Below are positions 1-64,000 of a stretch of DNA of 64,000 nucleotides, piece after piece. Location: the NCBI GenBank assembly GCA_003117195.1, contig BDSI01000147.1, positions 228,501 through 292,500 on the forward strand, given 5' to 3'. The DNA comes from Eudorina sp. 2006-703-Eu-15 (lineage: Eukaryota > Chlorophyta > Chlorophyceae > Chlamydomonadales > Volvocaceae). The notes beneath the pieces were generated by a model, which made no database searches, had not been told where the DNA came from, and was given only the letters and a program-made list of their open reading frames with translations. The stretch's first letter is position 1. The number at the start of each line of letters is the position of its first letter. A program made the translations under genes and the position numbers.

Positions 1-1759
1 ACAGCCCCCCTGCGGAAAATATCATATCATGGATGTAGCCCTAATCAAGGTGGGGGCTCTTATTATGATTAGTATTATTATTATTGCCCCCGCCTCTTAT
101 ATACTCGCTACAATCTGGACGAGCAATCTCTGTACGGCACGCGCCCCGAAACCATGCGCCGCCGAATGGATTCCCATTCGTAGACACCTGCTTACGATAC
201 CTGCTTGCTTGCGATACTGTACTGCGTAGATTCCTTTGCGATACTCTCGCGAGCGGTGCTCTCTGATCCCTGTTCGCTGCAAATTTAATATATGCTTCTG
301 CCTAGTGCTGATGCTGATGATATTCATGGCTATTCTGCTGATTACACTGATTCATTGGCCGCGTGTTTGCTAGTACTGCTCATGACGTTGTCCGGCCCAT
401 TCTTCGGCGCATTCATCATTCCTCACTTCCCACTGCCAAGAAAATGACGTCACGTTTCGCGCAGTACGTTTGGTGCTGTGTCGTTTGTCGTGAGGTCGGT
501 GAACGAGGGATTGAAATCGCTCGTCGCAGCTCACTTTGGTTCGGCCGTCGTTTTGTCAAGCCCGCCGCGCACCTAGCTCTCTATTAATGATGAACGTATT
601 AATTTCGTTCCCGAAAGCTAATGGTAAGCCTACAGGCTGCAGCCATATTACATTCCAGCTTCCTCACGACTTGCCTCACATCGCTCGACTGCAAGGCAGT
701 ACACCTGTATGACCCGCCGTTTCCTCCATTCTGAAGTTAACAAAACGTTCCTCGCATTTTTGCCTATCTAATCTTATAACGGCGCGGCTCTGGCTCAACT
801 GTGCGTTCATGTTGCGATTCATCATCTTTCATGTTCTGAACTTGCTGTCCGCGTCACTTCTGTGAATTGTTTTTACACCACTGCGATTGATTTTAAATTC
901 CCTTCTGGATGCTTCTCAGTTGCATGCGTTTTGGAACTGCCTTAACGTCTTGGTAAGCCCGCTTTGCTCGTCATCACATTCTTCAACCGTCCTTCTGCAG
1001 CGCTGCGCACCTCTTGTTACGTGACAACAATTACGGTGTTTTGAGATAAAATTTCATCGCGGTGTGCATCATAAGCAGCTTCGTCCCGACTTGCCACACA
1101 TCGCTCGACTGCAAGGCAGTACACCATTATGGTCAGTTGCTTCCCCCTTATTTAACGAGCAAAGCATTTATTGCATTGTTCCTTATCTAACAATACAACG
1201 GTGCGGCCCGGGCTGAACTGCGCGTTCTTGTTGCGATTCATGGTATTTCGTTCATGTTCGGACATTGCTTTAAGTTGCTCTCCGCATCAGTCCTGTGATT
1301 TGTTTTAACACCACTAGCATTTCTTTTCAATTTCCTTCTTTACACTTCTCTGTCGCATGCATTTCTTACCTCTCTTAACGTCATCACCTGCCGGCCTCTT
1401 CGTGACATCCTTCAACCGTCATTTTCAGGCGCTGCGCACCTCTTTTTACGTGACAGCAATTACGGTGTTGTTAGATGATGTTTCAGTGCGGTGTGCTTCA
1501 GATAAGGTAGGCTTGCCGCTCTTTTCCTTGTGCGGATCGGGCTCCGCGATTCGCGGACGTTAATGTCCGCACCACTGTGAAATGTCTGTGCAGCACTACG
1601 TAGGAACCCTTTAGCATACTTACTTACTTTTAGCGTCGCGGCTCGGGATAACACGTCCACTCTTCGTTTCGGCATCCACTTTCCAACTGCTTGCACGCCT
1701 CGCTCCAACACTCTTCCACTCTTCCAATAAACGGCCTGTTCAAACCCACAATCCTACAT

Positions 1760-1828
1760 TATCATGGCAGCTTGCTTCCCATCGTCATGATGGGCCACCA
1801 CAACGATGAATTGCAAACTGCCATGATA
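1760..1828 (+). repeat. Conserved stem-loop inside R1
   Basis: TATCATGGCAGCTTGC pairs with GCAAACTGCCATGATA around a second short stem CATCGT/ACGATG. The same foldback occurs in nearly every R1 copy, for example 4,144-4,210, 6,203-6,271, 9,760-9,829, 10,903-10,972, 32,137-32,207 and inverted at 53,648-53,722. Stem bases change in pairs between copies (C-G at 4.1 kb, T-A at 9.8 kb). Confidence 0.75.
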
Positions 1829-2000
1829 CTGTACCTGCCTCATGCAAGTGCATTCTCATGCATGTGTACTATACCTGCTTGCAGAGTCTCATAATCATGC
1901 ACATCCTTCCTTCAGCTGCTATGTGGGTTCTCATGTCTGCTTTCCTTTCATGTCTGCCATGTGCCTCTTCTCTATCCATCACAGCACTGACTCGTCATGC

Positions 2001-2072
2001 CAGGGGGGGTCGACAGGGGGGGTTCCCCCCATGTCCATTAAGGGGGGGTGCGGGGGGGCCTAGCCCCCCGCA
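2001..2072 (+). repeat. G-run block of R1 (possible G-quadruplex)
   Basis: Four runs of about seven G, separated by TCGACA, a C-run segment and TGC, followed by C runs. The block recurs at about 4,384, 6,443, 8,145, 11,145, 30,589, 32,383, 34,144 and 35,898, and inverted at about 14,850, 28,200 and 53,410. The pattern fits a G-quadruplex or a G/C hairpin. Confidence 0.6.
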
Positions 2073-2109
2073 AAACCCCTTCTCCATCCCTGGATAGTCT
2101 GTCTAATGG

Positions 2110-2155
2110 GGCGGGGGCTGTTATTATTATTAGTATTGTTATTATTGCCCCCGCC
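2110..2155 (+). repeat. R1 terminal hairpin GGCGGGGGC / GCCCCCGCC
   Basis: A nine-base GC-only stem closes a loop made almost only of TTA/ATT triplets. The same structure lies at 4,492, 6,540, 8,252, 30,694, 32,478 and 34,239. It marks unit borders. The loop length varies by triplets. At 27.94-28.11 kb an inverted copy's TTA loop has grown into a 165-bp ATT array. Confidence 0.75.
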
Positions 2156-4537
2156 TTTAATAGACTCGCGGCACTTTTTATACGACATGCTCGTCCCACA
2201 CACAAATCAGCGATTCCGCGACCGCAAAACGCTGCGCTGAATAGCTGGAAATAATCCTCGCCAATTTCCCTTTCAATGTATGTTTTCAAAATTTGAAGCC
2301 ATGAAGGGGCGCCTTCGCGCCAGCCTCGCGCGGCACTTGCTCGCGACCTCACATTCCTGCCCACTTGTGCGCGCGATTTCCGGCTCTCGCAGCTGCAACA
2401 CGCTTCCTCTGTAATGTCTTTCATCAATATCTATCGAATGGTATGATTGCTGTCGCGCTCCCGGCGGAAACGGGTGTCAGCTGGCCGCCTGCGAGTTGCT
2501 GTCGTCCGCCAGTGTCCTTGCGCACGTCAGCACATACCTGTCATTCCGAGTTTGCTGTCGTCCTTCCGTTCCATTCTTCCATTCAGACTACACTTCTCTA
2601 GCGCTCCTTAACATCCTGGCCTTCCATGCAACATTGTGCGCGACCTTTGCATCGTAACCGCTTCCCCACTGAATCGTACCCGTAATTCTGCCTATCAGCG
2701 TCACCGGCCGTTTCGGCTGGATTCTTTGTTGGTCTGACATGTTCTTAATTTTCCAGATCGTTATGCTCAGTCTTGATTCATGCCGGGGTGGCGGAACCTG
2801 TGGGCGGACTTCGCAGCTCGGCAAAGTACGTCCATATGGACGTATGTTCATCTCCGCGCTGGTCTACAGTTCTTTGGAGCTGTGTCGTTTGTTGTGAGGT
2901 CGGTGAACGAGGGATTGAAAGCGCTCGTCGCAGCTCACTTTGGTTCGGCCGTCGTTTTGTCGAGCCCGCCGCGCACCTAGCTCTCTATTAATGATAAACG
3001 TATTAATTCCCTTCCCGAAAGCTAATGGTAAGCCTACAGACTCCAGCCATATTACATTCCGACTGCAAGGCAGTACACCTGTATGACCCGCCGTTTCCTC
3101 CATCCTGAAGTTAACAAAACGTTCCTCGCATTTTTGCGTATCTAATATTATAACGGCGCGGCTCTGGCTGGACTGTGCGTTCATGTTGCGATTCATCGTC
3201 TTTCATGTTCTGAACTTGCTGTCCGCGTCACTTCTGTAAATTGTTTTTACACCACTGCGATTGATTTTAAATTCCCTTCTGGATGCTTCTCAGTTGCATG
3301 CGTTTCGGAACTGCCTTAACGTCATGGTAAGCCCGCTTTGCTCGTCATCACATCCTTCAACCGTCGTTCGGCAGCGCTGCGCACCTCTTGTTACGTGACA
3401 ACAATTACGGTGTTTTGAGATAAAATTTCATCGCGGTGTGCATCATAAGCAGCTTCGTCCCGACTTGCCACACATCGCTCGACTGCAAGGCAGTACACCA
3501 TTATGGTCAGTTGCTTCCCCCTTCTTTAACGAGCAAAGCATTTATTGCATTGTTCCTTATCTAACAATATAACGGTGCGGCCCGGGCTGAACTGAGCGTT
3601 CATGTTGCGATCAATCGTATTTCGTTCATGTTCCGACATTGCTTTAAGTTGCTCTCCGCATCAGTACTGTGATTTGTTTTAACACAACTAGCATTCCTTT
3701 TCAATTTCCGTCTTTACGCTTTTCAGTCGCATGCGTTTCTTACCTCTCTTAACGTCATCACCTGTCGGCCTCTTCGTGACATCCTTCAACCGTCATTTTC
3801 AGGCGCTGCGCACCTCTTTTTACGTGACAGCAATTACGGTGTTGTTAGATGATGTTTCAGTGCGGTGTGCTTGATAAGGTAGGCTTGCCGCTCTTTTCCT
3901 TGTGCGGATCGGGCTCGGCCATTCTCAACTCACTTTCCGACGTTAATGTCCGCACCACTGTGAAATGTCTGTGCAGCACTACGTAGGAACCCTTTAGCAT
4001 ACTTACTTACTTTTAGCGTCGCGGCTCGGGATAACACGTCCACTCTTCGTTTCGTCATCCACTTTCCAACCGCTTGCACGCCTCGCTCCAACACTCTTCC
4101 ACTCTTCCAATAAACGGCCTGTTCAAACCCACAATCCTACATGATCATGGCAGCTTGCTTCCCATCGTCATGATGGGGCACCACAACAATGAATTGCAAG
4201 CTGCCATGATACTGAACCTGCCTCATGCAAGTGCATTCTCATGCATGTGTACTATACCTGCTTGCAGAGTCTCAGAATCATGCACATCCTTCCTTCAGCT
4301 GCTATGTGGGTTCTCATGTCTGCTTTCCTTTCATGTCTGCCATGTGCCTCTTCTCTATCCATCACAGCACTGACTCGTCATGCCAGGGGGGGTCGACAGG
4401 GGGGGTTCCCCCCATGTCCATTAAGGGGGGGTGCGGGGGGCATAGCCCCCCGCGAAACCCCTTCTCCATCCCTGGATAGTCTTTCTAATGGGGCGGGGGC
4501 TGTTATTATTATTAGTATTGTTATTATTGCCCCCGCC
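2156..4537 (+). repeat. R1 unit 2, with alternative 0.7-kb front segment
   Basis: The first part (2,156-2,850) differs from unit 1 and is shared only with unit 7 (and its tail with unit 8). It carries an 18-base palindrome TACGTCCATATGGACGTA at 2,827-2,844. The remainder matches the other units closely. No gene is seen. Confidence 0.85.
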
Positions 4538-6585
4538 TGTTATATACTCGCTACAAAATCTTCATCTCGCTCGTACGACACACATCTCTGTGTACTGCAC
4601 GCGCCCCCAAACCTCTTCCGAGACCTGTTTAGGAAAGCAGCTTCGCTACATTCCAACCGTCGCGATTCGTAGATTCCTGCTTCCGACACCTCTTTATTTA
4701 TTACGATACCAGTAGTTCTGCTATAGTCCTTTCCGATACTACTCTCGCGAGCACCGCTCTCTCGCACCGCTCGCTTCCTGTTCCTTGGTTGCTGAAATAT
4801 TAGTATGCTTCTGCCTAGTGCTGATGATTATTATGGCATTCATGGCTGTTCCACTGATTCATTCGCCGCCGCGCGTTTGCGAGTACTGCTCATGACCTGA
4901 GACTGTCCTGTCCATTCTTCGTTTGCTGAGGTCGGTGAACGAGGGATTGAAATCGTTCGTTGCAGCTCACTTTGGTTCGGCCGTCGTTTTGTCAAGCCGC
5001 GCACCTAGCTCTCTATTTATGATGAACATATTAATTTCGTTCCCGAAAGCTAATGGTAAGCCTACAGGCTGCAGCCATATTACATTCCAGCTTCCTCACG
5101 ACTTGCCTCACATTGCTCGACTGCAAGGCAGTACACCTGTATGACCCGCCATTTCCTCCATTCTGAAGTTCACAAAACGTTCCTCGCAATTGTGCCTATC
5201 TAATCTTATAACGGCGCGGCTCTGGCTGAACTGTGCGTTCATGTTGCGATTCATCGTCTTTCATGTTCTGAACTTGCTGTCCGCGTCACTTCTGTAAATT
5301 GTTTTTACACCACTGCGATTGATTTTAAATGCCCTTCTGGATGCTTTTCAGTCGCATGCGTTTTGGAACTGCCTTAACGTCATGGTAAGCCCGCTTTGCT
5401 CGTCATCACATTCTTCAACCGTCGTTCTGCAGCACTGCGCACCTCTTATTACGCGACAACAATTACGGTGTTTTGAGATAAAGTTTCATCGTGGTGTGCA
5501 TCATAAGCAGCTTCCTCCCGACTTGCCACACATCGCTCGACTGCAATGCAGTACACCATTATGGTCAGTTGCTTCCCCCGTCTTTAACGAGCTAAGCATT
5601 TATTGCATTATTCCTGATCTAACAATATAACGGTGCGGCCCGGGCTGAACTGCGCGTTCATGTTGCGATTCATCGTATTTCGTTCATGTTCCGACATTGC
5701 TTTAAGTTGCTCTCCGCATCAGTACTGTGATTTGTTTTAACACCATAGCATTCCTTTTCAATTTCCGTCTTTACGCTTTTCAGTCGCATGCGTTTCTTAC
5801 CTCTCTTAACGTCATCACCTGTCGGCCTCTTCGTGACATCCTTCAACCGTCATTTTCAGGCGCTGCGCACCTCTTTTTACGTGAAAGCAATTACGGTGTT
5901 GTTAGATGATGTTGCAGTGTGGTGTGCTTGATGTGAAGGTAGGCTTGCCGCTCTTTTCCTTGTGCGGATCGGGCGCCGCGATTCTCAACTCACTTTCCGA
6001 CGTTAATGTCCGCACCACTGTGAAATGTCTGTGCAGCACTACGTAGGAACCCTTTAGCATACTTACTTACTTTTAGCGTCGCGGCTCGGGATAACACGTC
6101 CACTCTTCGTTTCGTCATCCACTTTCCAACCGCTTGCACGCCTCGCTCCAACACTCTTCCACTCTTCCAATAAACGGCCTGTTCAAACCCACAATCCTAC
6201 ATTATCATGGCAGCTTGCTTCCCATCGTCATGATGGGGCACCACAACGATGAATTGCAAACTGCCATGATAATGTACCTGCCTCATGCAGGTGCATTCTC
6301 ATGCATGTGTACTATACCTGCTTGCAGAGTCTCAGAATCATGCACATCCTTCTTCAGCTGCTATGTGGGTTCTCATGTCTGCTTTCCTTTCATGTCTGCC
6401 ATGTGCCTCTTCTCTATCCATCACAGCACTGACTCGTCATGCCAGGGGGGGTCGACAGGGAGGGTTCCCCCCATGTCCATTAAGGGGGGGTGCGGGGGGG
6501 CGAAACCCCTTTTTCATCCCTGGATAGTCTTTCTAATGGGGCGGGGGCTGTTATTATTATTAGTATTGTTATTATTGCCCCCGCC
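4538..6585 (+). repeat. R1 unit 3
   Basis: It closely matches units 1 and 2 from the TCTCGCGAGCACCG site onward, and the G-run block and hairpin are intact. No coding potential. Confidence 0.85.
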
Positions 6586-8300
6586 TTTTATATACTCGCT
6601 ACAATCTGGACGAGCAATCTCTGTACTGCACGTGCCCGGAAACCATGCGCCGCCGAATGGATTTCCATTCGTACATACCTGCTTCCGATACCTGCTTCCG
6701 ATACCTGCTTCCGATACCGTTCCAAACGCCGTTTGTAGATTCCTTTCCGATACCTCCTCTTTCCGATACCATTTATTACTCTTTCCGTTTGCTTGGTCTT
6801 CGTACATTCCTTTCCGATACTCTCGCGAGCACCGCTCGCTCTCTGATCCCTGTTCACTGCAAAATTAATATATGCTTCTGCCTTGTGCTGATGCTGATGA
6901 CATTCATGGCTATTCCGCTGATTACGCTGATTCATTGGCCGCGCGTTTGCTTGTACTGCTCATGACGTTGTCCTGCCCATTCTTCGGCGCATTCATCATT
7001 CCTCACTTCCCACTGCCAAGAAAATGACATCACGTTTCGCGCTGGTCTACAGTTCTTTGGAGCTGTGTCGTTTGCTGAGGTCGGTGAACGAGGGATTGAA
7101 ATCGCTCGTCGCAGCTCACTTTGGTTCGGCCGTCGTTTTGTCAAGCCGCGCACCTAGCTCTCTATTTATGATGAACGTATTAATTTCGTTCCCGAAAGCT
7201 AATGGTAAGCCTACAGGCTGCAGCCATATTACATTCCAGCTTCCTCACGACTTGCCTCACATCGCTCGACTGCAAGGCAGTACACCTGTATGACCCGCCG
7301 TTTCCTCCATTCTGAAGTTAACAAAATGTTCCTCGCATTTTTGCGTATCTAGCATTCTAACGGCGCGCCTCTGGCTGAACTGTGCGTTCATGTTGCGATT
7401 CATCGTCTTTCATGTTCTGAACTTGCTGTCAACGTCACTTCTGTAAAGTGTTTTTAGGCCACTGCGATTGATTTTAAATTCCCTTCTGGATGCGTTTCAG
7501 TCGCATGCGTTTCGGAACTGCCTGAACGTCATGGTAAGCCCGCTTTGCTCGTCATCACATTCTTCAACCGTCGTTCTGCAGCGCTGCGCACCTCTTGTTA
7601 CGTGACAACAATTACGGTGTTTTGAAATAAAATTTCATCGCGGTGTGCTTCATAATGCTGCAGCTCTTTTCCTTGTGCGGATTATGGATGCCGCCACGAT
7701 TCGCAACTGACTGTCCGACATTTATACTGTCCGCACGACTGTGTAATGTCTTTGCAGCACAACATATGCACCCTTTCACATACGTGTTACTTTCTAGCGT
7801 CGCGGCTCGGCTCGGATGAACATGTCCACTCTTCCTTTCGTCCACGCCTCGCTCACAATCTTTTAATGTACGGGCGGTTCAAACCCACAATCCTACTTTC
7901 TCATGGCAGCTTGCTTTCCATCGCCGTTATGTATGGGGCACCACAAGGATGATTTCCAAACTGCCATGATAGTGTACCTACCTGCCGCATGCATGTGCAT
8001 CCTCATGTGTACTATGCCTGCTTGCAGAGTCTCAGAATCATGCAATCCTTCCTGCACCTGCTACGTCGCTTTTCATGCCTGCTTTCCTTTCATGTCCGCC
8101 ATGTGCCTCTTCGTTATCCATCACAGCACTGACTCGTCATGCCAGGGGGGGTCGACAGGGGGGGTTCCCCCCATGTCCATTAAGGGGGGGTGCGGGGGGG
8201 CCTAGCCCCCCGCGAAACCCCTTTTCCATCCCTGGATAGTCTGTCTAATGCGGCGGGGGCTGTTATTATTATTAGTATTGTTATTATTATTGCCCCCGCC
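6586..8300 (+). repeat. R1 unit 4 (shorter)
   Basis: It lacks one internal 370-bp repeat compared with unit 3, which explains its 1.7-kb length. The terminal hairpin has an extra ATT in the loop. Confidence 0.85.
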
Positions 8301-10085
8301 TCTTATAGGTTCGCTACACAAAATTGACGAGCTACTATTCCTTGTCGTACATCATCTCGTACGTAGTAGACCATTCCGGAGCGCAAACCATTATCCGCTC
8401 CATTATTCGCAACGTTATCATCTATTTCCGTGCGCTTGCCAGCAGCACCACAAAGCATTACAACAACAACGCTCGCGAGCACCGCTCGCTTCCTTTTCGC
8501 TGCAAAATATGCTTCTGCCTAGTTATGCTGCGTGATGATGACATTCATTGCTATTGCGATGATTCATTATTTTGACGATGCCATTGAGTAGTATTCCATT
8601 CCGCTTGCGAGCAGACAGTGCAACGCTACGTTCACGAACGCGTTCATGAACGCGTTTGCTAGTTTTGACGACCACGTTGTCGTGCCCATTCTTCAGCGCA
8701 TTCAACATTCGTCACGTACATACCACTGCCATAGACGCCACGTTGGTGCTGTGTCCTTTGCTGCTGACGTCGGTGAACGGGTTCAAATCGCTCCTCGCTT
8801 TCCACTTTCGTTGCGCCGCCATTTTGCGAACGAAGCCGCGCAGCTCTCTATTAATGACCGTACTATTTACCGCCCGAAAGCTATTGGTATGCGTACAGAC
8901 TGCTGCCTTTTTACAGGCCAGCTTCCTGCCGAGTTGCCACACATCGCTCGACTGCAAGGCAGTACACCTGTATGGCCCGCAGTTTGCTCCGTTCTTAACC
9001 TAACAACACGTCCATCACATTATTGCTTATTTCATATTATAACGGTGCGGCTTTGGCGCGCGGCTGAACCCATCGTTCATGTTGCGATTGATCGTATTAT
9101 TTCATGCTCCCGCCGACATAGCTTCAAGTTGCTTTCCGCTTCACTACTGTCAATTGTTCTTACACCACTGGCATTCGTTTTAAATGTCCTTTTGGATGCT
9201 TTTCAGTCGCATGAGTTTCTTAACTCACTTAACGTCATGTTCCGACATTGCTTTAATAAGTTGCTGTCCGCATCAGTACTGGGGATTGTTTTTACACCAC
9301 TGGCATTCGTTTTCAATCCCTTTCTGGATGCTTATCAGTCGCACGCGTTTCTTACCGCACTTAACGTCGTACGGTATCTGTGGCCCGCCGCTTCGTCAAT
9401 TCCTCAATTGTCATTTTCAAGCGCTGCGGACCGCTTATTTCGTGACAGTAATTAAGGTGTTGTTGGAGGATATTCCATCGCGGTGTGCTTCATAATGCTT
9501 GCCGCTCTTTTCCTTGTGTGGATAAGGCTCCATCCGCGATTCGCAACTCATAGCCAACGTTACTGTCCGCACGCACGACTGTGTAATGTCTTTGCAGCAC
9601 TACGCCTGACGCATGTCGCATGCATACTGCCTTATTGATAGTGTCGCGCCTCGGGATAACACGTCCACTCTTCGTTTTGTGAGCCACCTTCCAACCACTT
9701 GTGTGCACTCCTCGCTAACACACTTCCAATGAACAGGCCCTCCAATCCCACAATCCTACATTATCATGGCAGTTTGCTTTCCATCGTCATCGTGGGGCAC
9801 CACAACGATGAATTGCAAACTGCCATGATAGTGTACCTGCTGCCTTGCCATGCATCCCTGCACTGCTGCCTATCATGTGTGCTGTTGCCTCACTGTGCCT
9901 GCATCCTCATTTAACATGCACATACATCTCTTCTTTCAGCTCCCATCCGATGCATGGTGTTTGTATCCTTTCATGTCATCAGTCATTTCCCTCTTAGTAC
10001 TTCATATATGACAGCACTGCCTTGTCATGCCAGGGGGGATCGACAGGGGGGGTTCCCTGAAACCCCTTTTTCATCCCTGAATAGT
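8301..10085 (+). repeat. R1 unit 5, most diverged
   Basis: The overall order is kept, but many substitutions separate it from the neighbours; the G-run block is short and the terminal hairpin is missing. At about 10,085 the sequence jumps into the middle of unit 6. Confidence 0.8.
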
Positions 10086-11275
10086 CTTTCTAAGCCCGCT
10101 TTGCTCGTCATCACATTCTTCAACCGTCGTTCTGCAGCGCTGCGCACCTCTTGTTACGTGACAACAATTACGGTGTTTTGAGAGAAAGTTTCATCGCGGT
10201 GTGCATCATAAGCAGCTTCCTCCCGACTTGCCACACATCGCTCGACTGCAAGGCAGTACACCATTATATTCAGTTGCTTCCCCCTTCTTTAACGAGCAAA
10301 GCATTTATTGCATTGTTCCTTATCTAACAATATAACGGTGCGGCCCGGGCTGAACTGCGCGTTCATGTTGCGATTAATCGTATTTCGTTCATGTTCCGAC
10401 ATTGCTTTAAGTTGCTCTCCGCATCAGTACTGTGATTTGTTTTAACACAACTAGCATTCCTTTTCAATTTCCATCTTTACGCTTTTCAGTCGCATGCGTT
10501 TCTTACCTCTCTGAACGTCATCACCTGCCGGCCTCTTCGTGACATCCTTCAACCGTCATTTTCAGGCGCTGCGCACCTCTTTTTACGTGACAGCAATTAC
10601 GGTGTTGTTAGATGATGTTTCAGTGCGGTGTGCTTGATAAGGTAGGCTTGCCGCTCTTTTCCTTGTGCGGATCGGGCTCCGCGATTCACAACTCACTTTC
10701 CGACGTTAATGTCCGCACCACTGTGAAATGTCTTTTCAGCACTACGTTGGAACCCTTAAGCATACTTACTTACTTTTAGCGTCGCGGCTCGGGATAACAC
10801 GTCCACTCTTCGTTTCGTCATCCACTTTCCAACCGCTTGCACGCTTGCTCCAACACTCTTCCACTCTTCCAATAAACGGCCTGTTCAAACCCACAATCCT
10901 ACATTATCATGGCAGCTTGCTTCCCATCGTCATGATGGGGCACCACAACGATGAATTGCAAACTGCCATGATAATGTACCTGCCTCATGCAAGTGCATTC
11001 TCATGCATGTGTACTATACCTGCTTGCAGAGTCTCATAATCATGCACATCCTTCTTCAGCTGCTATGTGGGTTCTCATGTCTGCTTTCCTTTCATGTCTG
11101 CCATGTGCCTCTTCTCTATCCATCACAGCACTGACTCGTCATGCCAGGGGGGGTCGACAGGGGGGGTTCCCCCCATGTCCATTAAGGGGGGGTGCGGGGG
11201 GGCGAAACCCCTTTTTCATCCCTGAATAGTCTTTCTAATGGGGCGGGGGCTGTTATTATTATTAGTATTGTTATT
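10086..11275 (+). repeat. R1 unit 6, 5' truncated
   Basis: It starts abruptly at AAGCCCGCTTTGCTCGTC, which is internal in other units, so units 5 and 6 are fused by a deletion or unequal exchange. It ends with only the left arm of the terminal hairpin. Confidence 0.8.
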
Positions 11276-13240
11276 ATTAATAGACTCGCGGCACTTTTTA
11301 TACGACATGCTCGTCCCACATAGCAGTACACACAAATCAGCGATTCCGCGACCGCGAAACACTGCGCTGAATAGCTGGAAATAATCCTCGCCAATTTCCC
11401 TTTCAATGTATGTTTTCAAAATTTGAAGCCATGAAGGGGCGCCTTCGCGCCAGCCTCGCGCGGCACTTGCTCGCGACCTCACATTCCTGCCCACTTGTGC
11501 GCGCGATTTCCGGCTCTCGCAGCTGCAACACGCTTCCTCTGTAATGTCTTTCATCAATATCTATCGAATGGTATGATTGCTGTCGCGCTCCCGGCGGAAA
11601 CGGGCGTCAGCTGGCCGCCTGCGAGTTGCTGTCGTCCGCCAGTGTCCTTGCTGTCCTTGCGCACGTCAGCACATACCTGTCATTCCGAGTTTGCTGTCGT
11701 CCTTCTGTTCCATTCTTCCATTCAGACTACACTTCTCTAGCGCTCCTTAACATCCTGGCCTTCCATGCAACATTGTGCGCGACCTTTGCATCGTAACCGC
11801 TTCCCCACTGAATCGTACCCGTAATTCTGCCTATCAGCGTCACCGGCCGTTTCGGCTGGATTCTTTGTTGGTCTGACATGTTCTTAATTTTCCAGATCGT
11901 TATGCTCAGTCTTGATTCATGCCGGGGTGGCGGAACCTGTGGGCGGACTTCGCAGCTCGGCAAAGTACGTCCATATGGACGTATGTTCATCTCCGCGCTG
12001 GTCTACAGTTCTTTGGTGCTGTGTCGTTTGTTGTGAGGTCGGTGAACGAGGGATTGAAAGCGCTCGTCGCAGCTCACTTTGGTTCGGCCGTCGTTTTGTC
12101 AAGCCCGCCGCGCACCTAGCTCTCTATTAATCATGAACGTATTCATTCCGTTCCCGAAAGCTAATGGTAAGCCTACAGACTCCAGCCATATTACATTCCG
12201 ACTGCAAGGCAGTACACCTGTATGACCCACCGTTTCCTCCATTCTGAAGTTAACAAAACGTTCCTCGCATTTTTGCGTATCTAATATTATAACGGCGCGG
12301 CTCCGGCTGAACTGTGCGTTCATGTTGCGATTCATCGTCTTTCATGTTCTGAACTTGCTGTCCGCGTCACTTCTGTACATTGTTTTTACACCACTGCGAT
12401 TGATTTTAAATTCCCTTCTGGATGCTTTCCAGTCGCATGCGTTTCGGAACTGCCTTAACGTCATGGCAAGCCCGCTTTGCTCGTCATCACATTGTTCAAC
12501 CGTCGTTCTGCAGCGCTGCGCACCTCTTGTTACGTGACAACAATTACGGTGTTTTGAGATAAACTTTCATCGCGGTGTGCCTCTTAATGCTTCACCTCTT
12601 TTCCTTGTGCGGATTATGGATCGGACGCCACCATTCGCAACTGACTGTCCCACATTTATACTGTCCGCACGACTGTGTAATGTCCTTGCAGCACAACATA
12701 TGCACCCTTTCGCATTCATCGTAATTCCAAGCGTCGCGGCTCCGCTCCGAAGAACATGTCCACTTTTCGTTTCGTGATCCCTTTCCAACCGCTTGCACGC
12801 CTCGCTGACATTCTTCCAATGAACGGGCTGTTCAAACCCACAATCCTACTTTCTCATGGCAGCTTGCTTTCCATCGTCGTAATGGGGCACCACAACGATG
12901 ACTTCCAAACTTCCATGATAGTGTACCTACCTGCCCCATGCATGTGCATCCTCATGTGAGCTATGCCTGCTCACACAGTCTCAGAATCATGCACATCCTT
13001 CCTGCAGCTGCTACGTGGCTTTTGCTGTCTGCTTTCCTTTCATGTCCGCCATGTGCCTCTTCTTAATTCATCCATCACAGCACTGACGCGTCATGCCAGG
13101 GGGGGTCGACAGGGGGGGTTCCCCCGGAAAATATCATATTATGGATGTAGCCCTAATCAAGGCGGGGGCTCTTATTATGATTAGTATTGTTATTATTGGG
13201 CCGTATTATTATTGCAGGGTTAGTATTAGTATTGTATTCT
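11276..13240 (+). repeat. R1 unit 7, end of the downstream array
   Basis: The first 0.7 kb is nearly identical to 2,156-2,850 of unit 2, so these two share a recent origin. The unit ends with CGGAAAATATCATATTATGGA and a left hairpin arm, as at the start of the window and at 30.66 kb. Confidence 0.85.
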
Positions 13241-14390
13241 GAGCGGCTCATACGTACATACAGGGAGCTGTGTGTGGGTTTGGCCACTGCTGCCGCCGGC
13301 TGCTATGTTACAGTCTTCGGCTGACGAGCGACCTGCTTGGTAAATGCGTTAATTCCTAAGTGTCCCTGGGCATATATGTGTGAGTGTGTCTGCTTCTGCT
13401 GCTGTGGGCGTGTGGCTGCTGACCTGCCTGCTGTTCTAAGTGCCTCATCATACATGAGGCTGTTTATTGCTGTGGCTGCTTTTACTACTGCCTTAGATGG
13501 GCTAACGACGTGGCTGCCAGTCCGGTGCACAAATAAAAAGGCATAGTGCTGAATGAATGAATGAACGTCGGTTACAGTAGTGGACCCCAAAGGGATCACG
13601 CACCGGTAGGTGTATACAGGGGCAAGCCCCAGCAGGCCCCACGGACTACACCGACAAGGTGGCACCTCAACGCCGCAAACAAAAAACACAGCGGGTTATG
13701 ACCCCACCCAGACAGACACCAAAACAAGCAGAGGCGCAAAGCGCGACAACACTACCAAAGGGATAGACACAGCATAGGGCGGGAACCGCAGATGTGGGTA
13801 AAGCCAAGCACAGGGAATACTGATGGACACAGCAGTAAACCTTATTCGTTGTTCGTGTCACATTTCCCCCTGTAGTAGTGAGTAAAATGGCAGCCGTGTG
13901 CATTGTCCTCGGAAAATAAACCAGCTCCTCATACATCCCCATAGAATATATATTATACCTGCGTGATAGCCTACACCAATGCTAAGGAGTACTTACACTC
14001 CTGTTGTTCTTAGTCGTCAACATTAGGCATCATACCTTCCCCACTGTGGATAACAGCGTTAGACACCGCCCACCAGCCACTGACAGCAGCCTGTCACATC
14101 AATTCTCATCGCGACCGTCCCTGACATTGCTGGGAACTGTCAGAGCTCAGACGGTACCTATATATTGAACAGCCAATAACAGCGGCGGAAATGTTGGCTA
14201 AGGCTGTCAGGCTAACATTTCCTGACAGGCTGGCCTGTCAGAGCCTGTCAGACCCCCTATATGTTGGTAGGGTTGATTGCCAGCTCTCACTCGCTCACCT
14301 ACTAATAATAACGAACTCGCCACCGCTACTAGCCAAATTGCCAAACATTCACACCACCAGCAGGTAACAATGTGAACAAATACCTAAACG
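13241..14390. other. 3' flank of the gene: repeat D copy and CTGTCAG cluster
   Basis: 13,570-13,690 matches pieces at 26,350-26,460 and (inverted) 44,395-44,510, sharing GGACCCCAAAGGG and AGCCCCAGCAGGCCCCAC; this is repeat family D. 14,080-14,260 holds about seven CTGTCAG/CTGACAG motifs, including a small hairpin AAATGTT...AACATTT at 14,188-14,221. No gene is supported. Confidence 0.6.
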
Positions 14391-14395
14391 TTACA
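14391..14395 (-). terminator. Poly(A) signal TGTAA
   Basis: TGTAA, the usual polyadenylation signal of Chlamydomonas and relatives, lies about 28 bases after the stop codon on the minus strand. That gives a short 3' UTR, so a later signal could be used instead. Confidence 0.5.
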
Positions 14396-14422
14396 GCTAT
14401 TGCTTTAACTCATGCACATGTA

Positions 14423-14670
14423 TTAGTAAACTTGAAAACAGGCCTTATCAATGATCGTATTGTATTGCGTTGAGCCGCATCCGCCGCGCATTGCCTTCCA
14501 CTTGAGTACGCAACGCCCGTCGTACAGTCGTAGGAAAAAGCGGCAGTTGTTGCTGTCTCGGCAGGCCTCGCCGCACTGGTCGGTGCTGTAGCCACTGAAA
14601 GTCGCGAAGCAGTTTTGGTTGTCTGAGTGGTCCCCGTTGATGTCCCAGTTGTCAATACAGAAGAACCTCC
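14423..14670 (-). CDS. PAN/apple domain 2 and stop codon (last exon)
   Basis: After TTACCAG the frame reads RFFCIDNWDINGDHSDNQNC, FSGYSTDQCGEACRDSNNC, FFLRLYDGRCVLK and ends KACFQVY, stop TAA at 14,423-14,425. It aligns with PAN domain 1 over C-x-x-x-C, C-x-F and D-G-x-C-x-L-K, so the two are internal duplicates. Phase 1 in. This frame gives a clean module end right at the stop. Confidence 0.85.
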
Positions 14671-14734
14671 CTGGTAAGGCGGATCCATGTACATATGTAC
14701 CGCGTGCAAGGAAACGGGGGTAAACATTATAATA

Positions 14735-15545
14735 CTAATACTAACAATACTACTAATGATAACAGCCCCCGCCCGAATATTAGAAGAACGAATCAGGGAT
14801 GCACAAGGGAGCTCGTGTGGGGCCTATCTAGGCAACCCGCACAACCCCCCTTAAAGGACAGGGGGGGACCCCCTTTTGTCCACCCCCCCCTGGCATGACG
14901 AGAGCTTGCGGTGATCATCGATTACCAAGGGGCAGATCGATGGCGGACATGACATGAAAGCAGACAGCATAACCGACATAACAGCTCACTGATGAAAAGG
15001 ATGCACATGAAAATGTATGTGCAGACACAGGCTGTGCACGCAGGCACAGGCACAGGCCGTGCGGGCTCAGTGAGGCAGGAATCCATGCATGAAAATGAGT
15101 TGCTGCAGGCTCGGTGAGGCAGCTACACTATTTTGGCAGCTTGCATTTCATCGGTGTCGGTGGTGCGTGCCCCACCATGACGATTGAAAGCAAGGTGCCA
15201 TGATTACGAATGTTGGATTGAGGCTTTGGAGAGCTCGTTCGAATATGGATCAAGAAACGCAGGCAGACGTGTTAGCCCGAGGCGCGCCGTTATAAATAGA
15301 GAAGTATGCGAAGAGATGATAGTGCTGTGAAAACAATACACAGTCGTGCGGACAGTAATGTGCAATTAAATTGAATGACGAATCGCGGAGCCCGAATCGC
15401 ACCAAGCAAGTAGACAAAGAGAGGCAACCATTATCATGCACACCGCGATGAAATAGTATCCATCTAAAAACAGCGAAAGTACTGCCATGTAAGAAGAACT
15501 GCGATTTGCGAATAGTAAGTAACAACAACAATAACAATTCACTTT
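14735..15545 (-). repeat. R1 fragment, inverted, in last intron
   Basis: The reverse strand shows the R1 ending: hairpin arm, G-run block with CTCGTCATGCCAGGGGGG, the stem-loop (15,122-15,207) and the GTCCGCAC segment. It is diverged and 5' truncated. It sits between the two PAN exons' introns, so R1 also inserts in genes. Confidence 0.7.
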
Positions 15546-15833
15546 GCTTGGGTATTTCAGTATACTACGGCATATAACTGAGGTTATCTAAGTGCTACCA
15601 ATTGCAACATCGCCACACAAGCCCGCGGGCAAGCAAACAAGCAAGCACCACTGTGTTGTTGGGGGGTACGAGCGAGCGAGGTGAAAGGGAAGGCTCCACA
15701 CACACCAGCATCGGTACGAAATGGCGCGTACATGATGACTACCGACGGAATCTGAATGAATACCACCGTTCGGTGTGTATCGCATCATAGCACAGCTGTA
15801 TGCATGATTGAGGTTTGTAATCTATCTACTCAC

Positions 15834-15961
15834 CGCGGTTCGCGCGCATCCAGCACGTCTGATCGACGAACGAATTGTAGTGGTTAGCGCCCCCGGTCCC
15901 AGTGATTGGATCCCTCTTCAAGTAGCAGTTACCGTCATTTGTGCGCACGGAGAAGATGCAA
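15834..15961 (-). CDS. PAN/apple domain 1, second part
   Basis: It continues as TCIFSVRTNDGNCYLKRD, then NSFVDQTCW, after TGCTTACAG. C-x-F...D-G-x-C-Y-L-K is the PAN core. The donor GTGAGT is phase 1, at a module border. PAN/apple domains mediate protein or carbohydrate contacts. Confidence 0.75.
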
Positions 15962-16249
15962 CTGTAAGCACATACATGCATGACGAGCAAGGAACGGGGC
16001 ATCGGCAACTAGGTACGTAGCTTCCGTCCAGCTGGAATAATGTGACGAACAGCGACCGGCAGTGAATTCATATTTCACATAATTAATATGAGATGCGTCG
16101 CCGCCGACACCAGACTCAAGACAGACAGTTATACAATTGGCGACTGAACGCAAGCAGGGATGATATTATCATTAGTAGAATCGGTATACTTGGAGCATGA
16201 CCATGACCATTAGCACGAGCATGACCGTGAGCATGAACGTGAACATTAT

Positions 16250-17240
16250 TGGGCGGGGCCCCAGCGCGAAGCGCGTTCGGGGGGCCCCGCCCCGTAGGAT
16301 TGCCCATGTCCGTGCGCCGTGCGCCGTGCGCCGTGCGTGGGTAACGGCAAAACGTTCATTATCCGCTAAACCAATTCACAAAGTTTGTCATATTGATTGT
16401 CCTCTATTGCAAGTTATCCTTGGTTTGGCTGAAAAAAATTCTTTGCGCACAAACGGTCAAAGTAAAGCTCCGCGGTCTCCATGGACCCGAGTCAACATCC
16501 ACCCAACGCCTCTCGCGCTCATATTTGTTGCAACAGGTGCCGCGTGATGAATAATGAATTTATGAATGGGCGGCGCATGCTAAATTGAACTTACATAGTG
16601 TTCTGATGTTTGAACATCAAGATGCCACCAACATCAAGATTTGCCTTTCTGTCTTGCCAGATGAATATAATTCAACAATATGTATTGAATCAAAGTTTCA
16701 AAATGCAAAGGGATAGCATATCGAGTATCAACGAGTTCTCCAGTTCCGATGGCCGAAGTCCGGGTCTCACCGCGGCTTTTTCGCACCCTGTTTTTGCCTT
16801 ACATTTGCTATGTAACAATTGATGGCAAACGGTCAGAGGTTCGCGTTTGCTGCGGGCGTGCAACTGAAGGGCTGCATGCTTGCCGACGGACCAAACAACT
16901 ACAGTTTCACGACAAAACAAGAATGCCTCAGGCTTGCTTTTCGATATCTGCTTGACAGACGGATGTGGTAGTGCATAGGCGTCTAGTGTTACGGTAATCG
17001 TTGGCGGCATGTACTGCAGCTTGCTTGGTTTCGGGGCTGCCCTACCTGCTTGAGCTTGCTCAATCTATGCACGCCGATCTACTTTCAACGTCAACGACAC
17101 CCTCGATGACACCCTTTCACTCTCTAACACTCTTGCGCGGTAACAGAGTTTCCGTTGTGAAGCAAGCGGCCTGTACGGATTGTAGGGGGCCCCCCCTTTT
17201 TCCGGCTTCAAGGAAGCCGACCCCTACTTGTCATTTTTAA
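16250..17240 (+). mobile_element. Family B element, copy 1
   Basis: It begins with a GC palindrome (GGGCGGGGCCCC...GGGGCCCCGCCC around GCGCGAAGCGCG) and ends with GGGGGCCCC plus GGCTTCAAGGAAGCC, so both ends are palindromic and GC-rich. The interior is shared by all copies (AACGGCAAAACGTTCATT, CGCGGTCTCCATGGACC). No frame codes for a transposase, so it is probably non-autonomous. It lies in an intron. Confidence 0.7.
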
Positions 17241-17569
17241 ATTGATGACTTTGATGCCGATGACTAAGTCTTTCACTATTACTCCAGTTATTGATTAATT
17301 CATATATTATTTGACCATGATTATGTTGCCGTCCTTGTTTGGAATGGCGATACATAACAATATTCACAAAGCGATCGAGGTCGGCAAAGTAGAACCGACC
17401 CTAACAGACAACAACTGAAGTGTTAGGCTGCTTTTCCCATTGCTTTCTGTGAGAAGTGAGCCAGTTACGAAGTTGTGACATCAGCATACAGTTCAGAAAA
17501 TATTAATGCCTTCATCTGTTCTCATACATGCAACTACCGTTAAATAAATAAAAAGTTATCTTTATTGGT

Positions 17570-17650
17570 AAGGATGATACAGCGGACCCCGCCGGTCATC
17601 GGTAACTGCCTCACACGACTGCATAAACGAACTTGACCACCATGGTGCAC
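17570..17650 (+). repeat. TACAGCGGACCCC repeat, copy 1
   Basis: GGATGATACAGCGGACCCC, GGTCATCGGT and ACCACCATGGTGC...GGACAGGCTCC are shared with 18,470-18,620. The order suggests a short interspersed repeat. No gene. Confidence 0.55.
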
Positions 17651-17763
17651 AGGACAGGCTCCGGATAGCAAAATTTTGGCATGCACGCGCGGAACCAACC
17701 CTTATCGCAACCCTATATCCTATGTACTAATCAAAAGCCATACGTTTGTTGAATGGTCTGCAC

Positions 17764-17889
17764 TGTAAGGCGCAAAGGCTTACCGGATGGTTGGGAACCC
17801 ATTTGGGTTCCTTACATTGAGAGCTTCTGAACGGTGCACTTTGCGCCCAAATGGGTTCCCAACCATCCGGTAAGCCTTTGCGCCTTACA
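17764..17889. mobile_element. Foldback MITE with 44-bp perfect inverted repeats and TGCAC duplication
   Basis: Left arm 17,764-17,807 (TGTAAGGCGCAAAGG...) is the exact reverse complement of 17,846-17,889 (...CCTTTGCGCCTTACA). The loop is 38 bases. TGCAC flanks both sides (17,759-17,763 and 17,890-17,894), as expected of a 5-bp target-site duplication. The perfect arms suggest a young insertion or selection on the hairpin. Confidence 0.85.
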
Positions 17890-18028
17890 TGCACCTACCT
17901 ACGTATTCATACTACATACACCCGCCCGCCAATTCATTTGGTGCATGCGATACATCCTAGCTGGGATCCGATAGATCCCAGCTACCTACCAACAGGCGCA
18001 CATAAGCGTCCAAAGATAAGCCACTTAC

Positions 18029-18092
18029 GTGGGTTCCTTGTAGCACTCTTCTTGGCAAGCATCCATGTTCGCGGTTCGGACGTTGCGGATAC
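18029..18092 (-). CDS. PAN/apple domain 1, first part
   Basis: A 64-bp exon coding GIRNVRTANMDACQEECYKE, the helix start of a PAN/apple domain (C-x-x-x-C). The acceptor GGCTCAG gives phase 1 in, and the strong donor GTAAGT leaves two bases, matching the next exon. Confidence 0.65.
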
Positions 18093-18464
18093 CTGAGCCG
18101 GCTATGTCCGTCTGGGAATAGCAAGCCCATTTCGCACCTACATGTGCATAAGTGCATGTGTATGTCCGCTTTTAATTATTAGCAAGTAAAAATGTACACA
18201 CACGCAAAGTAAGGCGGCCCCCTGTTGTTGTCAATGCGCTATAACATTTAGCGGCGCAGTATCGTGTGACGTGACGTGGCTAACGATGAATGTAATGGTG
18301 CCCGCCGGCTCTTCGCACCTCGGGGCTCCACCGGTGGCGGGGGAGGCGGCGGGTGCGGCGGAGGCGAAGGTGGCCTGAAGGGGACTGCGCGCAGGATAGC
18401 AAACATCAATGCATACCTGTATGTATCAACGAGTAGACATTTACACCATACGTATTATTATTAG

Positions 18465-18620
18465 GATGTTACAGCGGACCCCTCGGGTCATCGGTGACAT
18501 ACAGCCCCGGCGACAGCCGAGGCTTCCTCATCACCATACACTGCCTAAATGAACTAACGCCACCATGGCGCTCCGGACAGGCTCCCCTAGTGCACCGAAA
18601 CACTCCCCGGGTCCACACTA
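18465..18620 (+). repeat. TACAGCGGACCCC repeat, copy 2
   Basis: The second and longer copy of the repeat at 17.6 kb; a related start occurs at 26,350. It lies between the PAN 1 first-part exon and the ricin-B exon. Confidence 0.55.
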
Positions 18621-18886
18621 CCATACGTATGTATGTACACCCATCGTACACTCATACAGATGATGCTATGAGCCTATATATATCACTATCATTCACACAC
18701 ATTCACATGTGTATGGCTTAATTCATCCTATTTCTGTAACTGGTTTTTCATTGTGTTATCGACATTGTTTGCCGACACTTATGCACTCTGGATTCAAATG
18801 AACGTACGAATAATGCAAGCACATTTTGCACATTCGTTCGTACCTGTAAATGCATACAGGTGCGCACACGCATACACATAACCCAC

Positions 18887-19030
18887 CGGCAGTGTCGCCG
18901 TTGCAAGTGAACTGGGTGGGAGCTGCGATGGTGAACACGGGTGTGGCCACCTGCCCCGGCTGGTTGGCCCCGCTGATAACGAAGCGCTGATTGTAGCCCC
19001 AGTGGCAGTCCCACTGCTGCACAGTTCCCC
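18887..19030 (-). CDS. Ricin-B-type lectin, part 3 (QxW motif)
   Basis: GTVQQWDCHWGYNQRFVI is the diagnostic Q-x-W and N-Q-R-F end of a ricin-B repeat. The rest (PVFTIAAPTQFTCNGDTA) leads out of the domain. It is phase 1 in and 1 out, with consensus sites (ATGCAG, GTGGGT). Confidence 0.88.
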
Positions 19031-19084
19031 CTGCATTTCACATACATGTGTAGCAAGGTGGGGCATTACGTACTGCATACTAGC

Positions 19085-19440
19085 CCATTCAGATTTGTAT
19101 ACCGGTTAGGTCAAGTGACACTATCGCGATTAGGCGGTTTATTTACGCATAAGATTAAGGCCAGCTGCCGAGGTGTGGAGTTCAGGTCACAGTTGTTGGA
19201 TTGAGATGCCCAAGCTGCTGCCGTGGATTGGTTTATGAATTATATGAATGTGTCGGGCGGGGATCCTTAGTCGGCAGGATTAACCGCAGTGGACTTTCGG
19301 TTCGCATGGCGTAGGTTGACGGATTAGACGGATGGACTCAGTAAGGTGTCCTCTAGCGTCATAAAAGACGCGACATACGTAAACCATTCCTAAGGCATGG
19401 TCCGGAAGCCTAGATAGCTAAACACACTGTAACGGTACCA
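19085..19440 (+). repeat. SINE-like repeat, copy 1
   Basis: It aligns along its length with 63,630-63,990: GTGACACTA, AGGCGGTT, GCTGC-GAGGTGTG-AGTT, AAGCCTAG and a final CACTGTAACGGTAC. The better copy has a tRNA-type B box, so a tRNA-derived SINE is likely. Confidence 0.6.
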
Positions 19441-19838
19441 TTACGTACATATATACAGCACATCGATGTGCAGTGGGATTGCATATGTCCATATGCGTCC
19501 CTTGCTTCCGTGCGTCCATACCGGCTATGGCATTCATCATCTCAGATGCAGCAGCCTATGTACATCACTCGGCCAACTTATAGGCTGGAGCGGTCTCGGA
19601 TTCGACTGATGAAGAGCCATTGTGGTGTATGTATGTGGATAATTACGTATCCTGCCTACATGTCCCTGTCCCTGCGAGTGGATATGACTAATAATATGAC
19701 ACGCATTTGCTTCAGATAGATCCCGCGTACTGATGTAAGATGAACAGATGCAAATATGTATCCATCCTGCTGCCATCCTTACTTTCCATGTCACGGCAAC
19801 TATTCAACTTCGTCATAAATTGCGCGAGCCCTACATAC

Positions 19839-19977
19839 CCGAATTAATGTCCAGGCACTTGCGGCTGTGCTGCGCCACCAGGTGCACTTGCCCGGCCACG
19901 CAGGATCGCACAATGATCCATCGCCTGTGCGCCGGCGGCAAGCTGCCGTCTTGGTCCCGGCAGCTGTACAGGATTAC
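19839..19977 (-). CDS. Ricin-B-type lectin, part 2
   Basis: VILYSCRDQDG, RRWIIVRSC and VAQHSRKCLDIN continue the trefoil with no phase break (phase 0 in, 1 out). With the previous exon the reading N-G-A-R-V-I-L-Y-S-C...R-W is a textbook QxW-type repeat, and KCLDI opens the next repeat. Splice sites are GTTCCAG and GTATGT. The intron upstream is 7 kb and filled with transposon-like DNA. Confidence 0.85.
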
Positions 19978-20403
19978 CTGGAACGGAACGAACGCACACA
20001 TGCATGCGTGCGGGCTTGTTAATACTGACTAGGTGGTGGCGGAAGAAACAGGCATGCCTGACGATCGGCGAACCACCATGGGTGATAAGAGGCTGATAGC
20101 GGAGGTATGTACACAGCAAGTGACGCTGGAGCGGCGACAGCAGCAAGGCAAAGTGAACAACTGAACTGCTCACATAAATTTAGGTACCCTGCACTGGACG
20201 CTGCGTTTAGTTCTGCAAGTCATACTCTAGCTAACCCGACCGCCATGCATAGATACATGCTTGCCTGTTCACCATTCCAACAGATGCACGCGGTGAATAA
20301 CAGGACCACAAATTGCTACGTGACCACAAATTATGTATATGAGGATAGCAACAATGATACAACGACTTTCATTATGATCAGCAGCATATAAGTACTTATT
20401 TTT

Positions 20404-21478
<1,075 letters not shown>

Positions 21479-21707
21479 TATGTGTTTGATATAAGGGTAT
21501 TTACACTTAGGATTAAGGCGGCGGATTAGAGCTTAATTCATGTAATGTCAACAGCTCACGGATTTACCCGAATTAGCCGAATTAGGGTGGCGGGATTAGT
21601 AACCATTGTACTCGCACGGACGAGCTCCCCGTGAATTAAATTTGGATTACCATATTGTGAAATGTGTACATCAATCCTGTAGTCATCTTGTGATTTCGAT
21701 GGAAAAC

Positions 21708-21739
21708 ATTTGCTACCTGGTCGCGACCAGGTAGCAAAT
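21708..21739. repeat. Perfect 32-base palindrome
   Basis: ATTTGCTACCTGGTCG is followed at once by its exact reverse complement, with no loop. It lies 36 bp left of the foldback element at 21,775. It could be a dimer binding site or an insertion relic. Confidence 0.8.
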
Positions 21740-21774
21740 TGGCTTTTCAGGATAACCCCGCTTCTGCCACATAC

Positions 21775-22122
21775 TGTTGAGAATGAATGCTCTCTTGGAC
21801 ATGCGGAACGCTCAACATGTCCAAGAGGGCATCCTCAACAATATGAGTGGGCTGTTACCCAGGTTCGAGTCCCGTCGAGTGAGTGGTTGTTCGCGCAGGG
21901 CGCGCCCACCGTTAGGGGACGGATTGAGTTGGAGAATGCATGAGGACCGCTGACTGTGGCGCTCAGAGCACTGGCTAGGTGACATGTCCGGGAGAGGGAC
22001 CTCTGAGCACTAGCTGGGTATGAGCCCCGGAGAGTCCGGGGAGGGTCACTTCCCACTCATATTGTTGAGAATGCCCTCTTGGAAGCTGAGCTTTCAGCAT
22101 GTCCAAGAGGGCATTCTCAACA
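21775..22122. mobile_element. MITE whose inverted termini are themselves hairpins
   Basis: The left end (GTTGAGAATG...CTCTTGGACATG...CATGTCCAAGAGGGCAT...CTCAAC AATATGAGTGGG) and the inverted right end (to 22,122) share about 75 bp. Each end folds on itself. The flanks CATAC (21,770-21,774) and CATAC (22,123-22,127) form a 5-bp duplication, and the ends are TG...CA. The interior has a tRNA B-box-like GGTTCGAGTCCCG but no coding sequence. Confidence 0.8.
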
Positions 22123-22419
22123 CATACCTGACCAAACTATATTCATATATATATATATATATATATTAATTATATATATATACTCTCGGATAATCTTTGG
22201 AAAAGGCCATTGCAATTGAAGGATCTGCATATGGCCTTGTTTGGCCAACTGGCCAACGACAATGCATGGCCATGGCAGCCAAGACCTGTCGCTTTCTATC
22301 ACAGCCTCTCATCTCACGACCACAATATTAGATTATTATTTCTTTTGACCTCGTTGTCCTGTATCCCACTTAAAACAAGAGCTCTCCCTGTCGCCGTACT
22401 TAACGGAGGGTATCAACGG

Positions 22420-24420
22420 GCCGCAGATGTGCTTTCGGACCTGGCCGGATAGACCGCTCCAGGCGCAGCTAAATACCATTAAGAGCGTCCATTTTCGCAT
22501 TTTTACACCTGTTCTTTGTATCTAAATGGGCCGAAGGGGGGGGTCTCAGGCCAGCGAGATGCGCCTCCAAGACAGCTAGATGCGAGAAGAGGGGGCCTTA
22601 TGGCCAGCTAGATGCGAGTTCGCGGCAGTCAGATGCGTCTGAGGGGGGCCCACTTTACACCTAGATGTGCCTTTTGTGATATTTAGATGGGATTTGGGGA
22701 ACAACTTTTGATATCCAGATATCGTTTCAGGGCCGTCAGATGCGCGTGGGACTTGCAGATGCGCGTTTCAAGGAGGCGCACGTTTATGCTTCTTAAGTCG
22801 CTACACAGGTTATGGAATTCACTGAGTTCTCGATGACGATGATCCCTTCGAAGGGGGACTACGGGTTCAAGGCCGCGCGCCCAGGGGGGGGCAAGCGGGG
22901 TGCCCCACGGTTCCCCCAGGCAAGCAGGCGAGCACGCATGCGCCGACCGGCGGGTATGCACGAACGGGGCGCAGATGCGCTTTCGCTTTGTCAAACGCCT
23001 TCGACCGATAATTACAAAAAGTTTAGAGTGGAAGGCGTGAGTAAATGTGGGTACACACGTGTCGCAGCGAAGGACACGTCATAGTGCACCATTGGTGCAC
23101 AGGCCAAAGTGGAGGCTGCACCTCAGCCGGTAGATGGCCAGAATGAATAATAACATCATCTTTGATTCCAGCTTGGCCTTCGCACATACATGCATCGTTC
23201 CCTGTCGCCACCGTCGTGCGGGGCCGTTTCAGAGGCACAGAGCAGTGCCTCCAGTGAAAGAACACTAACTTTTGGCACTTGCGTAAACACTTAGGATATG
23301 GTTATGATTATCATTATTGCTCTCAACAATTTGCGCAGTCGTAGAGAAGCGTACGGCAGTCGTTCGAGCCGGTTTGGAGCATTTGGTCTGGCGGACGCGC
23401 CTTCGATGCAAATACTGCTAACTTGTGAATGTCTGAAATGTTTCATTGACAACCAATGTTGCTGTGTGCGTGCACGGTGTGCGCGTGACCGCACTATCTC
23501 TTTGGCTACTGAGATGCAGAAGGACATTACTTCCCTAAACGATAGCCCTTCCAACATATTATAAAGAGCAATAGCCGCCGCATTGTTTCCGCCTTTGTGC
23601 ACCAGTGGTGCACTTCACCTGGTGTTAACGCCCCGCAGCTAGGATTGTCTCTTCAATTGTTCTAAATGCGCAAAGTAGCACAATATAGAACAGCATGCAG
23701 CTCGGTCCGATCTGTGCTGCTGGTCATACAGCCGGGGTACATAGGCCAAGCAACTGCGTTGCGACGGGCAACAGGGTGGCGAAACCATGTACGCAAGCTT
23801 GATCGCTAGTCTCGGGCTCCTTGTCATCCGCATCCCACTAGTCGAAGAAGGGGTGCGACCTGATTGTGCAGCCCCGATACGCGCCGTGTCATCAGTACTC
23901 GACGGGTCGCCCGGGGAGGCGCGGAGCTCGCTGTGCGTCACACGCCGTCACTCTTGATTGTCCCTACCCCGGCACTCTCGGTGGTCTGGTCTACCTGCTA
24001 AAGGTTCGACCGTAAACGGAAGCAAAAACAGAAGGTTGCCGCAGTCCGGGGTGACGCTGCGGAGAGGGCCACTTTCCGGTATTCAGATGCCTGCGCACTT
24101 GTCCCCAGCTGCCCTTCAACGTGCAGCCAGATGCGACTCGGGAGGGCTCAAAAGATATCTAGATGCGTGAATGTCCCCAGTTAGATGCATGTCGGGGGGG
24201 CCCTTGCGGCAGTCAGATGCGGCCTCGGGCCAGCTAGATGCGTGAAGGCAGGGCCTTCCGGCCAGCTAGATGAGCAGTCAGCGATACCTAGATACCGCTC
24301 GGGGCACCCAAAATGGTAGTTAGCTACCATAAAATGAGTATTTAGGTGAACTTAAAAAGTAGATGCCGGCCAGGTACCCCCCCTCTCAACTGACAGATGC
24401 GACCGTCTGTCATACCCTCC
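22420..24420 (+). mobile_element. Element-like region bounded by YAGATGCG motif arrays
   Basis: About ten copies of (C/T)AGATGCG or close variants lie in 22,425-22,980, and about ten in 24,085-24,402, mostly as CAGCTAGATGCG and CAGTCAGATGCG, in the same orientation at both ends. The spacing is irregular, about 20-35 bp. The middle holds two GTGCACCANTGGTGCAC palindromes (23,083-23,099 and 23,598-23,614) and no convincing gene. Subterminal motif arrays are typical of transposase-binding regions. Confidence 0.5.
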
Positions 24421-24599
24421 TTACTTAATCTGCACTTTAATTCCATCCTTGTAAACACGTGCAGGATTAAGCGTTGGTTAAACGCCGATTGGGCTGGATT
24501 AATATTTGCCTAATCCGCCGCCTTAATCCTAGTGGTAACACCCTCTAAATGTAATGTATATAATGTAAAGACCGATGAAGCTGACATATGAGGAAAGGG

Positions 24600-26078
24600 T
24601 ATGACAAGTAGGAGGCCGGCTTCCTTGAAGCCGGAAAAAGGGCGGGGCCCGTACAAGCCGGGTGCTTTACAATAAAAACTGTATGTATGAGTGTATGTGA
24701 GAGAGTGGAAGAGTGCCATTGATGAGGGTGTCGTTGCTGTTGTAGGTGGATCAGCGTGCATAGATTCCGCAAGCTCACACAGGTAGGTAGCCCCGCCCGA
24801 AACCAAGCAAGGTGCAGTACACTCCGTTGGCGGTCACCGAAGCGGAAATAACGCTAGACGCGTCTGCACTACCACATCAGTTTGTGATGTTGGTGGCGTC
24901 TAGTGGTGTCTTGATGTTCAAATACCAGCAGAACACCAGTATATATGGAAGTTCAAATTTAGCACGCGCCGCCCGTTCATAATTCGATATTTCATCACGC
25001 GGCACCTGTTAACAGATACGAGCGCGAGAGGCGTTGGGTGGACGGTGACCTGGGTCCATGTGTGGAGACCGTGGAGCTTTACTGAGACCGTTTGTGCGCA
25101 TACATTTTTGCCAGCTAAACCAAAGATACCTTGCTTGCAATACAGGACAATTAATATGCCAAACCTTGCGAATTTGTTTAGCGGATAATGAACGTTTTGC
25201 CGTAAGGTAAGCATGCTTCGCATCGATCGTGCCTACATTCGTTTATGTACACGGGACCAACAACAGCCAGCGGTGTTTCTTATTATTGGATCAGAAGATT
25301 TCTTTTCATCATTCTCAGCAGATTTCCTTAGAGGTCCGCGACCTCGCTGTTTATTTGAGTGCTGCTTCGGCGCATGAACAGGCTCGAGCCGGACAGGGCA
25401 CCCAAGCCGTTAAGCATGCCGAGCTGCGCCACGGTCGGAACCTTCTTCACGTTCTGTCCGCTTGCTGTGGACGTGCTGCTTTTCTGTGCCGCAAAGTGTG
25501 CCGCATTAATATAGTTGCTAGGCAAGACACATGCATGCCTGTAACTAACGATTATAACAACGTCTTTGAACTGTTTTGCATCGTGTATTATGTATCTACT
25601 ACGAGTATATATATCAATCAACTTGTGCTTCACACATCATACATTCCTATACAAAATCAAAACGACTTGCCGGTCAGCCTTCTGTCGTACGTCGAATCGC
25701 AATTCGCCATGCCCACTACTCTATCTCTTTGCTGTTGCATTCTTCCCCCAATATGAACTCAGCACTGCCTTTGTAACGCTGGGTTACAGTATAAGTCCCT
25801 AACAATGACCCTGCACAGCATCTCGAGAAGCCTTTGGCCGCGCTGTGTTACAGCCTTTTAGCTGGTCTTGTCCTGGACAGCGGGCGACTATTTCTGCACA
25901 TCGCCTCCGTCTCCACAGCTCTATTTCACGCCGCTTTCATTGGGGGCGGTGGGGCGAATTTTCCCTTCACAACGGGCCAAATTGCGGGGCAAATTGTGCC
26001 CGCAGCGCGGAGAACTTTGAGTTTTCGGAGCTAATTGAGCGGAAAATCGCGTTGCCCGTATCACTGTGGTCAGCTTAA
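24600..26078 (-). mobile_element. Family B/C composite element, copy 1
   Basis: 24,600-25,205 is an inverted B end with its GGCTTCCTTGAAGCC palindrome and GCGGATAATGAACGTTTTGCC; it continues without break into segment C (25,205-26,078, ending CACTGTGGTCAGCTTAA). The same B-C order recurs at 36.2-37.56 kb and partly at 56.3-56.99 kb, so B and C form one unit. A minus-strand frame (ASGQNVKKVPTVAQLGML, SSLFMRRSSTQINSEVADL) is shared with the 36.8-kb copy and is frameshifted at 56.6 kb; it may be an old coding remnant. Confidence 0.6.
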
Positions 26079-26980
26079 TAATATATACACATGTAAATAT
26101 ACAAATGTATGATATATACGTACATACACAATACATAGAGAGAGAGCCTCGCGCGCCCCGCCCTGCGCTGTGGTTCGGCCCGGCTAGGAACCCCCCCGGC
26201 ACTCGTCCGTACGGCTTTTGCACGGCAAGCCGCCCACAGTGTAACACCCCGCTCATATATAGAGAGATATGATCGTGATACAACATGATAACATGTCAGG
26301 CAATATGACTACAATACAATATATTATATTGATAATAGCATGAATGAACGGTACAGCGGACCCCAAAGGGGTCAACGGTGTATACCATGCAGGGCAAAAG
26401 CCCCAGCAGGCCCCACCAACAGGGCGGCAAGACACCTCCATACCTCAACACACTATCGTGCATACAACGAACAAACCTGTCACCCAAATACATGTCGATT
26501 GTATACAAAGTCCGCGGACACATCCAAGTGAACACATTACCACACTTTTTGTCACCTTTCTCCAACTCCGCTATATCGCATGACAGATTCACAACATTTT
26601 TAGCATCGCACAGATTAGATTTGCACTTGCACACCATCTAGCGCAGCGCTCATGCCATGTCACGTCTATCTTGGCATACCCTGTTTACTTGTGTCGCATG
26701 TCCATAGCTAGATCTATCTATTTAATCAGTTGTGACATGTAGCTTTTGCTGCCTGCTACCGGACACCAATTGTACTTATCTGTTATATATGCATATCAGA
26801 TGATAATGACCATTTTGTTTTACATGCGGTGCTCTTCCTTTTAAAGCTTTAATTTCTTCTTTACATACCTGAATATTTGTACCTTCCTCAATTTAATTAC
26901 GATTCTTTGCCTTAACCCACTTCGTTCCGCATCAGCATTACAGCTCCAACATCACATTTGATGCATTTTCTTCTTGTAAG
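26079..26980. other. Intronic sequence with repeat D fragment
   Basis: 26,345-26,460 matches repeat D (GCGGACCCCAAAGGGGTCAAC...CCCCAGCAGGCCCCACC). The rest is AT-rich with no recognised gene or repeat. Confidence 0.5.
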
Positions 26981-26989
26981 TGGACTCAC

Positions 26990-27228
26990 CCGGGCGCCGT
27001 TGCTCTGTGACGCAAAGACTACATCCAAGCACAGGTTGGTGTTGCCATTTGGTTGCACAGTGTGTTCTGCTGCCGCGGCGTCCAGTACCTTGATGTGCCA
27101 CATCTGCTGGAGAGACTCGCTCCGAGCAGTGACAGGGGCAATCAGCGCCACGTCGGTCGCAGCAGTGGGCACTTGCACCACGGGGCTAACTACTCCAAAG
27201 TCCTGGGTGATCCACGCGGGCGGCCCGT
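26990..27228 (-). CDS. Ricin-B-type lectin, part 1
   Basis: It enters in phase 1 across a 10.4-kb intron. After a linker (WITQDFGVVSPVV) come LQQMWHIKVLDAA and NTNLCLDVVFASQSNGAR, the C-L-D-V...N-G pattern of a beta-trefoil repeat. It exits phase 0 at GTGAGT. The domain continues in the exons at 19.9 and 19.0 kb. This fold is a carbohydrate-binding module found in many lectins and glycosidases; nothing here indicates a toxin chain. Confidence 0.8.
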
Positions 27229-27289
27229 CTGCGACGGAAAAATACGTATGAAGGCAGCAACCAATGCGTGTTGAAAATGTAGCGATACA

Positions 27290-27880
27290 TAGTTATACCT
27301 TGCGTCATGAGAGTTCGAATCCTTCCGACGTCACCCATGCGTGGGTTGCGAGGCTTGTTCGCTGATGCAATAGTATCACCCTACCCGCCGGGACATTCTT
27401 CAGGGCAACCCGTGGGGCAAGTGATGACAAGTCCATCGCCAGAATGGCTGCACAAGACAGGTGAAGCTGACCAAGGACCGAACAAAGAGGCTACTGTAGT
27501 AAGTGCAGCAAGTCGAACCTCGCACGAGCTTTAGATGGTGACCTCTACACGGGTGCTGACTTTCCCAGCGGGTGAAGCGGGTCATAGGGGGCTTACTAGC
27601 TACCCTCCGCCAGGACAAGTGCAGGGTGTTGTGTAGAGTTCAGTGGTGTACGGTTATTAGGGAGGCGGTGCAGCATGCACGCGGCCTGAAGTTGATACAG
27701 GAGCACCAGTCTCCGGCAGGTTGCAATAACTGGTCGTGTCCCACAGCGACAATGTTGCGTGCGTGCTCACCAACGATAGGTGGAAACTCTACTTCCACTC
27801 CATGGTGGAAAAGGGCTCATATATACAGGTGACGCGGTGGGCGTTAGCGTATAGGACTGACGCGGTGGCGGGTAGTGTAT
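27290..27880 (+). repeat. Possible SINE-like sequence
   Basis: GAGAGTTCGAATCCTTCCGACG at 27,309-27,330 resembles a tRNA T-arm/B box (core GTTCGAATCC). The following 500 bp has no gene. I saw no second full copy in the window, so this is weak. Confidence 0.3.
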
Positions 27881-27942
27881 AGGCAAGGGGAAACCCATAG
27901 CCTCACCACTCCTGCCCCCTTAACACATGCCACAGTCCATGA

Positions 27943-28111
<169 letters not shown>

Positions 28112-28114
28112 CGG

Positions 28115-28400
28115 CCGATCGGCGAATACTAATAATAATAACAGCCCCCGCCCCATTAGACAGACTATCCAGGGATGGAAAAGGGGATTCGCCCCCCCTT
28201 AATGGACATGGGGGGAACCCCCCCTGTCGACCCCCCCTGGCATGACGAGTCAGTGCTGTGATGGATGGAATAAGAAGAGGCACATGGCGGACATGAAAGG
28301 GAAGCAGGCATGAGAACCGACGTAGCAGGTGAAGGAAGGATGTGCATGATTCAGAGACTGTGCAAGCAGGCACTTGCTGCAGTTCAGTGTGCTAGTTTGT
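28115..28400 (-). repeat. R1 fragment, inverted
   Basis: The reverse strand carries the R1 hairpin arm, the G-run block and the CTCATGCCTGCTTCCC part. It breaks off near 28,400 without the stem-loop. Confidence 0.7.
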
Positions 28401-29330
28401 TATCCTGGATAGGAAAGAGAATGTAAATGAGTCAACTGTTACACGTTGAGTCTGCTATATCAAGCGTCAATATGGGATAATTACCGTATCAAAATGAGGA
28501 TTCCAACCATCATCATTGCTGTAAACGATTATGAGGAAGCACTAGGAACATTGCAGCTCTCGTATAAAACAGCATACACCTTCCATGAAATGGTGAACAT
28601 CTTGTATTAAGAAATGAAACCCCCTGGAATTCAATACACCACCATATGTGGTCCGCAGGCTATGCACTGCCAGGCAGCGTACACCTGCCATTCCATTATA
28701 TTGTGGCCCTGTATTTGCAATGCTCAGCAGAATGTGATCCGTCTGCTACGTCTGAACGTAAATCACTAGCAATGTTACTTGAAGCGAGAGAAGCCAGTGG
28801 GCACACTCAAGGCGTGGTTAATAGGGCAGTAGTGACGACCATTGCCTCTGGCTACAGGGCGCGTGTGCACTGTTGCAACTTAGTACTCACAGAATACTGT
28901 AGCACTGTGTGAACCTTCAAGAACACCTAAGATCACCATGACGAAACTGATAATGCTAAGTGACAAAACTGGGGCTATCTTCAGACAACAGCGGTGCCAC
29001 TGAAGTAATATCTTGCCAGTGCGTTAACAGCACTACAGCAGAACTAAGAACGACAAACATGCTATCCATTGGGGAAATAGATACGTTCTGTTGGAGCAGT
29101 GTTCTGAAGACACCACTGAAATGATGTAGCGATATGGTGGTTCAAGGCATAATGGAAGTGGTGTGAAGTGGCATGAAGTGCGGACTAAAACTATGGTGCC
29201 CTGTTGCACGTGAGCACTGACGCCGAACATCCACACGCCATAATAAGCAGACTGCGACGTAGCAAGCAGACAGTATATGCAAGCAGACTGCTACGCTGAC
29301 AATGAAGTATTAACCATATGCTCCGCCACC
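28400..29330. other. Intronic sequence, no gene seen
   Basis: About 0.9 kb of non-repeated sequence of ordinary composition in the CVNH to ricin-B intron. No frame has splice support or recognisable domains. Confidence 0.4.
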
Positions 29331-30739
29331 GCCTCCATTGTTGAGGGCCCCAGGGTCTGACATGTTCGTAATTTTCAGGATCGTCTGGCTTATTCTTGAG
29401 TCATGCCGGGGGGGCGACTTCGCTGCTCGGCAAAGTACGTCCATATGGACGTATGTTCATCTCCGCGCTGGTCTACAGTTCTTTGGTGCTGTGTCGTTTG
29501 TTGTGAGGTCGGTGAACGAGGGATTGAAAGCGCTCGTCGCAGCTCACTTTGGTTCGGCCGTCGTTTTGTCCAGCCCGCCGCGCACCTAGCTCTCTATTAA
29601 TGATAAAATTAATTTCTTACCCGAAAGCTAATGGTAGTAAATCTACAAACTCCAGCCATATTACATTCCGACTGCAAGGCAGTACACCTGTATGACCCAC
29701 CGTTTCCTCCATTCTGAAGTTCACAAAATGTTCATCGCATTTTTGCGTATCTAATATTATAACGGCGCGGCTCCGGCTGAACTGTGCGTTCATGTTGCGA
29801 TCCATCGTCTTTCATGTTCTGAACTTGCTGTCCGCGTCACTTCTGTACATTGTTTTTACACCAATGCGATTGATTTTAAATTCCCTTCTGGATGCTTTTC
29901 AGTCGCATGCATTTCGGAACTGCCTCAAAGTCATGGTAAGCCCGCTTTGCTCGTCATCACATTGTTCAACCGTCGTTCTGCAGCGCTGCGCACCTCTTGT
30001 TACGTGACAACAATTATGGTGTTTTGAGATAAAGTTTCATCGCGGTGTGCCTCTTAATGCTTCACCTCTTTTCCTTGTGCGGATTATGGATCGGCCGCCA
30101 CCATTCGCAACTGACAGTCCCACATTTATACTGTCCGCACGACTGTGTAATGTCCTTGCAGCACAACATATGCACCCTTTCGCATACGTGGTAATTTCTA
30201 GCGTCGCGGCTCCGCTCGGAAGAACATGTCCACTTTTCGTTTCATGATTCCGTTTCCAACCGCTTGCACGCCTCGCTGACATTCCTCCATTGAACATTCC
30301 TCCATTGAACGGGCTGTTCAAACCCACAATCCTACTTTCTCATGGCAGCTTGCTTTCCATCGTCGTCATGGGGCACCACAACGATGATTCCCAAACTTCC
30401 AACCCCTAGAGTTTACCTACCTGCCCCATGCAAGTGCATCCTCATGTGCGCTATGCCTGCTCGCACAGTCTCCGAATCATGCACATCCTTCCTGCAGCTG
30501 CTACGTGGCTTTTGCTGTCTGCTTTCCTTTCATGTCCACCATGTGCCTCTTCTTAATTCATCCATCACAGCACTGACTCGTCATGCCAGGGGGGGTCGAC
30601 AGGGGGGGTTCCCCCCCTGTCCATTAAGGGGGGGTGCGGGGGGGCATAGCCCCCCCGCGGAAAATATCATATTATGGATGTAGCCCTAATCAAGGCGGGG
30701 GCTCTTATTATGATTAGTATTATTATTATTGCCCCCGCC
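29331..30739 (+). repeat. R1 unit 8 (intronic array)
   Basis: It starts with the tail of the alternative front segment seen in units 2 and 7 (CTGACATGTTCGTAATTTTC, the TACGTCCATATGGACGTA palindrome). It matches unit 7 closely through to the AAAATATCATATTATGGA end. It lies in the 10.4-kb intron. Confidence 0.85.
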
Positions 30740-32525
30740 TTTTATATACTCGCTACGCAATCTGGACGAGCAATCTCTGTACGGCAAGCGCCCCGAAACC
30801 ATGCGCCGCCAAATTCGTAGATGTCTTTTTCGAGACCTGTATAGGATATCTGCTTCTGTTCCGCTATATTCCAACCGTCTCGATTCGTAGATTCCTTTGA
30901 TTCGTAGATTCCTTTCATATAGTCTCGCGAGCACCGCTCGCTTCCTGTTCGCTGTTCACTGCAGAACTAATATGCCTTTGCCTAGTGCTGATACTAATGA
31001 CATTGATGGCTATTCCGCTGATTCATTGGCCGCGTGTTTGCTACGTAATTCTGCTCATGACGTTGTCCTGCTGCCCATTCTTCGGCGCATTCATCATTCC
31101 TCACTTACCCCTGCCAAGAACATTACGTCACGTGGTCTACAGCTCTCTGGTGCTGTGTCGTTCGCTGAGGTCTGTGAACGGCTTCATATCGCTCGTCACT
31201 TCTCACGTTCGTTGGGCCGTCATTTTTTGAAGCCGCGCACCTACATCTCTATCAAATATAACCGTATGAATTTTGTTCCTGATAGCTAATGAATTGTATG
31301 CCCACCGACTGCAGCCATATTGCATTCCAGCTTCCTCCCGAGGTGCCGCGAATCGCAGGACTGCAAGGCAGTACACCTGTATGACCCGCCGTTTCCTCCA
31401 TTCTTAAGTTAACAGAACGTTCCTCGCATTATTGCGTATCCAAGTTTATAACGGCGCGGCTTTGGCTGGACTGTATGTGCGTTCATGTTGCGATTCATCG
31501 TCGTTCATGTTCCGAACTTGCTTCCCGCTTCAGTACTGTTCATCGTCTTACTTTACACCACTGCCATTCGTTTTAAATTGCATTCTGGATGCTGCCCAGT
31601 CGCATGCGTTTTTTAGCTCGCTTAACGTGTTCCGACATTGCTTAATAGTTTCTTTCCGCATCAGTACTGTGCATTCTTTTTACACGACTGGCATTCGTTT
31701 TAAATTCCCTACTATGTGCTTTTCAGTCGCATGCGTTTCTTACCTTGCTTCACGTTTTGTTACGTACTTGTGGCCCTGTTCGTCACATCCTCAACCGTCA
31801 CTTTCAGGTGCTGCGTGCGCAGATCTGCTTACGTGGCTGTAATTACCGTGTTGTTTCATGATGTTTCGTTGCTGTCACGGTCTGCTTCATAACGCCTGAC
31901 GCTATTTTTCTTGTGCCGAACGGCCTCCGTGATTCACATTACTGTCCGCACAGCTGTGCAATTTCGGTGCAGCAGGTATGAACACTTTCGTATACTTCCT
32001 TATTTCTAGCGTCGCGGCTCGGGAGAACACGTCCAACCGTCATCCACTTTCCAACCGCTTGGGCAACCTTGCTTGCATGCACGCCTCGTTAACACTCTTC
32101 TTATAACCGGGCTGTCCAAACCCACAACCGTGCATGATCATGGCAGCTTGCATTTCATCGTCGTGGTGGGTGATGCACCACAACCACGAATTGCACATGC
32201 CATGATAGTGTACGTTCCTTACTGCACTGACTTGTTCTCATGTTCCTTAATGTGCCTGCTTGCACAGCCTCATTATCCTGCACATCCTTACTTCACCTGC
32301 TAGGTGGCTCTTGCTGTCTGCTTTCCTTTCATGTCCGACATGTGCCTCTTCGTCATCCATCACAGCACTGACTCGTCATGCCAGGGGGGGTCGACAGGGG
32401 GGGTTCTCCCCCTGTCCATTAAGGGGGGGTGCGGGGGGGCGAAACCCCTTTTCATCCCTGAATAGTCTTTATAATGGGGCGGGGGCTGTTATTATTATTA
32501 GTATTATTATTATTTTGCCCCCGCC
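30740..32525 (+). repeat. R1 unit 9
   Basis: A subfamily distinct from units 1-8 (for example TTCCGAACTTGCTTCCCGCTTC). From 31,360 it is the first member of a perfect tandem duplication. No coding sequence. Confidence 0.85.
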
Positions 32526-34881
32526 TCTTATATACTCGCTACAAAATCTTCATCTCGCTTGTACGGCACTCATCTCTGTACTGCACGTGCCCGAAACCAT
32601 CAGCCGATTCCATTCGTAGATTCCTGCTGCTTCCGATACCTGCATCCGATACCTGTTTTGGATACCTGTTTCGCTATATATTCCAACCGTCACGATTCGT
32701 ATAGAAACCTTTGCTGCTGTACTCTCGCGAGCACCGCTTGCTTCCTGCTCTGTTCCCTGTTCACTGCAAAATTAATATGCTTCTGCCTACAGTAGGTGCT
32801 GATGATAATGATGACATTCATGGCTATTCCGCTGATTCATTGGCCGCGCGTTTGCGCATTCTTCGGCGCATTCATCATTCTTCACTTACCATTGCCAACC
32901 AAATAACGTCACGTTCCGCGCTGGTCTACAGCTCTTTGGTGCTGTGTCGGTGAACGTCGCTTCTCACGTTCGTTGGGCCGTCATTTTGTGAAGCCGCGCA
33001 CCTACATCTCTATGAAATATAACCGTATTCATTTCATTCCTGATAGCTAATGAATAGTATGCCCACTGACTGCAGCCATATTGCATTCCAGCTTCCTCCC
33101 TAGGTGCCGCAAATTGCTGGACTGCAAGGCAGTACACCTGTATGACCCGCCGTTTCCTCCATTCTTAAGTTAACAGAACGTTCCTCGCATTATTGCGTAT
33201 CCAAGTTTATAACGGCGCGGCTTTGGCTGGACTGTATGTGCGTTCATGTTGCGATTCATCGTCGTTCATGTTCCGAACTTGCTTCCCGCTTCAGTACTGT
33301 TCATCGTCTTACTTTACACCACTGCCATTCGTTTTAAATTGCATTCTGGATGCTGCCCAGTCGCATGCGTTTTTTAGCTCGCTTAACGTGTTCCGACATT
33401 GCTTAATAGTTTCTTTCCGCATCAGTACTGTGCATTCTTTTTACACGACTGGCATTCGTTTTAAATTCCCTACTATGTGCTTTTCAGTCGCATGCGTTTC
33501 TTACCTTGCTTCACGTTTTGTTACGTACTTGTGGCCCTGTTCGTCACATCCTCAACCGTCACTTTCAGGTGCTGCGTGCGCAGATCTGCTTACGTGGCTG
33601 TAATTACCGTGTTGTTTCATGATGTTTCGTTGCTGTCACGGTCTGCTTCATAACGCCTGACGCTATTTTTCTTGTGCCGAACGGCCTCCGTGATTCACAT
33701 TACTGTCCGCACAGCTGTGCAATTTCGGTGCAGCAGGTATGAACACTTTCGTATACTTCCTTATTTCTAGCGTCGCGGCTCGGGAGAACACGTCCAACCG
33801 TCATCCACTTTCCAACCGCTTGGGCAACCTTGCTTGCATGCACGCCTCGTTAACACTCTTCTTATAACCGGGCTGTCCAAACCCACAACCGTGCATGATC
33901 ATGGCAGCTTGCATTTCATCGTCGTGGTGGGTGATGCACCACAACCACGAATTGCACATGCCATGATAGTGTACGTTCCTTACTGCACTGACTTGTTCTC
34001 ATGTTCCTTAATGTGCCTGCTTGCACAGCCTCATTATCCTGCACATCCTTACTTCACCTGCTAGGTGGCTCTTGCTGTCTGCTTTCCTTTCATGTCCGAC
34101 ATGTGCCTCTTCGTCATCCATCACAGCACTGACTCGTCATGCCAGGGGGGGTCGACAGGGGGGGTTCTCCCCCTGTCCATTAAGGGGGGGTGCGGGGGGG
34201 CGAAACCCCTTTTCATCCCTGAATAGTCTTTATAATGGGGCGGGGGCTGTTATTATTATTAGTATTATTATTATTTTGCCCCCGCCTCTTATATACTCGC
34301 TACAAAATCTTCATCTCGCTTGTACGGCACTCATCTCTGTACTGCACGTGCCCGAAACCATCAGCCGATTCCATTCGTAGATTCCTGCTGCTTCCGATAC
34401 CTGCATCCGATACCTGTTTTGGATACCTGTTTCGCTATATATTCCAACCGTCACGATTCGTATAGAAACCTTTGCTGCTGTACTCTCGCGAGCACCGCTT
34501 GCTTCCTGCTCTGTTCCCTGTTCACTGCAAAATTAATATGCTTCTGCCTACAGTAGGTGCTGATGATAATGATGACATTCATGGCTATTCCGCTGATTCA
34601 TTGGCCGCGCGTTTGCGCATTCTTCGGCGCATTCATCATTCTTCACTTACCATTGCCAACCAAATAACGTCACGTTCCGCGCTGGTCTACAGCTCTTTGG
34701 TGCTGTGTCGGTGAACGTCGCTTCTCACGTTCGTTGGGCCGTCATTTTGTGAAGCCGCGCACCTACATCTCTATGAAATATAACCGTATTCATTTCATTC
34801 CTGATAGCTAATGAATAGTATGCCCACTGACTGCAGCCATATTGCATTCCAGCTTCCTCCCTAGGTGCCGCAAATTGCTGG
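31360..34881 (+). repeat. Two identical 1,761-bp tandem copies
   Basis: 31,360-33,120 and 33,121-34,881 agree at every position I compared, including six open frames each displaced by exactly 1,761. Before 31,360 the match to 33,100 stops at once. Confidence 0.85.
32526..34286 (+). repeat. R1 unit 10, second copy of the duplication
   Basis: It has the same length and order as unit 9. Every stretch compared from 33,121 to 34,881 is identical to 31,360-33,120. Confidence 0.85.
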
Positions 34882-36045
34882 ACTGCAAGGCAGTACACCT
34901 GTATGACCCGCCGTTTCCTCCATTCTTAAGTTCACAAAACGTTCCTCGCATTATTGCGTATCTAATTTTATAACGGCGCGGCGTTGGCTGAACTGTGCGC
35001 TCATCTTGCGATTCATCGTCGTTCATATTCCGACCTTGCTTTCCGCTTCAGTACTGCTCATTGTCTTTACACCACTGGCATTCGTTTTAAATTGCGTTCT
35101 GGATGCTGTCCAGTCACATGCGTTTTTTAGCTCGCTTAACGTGTTCCGACATTGCTTAATAAGTTCCTTTCCGCATCAGTACTGTGAATTCTTTTTACAC
35201 CACACGCATTCGTTTTAAATTCCCTTCTATGTGCTTTTCAGTCGCATGCGTTCCTTACCTCGCTTCACGTCATGTTACGTACTTGTGGCCCTGTTCGTCA
35301 CATCCTCAACCGTCACTTTCAGGTGCTGCGCAGATCTGTTCACGTGGCTGAAATAACGGTGTTGTTTGATGATGTTTCGTTGCGGTAACGGTCTGCATGC
35401 TTCATAACGCCTGGCGCTCTTTTTCTTGTGCCGAACGGCCTCCGTGATTCACATTACTGTCCGCACCACTGTGCAATTTAGGTGCAGCAGGTATGAACAC
35501 TTTCGTATACTTCCTTATTTATGGCGTCGCGGCTTGGGAGAACACGTCCAACCGTCATCCACTTTCCAACCACTTGGGCTACCTTGCTTTCATGCACGCC
35601 TCGTTAACACTCTTCTTATAATCGGGCTGTCCAAACCCACAACCGTGCATTATCATGGCAGCTTGCATTTCATCGTCGTGGTGGGTGATGCACCACAACG
35701 CTGATTGCACAGGCCATGATAGTGTACGTTCCTTACTGCATTGACTGCTTTGCATGTGCCTTACTGTGCCGGCCTGCACAGCCTCATTATTATGCACATC
35801 CTGCCGTCAGCTGCTATGTGGCTTTTGCTGTCTGATTTCTTTTTATGTTCAACATGTGCTTCTTCGTCATCCATCACAGAACTGACTCGTCATGCCAGGG
35901 GGGGTCGACAGGGGGGGTGCCCCCCCTGTCCATTAAGGGGGGGTGCGGGGGGGCATAGCCCCCCCGCGGAACCCCTTTTCATCCCTGGATAGTTTTTCTA
36001 ATGGGGCGGGGGCTGTTATTATTATTAGTATTGTTATTATTATTA
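34287..36045 (+). repeat. R1 unit 11, end of the intronic array
   Basis: It is identical to unit 10 up to about 34,931, then diverges gradually. It ends in the left arm of the terminal hairpin with a longer ATT run. Confidence 0.85.
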
Positions 36046-36189
36046 TTATTAGGACTGACATGGTGCAGACCTCAGAGCGCGCCCCCCTTATTAACACAAG
36101 CCAGGTTGAGCGGACACCAGTGAAACAATAATAATAATAATAATACTTGCGTCATCCGTGCAGGAATGCGTAAGAAAAGACCGATGAAG

Positions 36190-37556
36190 CTGACATATGA
36201 GGAAAGGGTATGACAAGTAGGGGGCCAGCTTCCTTGAAGCCGGAAAAAGGGCGGGGACCGTACAGGCCGGGTGCTTTACAATAAAAACTCTATTACCGCG
36301 CAAGAGTGTGAGAGAGTGAAAGAGTGCCATCGATTGAGGGTGTCGTTGCTGTTGTAGGTGGATCAGCGTGCATAGATTCCGCAAGCTCACACAGGTAGGT
36401 AACCACGCCCGAAACCAAGGTGCAGTACACTCCATCCGTTGGCAACGGCGGTCACCGAAGCGGAAATCATAACGCTAGACGCGTCTGCACTACCACATCC
36501 GTCTGTGATGTTGGTGGAGTCTATTGGCGTCTTGATGTTCAAATACCAGCAGAACACCATTATATGGAAGTTCAATTTAGCACGCGCCGCCCGTTCATAA
36601 TTCAATATTTCATCACGCGGCACCTGTTGAAACAGATATGAGCGCGAGAGGCGTTGGATCGATGGACGTTGACCTGGGTCCATGGAGACCGCGGAGCTTT
36701 ACTGAGACCGTTTGTGCGCATACATTTTTTGTCAGCTAAACCAAAGATACCTTGCTTGCAATAGAGGACAATTAATATGCCAAACCTTGCGAATTTGTTT
36801 ATTAGCGGATAATGAACGTTTTGCCGTTGCTTCGCATGGTGCCTACATTCATTTATGTACACGTTTATGTACACATTCATCATTCTCAGCAGATTTCCTT
36901 TGAGGTCCGCGACCTCGCTGTTTATTTGAGTGCCGCTTCGGCGCATGAACAGGCTCGAGCCGGACAGGGCACCCAAGCCGTTAAGCATGCCGAGCTGCGC
37001 CACGGTCGGAACCTTCTTCGCGTTCTGTCCGCTTGCTGTGGACGTGCTGCTTCTCTGTGCCGCAAAGTGTGCCGCATAAATATTGCTAGGCAAGACACAT
37101 GCATGCCTGTCACTAACGATTATAACGACGTCTTTGAACTGTTTTGCATCGTGTATTATGTATCTACTACGAGTATATATATCAATCAACTTGTGCTTCA
37201 CGCATCATACATTCCTATACAAAATCAAAACGACTTGGCGGTCAGCCTTCTGTCGTACGTCGAATCGCAATTCGCCATGCCCACTACTCTCTTTGCTGTT
37301 GCATTCTTCCCTCAGTATGAACTCAGCACTGCCTTTTAGCTGGTCTTGTCCTGGACAGCGGGCGACTATTTCTGCACATCGCCTCCGTCTCCACAGCTCT
37401 GTTTCACGCCGCTTTCATTGGGGGCGGTGGGGCGAATTTTCCCTTCACAACGGGCCAAATTGCGGGGCAAATGGTGCCCGCAGCGCGGAGAACTTTGAGT
37501 TTTCGGAGCTAATTGAGCGGAAAATCGCGTTTCCCATATCACTGTGGTCAGCTTAA
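36190..37556 (-). mobile_element. Family B/C composite element, copy 2
   Basis: Colinear with 24.6-26.08 kb: inverted B part to about 36,835, then segment C ending CACTGTGGTCAGCTTAA at 37,556, with small indels (a GTTACAGTATAAG segment is missing near 37,340). The shared minus-strand frame is open for 199 codons. It directly abuts the CVNH exon. Confidence 0.65.
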
Positions 37557-37632
37557 CCAGATGCACGCACATGCGCAACAGAACATCTATCTCAGATGCC
37601 CTAGCTACCACATCAGTTGCACACGCACGTAC

Positions 37633-37851
37633 CGCCGCCGTACGGTACACATCGCAGCTCGCCGTTAACGTTGTCAAAGCTCCACCCGGGGCGGCAGTCC
37701 ACGAGGTTGAGAGGACGCGGAGTGTTGAGGGTCCCATATACTGTTCCGCACTGCTGGCACACCAGGGTGCAGCTCTCAAGGACGCATCCGCTACAGGACT
37801 TCAGGTAACTGCCAGCAGGTTGACTGTAGAAGGGACATCTGATGGTCCATG
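37633..37851 (-). CDS. CVNH (cyanovirin-N homology) domain
   Basis: A single phase 1-1 exon (acceptor GCCCCACAG, donor GTACGT). The pattern G-S-Y-L-x-S-C, CVLESCTLVCQQC, LNLVDC and FDNVNGELRC follows the CVNH half-repeat: start Cys, hydrophobic-x-Cys strand, L-x-L-x-x-C, then a conserved N-x-(D/N)-G-x-L. CVNH domains bind high-mannose glycans and are known in cyanobacteria, fungi and ferns. Only about one half-repeat plus an N-terminal extension is present. The assignment is from pattern, not from a profile search. Confidence 0.7.
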
Positions 37852-38252
37852 CTGTGGGGCGATTGCCAACGGTCAATTATGATATGAGTTACGTACTCGG
37901 AATACGACTAATAAGCCTATATCTACTAACGTATGCATGAGCGCGGGGCTGATGTGCGTAATGTGGTGCTGAGTATGCTGAGCGAGTGACTCTCCAATAT
38001 TATTTACCGGTTCGCCTAGTTTGCATGGGACGTACTGCTGGTCTTATCGTGACGCAATCCAAATAACTCAAACAGCTTCCTTATCCCTTAGTTGCTGTCA
38101 AAATTTATGAGACGCGTGTTAAGATAATAATTGTAATAATATTAGAAACGAACTGGGTTTGGTTTGCGGACATTTGTTTCGCTCAACACACAGCACGCAT
38201 GCATGCACGGTCGGTATCCTATACATGCATCCATGGACATGCACACACGCAC

Positions 38253-38477
38253 CCTGGCGTGAGCAGCAGAAACGCCAGCTGTTCACGAAGGCGCTTGTGC
38301 CAAGACGGATGTGGCTAATCCGCTCATCGGCATTCGAGCATTGGAAAAGGACACGGGTGTCGGCAAGCCCGGTCAGGGTTGACTCCCATTCCAGCTTGTC
38401 CGTGTGGCAACCAATGTGTCCAGTGACGGCGCGGAAACCGCTGCTCGAACTGTACACGACATTGCCACTACTGACAC
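38253..38477 (-). CDS. Unidentified Cys module, part 3
   Basis: Seventy-five codons lie between a TGCCCTCAG acceptor and a GTGCGT donor, phase 1 at both ends. The chain has GFRAVTGHIGC, KLEWESTLTGLADTRVLFQC, ERISHIRLG and NSWRFCC. Regular Cys and Trp spacing suggests a compact beta-rich secreted domain. I could not assign it to a family; it may be a novel or algal-specific module. Confidence 0.65.
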
Positions 38478-38773
38478 CTGAGGGCACGAAGGTATGCGTG
38501 GTCACCAAAGGAACAACATTCTTGAGCAACGACTAGATCAACGACTAGATCTGAGGTCATTCAAATTATCCAAAATACGAAGAGCAACATTGTAGTCTAT
38601 ATATGGAGGGGCAGGAAACTTCAGCTGTCGCCGTGCACCTAGCGCACCGATGGCTATGTGTCACCGCCGATGACCAGCAGCCGATGACCACACAGCGTCA
38701 CCGCCGATGACTTGCTGGAACTGCTGAAACATCCTTAATAATGCTTACTAGCTGAAACAGATTATTTCGAGCA

Positions 38774-39160
38774 TGGTGGCGGTGGTCGGTGGTGGTGGTG
38801 GTGGCGGTGGTGGCGGTGGTGGTGGCGGTGGTGGCGGTGGTGGTGGTGGCGGTGCGTGGTGGCGGTGGTGGTGGTGGTGGTGGTGGTGGTGGTGGTGGTG
38901 GTGGTGGTGGTGGTGGTGGTGGTGGTGGTGGTGGTGGTGGTGGTGGTGGTGGTGGTGGTGGTGGTGGTGGTGGTGGTGGTGGTGGTGGTGGTGGTGGTGG
39001 TGGTGGTGGTGGTGGTGTGGTGGTGGTGGTGGTGGTGGTGGTGGTGGTGGTGGTGGTGGTGGTGGTGGTGGTGGTGGTGGTGGTGGTGGTGGTGGTGGTG
39101 GTGGTGGTGGTGGTGGTGGTGGTGGTAGTAGTGATGGTGGTGGTGGTGGTGGTGGTGGTG
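38774..39160 (+). repeat. (GGT)n repeat
   Basis: About 385 bp of GGT with scattered GGC, one AGT and two phase slips. It lies in an intron of the unidentified Cys module; the transcript would carry (ACC)n. Open frames here are artefacts. Confidence 0.95.
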
Positions 39161-39196
39161 ACGAAACCCCCTTGACCTGCTTGATTTATTACTCAC

Positions 39197-39269
39197 CTGT
39201 AACCTCAGTTGCTATGGTTGTGGGAAGGGGTCCGATTGAGGTGGCGCCATTGCCGCACATCAGGGAGAC
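39197..39269 (-). CDS. Unidentified Cys module, part 2
   Basis: A short exon (VSLMCGNGATSIGPLPTTI) lies between CCAAACAG and GTGAGT, phase 0 in and phase 1 out. It joins exactly to the exon ending at 38,477. It is placed between two giant simple repeats (CAGA upstream, GGT downstream). Confidence 0.5.
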
Positions 39270-39379
39270 CTGTTTGGCGAAACAAGCGAGATGTGCATAC
39301 ACCAACTAACGGTCGTTACTTGTGTGTACATCATGTTTAGGCCATCACGTACTGTGCTGGTGGACACTTGTATCAACAT

Positions 39380-39860
39380 TTTTGGGCGGGGCCCCAGCGC
39401 GAAGCGCGTTCGGGGGGCCCCGCCCCCTAGGGGCAATCCTGTCCGTGTTTCCGCAGCAATTGAACGAAGATGGCGGAGGGATTCCACAACGAAATCGTCC
39501 GTCCGTCAGTAACGCTTCGATTTGCTTTGCGGCAAAACAAAAATGCATCAAGCTTGCTTGACAGACGGATGTGGTACATGCAGAGGCGTCCAGCGTTACG
39601 ATATAATGCAGATGCGGTGACCGCCGCCGCCAACGGCGCGGCGCGTACTGCAGGTTGGTTTCGGGGCTACCCTAGCTACCTGCTTGAGCTTGCTCAATCT
39701 ATACACGCCGATCCTCCTTCAACATCAACGACAACCTCAATGACACCCTTTCACTCTCTCACATCCATGCGCGGTAACAGAGTTTTCGTTGTAAAGCAAG
39801 CGGCCTGTACGGATTGTAGGGGGCCCCGCCCAAGCAATTTCCGGCTTCGAGGAAGCCGAC
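39380..39860 (+). mobile_element. Family B element, internally deleted
   Basis: The GC palindrome at 39,385-39,427 is followed after about 50 bp by the right half of B (CTTGACAGACGGATGTGG, CGGCCTGTACGGATTGTAGG). About 550 bp of the middle is missing compared with copies 1 and 2. Confidence 0.65.
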
Positions 39861-40090
39861 CCCGCCGAGCCCCAGCTACTGGCCAGCCACTGCCCAGCTT
39901 CTCAACCCAGCTACGGGTCAGCCACTCGCTACATGGAACCCGACTCACCAGTTACACGTCCAGGCTACTCGTACCAGTTACACGTCCCAGCTACTCGTAC
40001 CAGTTACACGTCCCAGCTACTCGTACCAATTACACGTCCCAGCTACACGGTCACTACTGGGCAGTAGCTGGCCTGCCCAGCTACTGCCCA
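39860..40090 (+). repeat. 26-bp minisatellite around CAGCTACTCGTACC
   Basis: Three to four units of CTACTCGTACCAGTTACACG-TCCCAG at about 39,945-40,050, flanked by looser CAGCTACTGG/CCAGCCACT repeats. It follows the B element end. Confidence 0.7.
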
Positions 40091-40429
40091 GATCGTCGAG
40101 GGGGGTCCAAGTAGCTGGGGTCCTTGCTGCCATAGGGCCCCTAATTGTTCAAGCCAATTGGGACATTCCTCGAGCAAAGTAAGCAATAATGTCAACTGAT
40201 GACATGCACAAAAATGCCGTATTTAACTAACCTGGACAACTCCAAAATATCCGTATACATAGCCCATGGTTTGTTGCACCCATATGACATATGTATTTGC
40301 TGGACACCTGTGTTGTGAACATGAGGTTTATTGGAATACATGCATGGTCGAAAGGTGGAGACCAGGCCAACCAATGTGTGTGGCTCCCGGCCGAGGACCA
40401 AGTAATAACAACATGTATGCTGCACGCCC

Positions 40430-40560
40430 ATCCGCCCACCGGCCCGCCCCCCCGCCCACCGGCCCGCCCGCCCGCCCGCCCGCCTGCCCGCCGGCCAGGC
40501 AGCCCGCCGGCCAGGCAGCCCGCCGGCCAGGCAGCCCGCCGGCCAGGCAGCCCGCCGGCC
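40430..40560 (+). repeat. GC-rich short repeats (CCGGCCAGGCAGCCCG)
   Basis: CCGCCCACCGGCCCG and then about five copies of a 16-bp CCGGCCAGGCAGCCCG-like unit, directly joined to the CAGA array. GC content is above 80 percent. Confidence 0.8.
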
Positions 40561-42454
<1,894 letters not shown>

Positions 42455-42547
42455 GCTCGCCCGCTTGCCCGCCCGCCTGACAGACAGATAGACAGATTGA
42501 CATAAGAGGCAGGTAGGCAGGCAGACAAGTAGACAGCCAGTACATAC

Positions 42548-42656
42548 CTGAGATCTGTTGTCCTGTAGCCGCGGATGAACCATTCATTGCCGCAAGGACG
42601 TCCCGGAAAAGATCCCAATACATCGAGATTGTTGGGAGATTGCAGGCAAACGTCCG
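42548..42656 (-). CDS. Unidentified Cys module, part 1
   Basis: It begins after GTTGCAG with [17 protein letters not shown] and [19 protein letters not shown], phase 1 in. The best donor, GTATGT, leaves two bases, but the next exon needs zero; a GTACTG four bases on would restore phase and read DLRYVSLMCG. So either that donor is used or a small exon is missing behind the CAGA repeat. The family is not recognised. Confidence 0.6.
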
Positions 42657-42961
42657 CTGCAACACAGGACCGATCTGTCAATGATACGTAATCGGCAACC
42701 AACATGTGAGGCAGGGTGCGTTTGCCCAAATATAAAAATGAAACACAATCTTGATACATTTCTAGATTGTGCCTTTCAAGCTTTCTTTGTGCACATTTGC
42801 TAGAATGACGCATGCATGTGGCAGTGCAGAGACATCTAGGGTCTGGAGTAACGATAATGTCGATATAATTACCGTTCCCGTACTTGTCGGGCCAGCTACC
42901 AATGACTTTGACATTCATTATAATTTAGGCGATCATGCGGCATGAGTAATACTATTCTTAC

Positions 42962-43198
42962 CATTTGGTGGCGGTGGCGGCGGTGGTGGCGGTGCTGGTG
43001 GTGGTGGTACCGGTGGTGGAGGCGGTGGGGGAGGCCGCGGTGGTGACGGTGGCGGCGGCAATGGTGGAGACGGTGGTGGCGGCGATGGTGATGGTGGTGA
43101 CGGTGGCGGCGGTCTCGGTGGTGGCGGTGGCGGCGGCGATGGTGATGGTGGTGACGGTGGCGGCGGTCTCGGTGGTGGCGGTGGCGGCGGCGATGGGT
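42962..43198 (-). CDS. PPSP/PPPP rod exon (hydroxyproline-rich type)
   Basis: Between CACACCCAG and GTAAGA lie 78 codons of nearly pure Pro/Ser (PPPPSPPSPSPPPP repeated, with a few Arg, Leu, Val, Ala). In green algae such runs form extended hydroxylated, glycosylated rods, as in pherophorins and cell-wall glycoproteins. The exon is phase 1 at both ends and fits both neighbours. At DNA level it is a GGT/GGC-rich imperfect repeat with a 54-bp segment duplicated (about 43,079-43,190). Confidence 0.75.
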
Positions 43199-44606
43199 CT
43201 GGGTGTGCACAGTAGCAGCACATATATAACTGATGAACAGGCGGAGGGCGGAGCTAGCTCTGGGTAGAACCCTGGCACTTCTGTATGTCAAGTAGGTATA
43301 TGCAATGGAGCTATGTACGTGCATCTGGGCAACAATGGTGGTAAGCCGTTCGCCTGTGCACGTCTTGATTTGCAGATAGGCCCGCTGCCGTGCGGAGCGA
43401 CCACGTTACCGGGTTCCCCCGCCGCACTGGCTTTGAAGACTACCGAGGAATCCTAAAATGCCTTAACAGGAAGTTTCGCCGGCTGCGCCCGATTGCAGCA
43501 CGCGAATGTCGAATGCACGTACGTACTAGGTAGCAAGCAGGAAAGCAAGGAGACCACTACAGACAGTCCAAAGGGAACGATTAGAACAATTTATGAACGA
43601 TTGAGTTGCAGTGGGTTGACATGCGCTCCAAGTAGTACTCCAAGAGCCTTGCCAACGAGTACGAGCTGGGTCCCAGGCCATGAATTCCAGCATGAATCGA
43701 GAAGAGCCCTCCTCCGCGCGAGTGATGTCGTACACGGTACAACCAGCAAAACATGTATTTCAAGCCTCGACCTGACCTTAACCCTAACCCTAAAACCCCG
43801 ACCCCTCAGCAACGACAGATTAGACAGATAGATCCGCTGTTCTCTAGCTAGGGACACTGCGTGTGTATGCCTCCCCTTACGCCCTCTGTTGGTCTCCAGC
43901 GCCCAGCACGACAACCAGGAGTGTATGTATATAATGTATACACGTAGCGTGTTCGTGTGTAAGCAATAATGACGGGCATGATGAGCAAGTGAGCGCTTGA
44001 GCGCTGGTCGGTCGGACGCACTGGCGAAGCAAAATTTATTCTTACTACTATTATTATTGTTATTGTTAGTATAATTTATATAATAAGGATGCCTGACGGA
44101 ATCGGAACGATATCGAGTTCATTCATTCAACTATTTACGGGAATTGCAAACAACGGGGGCAACAAATCAACGGGAATACAATACACCTATGAATATTGGG
44201 ATCGCGTTGATGATGTATACATGCAGAACCAGTAGAACCCCGACGTCCATACAGACATGCACCACTTTATTTATTACGTACGTATGTCTAGTATGTCTGT
44301 ACGTATGTCTGCAATGTTGCCCCGTTGTGCGCCGCTGCTTGCTTCGTTCGGTGTCTGACTGGGTAAGGCCACGACCCGGTGTGCTTTTGTTTAAGACGAT
44401 GAGGTATGGGGGGGTCTTGCTGCTCTGTCGGTGGGGCCTGCTGGGGCGGCTTGCCCTGGTATACACCGTTGATCCATTTGGGGTACGCTGTAACGATGAT
44501 TCATGATGTATAAAATACATGAGACAATGAATCCATTCTACTGTCAGACATGGCAATCAAGGCATATGGGCAATTGCTTGTGTTCAGTTCCATCCAAACA
44601 TCTTAC
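43199..44606. other. Intron with repeat D copy and telomere-like tract
   Basis: The intron between the SRCR 3 and rod exons. 43,780-43,802 has CCCTAACCCTAAAACCCC; 44,395-44,515 is an inverted repeat D fragment; 44,040-44,080 is ATT-rich. A possible minus-strand frame at 43.55-43.74 kb has no splice support. Confidence 0.5.
43780..43802 (+). repeat. Telomere-like tract
   Basis: CTTAACCCTAACCCTAAAAC contains CCCTAA and CCCTAAAA, the latter being the Chlamydomonas-type telomere unit. Only two or three units. Confidence 0.5.
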
Positions 44607-44724
44607 TGAAACAATGAATATTGACATAAGACCGACGCCCATTGGGACACAGCGGCTGCTGCGCTCCAGCGGGGTTCCTGATGCAACTCTGTATGTCATT
44701 CTCGGTACCGTTGCACTTGACAAC
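44607..44724 (-). CDS. SRCR domain 3, second half
   Basis: It starts after CGTCCAG in phase 0. VVKCNGTENDIQSCIRNP and SYVNIHC give the SRCR C-terminal cysteines, although the usual 'D-V-x-C' is replaced by V-V-K-C. The donor GTAAGA leaves one base, which fits the Pro-rich exon at 43.2 kb. Confidence 0.82.
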
Positions 44725-45053
44725 CTGGACGCATGCACATCAGGCACATGGATTGGTGGATGGGAGTCAGGTTACACGGTTGCATGCATTAAGGCTAATT
44801 TTGGCGGTAGCTAGAACAAAATCTTTTAAGGACGAATGAAAAGACTGTTCGCACGATCTACACTCACTTGCGCCGCACTTCTCCGTACACCTTCACTACA
44901 TGCACGCACTATGACCGCGTTGCTCAATTGTCAGCGTTGCCTCGTCAGCAGCCTGCCCGGTACTCATCTGTACGGCATGTGTACGGCGAGGCGCCCCCGG
45001 TGTAGCACCCCATCCATACGGTGTAAGCATGTCACTCAATAGCTTTTACTTAC

Positions 45054-45280
45054 CCAAGGCACGGGAGGCACACCCAGCGGCGAGATGAAGTCTGTAACAT
45101 TGTCAAGCGTGATAACACCTTCAGCCCAGCCCAAGGCACGGCATGCAACCCTGGCGTCGCGATCCGTAAAGTTGTCAGTGCAGAAGCTATGAAACGTGTT
45201 GTTGATGAGGATTTCCAGCCGCCCTGTTACACTGGCGGGACCTTGTAGAACATCTCTTCCATCCACCAGCCGAGTAAAAC
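45054..45280 (-). CDS. SRCR domain 3, first half
   Basis: The exon reads GFTRLVDGRD, then TGRLEILINNTFHSFCTDNF and ARVACRALGW. The RLVDG start and A-R-V-A-C-R-x-L-G-W are clear SRCR signatures. It enters in phase 1 across the 1.3-kb GC repeat intron and exits at GTAAGT in phase 0. Confidence 0.9.
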
Positions 45281-45399
45281 CTGCGGCAATAATACAAATT
45301 TAATGCTAGGACGATCTGGAGCATTTCCTAGCCATATACAACCACATTTAGCCCTAGCCTTACGTAGCCAGTGCCCGCCCACCCGCGTCCGCCCGCCCG

Positions 45400-45620
<221 letters not shown>

Positions 45621-45639
45621 CGCGCCCGCGCCCCGCCCC

Positions 45640-45878
45640 CCGCGCCCGCGCCCGCCCACCCGCGCCCGCGCGCCCGCCCACCCGCGCCCGCGCGCCCGCC
45701 CACCCGCGCCCGCGCGCCCGCCCACCCGCGCCCGCGCGCCCGCCCACCCGCGCCCGCGCGCCCGCCCACCCGCGCCCGCGCGCCCGCCCACCCGCGCCGC
45801 GCGCCCGCCCACCCGCGCCCGCGCGCCCGCCCACCCGCGCCCGCGCGCCCGCCCCCGCGCCCGCGCGCCCGCCCCCCG
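45640..45878 (+). repeat. 22-bp GC minisatellite
   Basis: About eight copies of CGCGCCCGCGCGCCCGCCCA plus CC, with small losses (one copy lacks CC at 45,797). It joins the two hexamer arrays. Confidence 0.85.
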
Positions 45879-45879
45879 C

Positions 45880-46397
45880 CCCGGCCCCGGCCCCGGCCCC
45901 GGCCCCGGCCCCGGCCCCGGCCCCGGCCCCGGCCCCGGCCCCGGCCCCGGCCCCGGCCCCGGCCCCGGCCCCGGCCCCGGCCCCGGCCCCGGCCCCGGCC
46001 CCGGCCCCGGCCCCGGCCCCGGCCCCGGCCCCGGCCCCGGCCCCGGCCCGGCCCCGCCCCGGCCCCGGCCCCGGCCCCGGCCCGGCCCCGGCCCCGGCCC
46101 CGCCCCGGCCCCGGCCCGCCCCGGCCCCGGCCCCGGCCCCGGCCCCGGCCCCGGCCCCGGCCCCGCCCCGGCCCCGGCCCGGCCCCGGCCCCGGCCCCGG
46201 CCCCGCCCCGGCCCCGGCCCCGGCCCCGGCCCCGGCCCCGGCCCCGGCCCCGGCCCCGGCCCCGGCCCCGGCCCCGGCCCCGGCCCCGGCCCCGGCCCCG
46301 GCCCCCCCCCCCCCCCCCGGCCCCGGCCCCGGCCCGGCCCCGGCCCCGGCCCCGGCCCCGGCCCCGGCCCCGGCCCCGGCCCCGGCCCCGGCTCCGG
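45880..46397 (+). repeat. (CCGGCC)n repeat; GGGGCC in the transcript
   Basis: About 85 units of CCCCGG, with single-base losses and one C15 run at 46,304-46,318. Because the gene is on the minus strand, its RNA would contain (GGGGCC)n. It lies between the SRCR 2 and SRCR 3 exons. Confidence 0.95.
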
Positions 46398-46614
46398 CCA
46401 TATCTAACCGTGGCATAAGGCCACTTACAGCTGGGGTATAGTAAGTATACTGGATAGGGCCCAACTCAAGAGCCGGGCTTCACAAGCGGGACTTCGCAGT
46501 TCTCAACCATTAGTCACGACCTAAATTGATCGAATGAACAAACCTGAAACTTTATGGTTGCAACCTTGATAGCTAACTGCGTATACTGGGTTGCTTGGTT
46601 GCTATCGAGTGTAC

Positions 46615-46810
46615 CTTGCATGTGGTTGGTGCACTTGATGAAAACGTCCTGGTTGTGATTGCAGTCATGGTAACCCCAAGCATTGCGCTCGCATGCCGCC
46701 AGTCCTGCTTCATCACCGTAGCAGTCCACGTTATCAAGCCAAATGGATTTGTCGGGTGCAGCAGGCGCAAACAGGCTCGCGACATTTCTTGAGGTGCAAG
46801 CTGGCTCGCT
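46615..46810 (-). CDS. SRCR domain 2, second half
   Basis: A pyrimidine-rich acceptor (CCTCCCTGGCAG) opens the frame in phase 0. IWLDNVDCYGDEAGLAAC and WGYHDCNHNQDVFIKC are the canonical SRCR C-terminal half. The donor is GTACAC, phase 1. The exon is followed by the GC-repeat-filled intron at 45.3-46.6 kb. Confidence 0.88.
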
Positions 46811-47467
46811 CTGCCAGGGAGGGTCGCATTTGCAAGGAGGGTAGTTTGATTAGCAGAAGGGATAAACGGCAATAATATGATATATCTTCATAAGCAATAA
46901 GCAAGATCGTGTATTTGTGCAAAACTGCGATTTTGTATGCATGGACTGTAAAAAGGTGGAACCGAGTACCGAATATATAGGTGTTGTGACAGGCCAAGCA
47001 AGGTCAGCTCGATTGCTATCTATTGCTTTCACAAATATCACAAAATAAACGCAGCCGTACGTAGCACACACACGAAATCGCTCAGCTCTTGTATTCCTCG
47101 GCACTAACGATTGATTAAGTATTGGTCATGTTTAATATTTCGGTACATATATATTAACATACATAACAGTGGACCTTGCTTCTCCAATATTGGAAAGAAG
47201 ACAGGTCAACAAATAAAGGGCTTCCTTGATATGCTGTGTAACTTCAATGGCGGATGTTAAAAAATGCCGTGCATTTCGTTTAGGTTATCAGGCATCGTGC
47301 TGCCGTCTGTGTGCAGTTCCTCGCCAAGTGTGTGGCGTGCATGCCGGGGGGGGGGGCGCTATCTATATGTATAAACAAAAAACCAAGTGTTTATGTACGT
47401 GGCGTACACAGCATATTCACATTTATATGTACATACATACACGTAAGGACGTAGATAGCTAGCTCAC
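46811..47467. other. Intron inside SRCR domain 2
   Basis: Ordinary AT-rich intron sequence of 0.66 kb. A run of nine G lies near 47,350. No repeat family or gene is recognised. Confidence 0.5.
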
Positions 47468-47742
47468 CGATGCTGTCTGACTGACGGTAAAGCTTCCCGG
47501 ATCTATCACGCAGCCGGTGTGGAATCCCAGTGCGCGGCAGGACACCTCGGTGTTAACTCTGTGCCACCAATCGGAGCACACTGTGCCCCAGTTCAGGTTA
47601 TGCCACACTTCCAGCCGCCCGGCGGCCCAGGTCGGAACTGAACCCCGCCCTGGAGCCGGGGCGGTGACGGCTGATGTCCGATTCAACGCCAGACGGGGCT
47701 TGCCCTCCGCAGGACAATCCGGACACTTGAAGCACGTTACAC
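47468..47742 (-). CDS. SRCR domain 2, first half
   Basis: It starts with a short Cys segment (VTCFKCPDCPAEGKPRLAL), a linker, then GRLEVWHNLNWGTVCSDWW and EVSCRALGF of an SRCR domain. The exon is phase 1 in (completing Gly), phase 0 out. Both splice sites are consensus (TATTCAG; GTGAGC). A Cys-Asp-to-Cys-Ser change sits in the usual CDD motif. Confidence 0.88.
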
Positions 47743-48052
47743 CTGAATAATGGATCGATCGGTGAAGCAAGCAGAAATGAAGGAACGATGAACATATGTA
47801 CATGTATCATACATGGCATGATGACAAGCAAATAATAAAAAATGTTTCAGCAAGTTTGCCCCCTAGTAATGTTTGCGATGCAGTCGTCGTGAGCCTGGCT
47901 GATGAACGTTTCAGGTGCTAGATAGATACATAGGTAGGCAAGTGCTGCACCAAGCAAATGTCCCAGATAGATAAAAGTAGCAGCGGAAATAAAGACAGAA
48001 AAAGACATAATGTTTTATATGTGACCAGCAGCGACTGCATGAACGTGCTCAC

Positions 48053-48312
48053 CTGCGTCCTCCCAGTGCGAGCACGTATGCAACCCCCATTGGTTCCGGT
48101 ACATGGGGCATTCTGCCAGTCGCGACTCATTTCCTCGACAGCCCACTCTGTGCATCCATATGGGCTGCCACTCATATCCAGGGCCAAATGCGCCGCCCCA
48201 CTCGGCGTAGCCCCCATCGTAGCCTAACTCTCGGCAGACAACACGGGCATCGTCATCGTCCCAGCTGTCATCGCACACAGTTCCAAATTGTCCATTATGG
48301 AAAATCTCCACC
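48053..48312 (-). CDS. SRCR domain 1
   Basis: Nearly the whole domain lies in one exon: VEIFHNGQFGTVCDDSWDD, DARVVCRELGY, then IWMHRVGCRGNESRLAEC and a Trp-Gly-x-His-x-Cys end. These are the SRCR hallmarks (GTVCDD-W, A-x-x-VCR-LG, C-G-E-L--C-H). The acceptor ATTACAG and the donor GTGAGC are both good; the intron behind it is phase 1. SRCR domains mediate ligand binding in animal scavenger receptors and also occur in Chlamydomonas. Confidence 0.92.
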
Positions 48313-48685
48313 CTGTAATCGATGTGTACATACGAATGCGTGCATGCCGCAGTTACTAATGTACCAACATTTCATGTCCACCGAAACGAAAGTGTAAAAT
48401 GTTGATTTCCGAGCACGTGGAGCAATAGGCCAATTTTCATCCAGCGGGTTTATCTTTCGAGCATGCATGAACGAATGAATGAAGGGACAAATAGATAAAG
48501 AAGCATGTTGCGATACTCGTACACGAATGAACATGTTGCGATAACTTTGCATACTAAGGTATACACTTCCGTCCTAGCTGCGCCGTAATGAATAAACCAA
48601 TCGCGCATGTGGTACCTTGCTTGTCGCCGTGTTAGTTGGTTTGTCGCTCGGATAGTACATGCATGATTATTAGTTTGGCACTTAC

Positions 48686-48889
48686 ATTCGCACGCATGTA
48701 TCACCTACCACAGGGATCGCTCCAGGCAATGTATTAACGCGTGCAGCATGAACGGCGCACATGCTTGCTAAGCGTTTACCACAGAACATGCGCGCGCCTT
48801 CCAGAGCTGCTGTCAGGCCAGCATAGTGCACATATCGATAGTGCTCATGGATATCGATAACTGCACATCGACGATCAATTACATTGACA
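48686..48889 (-). CDS. Exon leading into SRCR domain 1
   Basis: A strong GTAAGT donor ends the frame ...GAIPVVGDTCVRM with two bases left, giving CVRM-VEIFHNGQ with the next exon; this is the proper N-terminal strand of an SRCR domain. Upstream residues (LEGARMFCGKRLASMC) are not assigned; they vaguely resemble the helix of a CTLD. Two acceptors are possible (ends 48,889 or 48,860) and the upstream join is open. Confidence 0.65.
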
Positions 48890-49031
48890 CTGCTAACAGT
48901 AGGTGGCATTTAGATGTATGTATTGTTTGGTGTGACCGGTCGAGCATTCCCCTGGCGGATGGACAGTAGTGAGTGGTGACGACTGGGAAAAAAGTGAAAC
49001 CGTGCGCTTATTACCAGTATGAGGATACAAA

Positions 49032-49105
49032 TCAACAATATGTATTGAAGCAATTTTAAAAAATGCAAAGGGATAGCATACCGAGTACAAACCAACAAGT
49101 TCTAC
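49032..49105 (+). repeat. Family B fragment
   Basis: CAACAATATGTATTGAA and ATGCAAAGGGATAGCATACC match the middle of family B (compare 16,674-16,735). Only about 75 bp is left. The rest of 48,890-50,330 shows no gene or repeat that I recognise. Confidence 0.55.
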
Positions 49106-50331
49106 AGCATCACACACCGTCTCGTCCCGTCGTCCCTTGCCAGACCAAAGCCCCCAGGCATGCCGTGGAGGCTTTAGTTATATATAACGAGCTACAATCA
49201 ATGACCGTATGCACATACGTACAGTGTAGCTTCAACATCCCACCTCACCACACTCCCCTCACGCCCAACTCCCAGCAAGTACGGGGCGGGATTAAAGTGA
49301 GATACGTATGTAGTAAAGCACGCAAACCCACCTGCCCGAGCTACCGTCAGGCCAACCGTTCAGTAGCATGACATGGTCTTCACACTTGGCGGCCACATGG
49401 TAAAACCCGAACGTGTACCTGCGTTGACGCGTACATTGCAGGTTACGATGATAAATAAAGCGAGGCAGGATGATGCTGATTCATTATTAGGAGGCACACA
49501 TGCGTCTGGGTGCGTGATGAATAAGGAAGTAGCTGAAATGTTAGGCGACATTATTATTAGGATGGTTAGGCGACAGTGATGGTGATTATCTATAGTTGCA
49601 TTTAAACAGAGCACTACTATATATATCACCTGAACGGCAAGAAGTTAGATGTGAGACACGCTGCGGCAGGTGGGCGAAACAGCTCCACCACATTGGCCAG
49701 CTGTGCACAACACCGTCTTTCAACCATGCGGGTTACGAAGGGGGCCGCCTCCTGCTCGCGAGTGTACATACACACACGCCACACACATATTGAACATACG
49801 AAAGGAGCCATGCACGGTTCATATCAACTATGTTGGAACCAATTATTCATGGCCAACTGCATGGAAACATTCGATTTGATGAATGAACACCCAACACAGT
49901 AAACACAAGCAACCCCTCGGTTTCAACACAGAGTCATGAACACACCGATAGGCATTCGAACACCGTTGTGTTTGAAGGGCAGTCAGCTGCAGTTGGCGAC
50001 GTCTGTTGGGCCACAGCCGCATTAGCCTTGACTAGCGTATGGCATGCACTGGAGTTACGTGCGCGTAAACCTGAAAATCACCGCACATACAAGCAGCAAC
50101 GTATACTTCACAGAACTGACAATACGCTGGTGGGGTGAAAAGCGAGACATGGCAGGCGGGGATCGATGCAACGATTGTGTGTACCCACACAAATAACCAT
50201 TAGGGATAGACTACCTCAGCGATCCATTTCCAATCTATCGAATCATTATTCTATCAGTGTTTATTGACAAGTGAAGTGAAATCATTCAATCATTGATTGT
50301 GTTCAAGGACGACTAGATAGCAAGCAATACA

Positions 50332-50392
50332 TCTTTGCATACCGAGAGATATCTTTGCATACCGAGAGATATCTTTGCATACCGAGAGATTT
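50332..50392 (+). repeat. 20-bp tandem repeat, three units
   Basis: ATCTTTGCATACCGAGAGAT three times in a row, perfect. It lies just downstream of the open frame at 50.43 kb. Confidence 0.9.
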
Positions 50393-50624
50393 ATGGAATA
50401 AAGCCATGGGCCACATGCGTATATGGTGGCTAACTATGTGTCACATGAAGATGGCACGCACCCGACAAATTCACAAGCAGTGTCGTGCACGTCGAGTCGT
50501 ACAAGGCCGTCGGCAATCTTGAGGAGGAGTACCAGTTGTCAGAAAGAATCATGCGCCAGCGCTGGCGAACTTCGTCTCCAGCTTTCGTCTTGCTGCTTTT
50601 ATGCATTGAAAGGGCATCGTTTAC

Positions 50625-50962
50625 CCTTGCCTTGGGTGATGTGGTCACCTTCTTCACGGCCTTGCTGCCAAGGCTACTGCTATTATTGCTGAATGAATTC
50701 AAAACATCGAGGAGCTGACGGTGGCGGCCAGATGTCTTGCGAGGTGGGGGTAAGCGTCGTGGAGACGGAGGTCTGTTTGGTGGTGGGCTAGGCAGGCATA
50801 CTATGTTACCAGGGTTCCCATCATCGAGGAAGCTGAAATCCCTCGACATGCTGGTGTTGCCTGCGATGCCCTGCTGGCAGACTTTACATGCAGTGAGGCC
50901 CTCGATGTCGGCGTACATGTTGCCGAGGCACGGTGTGCAGCCAATGGCCGTTGTAGGATCGC
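50625..50962 (-). CDS. Second GCC2/GCC3-like repeat plus Pro-rich linker
   Basis: It starts in phase after TTTTGCAG. CTPCLGNMYADIEGLTACKVC is a clear GCC2/GCC3-type repeat (the first 20 residues form the core), followed by a linker SPPPNRPPSPRRLPPPRK like the basic/proline linkers of volvocine extracellular matrix proteins, then a Ser/Asn-rich tail. The end is uncertain: GTAAAC at 50,624 is the most donor-like site, but the frame stays open to a TAG near 50,430. None of the likely donors was proven to fit the next exon. Confidence 0.6.
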
Positions 50963-51009
50963 CTGCAAAAGCAAAACGATGAGGATGTGCTCATTAGTGG
51001 TGGTTGTTT

Positions 51010-51656
51010 GTCACTGTAGTCAGCGACAAGTAAGGGGTCGGCTTCCTTGAAGCCGGAAAAAAGGCGGGGCCCCCTACAATCCGTACAGGCCGTTTACCTT
51101 ACAACGGAAACTTTGTTACTGCGGAAGAGTGTGAGAGAGTGAAAGGGTGCCATTGAGGATGTCGTTGATGTTAAAGGTAGATCAGCGTGCATAGATTGAG
51201 CAAGCTCAAGCAGGTAGGGTAGCCCCGAATCCGACCTGCAGTATGCGCGCCGCCAACGGCGGTCACCGCATCTGCATTACAATCGTAACGATAGACGCCT
51301 CTCGCACTACCACATCCGTCTGTCCAGCAGATATCAAAAAAGCAAGCTACAAGCATTCTTGTTTTGCCGTGAAACTGTAGTTGTTTGGTCCGTCGTCGGC
51401 AAGCAAGCAGCCCTTTAGTTGCACGCCCGCAGCAGACGTGAACCTCTAAAGTTTGCCATCAATAGCTTCAAAGCAAATATAAGGCAAAAGCAGGGTGCAA
51501 AAAAGTCGTGGTGAGACCCGGACTTCGGCCATCGGAACTGGAGAACTTGTTGGTACTCGCTATGCTATCCCTTTACATTTTAAAGCTTTGAATTAATATA
51601 TGTTGTTAAATTGTATTCATCTGGCAAGACAGAAAGGCAAATCTAGATGATGGTGC
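51010..51656 (-). mobile_element. Family B element, right half of an interrupted copy
   Basis: Inverted: GGCTTCCTTGAAGCC near 51,030, then the CCGTCTGTCC, AACCTCTAAAGTTTGCC and AGACAGAAAGGCAAATCT segments. It stops at about 51,656; the rest of the element resumes at 53,072. Confidence 0.65.
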
Positions 51657-51667
51657 CATAAATGTGT

Positions 51668-52268
51668 CTGATCAGATTTCCGTTCTGACACGTCCCAGTG
51701 GTCCGCATAGTCATACCACAGCCCTGGGATGGCGGGTGTGGCTATGCGGCTCGGCAGCGGGCCGTCCTGGGGCTAGGTTGCATCCCAGCAGGGGGGCATG
51801 GGAAAGGCTGGGACGTGCGATGTGCCCCAAGGCCCGCCCCATCGCCGTGTCTGATCGGATTTCCGTTCTGACACGTCCCAGTGGTCCGCATAGTCATACC
51901 ACAGCCCTGGGATGGCGGGTGTGGCTATGCGGCTCGGCAGCGGGCCGTCCTGGGGCTAGGTTGCATCCCAGCAGGGGGGCATGGGAAAGGCTGGGACGTG
52001 CGATGTGCCCCAAGGCCCGCCCCATCGCCGTGTCTGATCGGATTTCCGTTCTGACACGTCCCAGTGGTCCGCATAGTCATACCACAGCCCTGGGATGGCG
52101 GGTGTGGCTATGCGGCTCGGCGGCGGGCCGTCCTGGGGCTAGGTTGCATCCCAGCAGGGGGGCATGGGAACAGGCTGGGACGTGCGATGTGCCCCAAGGC
52201 CCGCCCCATCGCCGTGTCTGATCAGATTTCCGTTCTGACACGTCCCAGTGGTCCGCATAATCATACAG
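51668..52268 (+). repeat. 183-bp tandem repeat, 3.3 units
   Basis: Units start at 51,668, 51,851, 52,034 and 52,218 with CTGATC(A/G)GATTTCCGTTCT. Units 1 and 2 differ at one or two bases; unit 3 has one inserted C, which ends the frame. Because 183 is divisible by three, a 61-residue repeat is open by chance. Confidence 0.9.
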
Positions 52269-52283
52269 GTCGGGCGGCGGCCC

Positions 52284-52842
52284 CGTGGCCGCGCCGGTCC
52301 TGAGCAAGGGCTGCGAACGCCAGGTGTACGGCAGGGTTCAAGGGCCCCCGCGCCGGGGTCGCCTGGGCGCGGCTAGGGACATCACGGCTGCGCAGGGGCG
52401 AGGGAGCGCATTTGCGCCTGTTGCCGGGCCCGAGCGGCGCGTCGGGGGCCTAGATCGCGGCCGCGACACCCTGAGCACGGGTCACACACGGCCCCTTGCT
52501 CAGGTTGCCGCGGGCGAGCCGGCCCGTTTTGGCGACGCGCCGCGACGCCGCCGGCGCCCCGCCGCGGCAGGCAGGTGCCGGGGCATGCGCAGGAGCGGTC
52601 GGGCACGTCGGGCGCGGCCCCAAGGCCGCGCCGGTCCTGAGCAAGGGCTGCGAACGCCAGGTGTACGGCAGGGTCCCAGGGCTCCCGCGCCGGGGTCGCC
52701 TGGGCGCGGCTAGGGACTTCACGGCTGCGCAGGGGCGAGGGAGCGCATTTGCGCCTGTTGCCGGGCCCGAGCGGCGCGTCGGGGGCCTAGATCGCGGCCG
52801 CGACACCCTGAGCACGGGTCACGCACGGCCCCTTGCTCAGGC
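52284..52842 (+). repeat. GC-rich duplicated segment (about 220 bp, 337 bp apart)
   Basis: GCGCCGGTCCTGAGCAAGGG at 52,291 and 52,628 begins two nearly identical copies ending CCCCTTGCTCAGG. The 120 bp between is also very GC-rich. Composition is far above that of the surroundings, and no splice signals suggest coding. Confidence 0.8.
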
Positions 52843-53071
52843 CGCTGCAGGGTCGGGTTGTTTGTCCCACCCTTGTGTCTATTTGTGCCCCAAACATCCA
52901 CAATAATATAAAATTGAATTTTATATTCATTTGCACTTGTGCTGTCTCAAATGAAGAATATTTGTGTGCCCTTGCTCGAGCAAGGGGTAAGCCACGGTGC
53001 ACCGTACATTATTTTTACCCTTGCTCGAGCACGGGTCATGTACGGGTCACCGTGCTTACCGCAAACTGGCC

Positions 53072-53338
53072 ATTTTGATGTTCAAATAAACATCAGAACA
53101 CTATGGAAGTTCAATTTAGCACGCGGCGCCCATTCCTAATCCAAGTAATCAGCAGCGGTACCTGTTGCAACAAACATGAGCGCGAGAGCCGTTGGGTGGA
53201 TGTTGACTCGGGTCCATGGAGACCGCGGAGCTTTACTTTGACCATTTGTGCGCAAAGAAATTATTTTCAGCCAAACCAAGAATACCGTGCTATAAAGGAC
53301 AATCAATATGACAAACAAAGCAAATTACTGTAGCAGAT
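53072..53338 (-). mobile_element. Family B element, left half of the interrupted copy
   Basis: GATGTTCAAATAAACATCAG, then GGTCCATGGAGACCGCGGAG and GTGCGCAAAGAAATTATTTTC, inverted B sequence continuing 51,010-51,656. It ends directly at the inverted R1 copy at 53,340. Confidence 0.65.
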
Positions 53339-55110
53339 AATGATAATAATAACAGCCCCCGCCCCATTAGAAAGACTATCCACGCAGGGATGAAAAAGGG
53401 GTTCCGCGGGGGGGCTAATCCCCCCCGCACCCCCCCTTAATGGACATGGGGGAACCCCCCCTGTCGACCCCCCCTGGCATGACGAGTCAGTGCTGTGATG
53501 GATGAATTAAGAGGATGAAGAGGATGAAGAAGAGGCACATGGCGGACATGAAAGGAAAGCAGAGGAAGGAAGGATATCGATATATGATACCACGCACTGT
53601 GCAAGCAGGCATATTAATATTACACATGAGGATGCACTTGCATGATGCAAGTACACTATCATGGCAGTTTGCAATTCACCGTTGTGGTGCCCCACCACAA
53701 CGATGGAAGGCAAGCTGCCATGACAATGTGGGAATGCGGCTTTGGAGACTTTGGAGAGCCCGTTCATTGGAAGAGTGTTATGAAGGCTGTTAAGGAGGCG
53801 TGCAAGCGGTTGGAAAGTTGATCACGAAACAAACAGTAGCCGTGTTATTCCGAGCCGCGACGCTATCCAACAGGAAGTATGCGGAAGGGTTCATACGTAG
53901 TGCTCCAAAGACATTATTACACAGTCGTGCGGACAGTAACGTCGGACAGTGAGTAGTTGCGAATGAATCACAGAGCCTGATCCGCACAAGGGAAAGAGCT
54001 GCAAGCATTATCAAGCACGCACACCGCGATGCACCATCATGTACCCACACGGTCAATATTATTGCGACGTAAAAAGAGCTGCGCAGCGCCTGACAATGAC
54101 GGTTGAATGATGTGACGAACAGGGCCACAAGTACGTAACATACATGACATTCAGCGAGCTAAGAAGCGCATGCGACTGAAAAGCATCGAGAAGGAATTTA
54201 AAAACGAATGCCAGTCGTGTAGAAATAAATGACAATACAGATGTGGAAAGCAAGTTGAAGCTATGTCGGAACATGCAAAACGATTCATCGCAACAGGAGC
54301 GCGCAGTTCAGGCAGGCTAAGCCGCACCGTTTGAATATTAGATGTTATATGATCTAACAATACACTAATCACTGTCACGTAAAAATAACTGCGTAGCGCC
54401 TGAAAATGACGGTTGAAGCATGTGACGAACATCAGCGAGGTAAGAACCGCATGCGACTGAAGAGCATCCAGAAGGATATATAAAACGAAAGCCAGTGGTT
54501 TAAACAGAATTCACACGACAGTACTGAAGCGGTAAGCAACATGAAATACGATGAATCGCAACATGAACGCGCAGAGTACGCAAAGTCGCACCGTTATACT
54601 ATTAGATAAGCAACCGACAATGCGACAAGCGTGCCATACTGGTGTACTGCCTTGCAGTCGAGCGATGTGTGGCAGGTCGGGAGGAAGCTGGTCTGTAACA
54701 AGGCTGCAGTCCATAGGCATACCATAAGCTTTCGGGAGCGAAAATAGTCGGTCATTAATGGAGAGCGAGGTGTGCGCCTCACAACACGACGGCCCAACGA
54801 AAGTCGAAAGCGGCGAGCGATTTTAACCCGTTCACCGACCTCAACAATCGGCACAGCACAAAGAGCAGTGGTAAGTGAGGAATGATGAATGCGCTGAAGA
54901 ATGGGCGGGACAACGTCGCCAGCGTTCGTGAAGGTTCGTGCAAGGTCTGCTCGCAAGCTGATGATGAATAGTACCACTTAGCGGAATCGTAATAAAGAAT
55001 CAGCGGAGTAGCCATGAATATCATCATAAGCACTAGGCAGATACATATTATTTTGCAGCGAACAGCGGGAAGCGAGCGGTGCTCGCGAGCATGGTCGTCG
55101 GACACACGGA
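53339..55110 (-). repeat. R1 unit, inverted, nearly complete
   Basis: It reads on the minus strand from the hairpin arm (53,351) through the G-run block, the stem-loop (53,648-53,722), the internal repeats and the CTCGCGAGCACCGCTCGCT end (about 55,075-55,093). It is well diverged from the direct arrays. It lies in the intron between the two GCC2/GCC3-like exons. Confidence 0.8.
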
Positions 55111-55149
55111 CACACGGACATACGGACATACGGACATGGGCAATCCTAT

Positions 55150-55195
55150 CGGGCGGGGCCCCCCGAACGCGCTTCGCGCTGGGGCCCCGCCCAAA
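55150..55195 (-). repeat. Family B terminal palindrome, solitary
   Basis: GGGCGGGGCCCC...GGGGCCCCGCCC with TCGCGCTG/AACGCGCTTCGCG in the middle, inverted, preceded by GACATGGGCAATCCTA as in other B copies. No B body follows, so this is a solo end next to the R1 copy. Confidence 0.7.
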
Positions 55196-55496
55196 ACAAT
55201 GTTCGAGTGCTCACTGCAACTGCACTAAAACGATTTTATGCAGCACATACATACGAACCGATCATGGTGGTGGTATTAGTGATGTAAATTGCAGGCAGCC
55301 ATACATACATGCACAGTCATTTCAGTGTTCCAGTCCAATCCGCTCGTCCGTGCAGGGTGCATCCGTCCATGTGTTAAACCATGTTATGTATTATATGTAT
55401 ACGTTGGTTATCCGTACTGGTACATTAAAAGCACGGGATGTTTGTACCAGTATTGCTGCGTACCATTATGGTAAACACCAGCAGCTTTCGACGCAC

Positions 55497-55676
55497 CTGC
55501 AGTGCCTTTGCGGCAAACGCATGCTTCATTGAGACCATTACCATCCAAGTCTTTGACAACTCCTGGGGCCGTGCAACGTAGACATTCCGGCAAGCGAGGT
55601 AGGTTGGCGTACTCGTACTGACCGTTGCACATCCTGCATTTGTTAGGAGGAGTTCCAGCGCGGCCAAGACCACATC
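55497..55676 (-). CDS. Cys-rich GCC2/GCC3-like repeat exon
   Basis: The frame has eight cysteines in short loops (CGLGRAGTPPNKCRMC, ECLRCTAPG, EACVCRKGTAG), as in the ephrin-receptor-like GCC2/GCC3 or EGF-like class. The acceptor is TGTATGTAG and the donor GTGCGT leaves one base, which joins exactly to the exon at 50.96 kb across a 4.5-kb intron. These repeats are usually spacers in extracellular proteins. Confidence 0.7.
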
Positions 55677-55932
55677 CTACATACATGCAAGGCAGGCGGG
55701 GGTAAGAAGATAGTTAACGTTGTCTCTTGGGGGATAGAGATACAACATTGACTAAAAAGCTCGGTGAACAAAGTGCACACTAAGTACCAGGCACCCCTAC
55801 CTACAGATGAATGCAATTGGTTTCGGTTGCAACAATTGCAAACAATTGTATCAACGAAATGGTATCGAGTGTATGTGAATATACGCTTCAGACTTCATAC
55901 GCATGGGCACGCAACTTGCCTGATATCTTTAC

Positions 55933-56071
55933 CTCACACACAAATGCAAGGTTGCTAGCAGGAGAGCTGTCACATGGCCTCAAGTCTGACCAGGTTCCTG
56001 AGCTGTTGGTGAAGGACAGGCAGGAAGAGCTGCCCCGCAAGGCTGGGCGGGGATCCCAATTGCTCCAGATG
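55933..56071 (-). CDS. CTLD, C-terminal part
   Basis: It continues the previous exon in phase. It reads SNWDPRPALRGSSSCLSF, then GTWSDLRPC and ends AFVCE before GTAAAG. This is the classic CTLD end: W..P, a Cys, W-x-D-x-x-C, then F-V-C-E. The CTLD fold binds sugars or proteins outside the cell. The usual EPN or QPD sugar-coordinating triplet is not evident, so calcium-dependent sugar binding is not assured. The join to the next exon is one base out of phase unless a downstream donor or a missing exon is used. Confidence 0.75.
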
Positions 56072-56299
56072 CTGGTTCCATAGGTGACCGAGTGCGTAGG
56101 TAGGCGGTAAGTTGTAGAAGCGCCAGCAGCGGGTACGTACACAGAATGAGCGAGGGGAGCACAGTCATGCATACTATATGCGAATACGTGCATGGGAATA
56201 AGTAGGAACAGCTAGGTGAAAGGTAGTGGATTGTGCAGCAGACACGTTATGCCAATGATGGCTTCTTGTTTTCACGATGCAGTAGCAGCCCTATCAATG

Positions 56300-56990
56300 C
56301 CTCATACTTCTTCTTACTTTGTCCGTTTGTGCGCATACAAATGTTTGTCGCTAAACCAAAAATACCTTGCAATGGAGGACAATTAGTATGACAAATATTG
56401 CGAATTATTAGTATAGCGGATGATGAACGGTTTGCCGTTAGGTAAGCAAGCTTCGCATCGTGCCTACATTAGTGTACACGGGACCAACAACAGCGAGCGG
56501 TGTTTCTTATTTTTGGATAAGAAGGTTTCTTTACATCATCCTCGGCAGATTTTCTTTTGAGGTCCGTAACCTCGCTGTTAATTTGACAGCCGCTTCGGTG
56601 CATGAACAGGCTCGAGCACCCAAGCTGTGAAGCAAGCCGAGCTGCGCCACGGTCGGAACATTCGTCACGTTCTGTCCGATTGTTGTCGACGTGCTGCTTC
56701 TCTGTGCCGCAAACTTTGCCACATGTGCCGCATAAATATTGCTGGGCAGGATGCAGCACTGTCTTTCAGCTGGTATTGTCGTCTATGTCGTCAACCGCGT
56801 GCGACTGATCGAGCACATCGCCATCGTCTCCACAGCTCAGTTTGACGCTGCTTTCATGGGGTGTGGTGGGGCAAATGTTCGCTTTCCAGCGGGCCATTTC
56901 CGGGCGGATGGTGCCTACAGCGCGGTGAACTGTGTGTTCAGAGCTAGTGAGTGGAAAATCGCGTTTGCCGTATCACAGTGGTCAGCTTAA
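56300..56990 (-). mobile_element. Family B/C composite element, truncated copy
   Basis: It starts inside B (TTTGTGCGCATACAAATG) and continues into segment C, ending CACAGTGGTCAGCTTAA at 56,990. Several frameshifts relative to the other two copies. It lies between the two CTLD exons. Confidence 0.6.
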
Positions 56991-57143
56991 ATGGTGAATA
57001 ACAGATAATTCACCTTTTGAACATTTCAAAGGTGGGTCATAACTAAGCAGGAGGAATAACTAAGCAGGAGGAAAGGGTGCAAATAAAGTGTGCATGGGAG
57101 ACCTCAATCCTGCGCACAGTTGCAACATTATCAGCCCACTTAC

Positions 57144-57351
57144 TTGTCCGCTTCATCAAATCCCCATGTACTTGATTCATCTAACCATTTCCATCTGCGG
57201 GTGGCCAAATCGGTTACGGCGCCTGCCCAAAGGTTGGACGTGAAGGCCTTCTGCCTGATCTCTGGACGTGCCTGCAGACGTACCGAAGGCGATGAACCGC
57301 CCGTGAATTCGTGAACCAGGAAGATTTGGACAAACTGGAAAGGATCCGAAC
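57144..57351 (-). CDS. CTLD (C-type-lectin-like), first recognisable part
   Basis: The exon contains FQFVQIFLVHEFTGG followed by NLWAGAVTD and RRWKWLDE, the conserved core of C-type-lectin-like domains (aromatic-x-G, then WxWxD). The donor GTAAGTGG is strong and leaves two bases, which join the next exon to give Asn-Ile-Trp. The acceptor is weaker: GTAAG at 57,352 keeps phase with the 58.7-kb exon, whereas TTTCCAG at 57,335 is better in sequence but breaks phase. The N-terminal Cys of the CTLD is not obvious. Confidence 0.65.
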
Positions 57352-57354
57352 CTT

Positions 57355-58692
57355 ACTTTGTACCCCTTCCTGAACAGCTTAAGTAATAAGAAATAAGCAG
57401 GCATGGTCCCAAAAGAACAACAAATCAAGCAGTTTGAATATGTAATGTTCTTACAACAACAGCAACAGTCCACTCATGTCAGGGCTCATCGATAAAACCT
57501 ACATGGATGAGTTTCAGTAGGGTGGTGGTCTTCGTTGCACTGTTTAGGGAAATGAGGTTTCCACCTGAATGTAATGAAGATAAATTATTAGATTGGAGGG
57601 GACGCAACGAGCGATTGAATAGGGTGGGGGCACAATTTGAATGGCGGTGGGCGAATAGCTACACAACTAACAGAGCTTGTGGTTTAAATCGCGGGCGGGG
57701 TGATCGTCGGGCTCTTTCGGGAACCCTTCGGAATTCTCCATGAACATACATGAATGCACAGTGCTAATGTGTGTTGAGAGAGGATTCGGCCCTTGGCCTT
57801 TCCTGGTTTGTCAACAACATGCAGGGTCGTCTAATGGGAAAGACCCTGGCATTCTGTCTAGATAGAGATCGGCGGTTTTGAATCCCCGTCTCCTCACCGC
57901 CGTGAGATTAGGCGGGTCTAGCGCGGTTTCCAGGAGAGGCAATCCTGGCGCGCTGGTAAGTAGAGGCCGGTATGGCTGCGTGCCCCTCCCCCCCCGGGTG
58001 ATGGAGGGCGGGTGTGCAGTACTTGGTATATATGACTGATGAGATGATGCACCTGCCTACGAGCTATCTGGGCCGGTTGAAACACGCACCCGGTAGGTCG
58101 GAATACGGTCCACCTTGCAACGGTTACAATATTATGCACCACTGTTGCAGTGGTGGAACACCAATAGTAAAACTGGTGTGATTATGGACTTAAGAATCTA
58201 CTGTGATTCCTGATGCAAAACACACGCACCATGGTTTGAGCAGTAGTCCTGGGCATTGCGGAAGGAGGTAGGGTTCAAGCCCAAGATCCACCTCCTCTGA
58301 GATTCATTCAGCAATACAACAGTCTCTGATGGAATCAGGAAAATTGTGAAAACATGTCTGGGGATTACGTTGTATCATCTATAGGAAACGGTGGAACCTA
58401 CACAGCTAACTGGGAAGGCACAGCGGTCTGATGGGGGATATGAACAAACCTACCTACCTATCGAGCTGTGTACGTATAGTACGTAGGGCGGGGCCCTGAG
58501 GAGATTTGACAGATCATGTATTTGTAGCAAAATGTATACATTTTTTAAGACTGGTTCGGTATCAGAAGCCCAGCCAACCCTAAACCCTAAAACCCTCAAC
58601 CCCAAAACGTAGTAGGTGGTGTCCCAGCATCTCGAGAAACCTTTGCCAGCTCTCACCTACTACAAAAATGATCAGTTAGAAACATAGCTTAC
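57355..58692. other. Intron with SINE-like sequence and telomere-like tract
   Basis: 57,840-57,900 (GGTTTTGAATCCCC) and 58,250-58,300 (GGGTTCAAGCCC) look like tRNA B boxes, suggesting SINE remnants. 58,577-58,603 reads CCCTAAACCCTAAAACCC, another short telomere-like tract. No gene. Confidence 0.4.
58577..58603 (+). repeat. Telomere-like tract
   Basis: CCCTAAACCCTAAAACCCTC contains CCCTAAA and CCCTAAAA units. Interstitial and very short. Confidence 0.5.
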
Positions 58693-58904
58693 GAGTAATA
58701 TCTGCAGGAGTTGGTCCACCACATTCAGGCCTAACCGTGTTGTCCACAAAGAACCGAGCATTGGAGAAGCGGCCGTTGAGAACTCCAGATACTGGAATTG
58801 GGATGGCACCCCCCAGGCCTTTGGTGTATATCAGAGCCGTTGCCCTTTGTGGGCGAAGGATTTCAGCATCAGCAAGAAACAATTCAATTATAAATGCACA
58901 CAAA
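58693..58904 (-). CDS. Exon of unidentified domain before the CTLD
   Basis: Seventy codons are open between a weak acceptor (CTTGAAG) and a good donor (GTAAGC). The sequence contains FIIELFLADAEI, IYTKGLGGAIPIPVSG and NARFFVDNTVRPECGG, typical of a folded beta-rich domain. It takes a base from the 59.1-kb exon to give Ser and leaves one base. The family is unrecognised; with the next exon it may form one domain leading into the CTLD. Confidence 0.5.
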
Positions 58905-59058
58905 CTTCAAGGGATGAATCACTAGGCATGAATTAGGGGATGTGTCCTTCAGTCATTGTAACCACCAGCGGCTGCAAACTATAGAGACAAGCACCCTGTT
59001 GTCATCATAAAGCATGTTCGTGTGCAGAGAAGCTACAAAAGTTGAAACCCACACACAC

Positions 59059-59147
59059 CTGAAGGGCATATCCCTGTACTCCTCAAATGTCAACCACATG
59101 CGAACGTTGTACTTGTCTGGATTGAAATCAACATTTCGTGTAAAGCC
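59059..59147 (-). CDS. Exon of unidentified N-terminal domain
   Basis: It starts after CGTGCAG with GFTRNVDFNPDKYNVRMWLT and ends FEEYRDMPF before GTGTGT, leaving two bases. The composition is that of an ordinary globular domain, unlike the Ser/Arg-rich exons upstream. It joins in phase to the 58.7-kb exon. I do not recognise the fold. The upstream join is ambiguous. Confidence 0.4.
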
Positions 59148-60143
59148 CTGCACGCATACATGCAACAAGAACCGAGTAAATACAAGGGTTAATACGTTGT
59201 CAGCCCCCTAAAATCCTTGCAGAGTGGTAACTTGTTAATTACTGCTATTACACACACGAGAGTGTAGAGAATGTGAGAGTTCCCAGTGTTACGGCGTTTG
59301 GAGTGGGGACTCAACAAGAAGAGCCGAAGTGCAGTGGTGGAGGCAAAGAGTCTGCATAGGGCCTGAACCAGACTGTGAACAAGTGGATGGTTGGCTAGGA
59401 GAGGTAAACCAGAGTGACAATGATTTCCATGCATACAAAAAGAGGAGATAATAGAGGTAATAACACCAGTGTGAGTGTCCTGGTAGGATAAGTAGAACAT
59501 GCAGCTGTGGAGCTTGTGGCAGGTGGAATTGGACAGCTTATCTGAGCTGAAACACAGTTGGCTAAAGACACGAGCAGATGGCTGCTGCACCTACAGACAT
59601 TTCGGTGATCTGCTGCTTTGCAATCAAAGTGCAGTCGGCCGTCTACCTGTTGGGCAAGAGTAGGTGCCCCGGGGTCAACCCCGCAACCTGCACCCCGCAT
59701 GCACCCCGCACCCCGCACCCCGCATCCCCAGAGGTTATGGACCACTCGTGCGAAATGATTAGGGATCACTGCTAGAATATGGGACGCGCGCCCCTCAAAT
59801 AAGTACGAAAGGTACAGTAGAGTATGCCTTGATGTTTTCATTGGACCTTTCAAGCATCTTTGTTCCGCAGCTTCTGCATATTTCCAAGCAAAACAAGCAT
59901 TTGTGAAGCAATTAAGTTTGCCAGGGAGGGAGGGCGAGTGAGAAATTCGAAGCCCCCCTGATGGAAAAATACCGTATGTTGAGGTGACTGTACCATGATG
60001 ATGGAGATAATAGTATGTTGAAATGCTAGTACATGTTTATCATAAGCTTACTTTATTTCCATGCGATGCATGTACCAAAATATATTTGCGAGACTAGCGT
60101 GAAAACATTATTGTGCATGAGAGTAAAATACTTGCAATTGTAC

Positions 60144-60228
60144 TTGTTATGGAGAACTCGGTTCCGTTCGTTCGCTCCGTGCCATTGGTTACACTGAGTT
60201 CATTGCTCTGGGCCTTCTCCTCCATCAC
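60144..60228 (-). CDS. Small exon, end uncertain
   Basis: An acceptor (CTCGCAG) opens VMEEKAQSNELS in phase 0, matching the previous exon. The 3' end is unclear: candidate donors are GTAACC after NELS (36-bp exon, phase 0, which would fit the next exon) and GTACAA or GTATTT further on (phase 1, which would not). Past the last donor the frame runs into a hydrophobic stretch (STIASILLSCTIMF) and a stop, so a membrane segment cannot be excluded. Confidence 0.3.
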
Positions 60229-60501
60229 CTGCGAGTCAAAATATGTACAAGCGACAAGGTTCACGATCCTTGCAACGGAGCAATCATACATCAAACATAC
60301 AACACACTACTGGCAGTATCGCGTGCAGAAATGAAGAAAACATAACACCATTGATGACATTAGCCGCACGCATGGCAATGAATATCTTCGTGTGTCACAA
60401 TTAGCCGCACGCATAGCAATGACTGCTTCCCAGTCATGGTATGGCAGTGTGCACAATTCTTGAAGCTATTGTGAACCTTCGCCCCGCATGCCTGCGCATA
60501 C

Positions 60502-60649
60502 CTGTCTGAATGTATTTTCGGATGTGCCGGTGCTTTGTTCGATGGAATCTGAGATCTCCTTGGTAACCTGTGCTGACTCACTAACTTCCCGAGTGGATAT
60601 CAAGCTCTGCGTCTTTGATCGGTCAACTGCGTTGGAGATGCTGCTGGAC
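60502..60649 (-). CDS. Ser-rich hydrophilic exon
   Basis: It begins after ATGTGCAG and ends at a GTATGC donor. It takes one base to complete the Arg codon split by the previous intron and ends in phase 0. The product (SSSISNAVDRSKTQSLIST, then SESAQVTKEISDSIEQST) is polar, Ser/Thr/Glu-rich and could form a short helix. No domain is recognised. Support is the open frame, two consensus splice sites and a composition that continues the preceding exons. Confidence 0.5.
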
Positions 60650-61353
60650 CTGCACATGATAAAGGATGAAATCTGTTATAATATGCACAAATAGTCAGTC
60701 ATATGTACTAAACAATCTGGCGCACTCATGGTTAATCCATTACAGCCTTCCACTCACTTGCATGATACATATGGTCCGCAATGCCACCCATGCATGTCGA
60801 TCGTATGTTATTACTGCACAAAAATGGATTTCTGGCATATACCTGCCCACATGCATTCACTTGACGGACCCCAACGAAGGCATGCTCTCTCGCAGCACAG
60901 CATGATTTTATTTCCGTCTATAAAAAATGATATATAACAGGTTGTATACCTTGTGGTAAAGTGCTTAGAGTGGTACATTTTATAATAAGTAAGAACTCTT
61001 CATTAACATCACAACCATCACTGTATTCATCCTACTATTCCGAATCATTCTATTCGCCATCGTCATATTCATCATCAATGTTATCATCATTCTTATTATT
61101 ATTGTTGTCGTAAGTGTCATTCATAATTGTTGTCATTGTAATATTAATGTATTTTCATCTTTTAGTTATCATTACTATTACTTTTTTTATAATAATTATT
61201 GTTGCTATTTCCATGGCCCACACATGCTTTAGCGCCCCTATTTAGATCGACCAGATCGGACCACGTAAATGAAGCCACTTTGTACATATCATCTATACGC
61301 GGTTCCATGCTAAACTAAGCTCTTATTAGATACAGAGCCAACCGCTGTCTTAC

Positions 61354-61499
61354 CGGCCGTAACCCACGCTGCGCGATGTCTCTGTCGAGCCACCCCGCTC
61401 CGAGGTGCGTTCCGAACTGAATGACTCCTCTGAAGTGGTGGATGAGCCGAATGTTTGCGACCAGCCTTGCGACCTGCGGCGTGCGTTACGCCGACTCAT
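61354..61499 (-). CDS. Ser/Thr/Arg/Glu-rich exon, possible alternative start
   Basis: The segment reads MSRRNARRRSQGWSQTFGSS and continues with SEESFSSERTSERGGSTE before a GTAAGA donor, leaving two bases. An in-frame TGA directly precedes the ATG, so either translation starts here at 61,497-61,499, or the exon begins at 61,495 after an internal AG and joins the 62.3-kb exon in phase 2. The downstream phase match to the next exon is exact. The region is low-complexity and probably disordered or phosphorylated; no signal peptide is visible. Confidence 0.4.
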
Positions 61500-62232
61500 T
61501 CAAGTAGTTGTTGCCGATCCATTTTCTGATAATGAACAAGGTTCAACGCTTGATCCAGTGGATGGGTGGTGCAAAGGCTAATCGAGATGTTGTGCACCGC
61601 TATGGTTGAGACTGTATGCATGCTCCCGTCAATGTACTGTGTCCTCATTGTGCCAGGTATCGAGTGCCACGCACTCCAACATCCAACAACATCCCTTCCG
61701 TCAGGGCCGTTCCCTGGAGCCATTATTGGCGTCCTTAGCTTCCAGGACAATCAAGGGGTGGGCGACGTCCCGTGTCATGTCATGCGGAAGCGACACATGC
61801 CTCCAACCTCTTTGCTAACCTCCACCGTGACAGTCACCAGGACATTACAAGAAACAGTGCGGGTTGTGATGTAAATTGCAACACATGAAGAGGGCCAAGC
61901 AAGGCAACCGATACGACCACTGTCCTTGGATATTTATGTGCGTGTTTACCCTATGGCAATCTATATAGATGGTTACCAGAGCCGTGTTACACTAGGTATG
62001 TATATTGTAAAGCAAAGAGGTAAGGGTGGGCGAATCCAGGGAGCTCAGCCCTCTGTATCCAATCATTACTGCTATGTGCTTCCTGTATAAATTATTTGGT
62101 GACACAATCATATCGTCCGCCTAACCCATAATTTCAATCCAAGCTTACCATAATAGATATGAGTCGTGCTCTCTCTTGTGAAAGAAGGCCTTCTTTAAGA
62201 TACAACCCATATGGAGCGCTCACATTACTCAC

Positions 62233-62348
62233 ATGGTATTCGTTTCCGAGAAGCTCTCAGATACCTCACTTCCGACAGTGCGTTCTCGACTGCTCGTCCT
62301 CGACTGGCCGCTGGTGCTGGTACGGCCACGTGTGGTGCCCACGGATTC
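62233..62348 (-). CDS. Ser/Thr/Arg-rich exon of the N-terminal region
   Basis: The exon is bounded by an acceptor (ATTGCAG) and a good donor (GTGAGT). The 38 open codons are rich in Ser, Thr, Arg and Glu, for example RGRTSTSGQSRTSSRERT and SEVSESFSE. It starts in phase 0 and leaves two bases, which fits the next exon if that begins after the AG at 61,496-61,497. No domain is recognised; it looks disordered. The shared composition with the exon at 61.4 kb is the main reason to join them. Confidence 0.45.
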
Positions 62349-62456
62349 CTGCAATTCCATACAATTGATAATGTTTTATGCGTGTAATCAATCACAGCCA
62401 TGTCTGATCAGTACGCTATGCTAGCAGTCAAAACGAACAAAAGCCATGACAAGCGC

Positions 62457-62546
62457 TACACTTCTGCCGATCAAGTCTACGCTGCAAATAGCGCAGCTTA
62501 GACTCGCGCTATTTGCAGCGTAGACTTGATCGGCAGCAGAAGTGTA
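62457..62546. repeat. Long stem-loop (38-bp stem, 11-base loop)
   Basis: TACACTTCTGCCGATCAAG... (62,457-62,494) is the reverse complement of 62,506-62,546 apart from a 3-base CAG bulge. The loop is AGCTTAGACTC. No target duplication is visible. It lies in the proposed first intron. It could be a small-RNA precursor or an old foldback element. Confidence 0.75.
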
Positions 62547-62717
62547 ACAATTATATCATCATCTAATCAGCAGCATTTGAGGAGCAGCAGCTCCACATGT
62601 CGTCAATGGCCTCGACTCTAAAAGCTTTTGCTAATCGCACTCATCTCCCTCCCAATTGCTCTATCTGGGTGGAGCCCCACCTCGGAGGGCAACGCCGCCT
62701 AGGAATGCCGTCCCTAC

Positions 62718-62765
62718 CGTCTGTGTAGACGTTCGGCGGTTGCTCCTGTCCTTCGCCAACGGCAT
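62718..62765 (-). CDS. Candidate first exon (start codon), Arg/Thr-rich N-terminus
   Basis: An ATG at 62,763-62,765 opens a 16-codon frame (MPLAKDRSNRRTSTQT) that ends exactly at a possible GTAGGG donor, phase 0. The next exon needs phase 0 and has the same Arg/Ser/Thr-rich composition. An in-frame TAA lies nine codons upstream, so this is the first ATG of the frame. There is no hydrophobic signal sequence. The donor is not a strong consensus and the exon is short, so this start is tentative. Confidence 0.25.
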
Positions 62766-63625
62766 ACCGATAACATCTCCCTCATCTTAACAACCAGATA
62801 AGCTCTGTAAATTAACTCTTATTACGAGCGAGGCATCTTTCGCTGGACGGCTTCGGGGGGGCCATTATCAGGTACGTATCTGACGCAGGCTCGGCAAGCA
62901 CAACGGCCCGAGTCCGTCCCGAACGAGTATATGTGTCATTCGCATGCGGCGCCCTTCAAGACATTATCTTTCATCAAAAGTTCGGCGTATCGGGCTCTTG
63001 TTGAAAGCTCGAGGTAGTTGGAAGTGCAAGCAGAGTGTTGCGTCTGTCGCAAGTTGTCTTCACCCAGGGCCGGGTTATTGTTGACAGCTGGTATCTGCAC
63101 TGTGTAGCCGTGCGTGTCAGGGCGTGACGAGTTCAGCTATTCATCACCCGTGTCGTGTTTTGTTCGTGTCTGCGTTGTGTTTCAGGTGCGGTCGCTAGTC
63201 ATCCTGGCTGCTCAGCTTCCTGCTGACCGTACCCTGGGCGCTTGTTCACAACCGTGAGTGCGATGCACAATCTTGATGTTGAATGCTAGTCAGTATTTTT
63301 TCATTTCTTTGGCTTGGGTGTTGGCTTGGGTGTTGTATGTTCATTCCAAACCATGGGGTGTTTTATGCTACATGCATGTAAACTTTGTGTGTGTGCCTAC
63401 ATGTGCGGCATGATGAAAACCTGCGCTGTGAGGCACCCAAACGTGCGCGGCCCGCAAGCAAGTCACGTGTCATTTGTACAGGGCCCATCAGGACGCGCCT
63501 TGCTTTTTGGCACAAGCTAGAGGAATGAAGATGTAAACCCGGGGCCCGATGTAATCTTATTTCTGAAGATCAAAAACCTTGTTTAGAAGTCACAAACAAG
63601 ATGCTTGATTGCTTATGAATACATG
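62766..63625. other. Upstream region, possible divergent exon
   Basis: On the plus strand 63,186-63,253 is framed by GTTGTGTTTCAG and GTGAGTGCG, with one open frame (VRSLVILAAQLPADRTLGAC). It could be an exon of a divergently transcribed gene running out of the window. No domain and no start codon are assured. The promoter of the minus-strand gene should lie here, but I see no specific motif. Confidence 0.25.
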
Positions 63626-63629
63626 CTAG

Positions 63630-63990
63630 GACAGGTCAGGTTAGGTGACACTACCGGGAGTAGGCGGTTGAAGGTCCGGGTTCGAGTCCTAGGGTGACCC
63701 CCGACATTGTCCGGGAGCATGAGATCATGGCTAGCTGCTGAGATGTGCAGTTGAGATCACAGTTGATGGATTAAGATTCGCACGCTAGATTGGTGGTGAT
63801 TGCTGAACCCTCTGTCTCTACGGATGTGCGGGTGAATGGATGAGGTGGGATCAATCGCCTTCGACCCTCGGTTTGTATAGCGTAGGTTCCGTGTGATGAT
63901 GGTTGAAGGTATCCTGTAGCATCATATAAATCCGCGACATGAACCCTTAGACAGGGCCCAGAAGCCTAGCTATCCACACTGTAACGGTAC
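63630..63990 (+). repeat. SINE-like repeat, copy 2, with B box
   Basis: GGTTAGGTGACACTACCGGG starts the match to 19.1 kb. GGGTTCGAGTCCTAGGG at 63,680-63,696 is a good tRNA B box. It ends CACTGTAACGGTAC like the other copy. Probably a tRNA-derived short interspersed element. Confidence 0.6.
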
Positions 63991-64000
63991 TACATGCATG

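What the first reader, a model, noticed from the sequence alone, without database searches (positions are those of the whole stretch)
14423..57351. A single algal gene combining five different sugar- or ligand-binding folds
Seen: in-phase exons give CTLD, GCC2/GCC3-like repeats, Pro linker, three SRCR, PPSP rod, an unknown Cys module, CVNH, ricin-B trefoil and two PAN domains, ending at a stop. Known: SRCR and CTLD occur in volvocine algae, and each of the other folds exists elsewhere. Inference: a surface or matrix multi-lectin that could recognise microbes, prey, mates or neighbouring cells. I know of no described protein with this order.
Basis: partly seen in the sequence, partly recalled or inferred. 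Interest (0 to 1): 0.92.

Follow-up and report, generated by a model that had tools for sequence, protein, structure and literature searches.

The report
Chimeric algal multi-lectin matrix gene
A green alga of the Volvox group appears to have built one very large secreted binding protein by joining the front of a receptor-like gene to a sugar-binding tail that it also keeps on a wall-digesting enzyme, which suggests that the tail is a reusable anchor for the algal matrix.

Summary
The observation largely holds. On the minus strand, 18 exons (55676 down to the stop at 14423) join into an open frame of 1185 codons. A CTLD lies upstream and starts near 58325, outside the given range. Pfam supports three SRCR domains, the ricin-type trefoil and the first PAN. 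The CTLD passes its cut-off with only one of two possible joins. GCC-like repeats and the second PAN fall below cut-off. The 'CVNH' is one half-repeat that Pfam does not detect.

New: contig C42 of the same genome carries the tail (CVNH-like, ricin, Pro, PAN, start of the second PAN) with matching exon borders, 83-93% DNA identity and dN/dS 0.30. There it follows an M11 gametolysin protease and a Pro exon. The tail is real coding sequence, joined to two unrelated front ends, apparently at a Pro-rich exon with phase-1 borders.

One gene in the window: likely (about 0.85), unproven without transcripts. Most likely role: binding glycans of the alga's own wall or matrix. The kind (SRCR + lectin + Pro-rich algal proteins) is known; this architecture and the tail shared with a protease look new.

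The parts
58202..58325 (-). exon A: start of the CTLD (FRNAQDYCSNHG...); borders uncertain
   Evidence: read from the sequence; with this A-B join PF00059 scores 24.1 bits, above the 22.6 cut-off
57144..57254 (-). exon B: middle of the CTLD (LWAGAVTD...W.W); an alternative acceptor would start it at 57271
55933..56071 (-). exon C: end of the CTLD (WSDLRPC...FVCE); join to D unresolved
55497..55676 (-). exon D: GCC2/GCC3-like Cys repeats
   Evidence: Pfam weak
50503..50962 (-). exon E: second GCC-like repeat, then Pro-rich and basic linker; 3' border uncertain
49332..49418 (-). exon S0: first residues of SRCR 1
   Evidence: SRCR 1 fits the model from position 7 once S0 is joined
48053..48312 (-). 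exon S1: body of SRCR 1
47468..47742 (-). exon S2a: end of SRCR 1 (DAGVTC) and first half of SRCR 2
46615..46810 (-). exon S2b: second half of SRCR 2
   Evidence: 58% identical copy on C8
45054..45280 (-). exon S3a: first half of SRCR 3
44607..44724 (-). exon S3b: second half of SRCR 3
42962..43198 (-). exon P: Pro-rich (PPSP) rod, phase-1 borders on both sides; proposed joint between front and tail
   Evidence: 5' end aligns in register with the Pro exon on C42 (low-complexity caveat)
38253..38477 (-). exon U: unknown Cys-containing module, phase-1 borders, no copy found on C42
37633..37851 (-). exon V: CVNH-like half-repeat with many Cys
26990..27228 (-). exon R1: ricin-type trefoil, first part
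19839..19977 (-). exon R2: ricin-type trefoil, second part
18887..19030 (-). exon R3: ricin-type trefoil, third part (QQWDC)
18319..18384 (-). exon PP: short Pro linker
18029..18137 (-). exon N1: first PAN, first part
15834..15961 (-). exon N1b: first PAN, second part
14423..14670 (-). exon N2: second, weaker PAN and stop codon
14391..14395 (-). TGTAA, polyadenylation signal of volvocine algae (recalled), 28 nt after the stop
   Evidence: 46 such words in 14000-58400, so one this close has a chance of a few percent

Best explanation
This is one large split gene of a volvocine green alga. It encodes a modular, probably secreted protein: CTLD, GCC-like repeats, three SRCR, a Pro-rich rod, an unknown Cys module, a CVNH-like half-repeat, a ricin-type trefoil, a short Pro linker and two PAN. 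It arose by joining a CTLD/SRCR front to a tail cassette that the genome also carries behind an M11 gametolysin. The joint is a Pro-rich exon with phase-1 introns on both sides (inferred). The rod would hold two groups of binding heads apart. The tail most likely binds glycoproteins of the alga's own wall or matrix: on the protease it would park the enzyme on its substrate, here it would anchor the SRCR/CTLD head in the matrix. Shown: exon chain, domains, paralogous tail and its purifying selection. Inferred: a single transcript, secretion, the ligand, the direction of transfer.
For: Open 18-exon chain of 1185 codons. Domains by Pfam. The tail exons V, R1, R2, R3, PP, N1, N1b and the start of N2 recur in the same order on C42 within 3.9 kb, with similarity confined to exons, matching borders and phases for the seven exons compared, 345 codons with dS 0.294, dN 0.089, dN/dS 0.30 and gaps of whole codons only (the R3 acceptor on C42 has two in-frame choices). 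On C42 the tail follows an M11 protease (E 1.6e-54 and 3.5e-46) and a Pro exon with phase-1 borders. P to U and V to R1 use top-ranked, phase-matched sites. The open stretch of U has no ATG, and no TGTAA follows exon P within 636 nt. The 5' end of exon P aligns with the C42 Pro exon with the splice acceptors in register (55/69). Papers, passages only: C. reinhardtii SRCR proteins carry various lectin and Hyp-rich domains (PMC6704257); SRCR genes follow cell-wall genes in expression (PMC8895990); M11 occurs with a GNA lectin domain in plants/algae (PMC6362431).
Against: No transcript. The CTLD-GCC and GCC-SRCR joins are weak. Exon U has no copy on C42, and at U-V the top-ranked acceptor is out of phase. 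A search with the tail found no relative at E 0.01 or E 10. Introns reach 10.4 kb and hold repeats, long for such an alga. No signal peptide found. The alignment of Pro exons is low-complexity, and the introns behind P and before V show no similarity to C42 (152 and 455 of 500 shuffles as good). Matrix binding rests on analogy.
Confidence: 0.6

Rival explanations
1. Two neighbouring genes: a CTLD-GCC-SRCR-Pro gene that stops by read-through of exon P, and a separate tail gene (U-V-ricin-PAN-PAN), perhaps a piece of an M11 gene that lost its protease exons.
For: Exon P left unspliced reads on to a stop near 42936. The 4.5-kb P-U intron holds a (ACAG)n array of about 472 units. On C42 the tail sits on another front. 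Exon U has a weak likeness to a stretch of the C42 M11 exon (15 residues, E 0.023).
Against: No M11 exon in the window (best tblastn E 0.13). U lacks an ATG and no TGTAA follows P. P-U and V-R1 sites are top-ranked and phase-matched. A Pro exon precedes the tail on C42 as well.
Confidence: 0.15
2. One gene, but an immune-type or prey/mate receptor that binds foreign or partner cells rather than the alga's own matrix.
For: [quoted passage not shown] reinhardtii was discussed in that light or as chemoreception (PMC8226300, one passage). Several different binding folds in one protein would suit broad recognition.
Against: The tail is shared with an M11 wall-type protease. No membrane anchor follows the last PAN: the frame stops.
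Confidence: 0.2
3. A decaying fusion locus: a tail duplicate landed beside an SRCR gene and is not expressed.
For: Repeat-filled introns, low GC, and the C42 copy itself breaks off in the last PAN exon.
Against: Eighteen open exons with usable splice sites and dN/dS 0.30 at dS 0.29 over 345 codons, although this ratio is shared by both copies.
Confidence: 0.08

Closest known systems
Volvocine SRCR/CTL proteins (SRR family of C. reinhardtii; expanded orthogroup of Edaphochlamys debaryana)
   Same: SRCR and CTLD modules with lectin domains and Hyp-rich linkers in one protein (PMC6704257, PMC8226300; passages); a CTLD upstream of SRCR exons on the same strand also on C14, C19 and C156 here
   Different: I saw no described member with a CVNH-like repeat, a ricin trefoil and PAN domains as a tail
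Gametolysin / volvocine matrix metalloproteases (Pfam M11)
   Same: the C42 gene shares the whole Pro/CVNH-like/ricin/PAN tail
   Different: the window has no M11 exon (best tblastn E 0.13)
Mastigoneme stalk MST3 and PKD2-like proteins of C. reinhardtii
   Same: C-type lectin or SRCR heads, unknown globular domains and poly-Pro rods in very large extracellular proteins (PMC11015965, passages)
   Different: those end in PKD2-like membrane domains; here the frame stops after PAN
Animal DMBT1-type SRCR proteins
   Same: best matches of the SRCR region (3074 of 7954 scored candidates at E 1e-5; 120 listed)
   Different: similarity is to the SRCR module only
Cyanovirin-N (CVNH)
   Different: one repeat instead of two, below Pfam detection, more Cys

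Membership tests
Volvocine SRCR/CTL lectin-mosaic proteins | SRCR domains | tested here: met
   three stretches, 208.8 bits, cut-off 26.1
Volvocine SRCR/CTL lectin-mosaic proteins | CTLD in the same protein | tested here: inconclusive
   24.1 bits with one join, 20.7 with the other, cut-off 22.6; join to the next exon unresolved
Volvocine SRCR/CTL lectin-mosaic proteins | Pro-rich (Hyp-type) linker | tested here: met
   exons P and PP; hydroxylation not testable
Volvocine SRCR/CTL lectin-mosaic proteins | genome is volvocine | tested here: met
   166 matches of DUF3707 (pherophorin domain, recalled); species not identified
CVNH | match to the PF08881 profile | tested here: not met
   no match; 0 in the genome
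CVNH | two sequence repeats | tested here: not met
   only one start motif and one end motif on both strands of the window fit one repeat (a second start-motif match at 16025 is not followed by a repeat); exon U does not fit repeat 1 (485 of 500 shuffles as good)
CVNH | fold | tested here: inconclusive
   models of pLDDT 51.6 and 44.2; five strands predicted but confidence too low to search
Ricin-type beta-trefoil | Pfam match | tested here: met
   RicinB_lectin_2 47.7 bits, cut-off 25.6
Ricin-type beta-trefoil | sugar binding | not testable with these tools
   needs a glycan array
PAN | Pfam match, first copy | tested here: met
   PAN_1 23.8-24.6 bits, cut-off 21.4
PAN | Pfam match, second copy | tested here: not met
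   13.1 bits; resembles the first PAN of the C42 copy (E 8.5e-6)
GCC2/GCC3 (Ephrin_rec_like) | Pfam match | tested here: not met
   16.6 and 15.5 bits, cut-off 23.1
M11 gametolysin | M11 catalytic domain | tested here: not met
   no M11 exon in the window; present on C42
Class 1-1 shuffled modules | phase-1 introns at module borders | tested here: met
   window: 9 of 10 inter-module introns phase 1, 2 of 7 intra-module (sites chosen by me). SRCR elsewhere in the genome: best donor phase 1 in 68 of 79, best acceptor 34 of 44, inner intron phase 2 in 24 of 33
Class 1-1 shuffled modules | same rule for the other module types elsewhere in the genome | tested here: inconclusive
   PAN donors 10 of 13 phase 1 but acceptors 2 of 13; CTLD donors 2 of 4; ricin donors 0 of 3

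The most novel reading that the evidence does not exclude
Volvocine algae build extracellular proteins by animal-style exon shuffling of class 1-1 modules. A glycan-binding tail cassette, docked through a Pro-rich phase-1 exon, was moved between a matrix metalloprotease and a CTLD/SRCR receptor, giving a protein with four or five unrelated binding folds whose tail addresses it to the algal matrix.
Probability: 0.5. Interest if true: 0.78.

Novelty: new variant of a known kind. Interest (0 to 1): 0.62.

Why it matters
If true, the same tail on a protease and on a receptor-like protein gives a direct handle on how volvocine algae address proteins to their matrix, a central matter in the origin of their multicellularity. 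The phase-1 module borders make it testable whether modular exon shuffling, best documented for animal extracellular proteins (a paper passage on animal mobile domains and phase-1 introns: PMC3488318), also shaped the surface proteins of green algae.

Tried and rejected
Protein search of the tail in the own genome: the request (own genome, protein mode) did not complete in 17 tries; no protein-level census of tail paralogues exists. Family searches in the genome list 29 ricin, 37 PAN and 15 CTLD matches but none on C147, so they miss domains split over short exons; no other contig in these lists has SRCR within 100 kb of a ricin or PAN match, which is weak evidence. CVNH by Pfam and by family search: rejected as a full CVNH. 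Structure of exon V: two models, both too poor to use; no fold search was run. Search of solved structures with V: only a thiosulfate reductase at E 1.5, chance. Rfam and tRNA scans of the window: nothing. Exon U as a second CVNH repeat: rejected. M11 exons in the window: none. A signal-peptide exon upstream of A: none passed the filter. A comparison of the tail with 41 fetched loci plus others by tblastn before C42 was known found only weak PAN and ricin likenesses. Phase-1 borders for CTLD and ricin modules elsewhere: not shown.
Full report
What was given and what is there. The window is the last 64 kb of contig C147 (292500 bases) of a 181-Mb genome in 3033 contigs. The genome holds 166 matches of DUF3707, which I recall as the pherophorin domain, so it is a volvocine alga; the species is not identified. 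The gene of the finding runs on the minus strand. Its exons can be read.

The exon chain. From exon D (55676) to the stop (14423), 18 exons join into 1185 codons with no inner stop; the 17 introns measure 181 to 10404 bases. I chose sites by eye. As a check, the best donor and best acceptor were picked at each join without regard to phase: they agree at 12 of 17 joins, against about 6 expected by chance. The windows of that test were centred on my sites, so it flatters the model, and at R3-PP the agreeing pair is not the one I used. The five that disagree are E-S0, S2b-S3a, S3b-P, U-V and PP-N1. Several joins restore conserved motifs, for example DAG|VTC at the end of SRCR 1. Exon GC3 is 0.64 against 0.51 for introns. 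The introns are filled with repeats; none of the exons lies in the copies of 150 nt or more listed. A TGTAA stands 28 nt after the stop.

Weak spots. Exons A, B and C form a CTLD that starts near 58325. With one join of A and B it passes the Pfam cut-off (24.1 vs 22.6), with the other not (20.7). I found no good in-phase site pair from C to D. E to S0 uses a weak donor. No signal-peptide exon was found with my filter, and the contig ends at 64000. The part of the claim from CTLD to SRCR therefore rests partly on order and strand; a CTLD match 4.6-7 kb upstream of SRCR exons on the same strand recurs on C14, C19 and C156.

Domains. SRCR: three, strong. Ricin trefoil: strong. First PAN: above cut-off. 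Second PAN: below cut-off, but like the first PAN of the C42 copy. GCC-like repeats: below cut-off. Exon V: no Pfam CVNH match, and the CVNH profile has no match in the genome. Structure models were too poor to help. I call V a CVNH-like half-repeat. Exon U remains unknown.

The paralogue. A DNA search with the U/V stretch found a second copy of V on C42 (87%). The surrounding 19.8 kb carries V, R1, R2, R3, PP, N1, N1b and the start of N2 in the same order within 3.9 kb; DNA identity is 83-93% and confined to exons. For the seven exons V to N1b the borders and phases match, with two in-frame choices for one acceptor on C42, and 345 aligned codons give dS 0.294, dN 0.089, dN/dS 0.30, with gaps of whole codons only. 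The last PAN exon on C42 breaks off after about 19 residues, and its remainder was not found up to C42:236800. R1, R3 and V each have exactly these two places in the genome at DNA level; that search skips very common words and simple repeats. Exons E and C-D have no second copy.

What stands in front of the tail on C42. Upstream on the same strand are exons of an M11 gametolysin-type metalloprotease (PF05548, E 1.6e-54 and 3.5e-46), then a Pro exon with phase-1 borders, then V. No SRCR, no copy of U. The 5' end of exon P of the window aligns with that Pro exon with the acceptors in register (55 of 69); Pro exons are repetitive, and the introns behind P and before V show no likeness, so this homology is suggestive only. 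The SRCR part has its nearest copy elsewhere: C8 (S1 exon 76% DNA identity over 164 bases; S2b 58% protein identity). Front and tail thus have separate relatives in the genome.

One gene or two. For one: phase-matched, top-ranked sites at P-U and V-R1, no ATG in the open stretch of U, no TGTAA within 636 nt after the read-through stop of P, no M11 exon in the window, and a tail that on C42 is also the end of a larger protein behind a Pro exon. Against: the 4.5-kb P-U intron with its long (ACAG)n array, the unexplained exon U, the top acceptor at U-V being out of phase, and the lack of any transcript. I put one gene at about 0.85.

Module borders. In the window, 9 of 10 introns between modules are phase 1, and 2 of 7 within modules. 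In 20 fetched regions of the genome (117 SRCR matches), the best donor behind SRCR is phase 1 in 68 of 79 usable cases (61 of 67 with a strong score), the best acceptor before it in 34 of 44, while the inner SRCR intron is phase 2 in 24 of 33. All GTs in the same donor stretches are phase 1 in 160 of 343, so the background itself leans to phase 1; many domains are tandem copies and not independent; sites are predicted. For other modules the picture is mixed: PAN donors 10 of 13 phase 1 (two ties), PAN acceptors 2 of 13, CTLD donors 2 of 4, ricin donors 0 of 3. The rule is shown for SRCR and for this gene, not for all modules.

Relatives elsewhere. The SRCR region matches 3074 of 7954 scored proteins at E 1e-5; the named ones among the 120 listed are animal. 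The tail found nothing at E 0.01 among 7993 scored and nothing at E 10 among 5534 candidates. That database does hold eukaryotes, but these searches need shared five-residue words, and the C42 gene itself did not appear, so absence is not proof.

How it most likely works. A secreted rod with two groups of heads. The tail, shared with a wall-type protease, most likely holds proteins on glycoproteins of the alga's own matrix; the SRCR/CTLD front would then bind further matrix or surface ligands, as a cross-linker or sensor. This is inference. It agrees with passages saying that SRCR proteins of C. reinhardtii carry lectin and Hyp-rich domains (PMC6704257) and follow wall genes in expression (PMC8895990), and that M11 occurs with a GNA lectin domain and that C. 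reinhardtii has proteins with two different lectin domains (PMC6362431). Immune-type recognition is the main functional rival (PMC8226300, one passage).

Novelty. SRCR/lectin/Pro-rich algal proteins are a known kind. I saw no description of this order, of this tail, or of class 1-1 shuffling in volvocine algae in the listings; only open-licence papers are held, and Wheeler et al. 2008 was not read (known through the citing passages).

Noticed in passing
L067/L068, C42:222990-230540: M11 gametolysin-type metalloprotease gene with a Pro exon and the same CVNH-like/ricin/PAN tail; its last PAN exon breaks off after about 19 residues.
   Followed up: partly
L025-L044: SRCR modules of this genome have phase-1 introns at their outer borders and mostly a phase-2 intron inside.
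   Followed up: partly
L045-L057: A large family of near-identical PAN modules (...CCQACYTTPACLYWDFERSTG.CRLKPDQ...) with a conserved phase-1 donor, on C27, C40, C349 and other contigs.
   Followed up: partly
C79:266075-388622 and C1472: Near-identical ricin-type lectin exons in a roughly 3.8-kb tandem array.
   Followed up: no
window 1-13125, 28125-36041, 53337-54864: Many diverged copies of a repeat family, some in tandem, also inside introns of the gene.
   Followed up: no
window 40561-42455: Array of about 472 ACAG units in the P-U intron.
   Followed up: no
window 45392-46399: About 1 kb of 6-18-bp GC-rich tandem repeats in the S2b-S3a intron.
   Followed up: no
L042-L044: SRCR loci on C47, C193 and C7 are 61-64% GC against about 50% for most other SRCR loci and the window.
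   Followed up: no
L069, C8:1571015-1573075: Nearest relative of the SRCR part of this gene; what follows it on C8 could not be fetched.
   Followed up: partly
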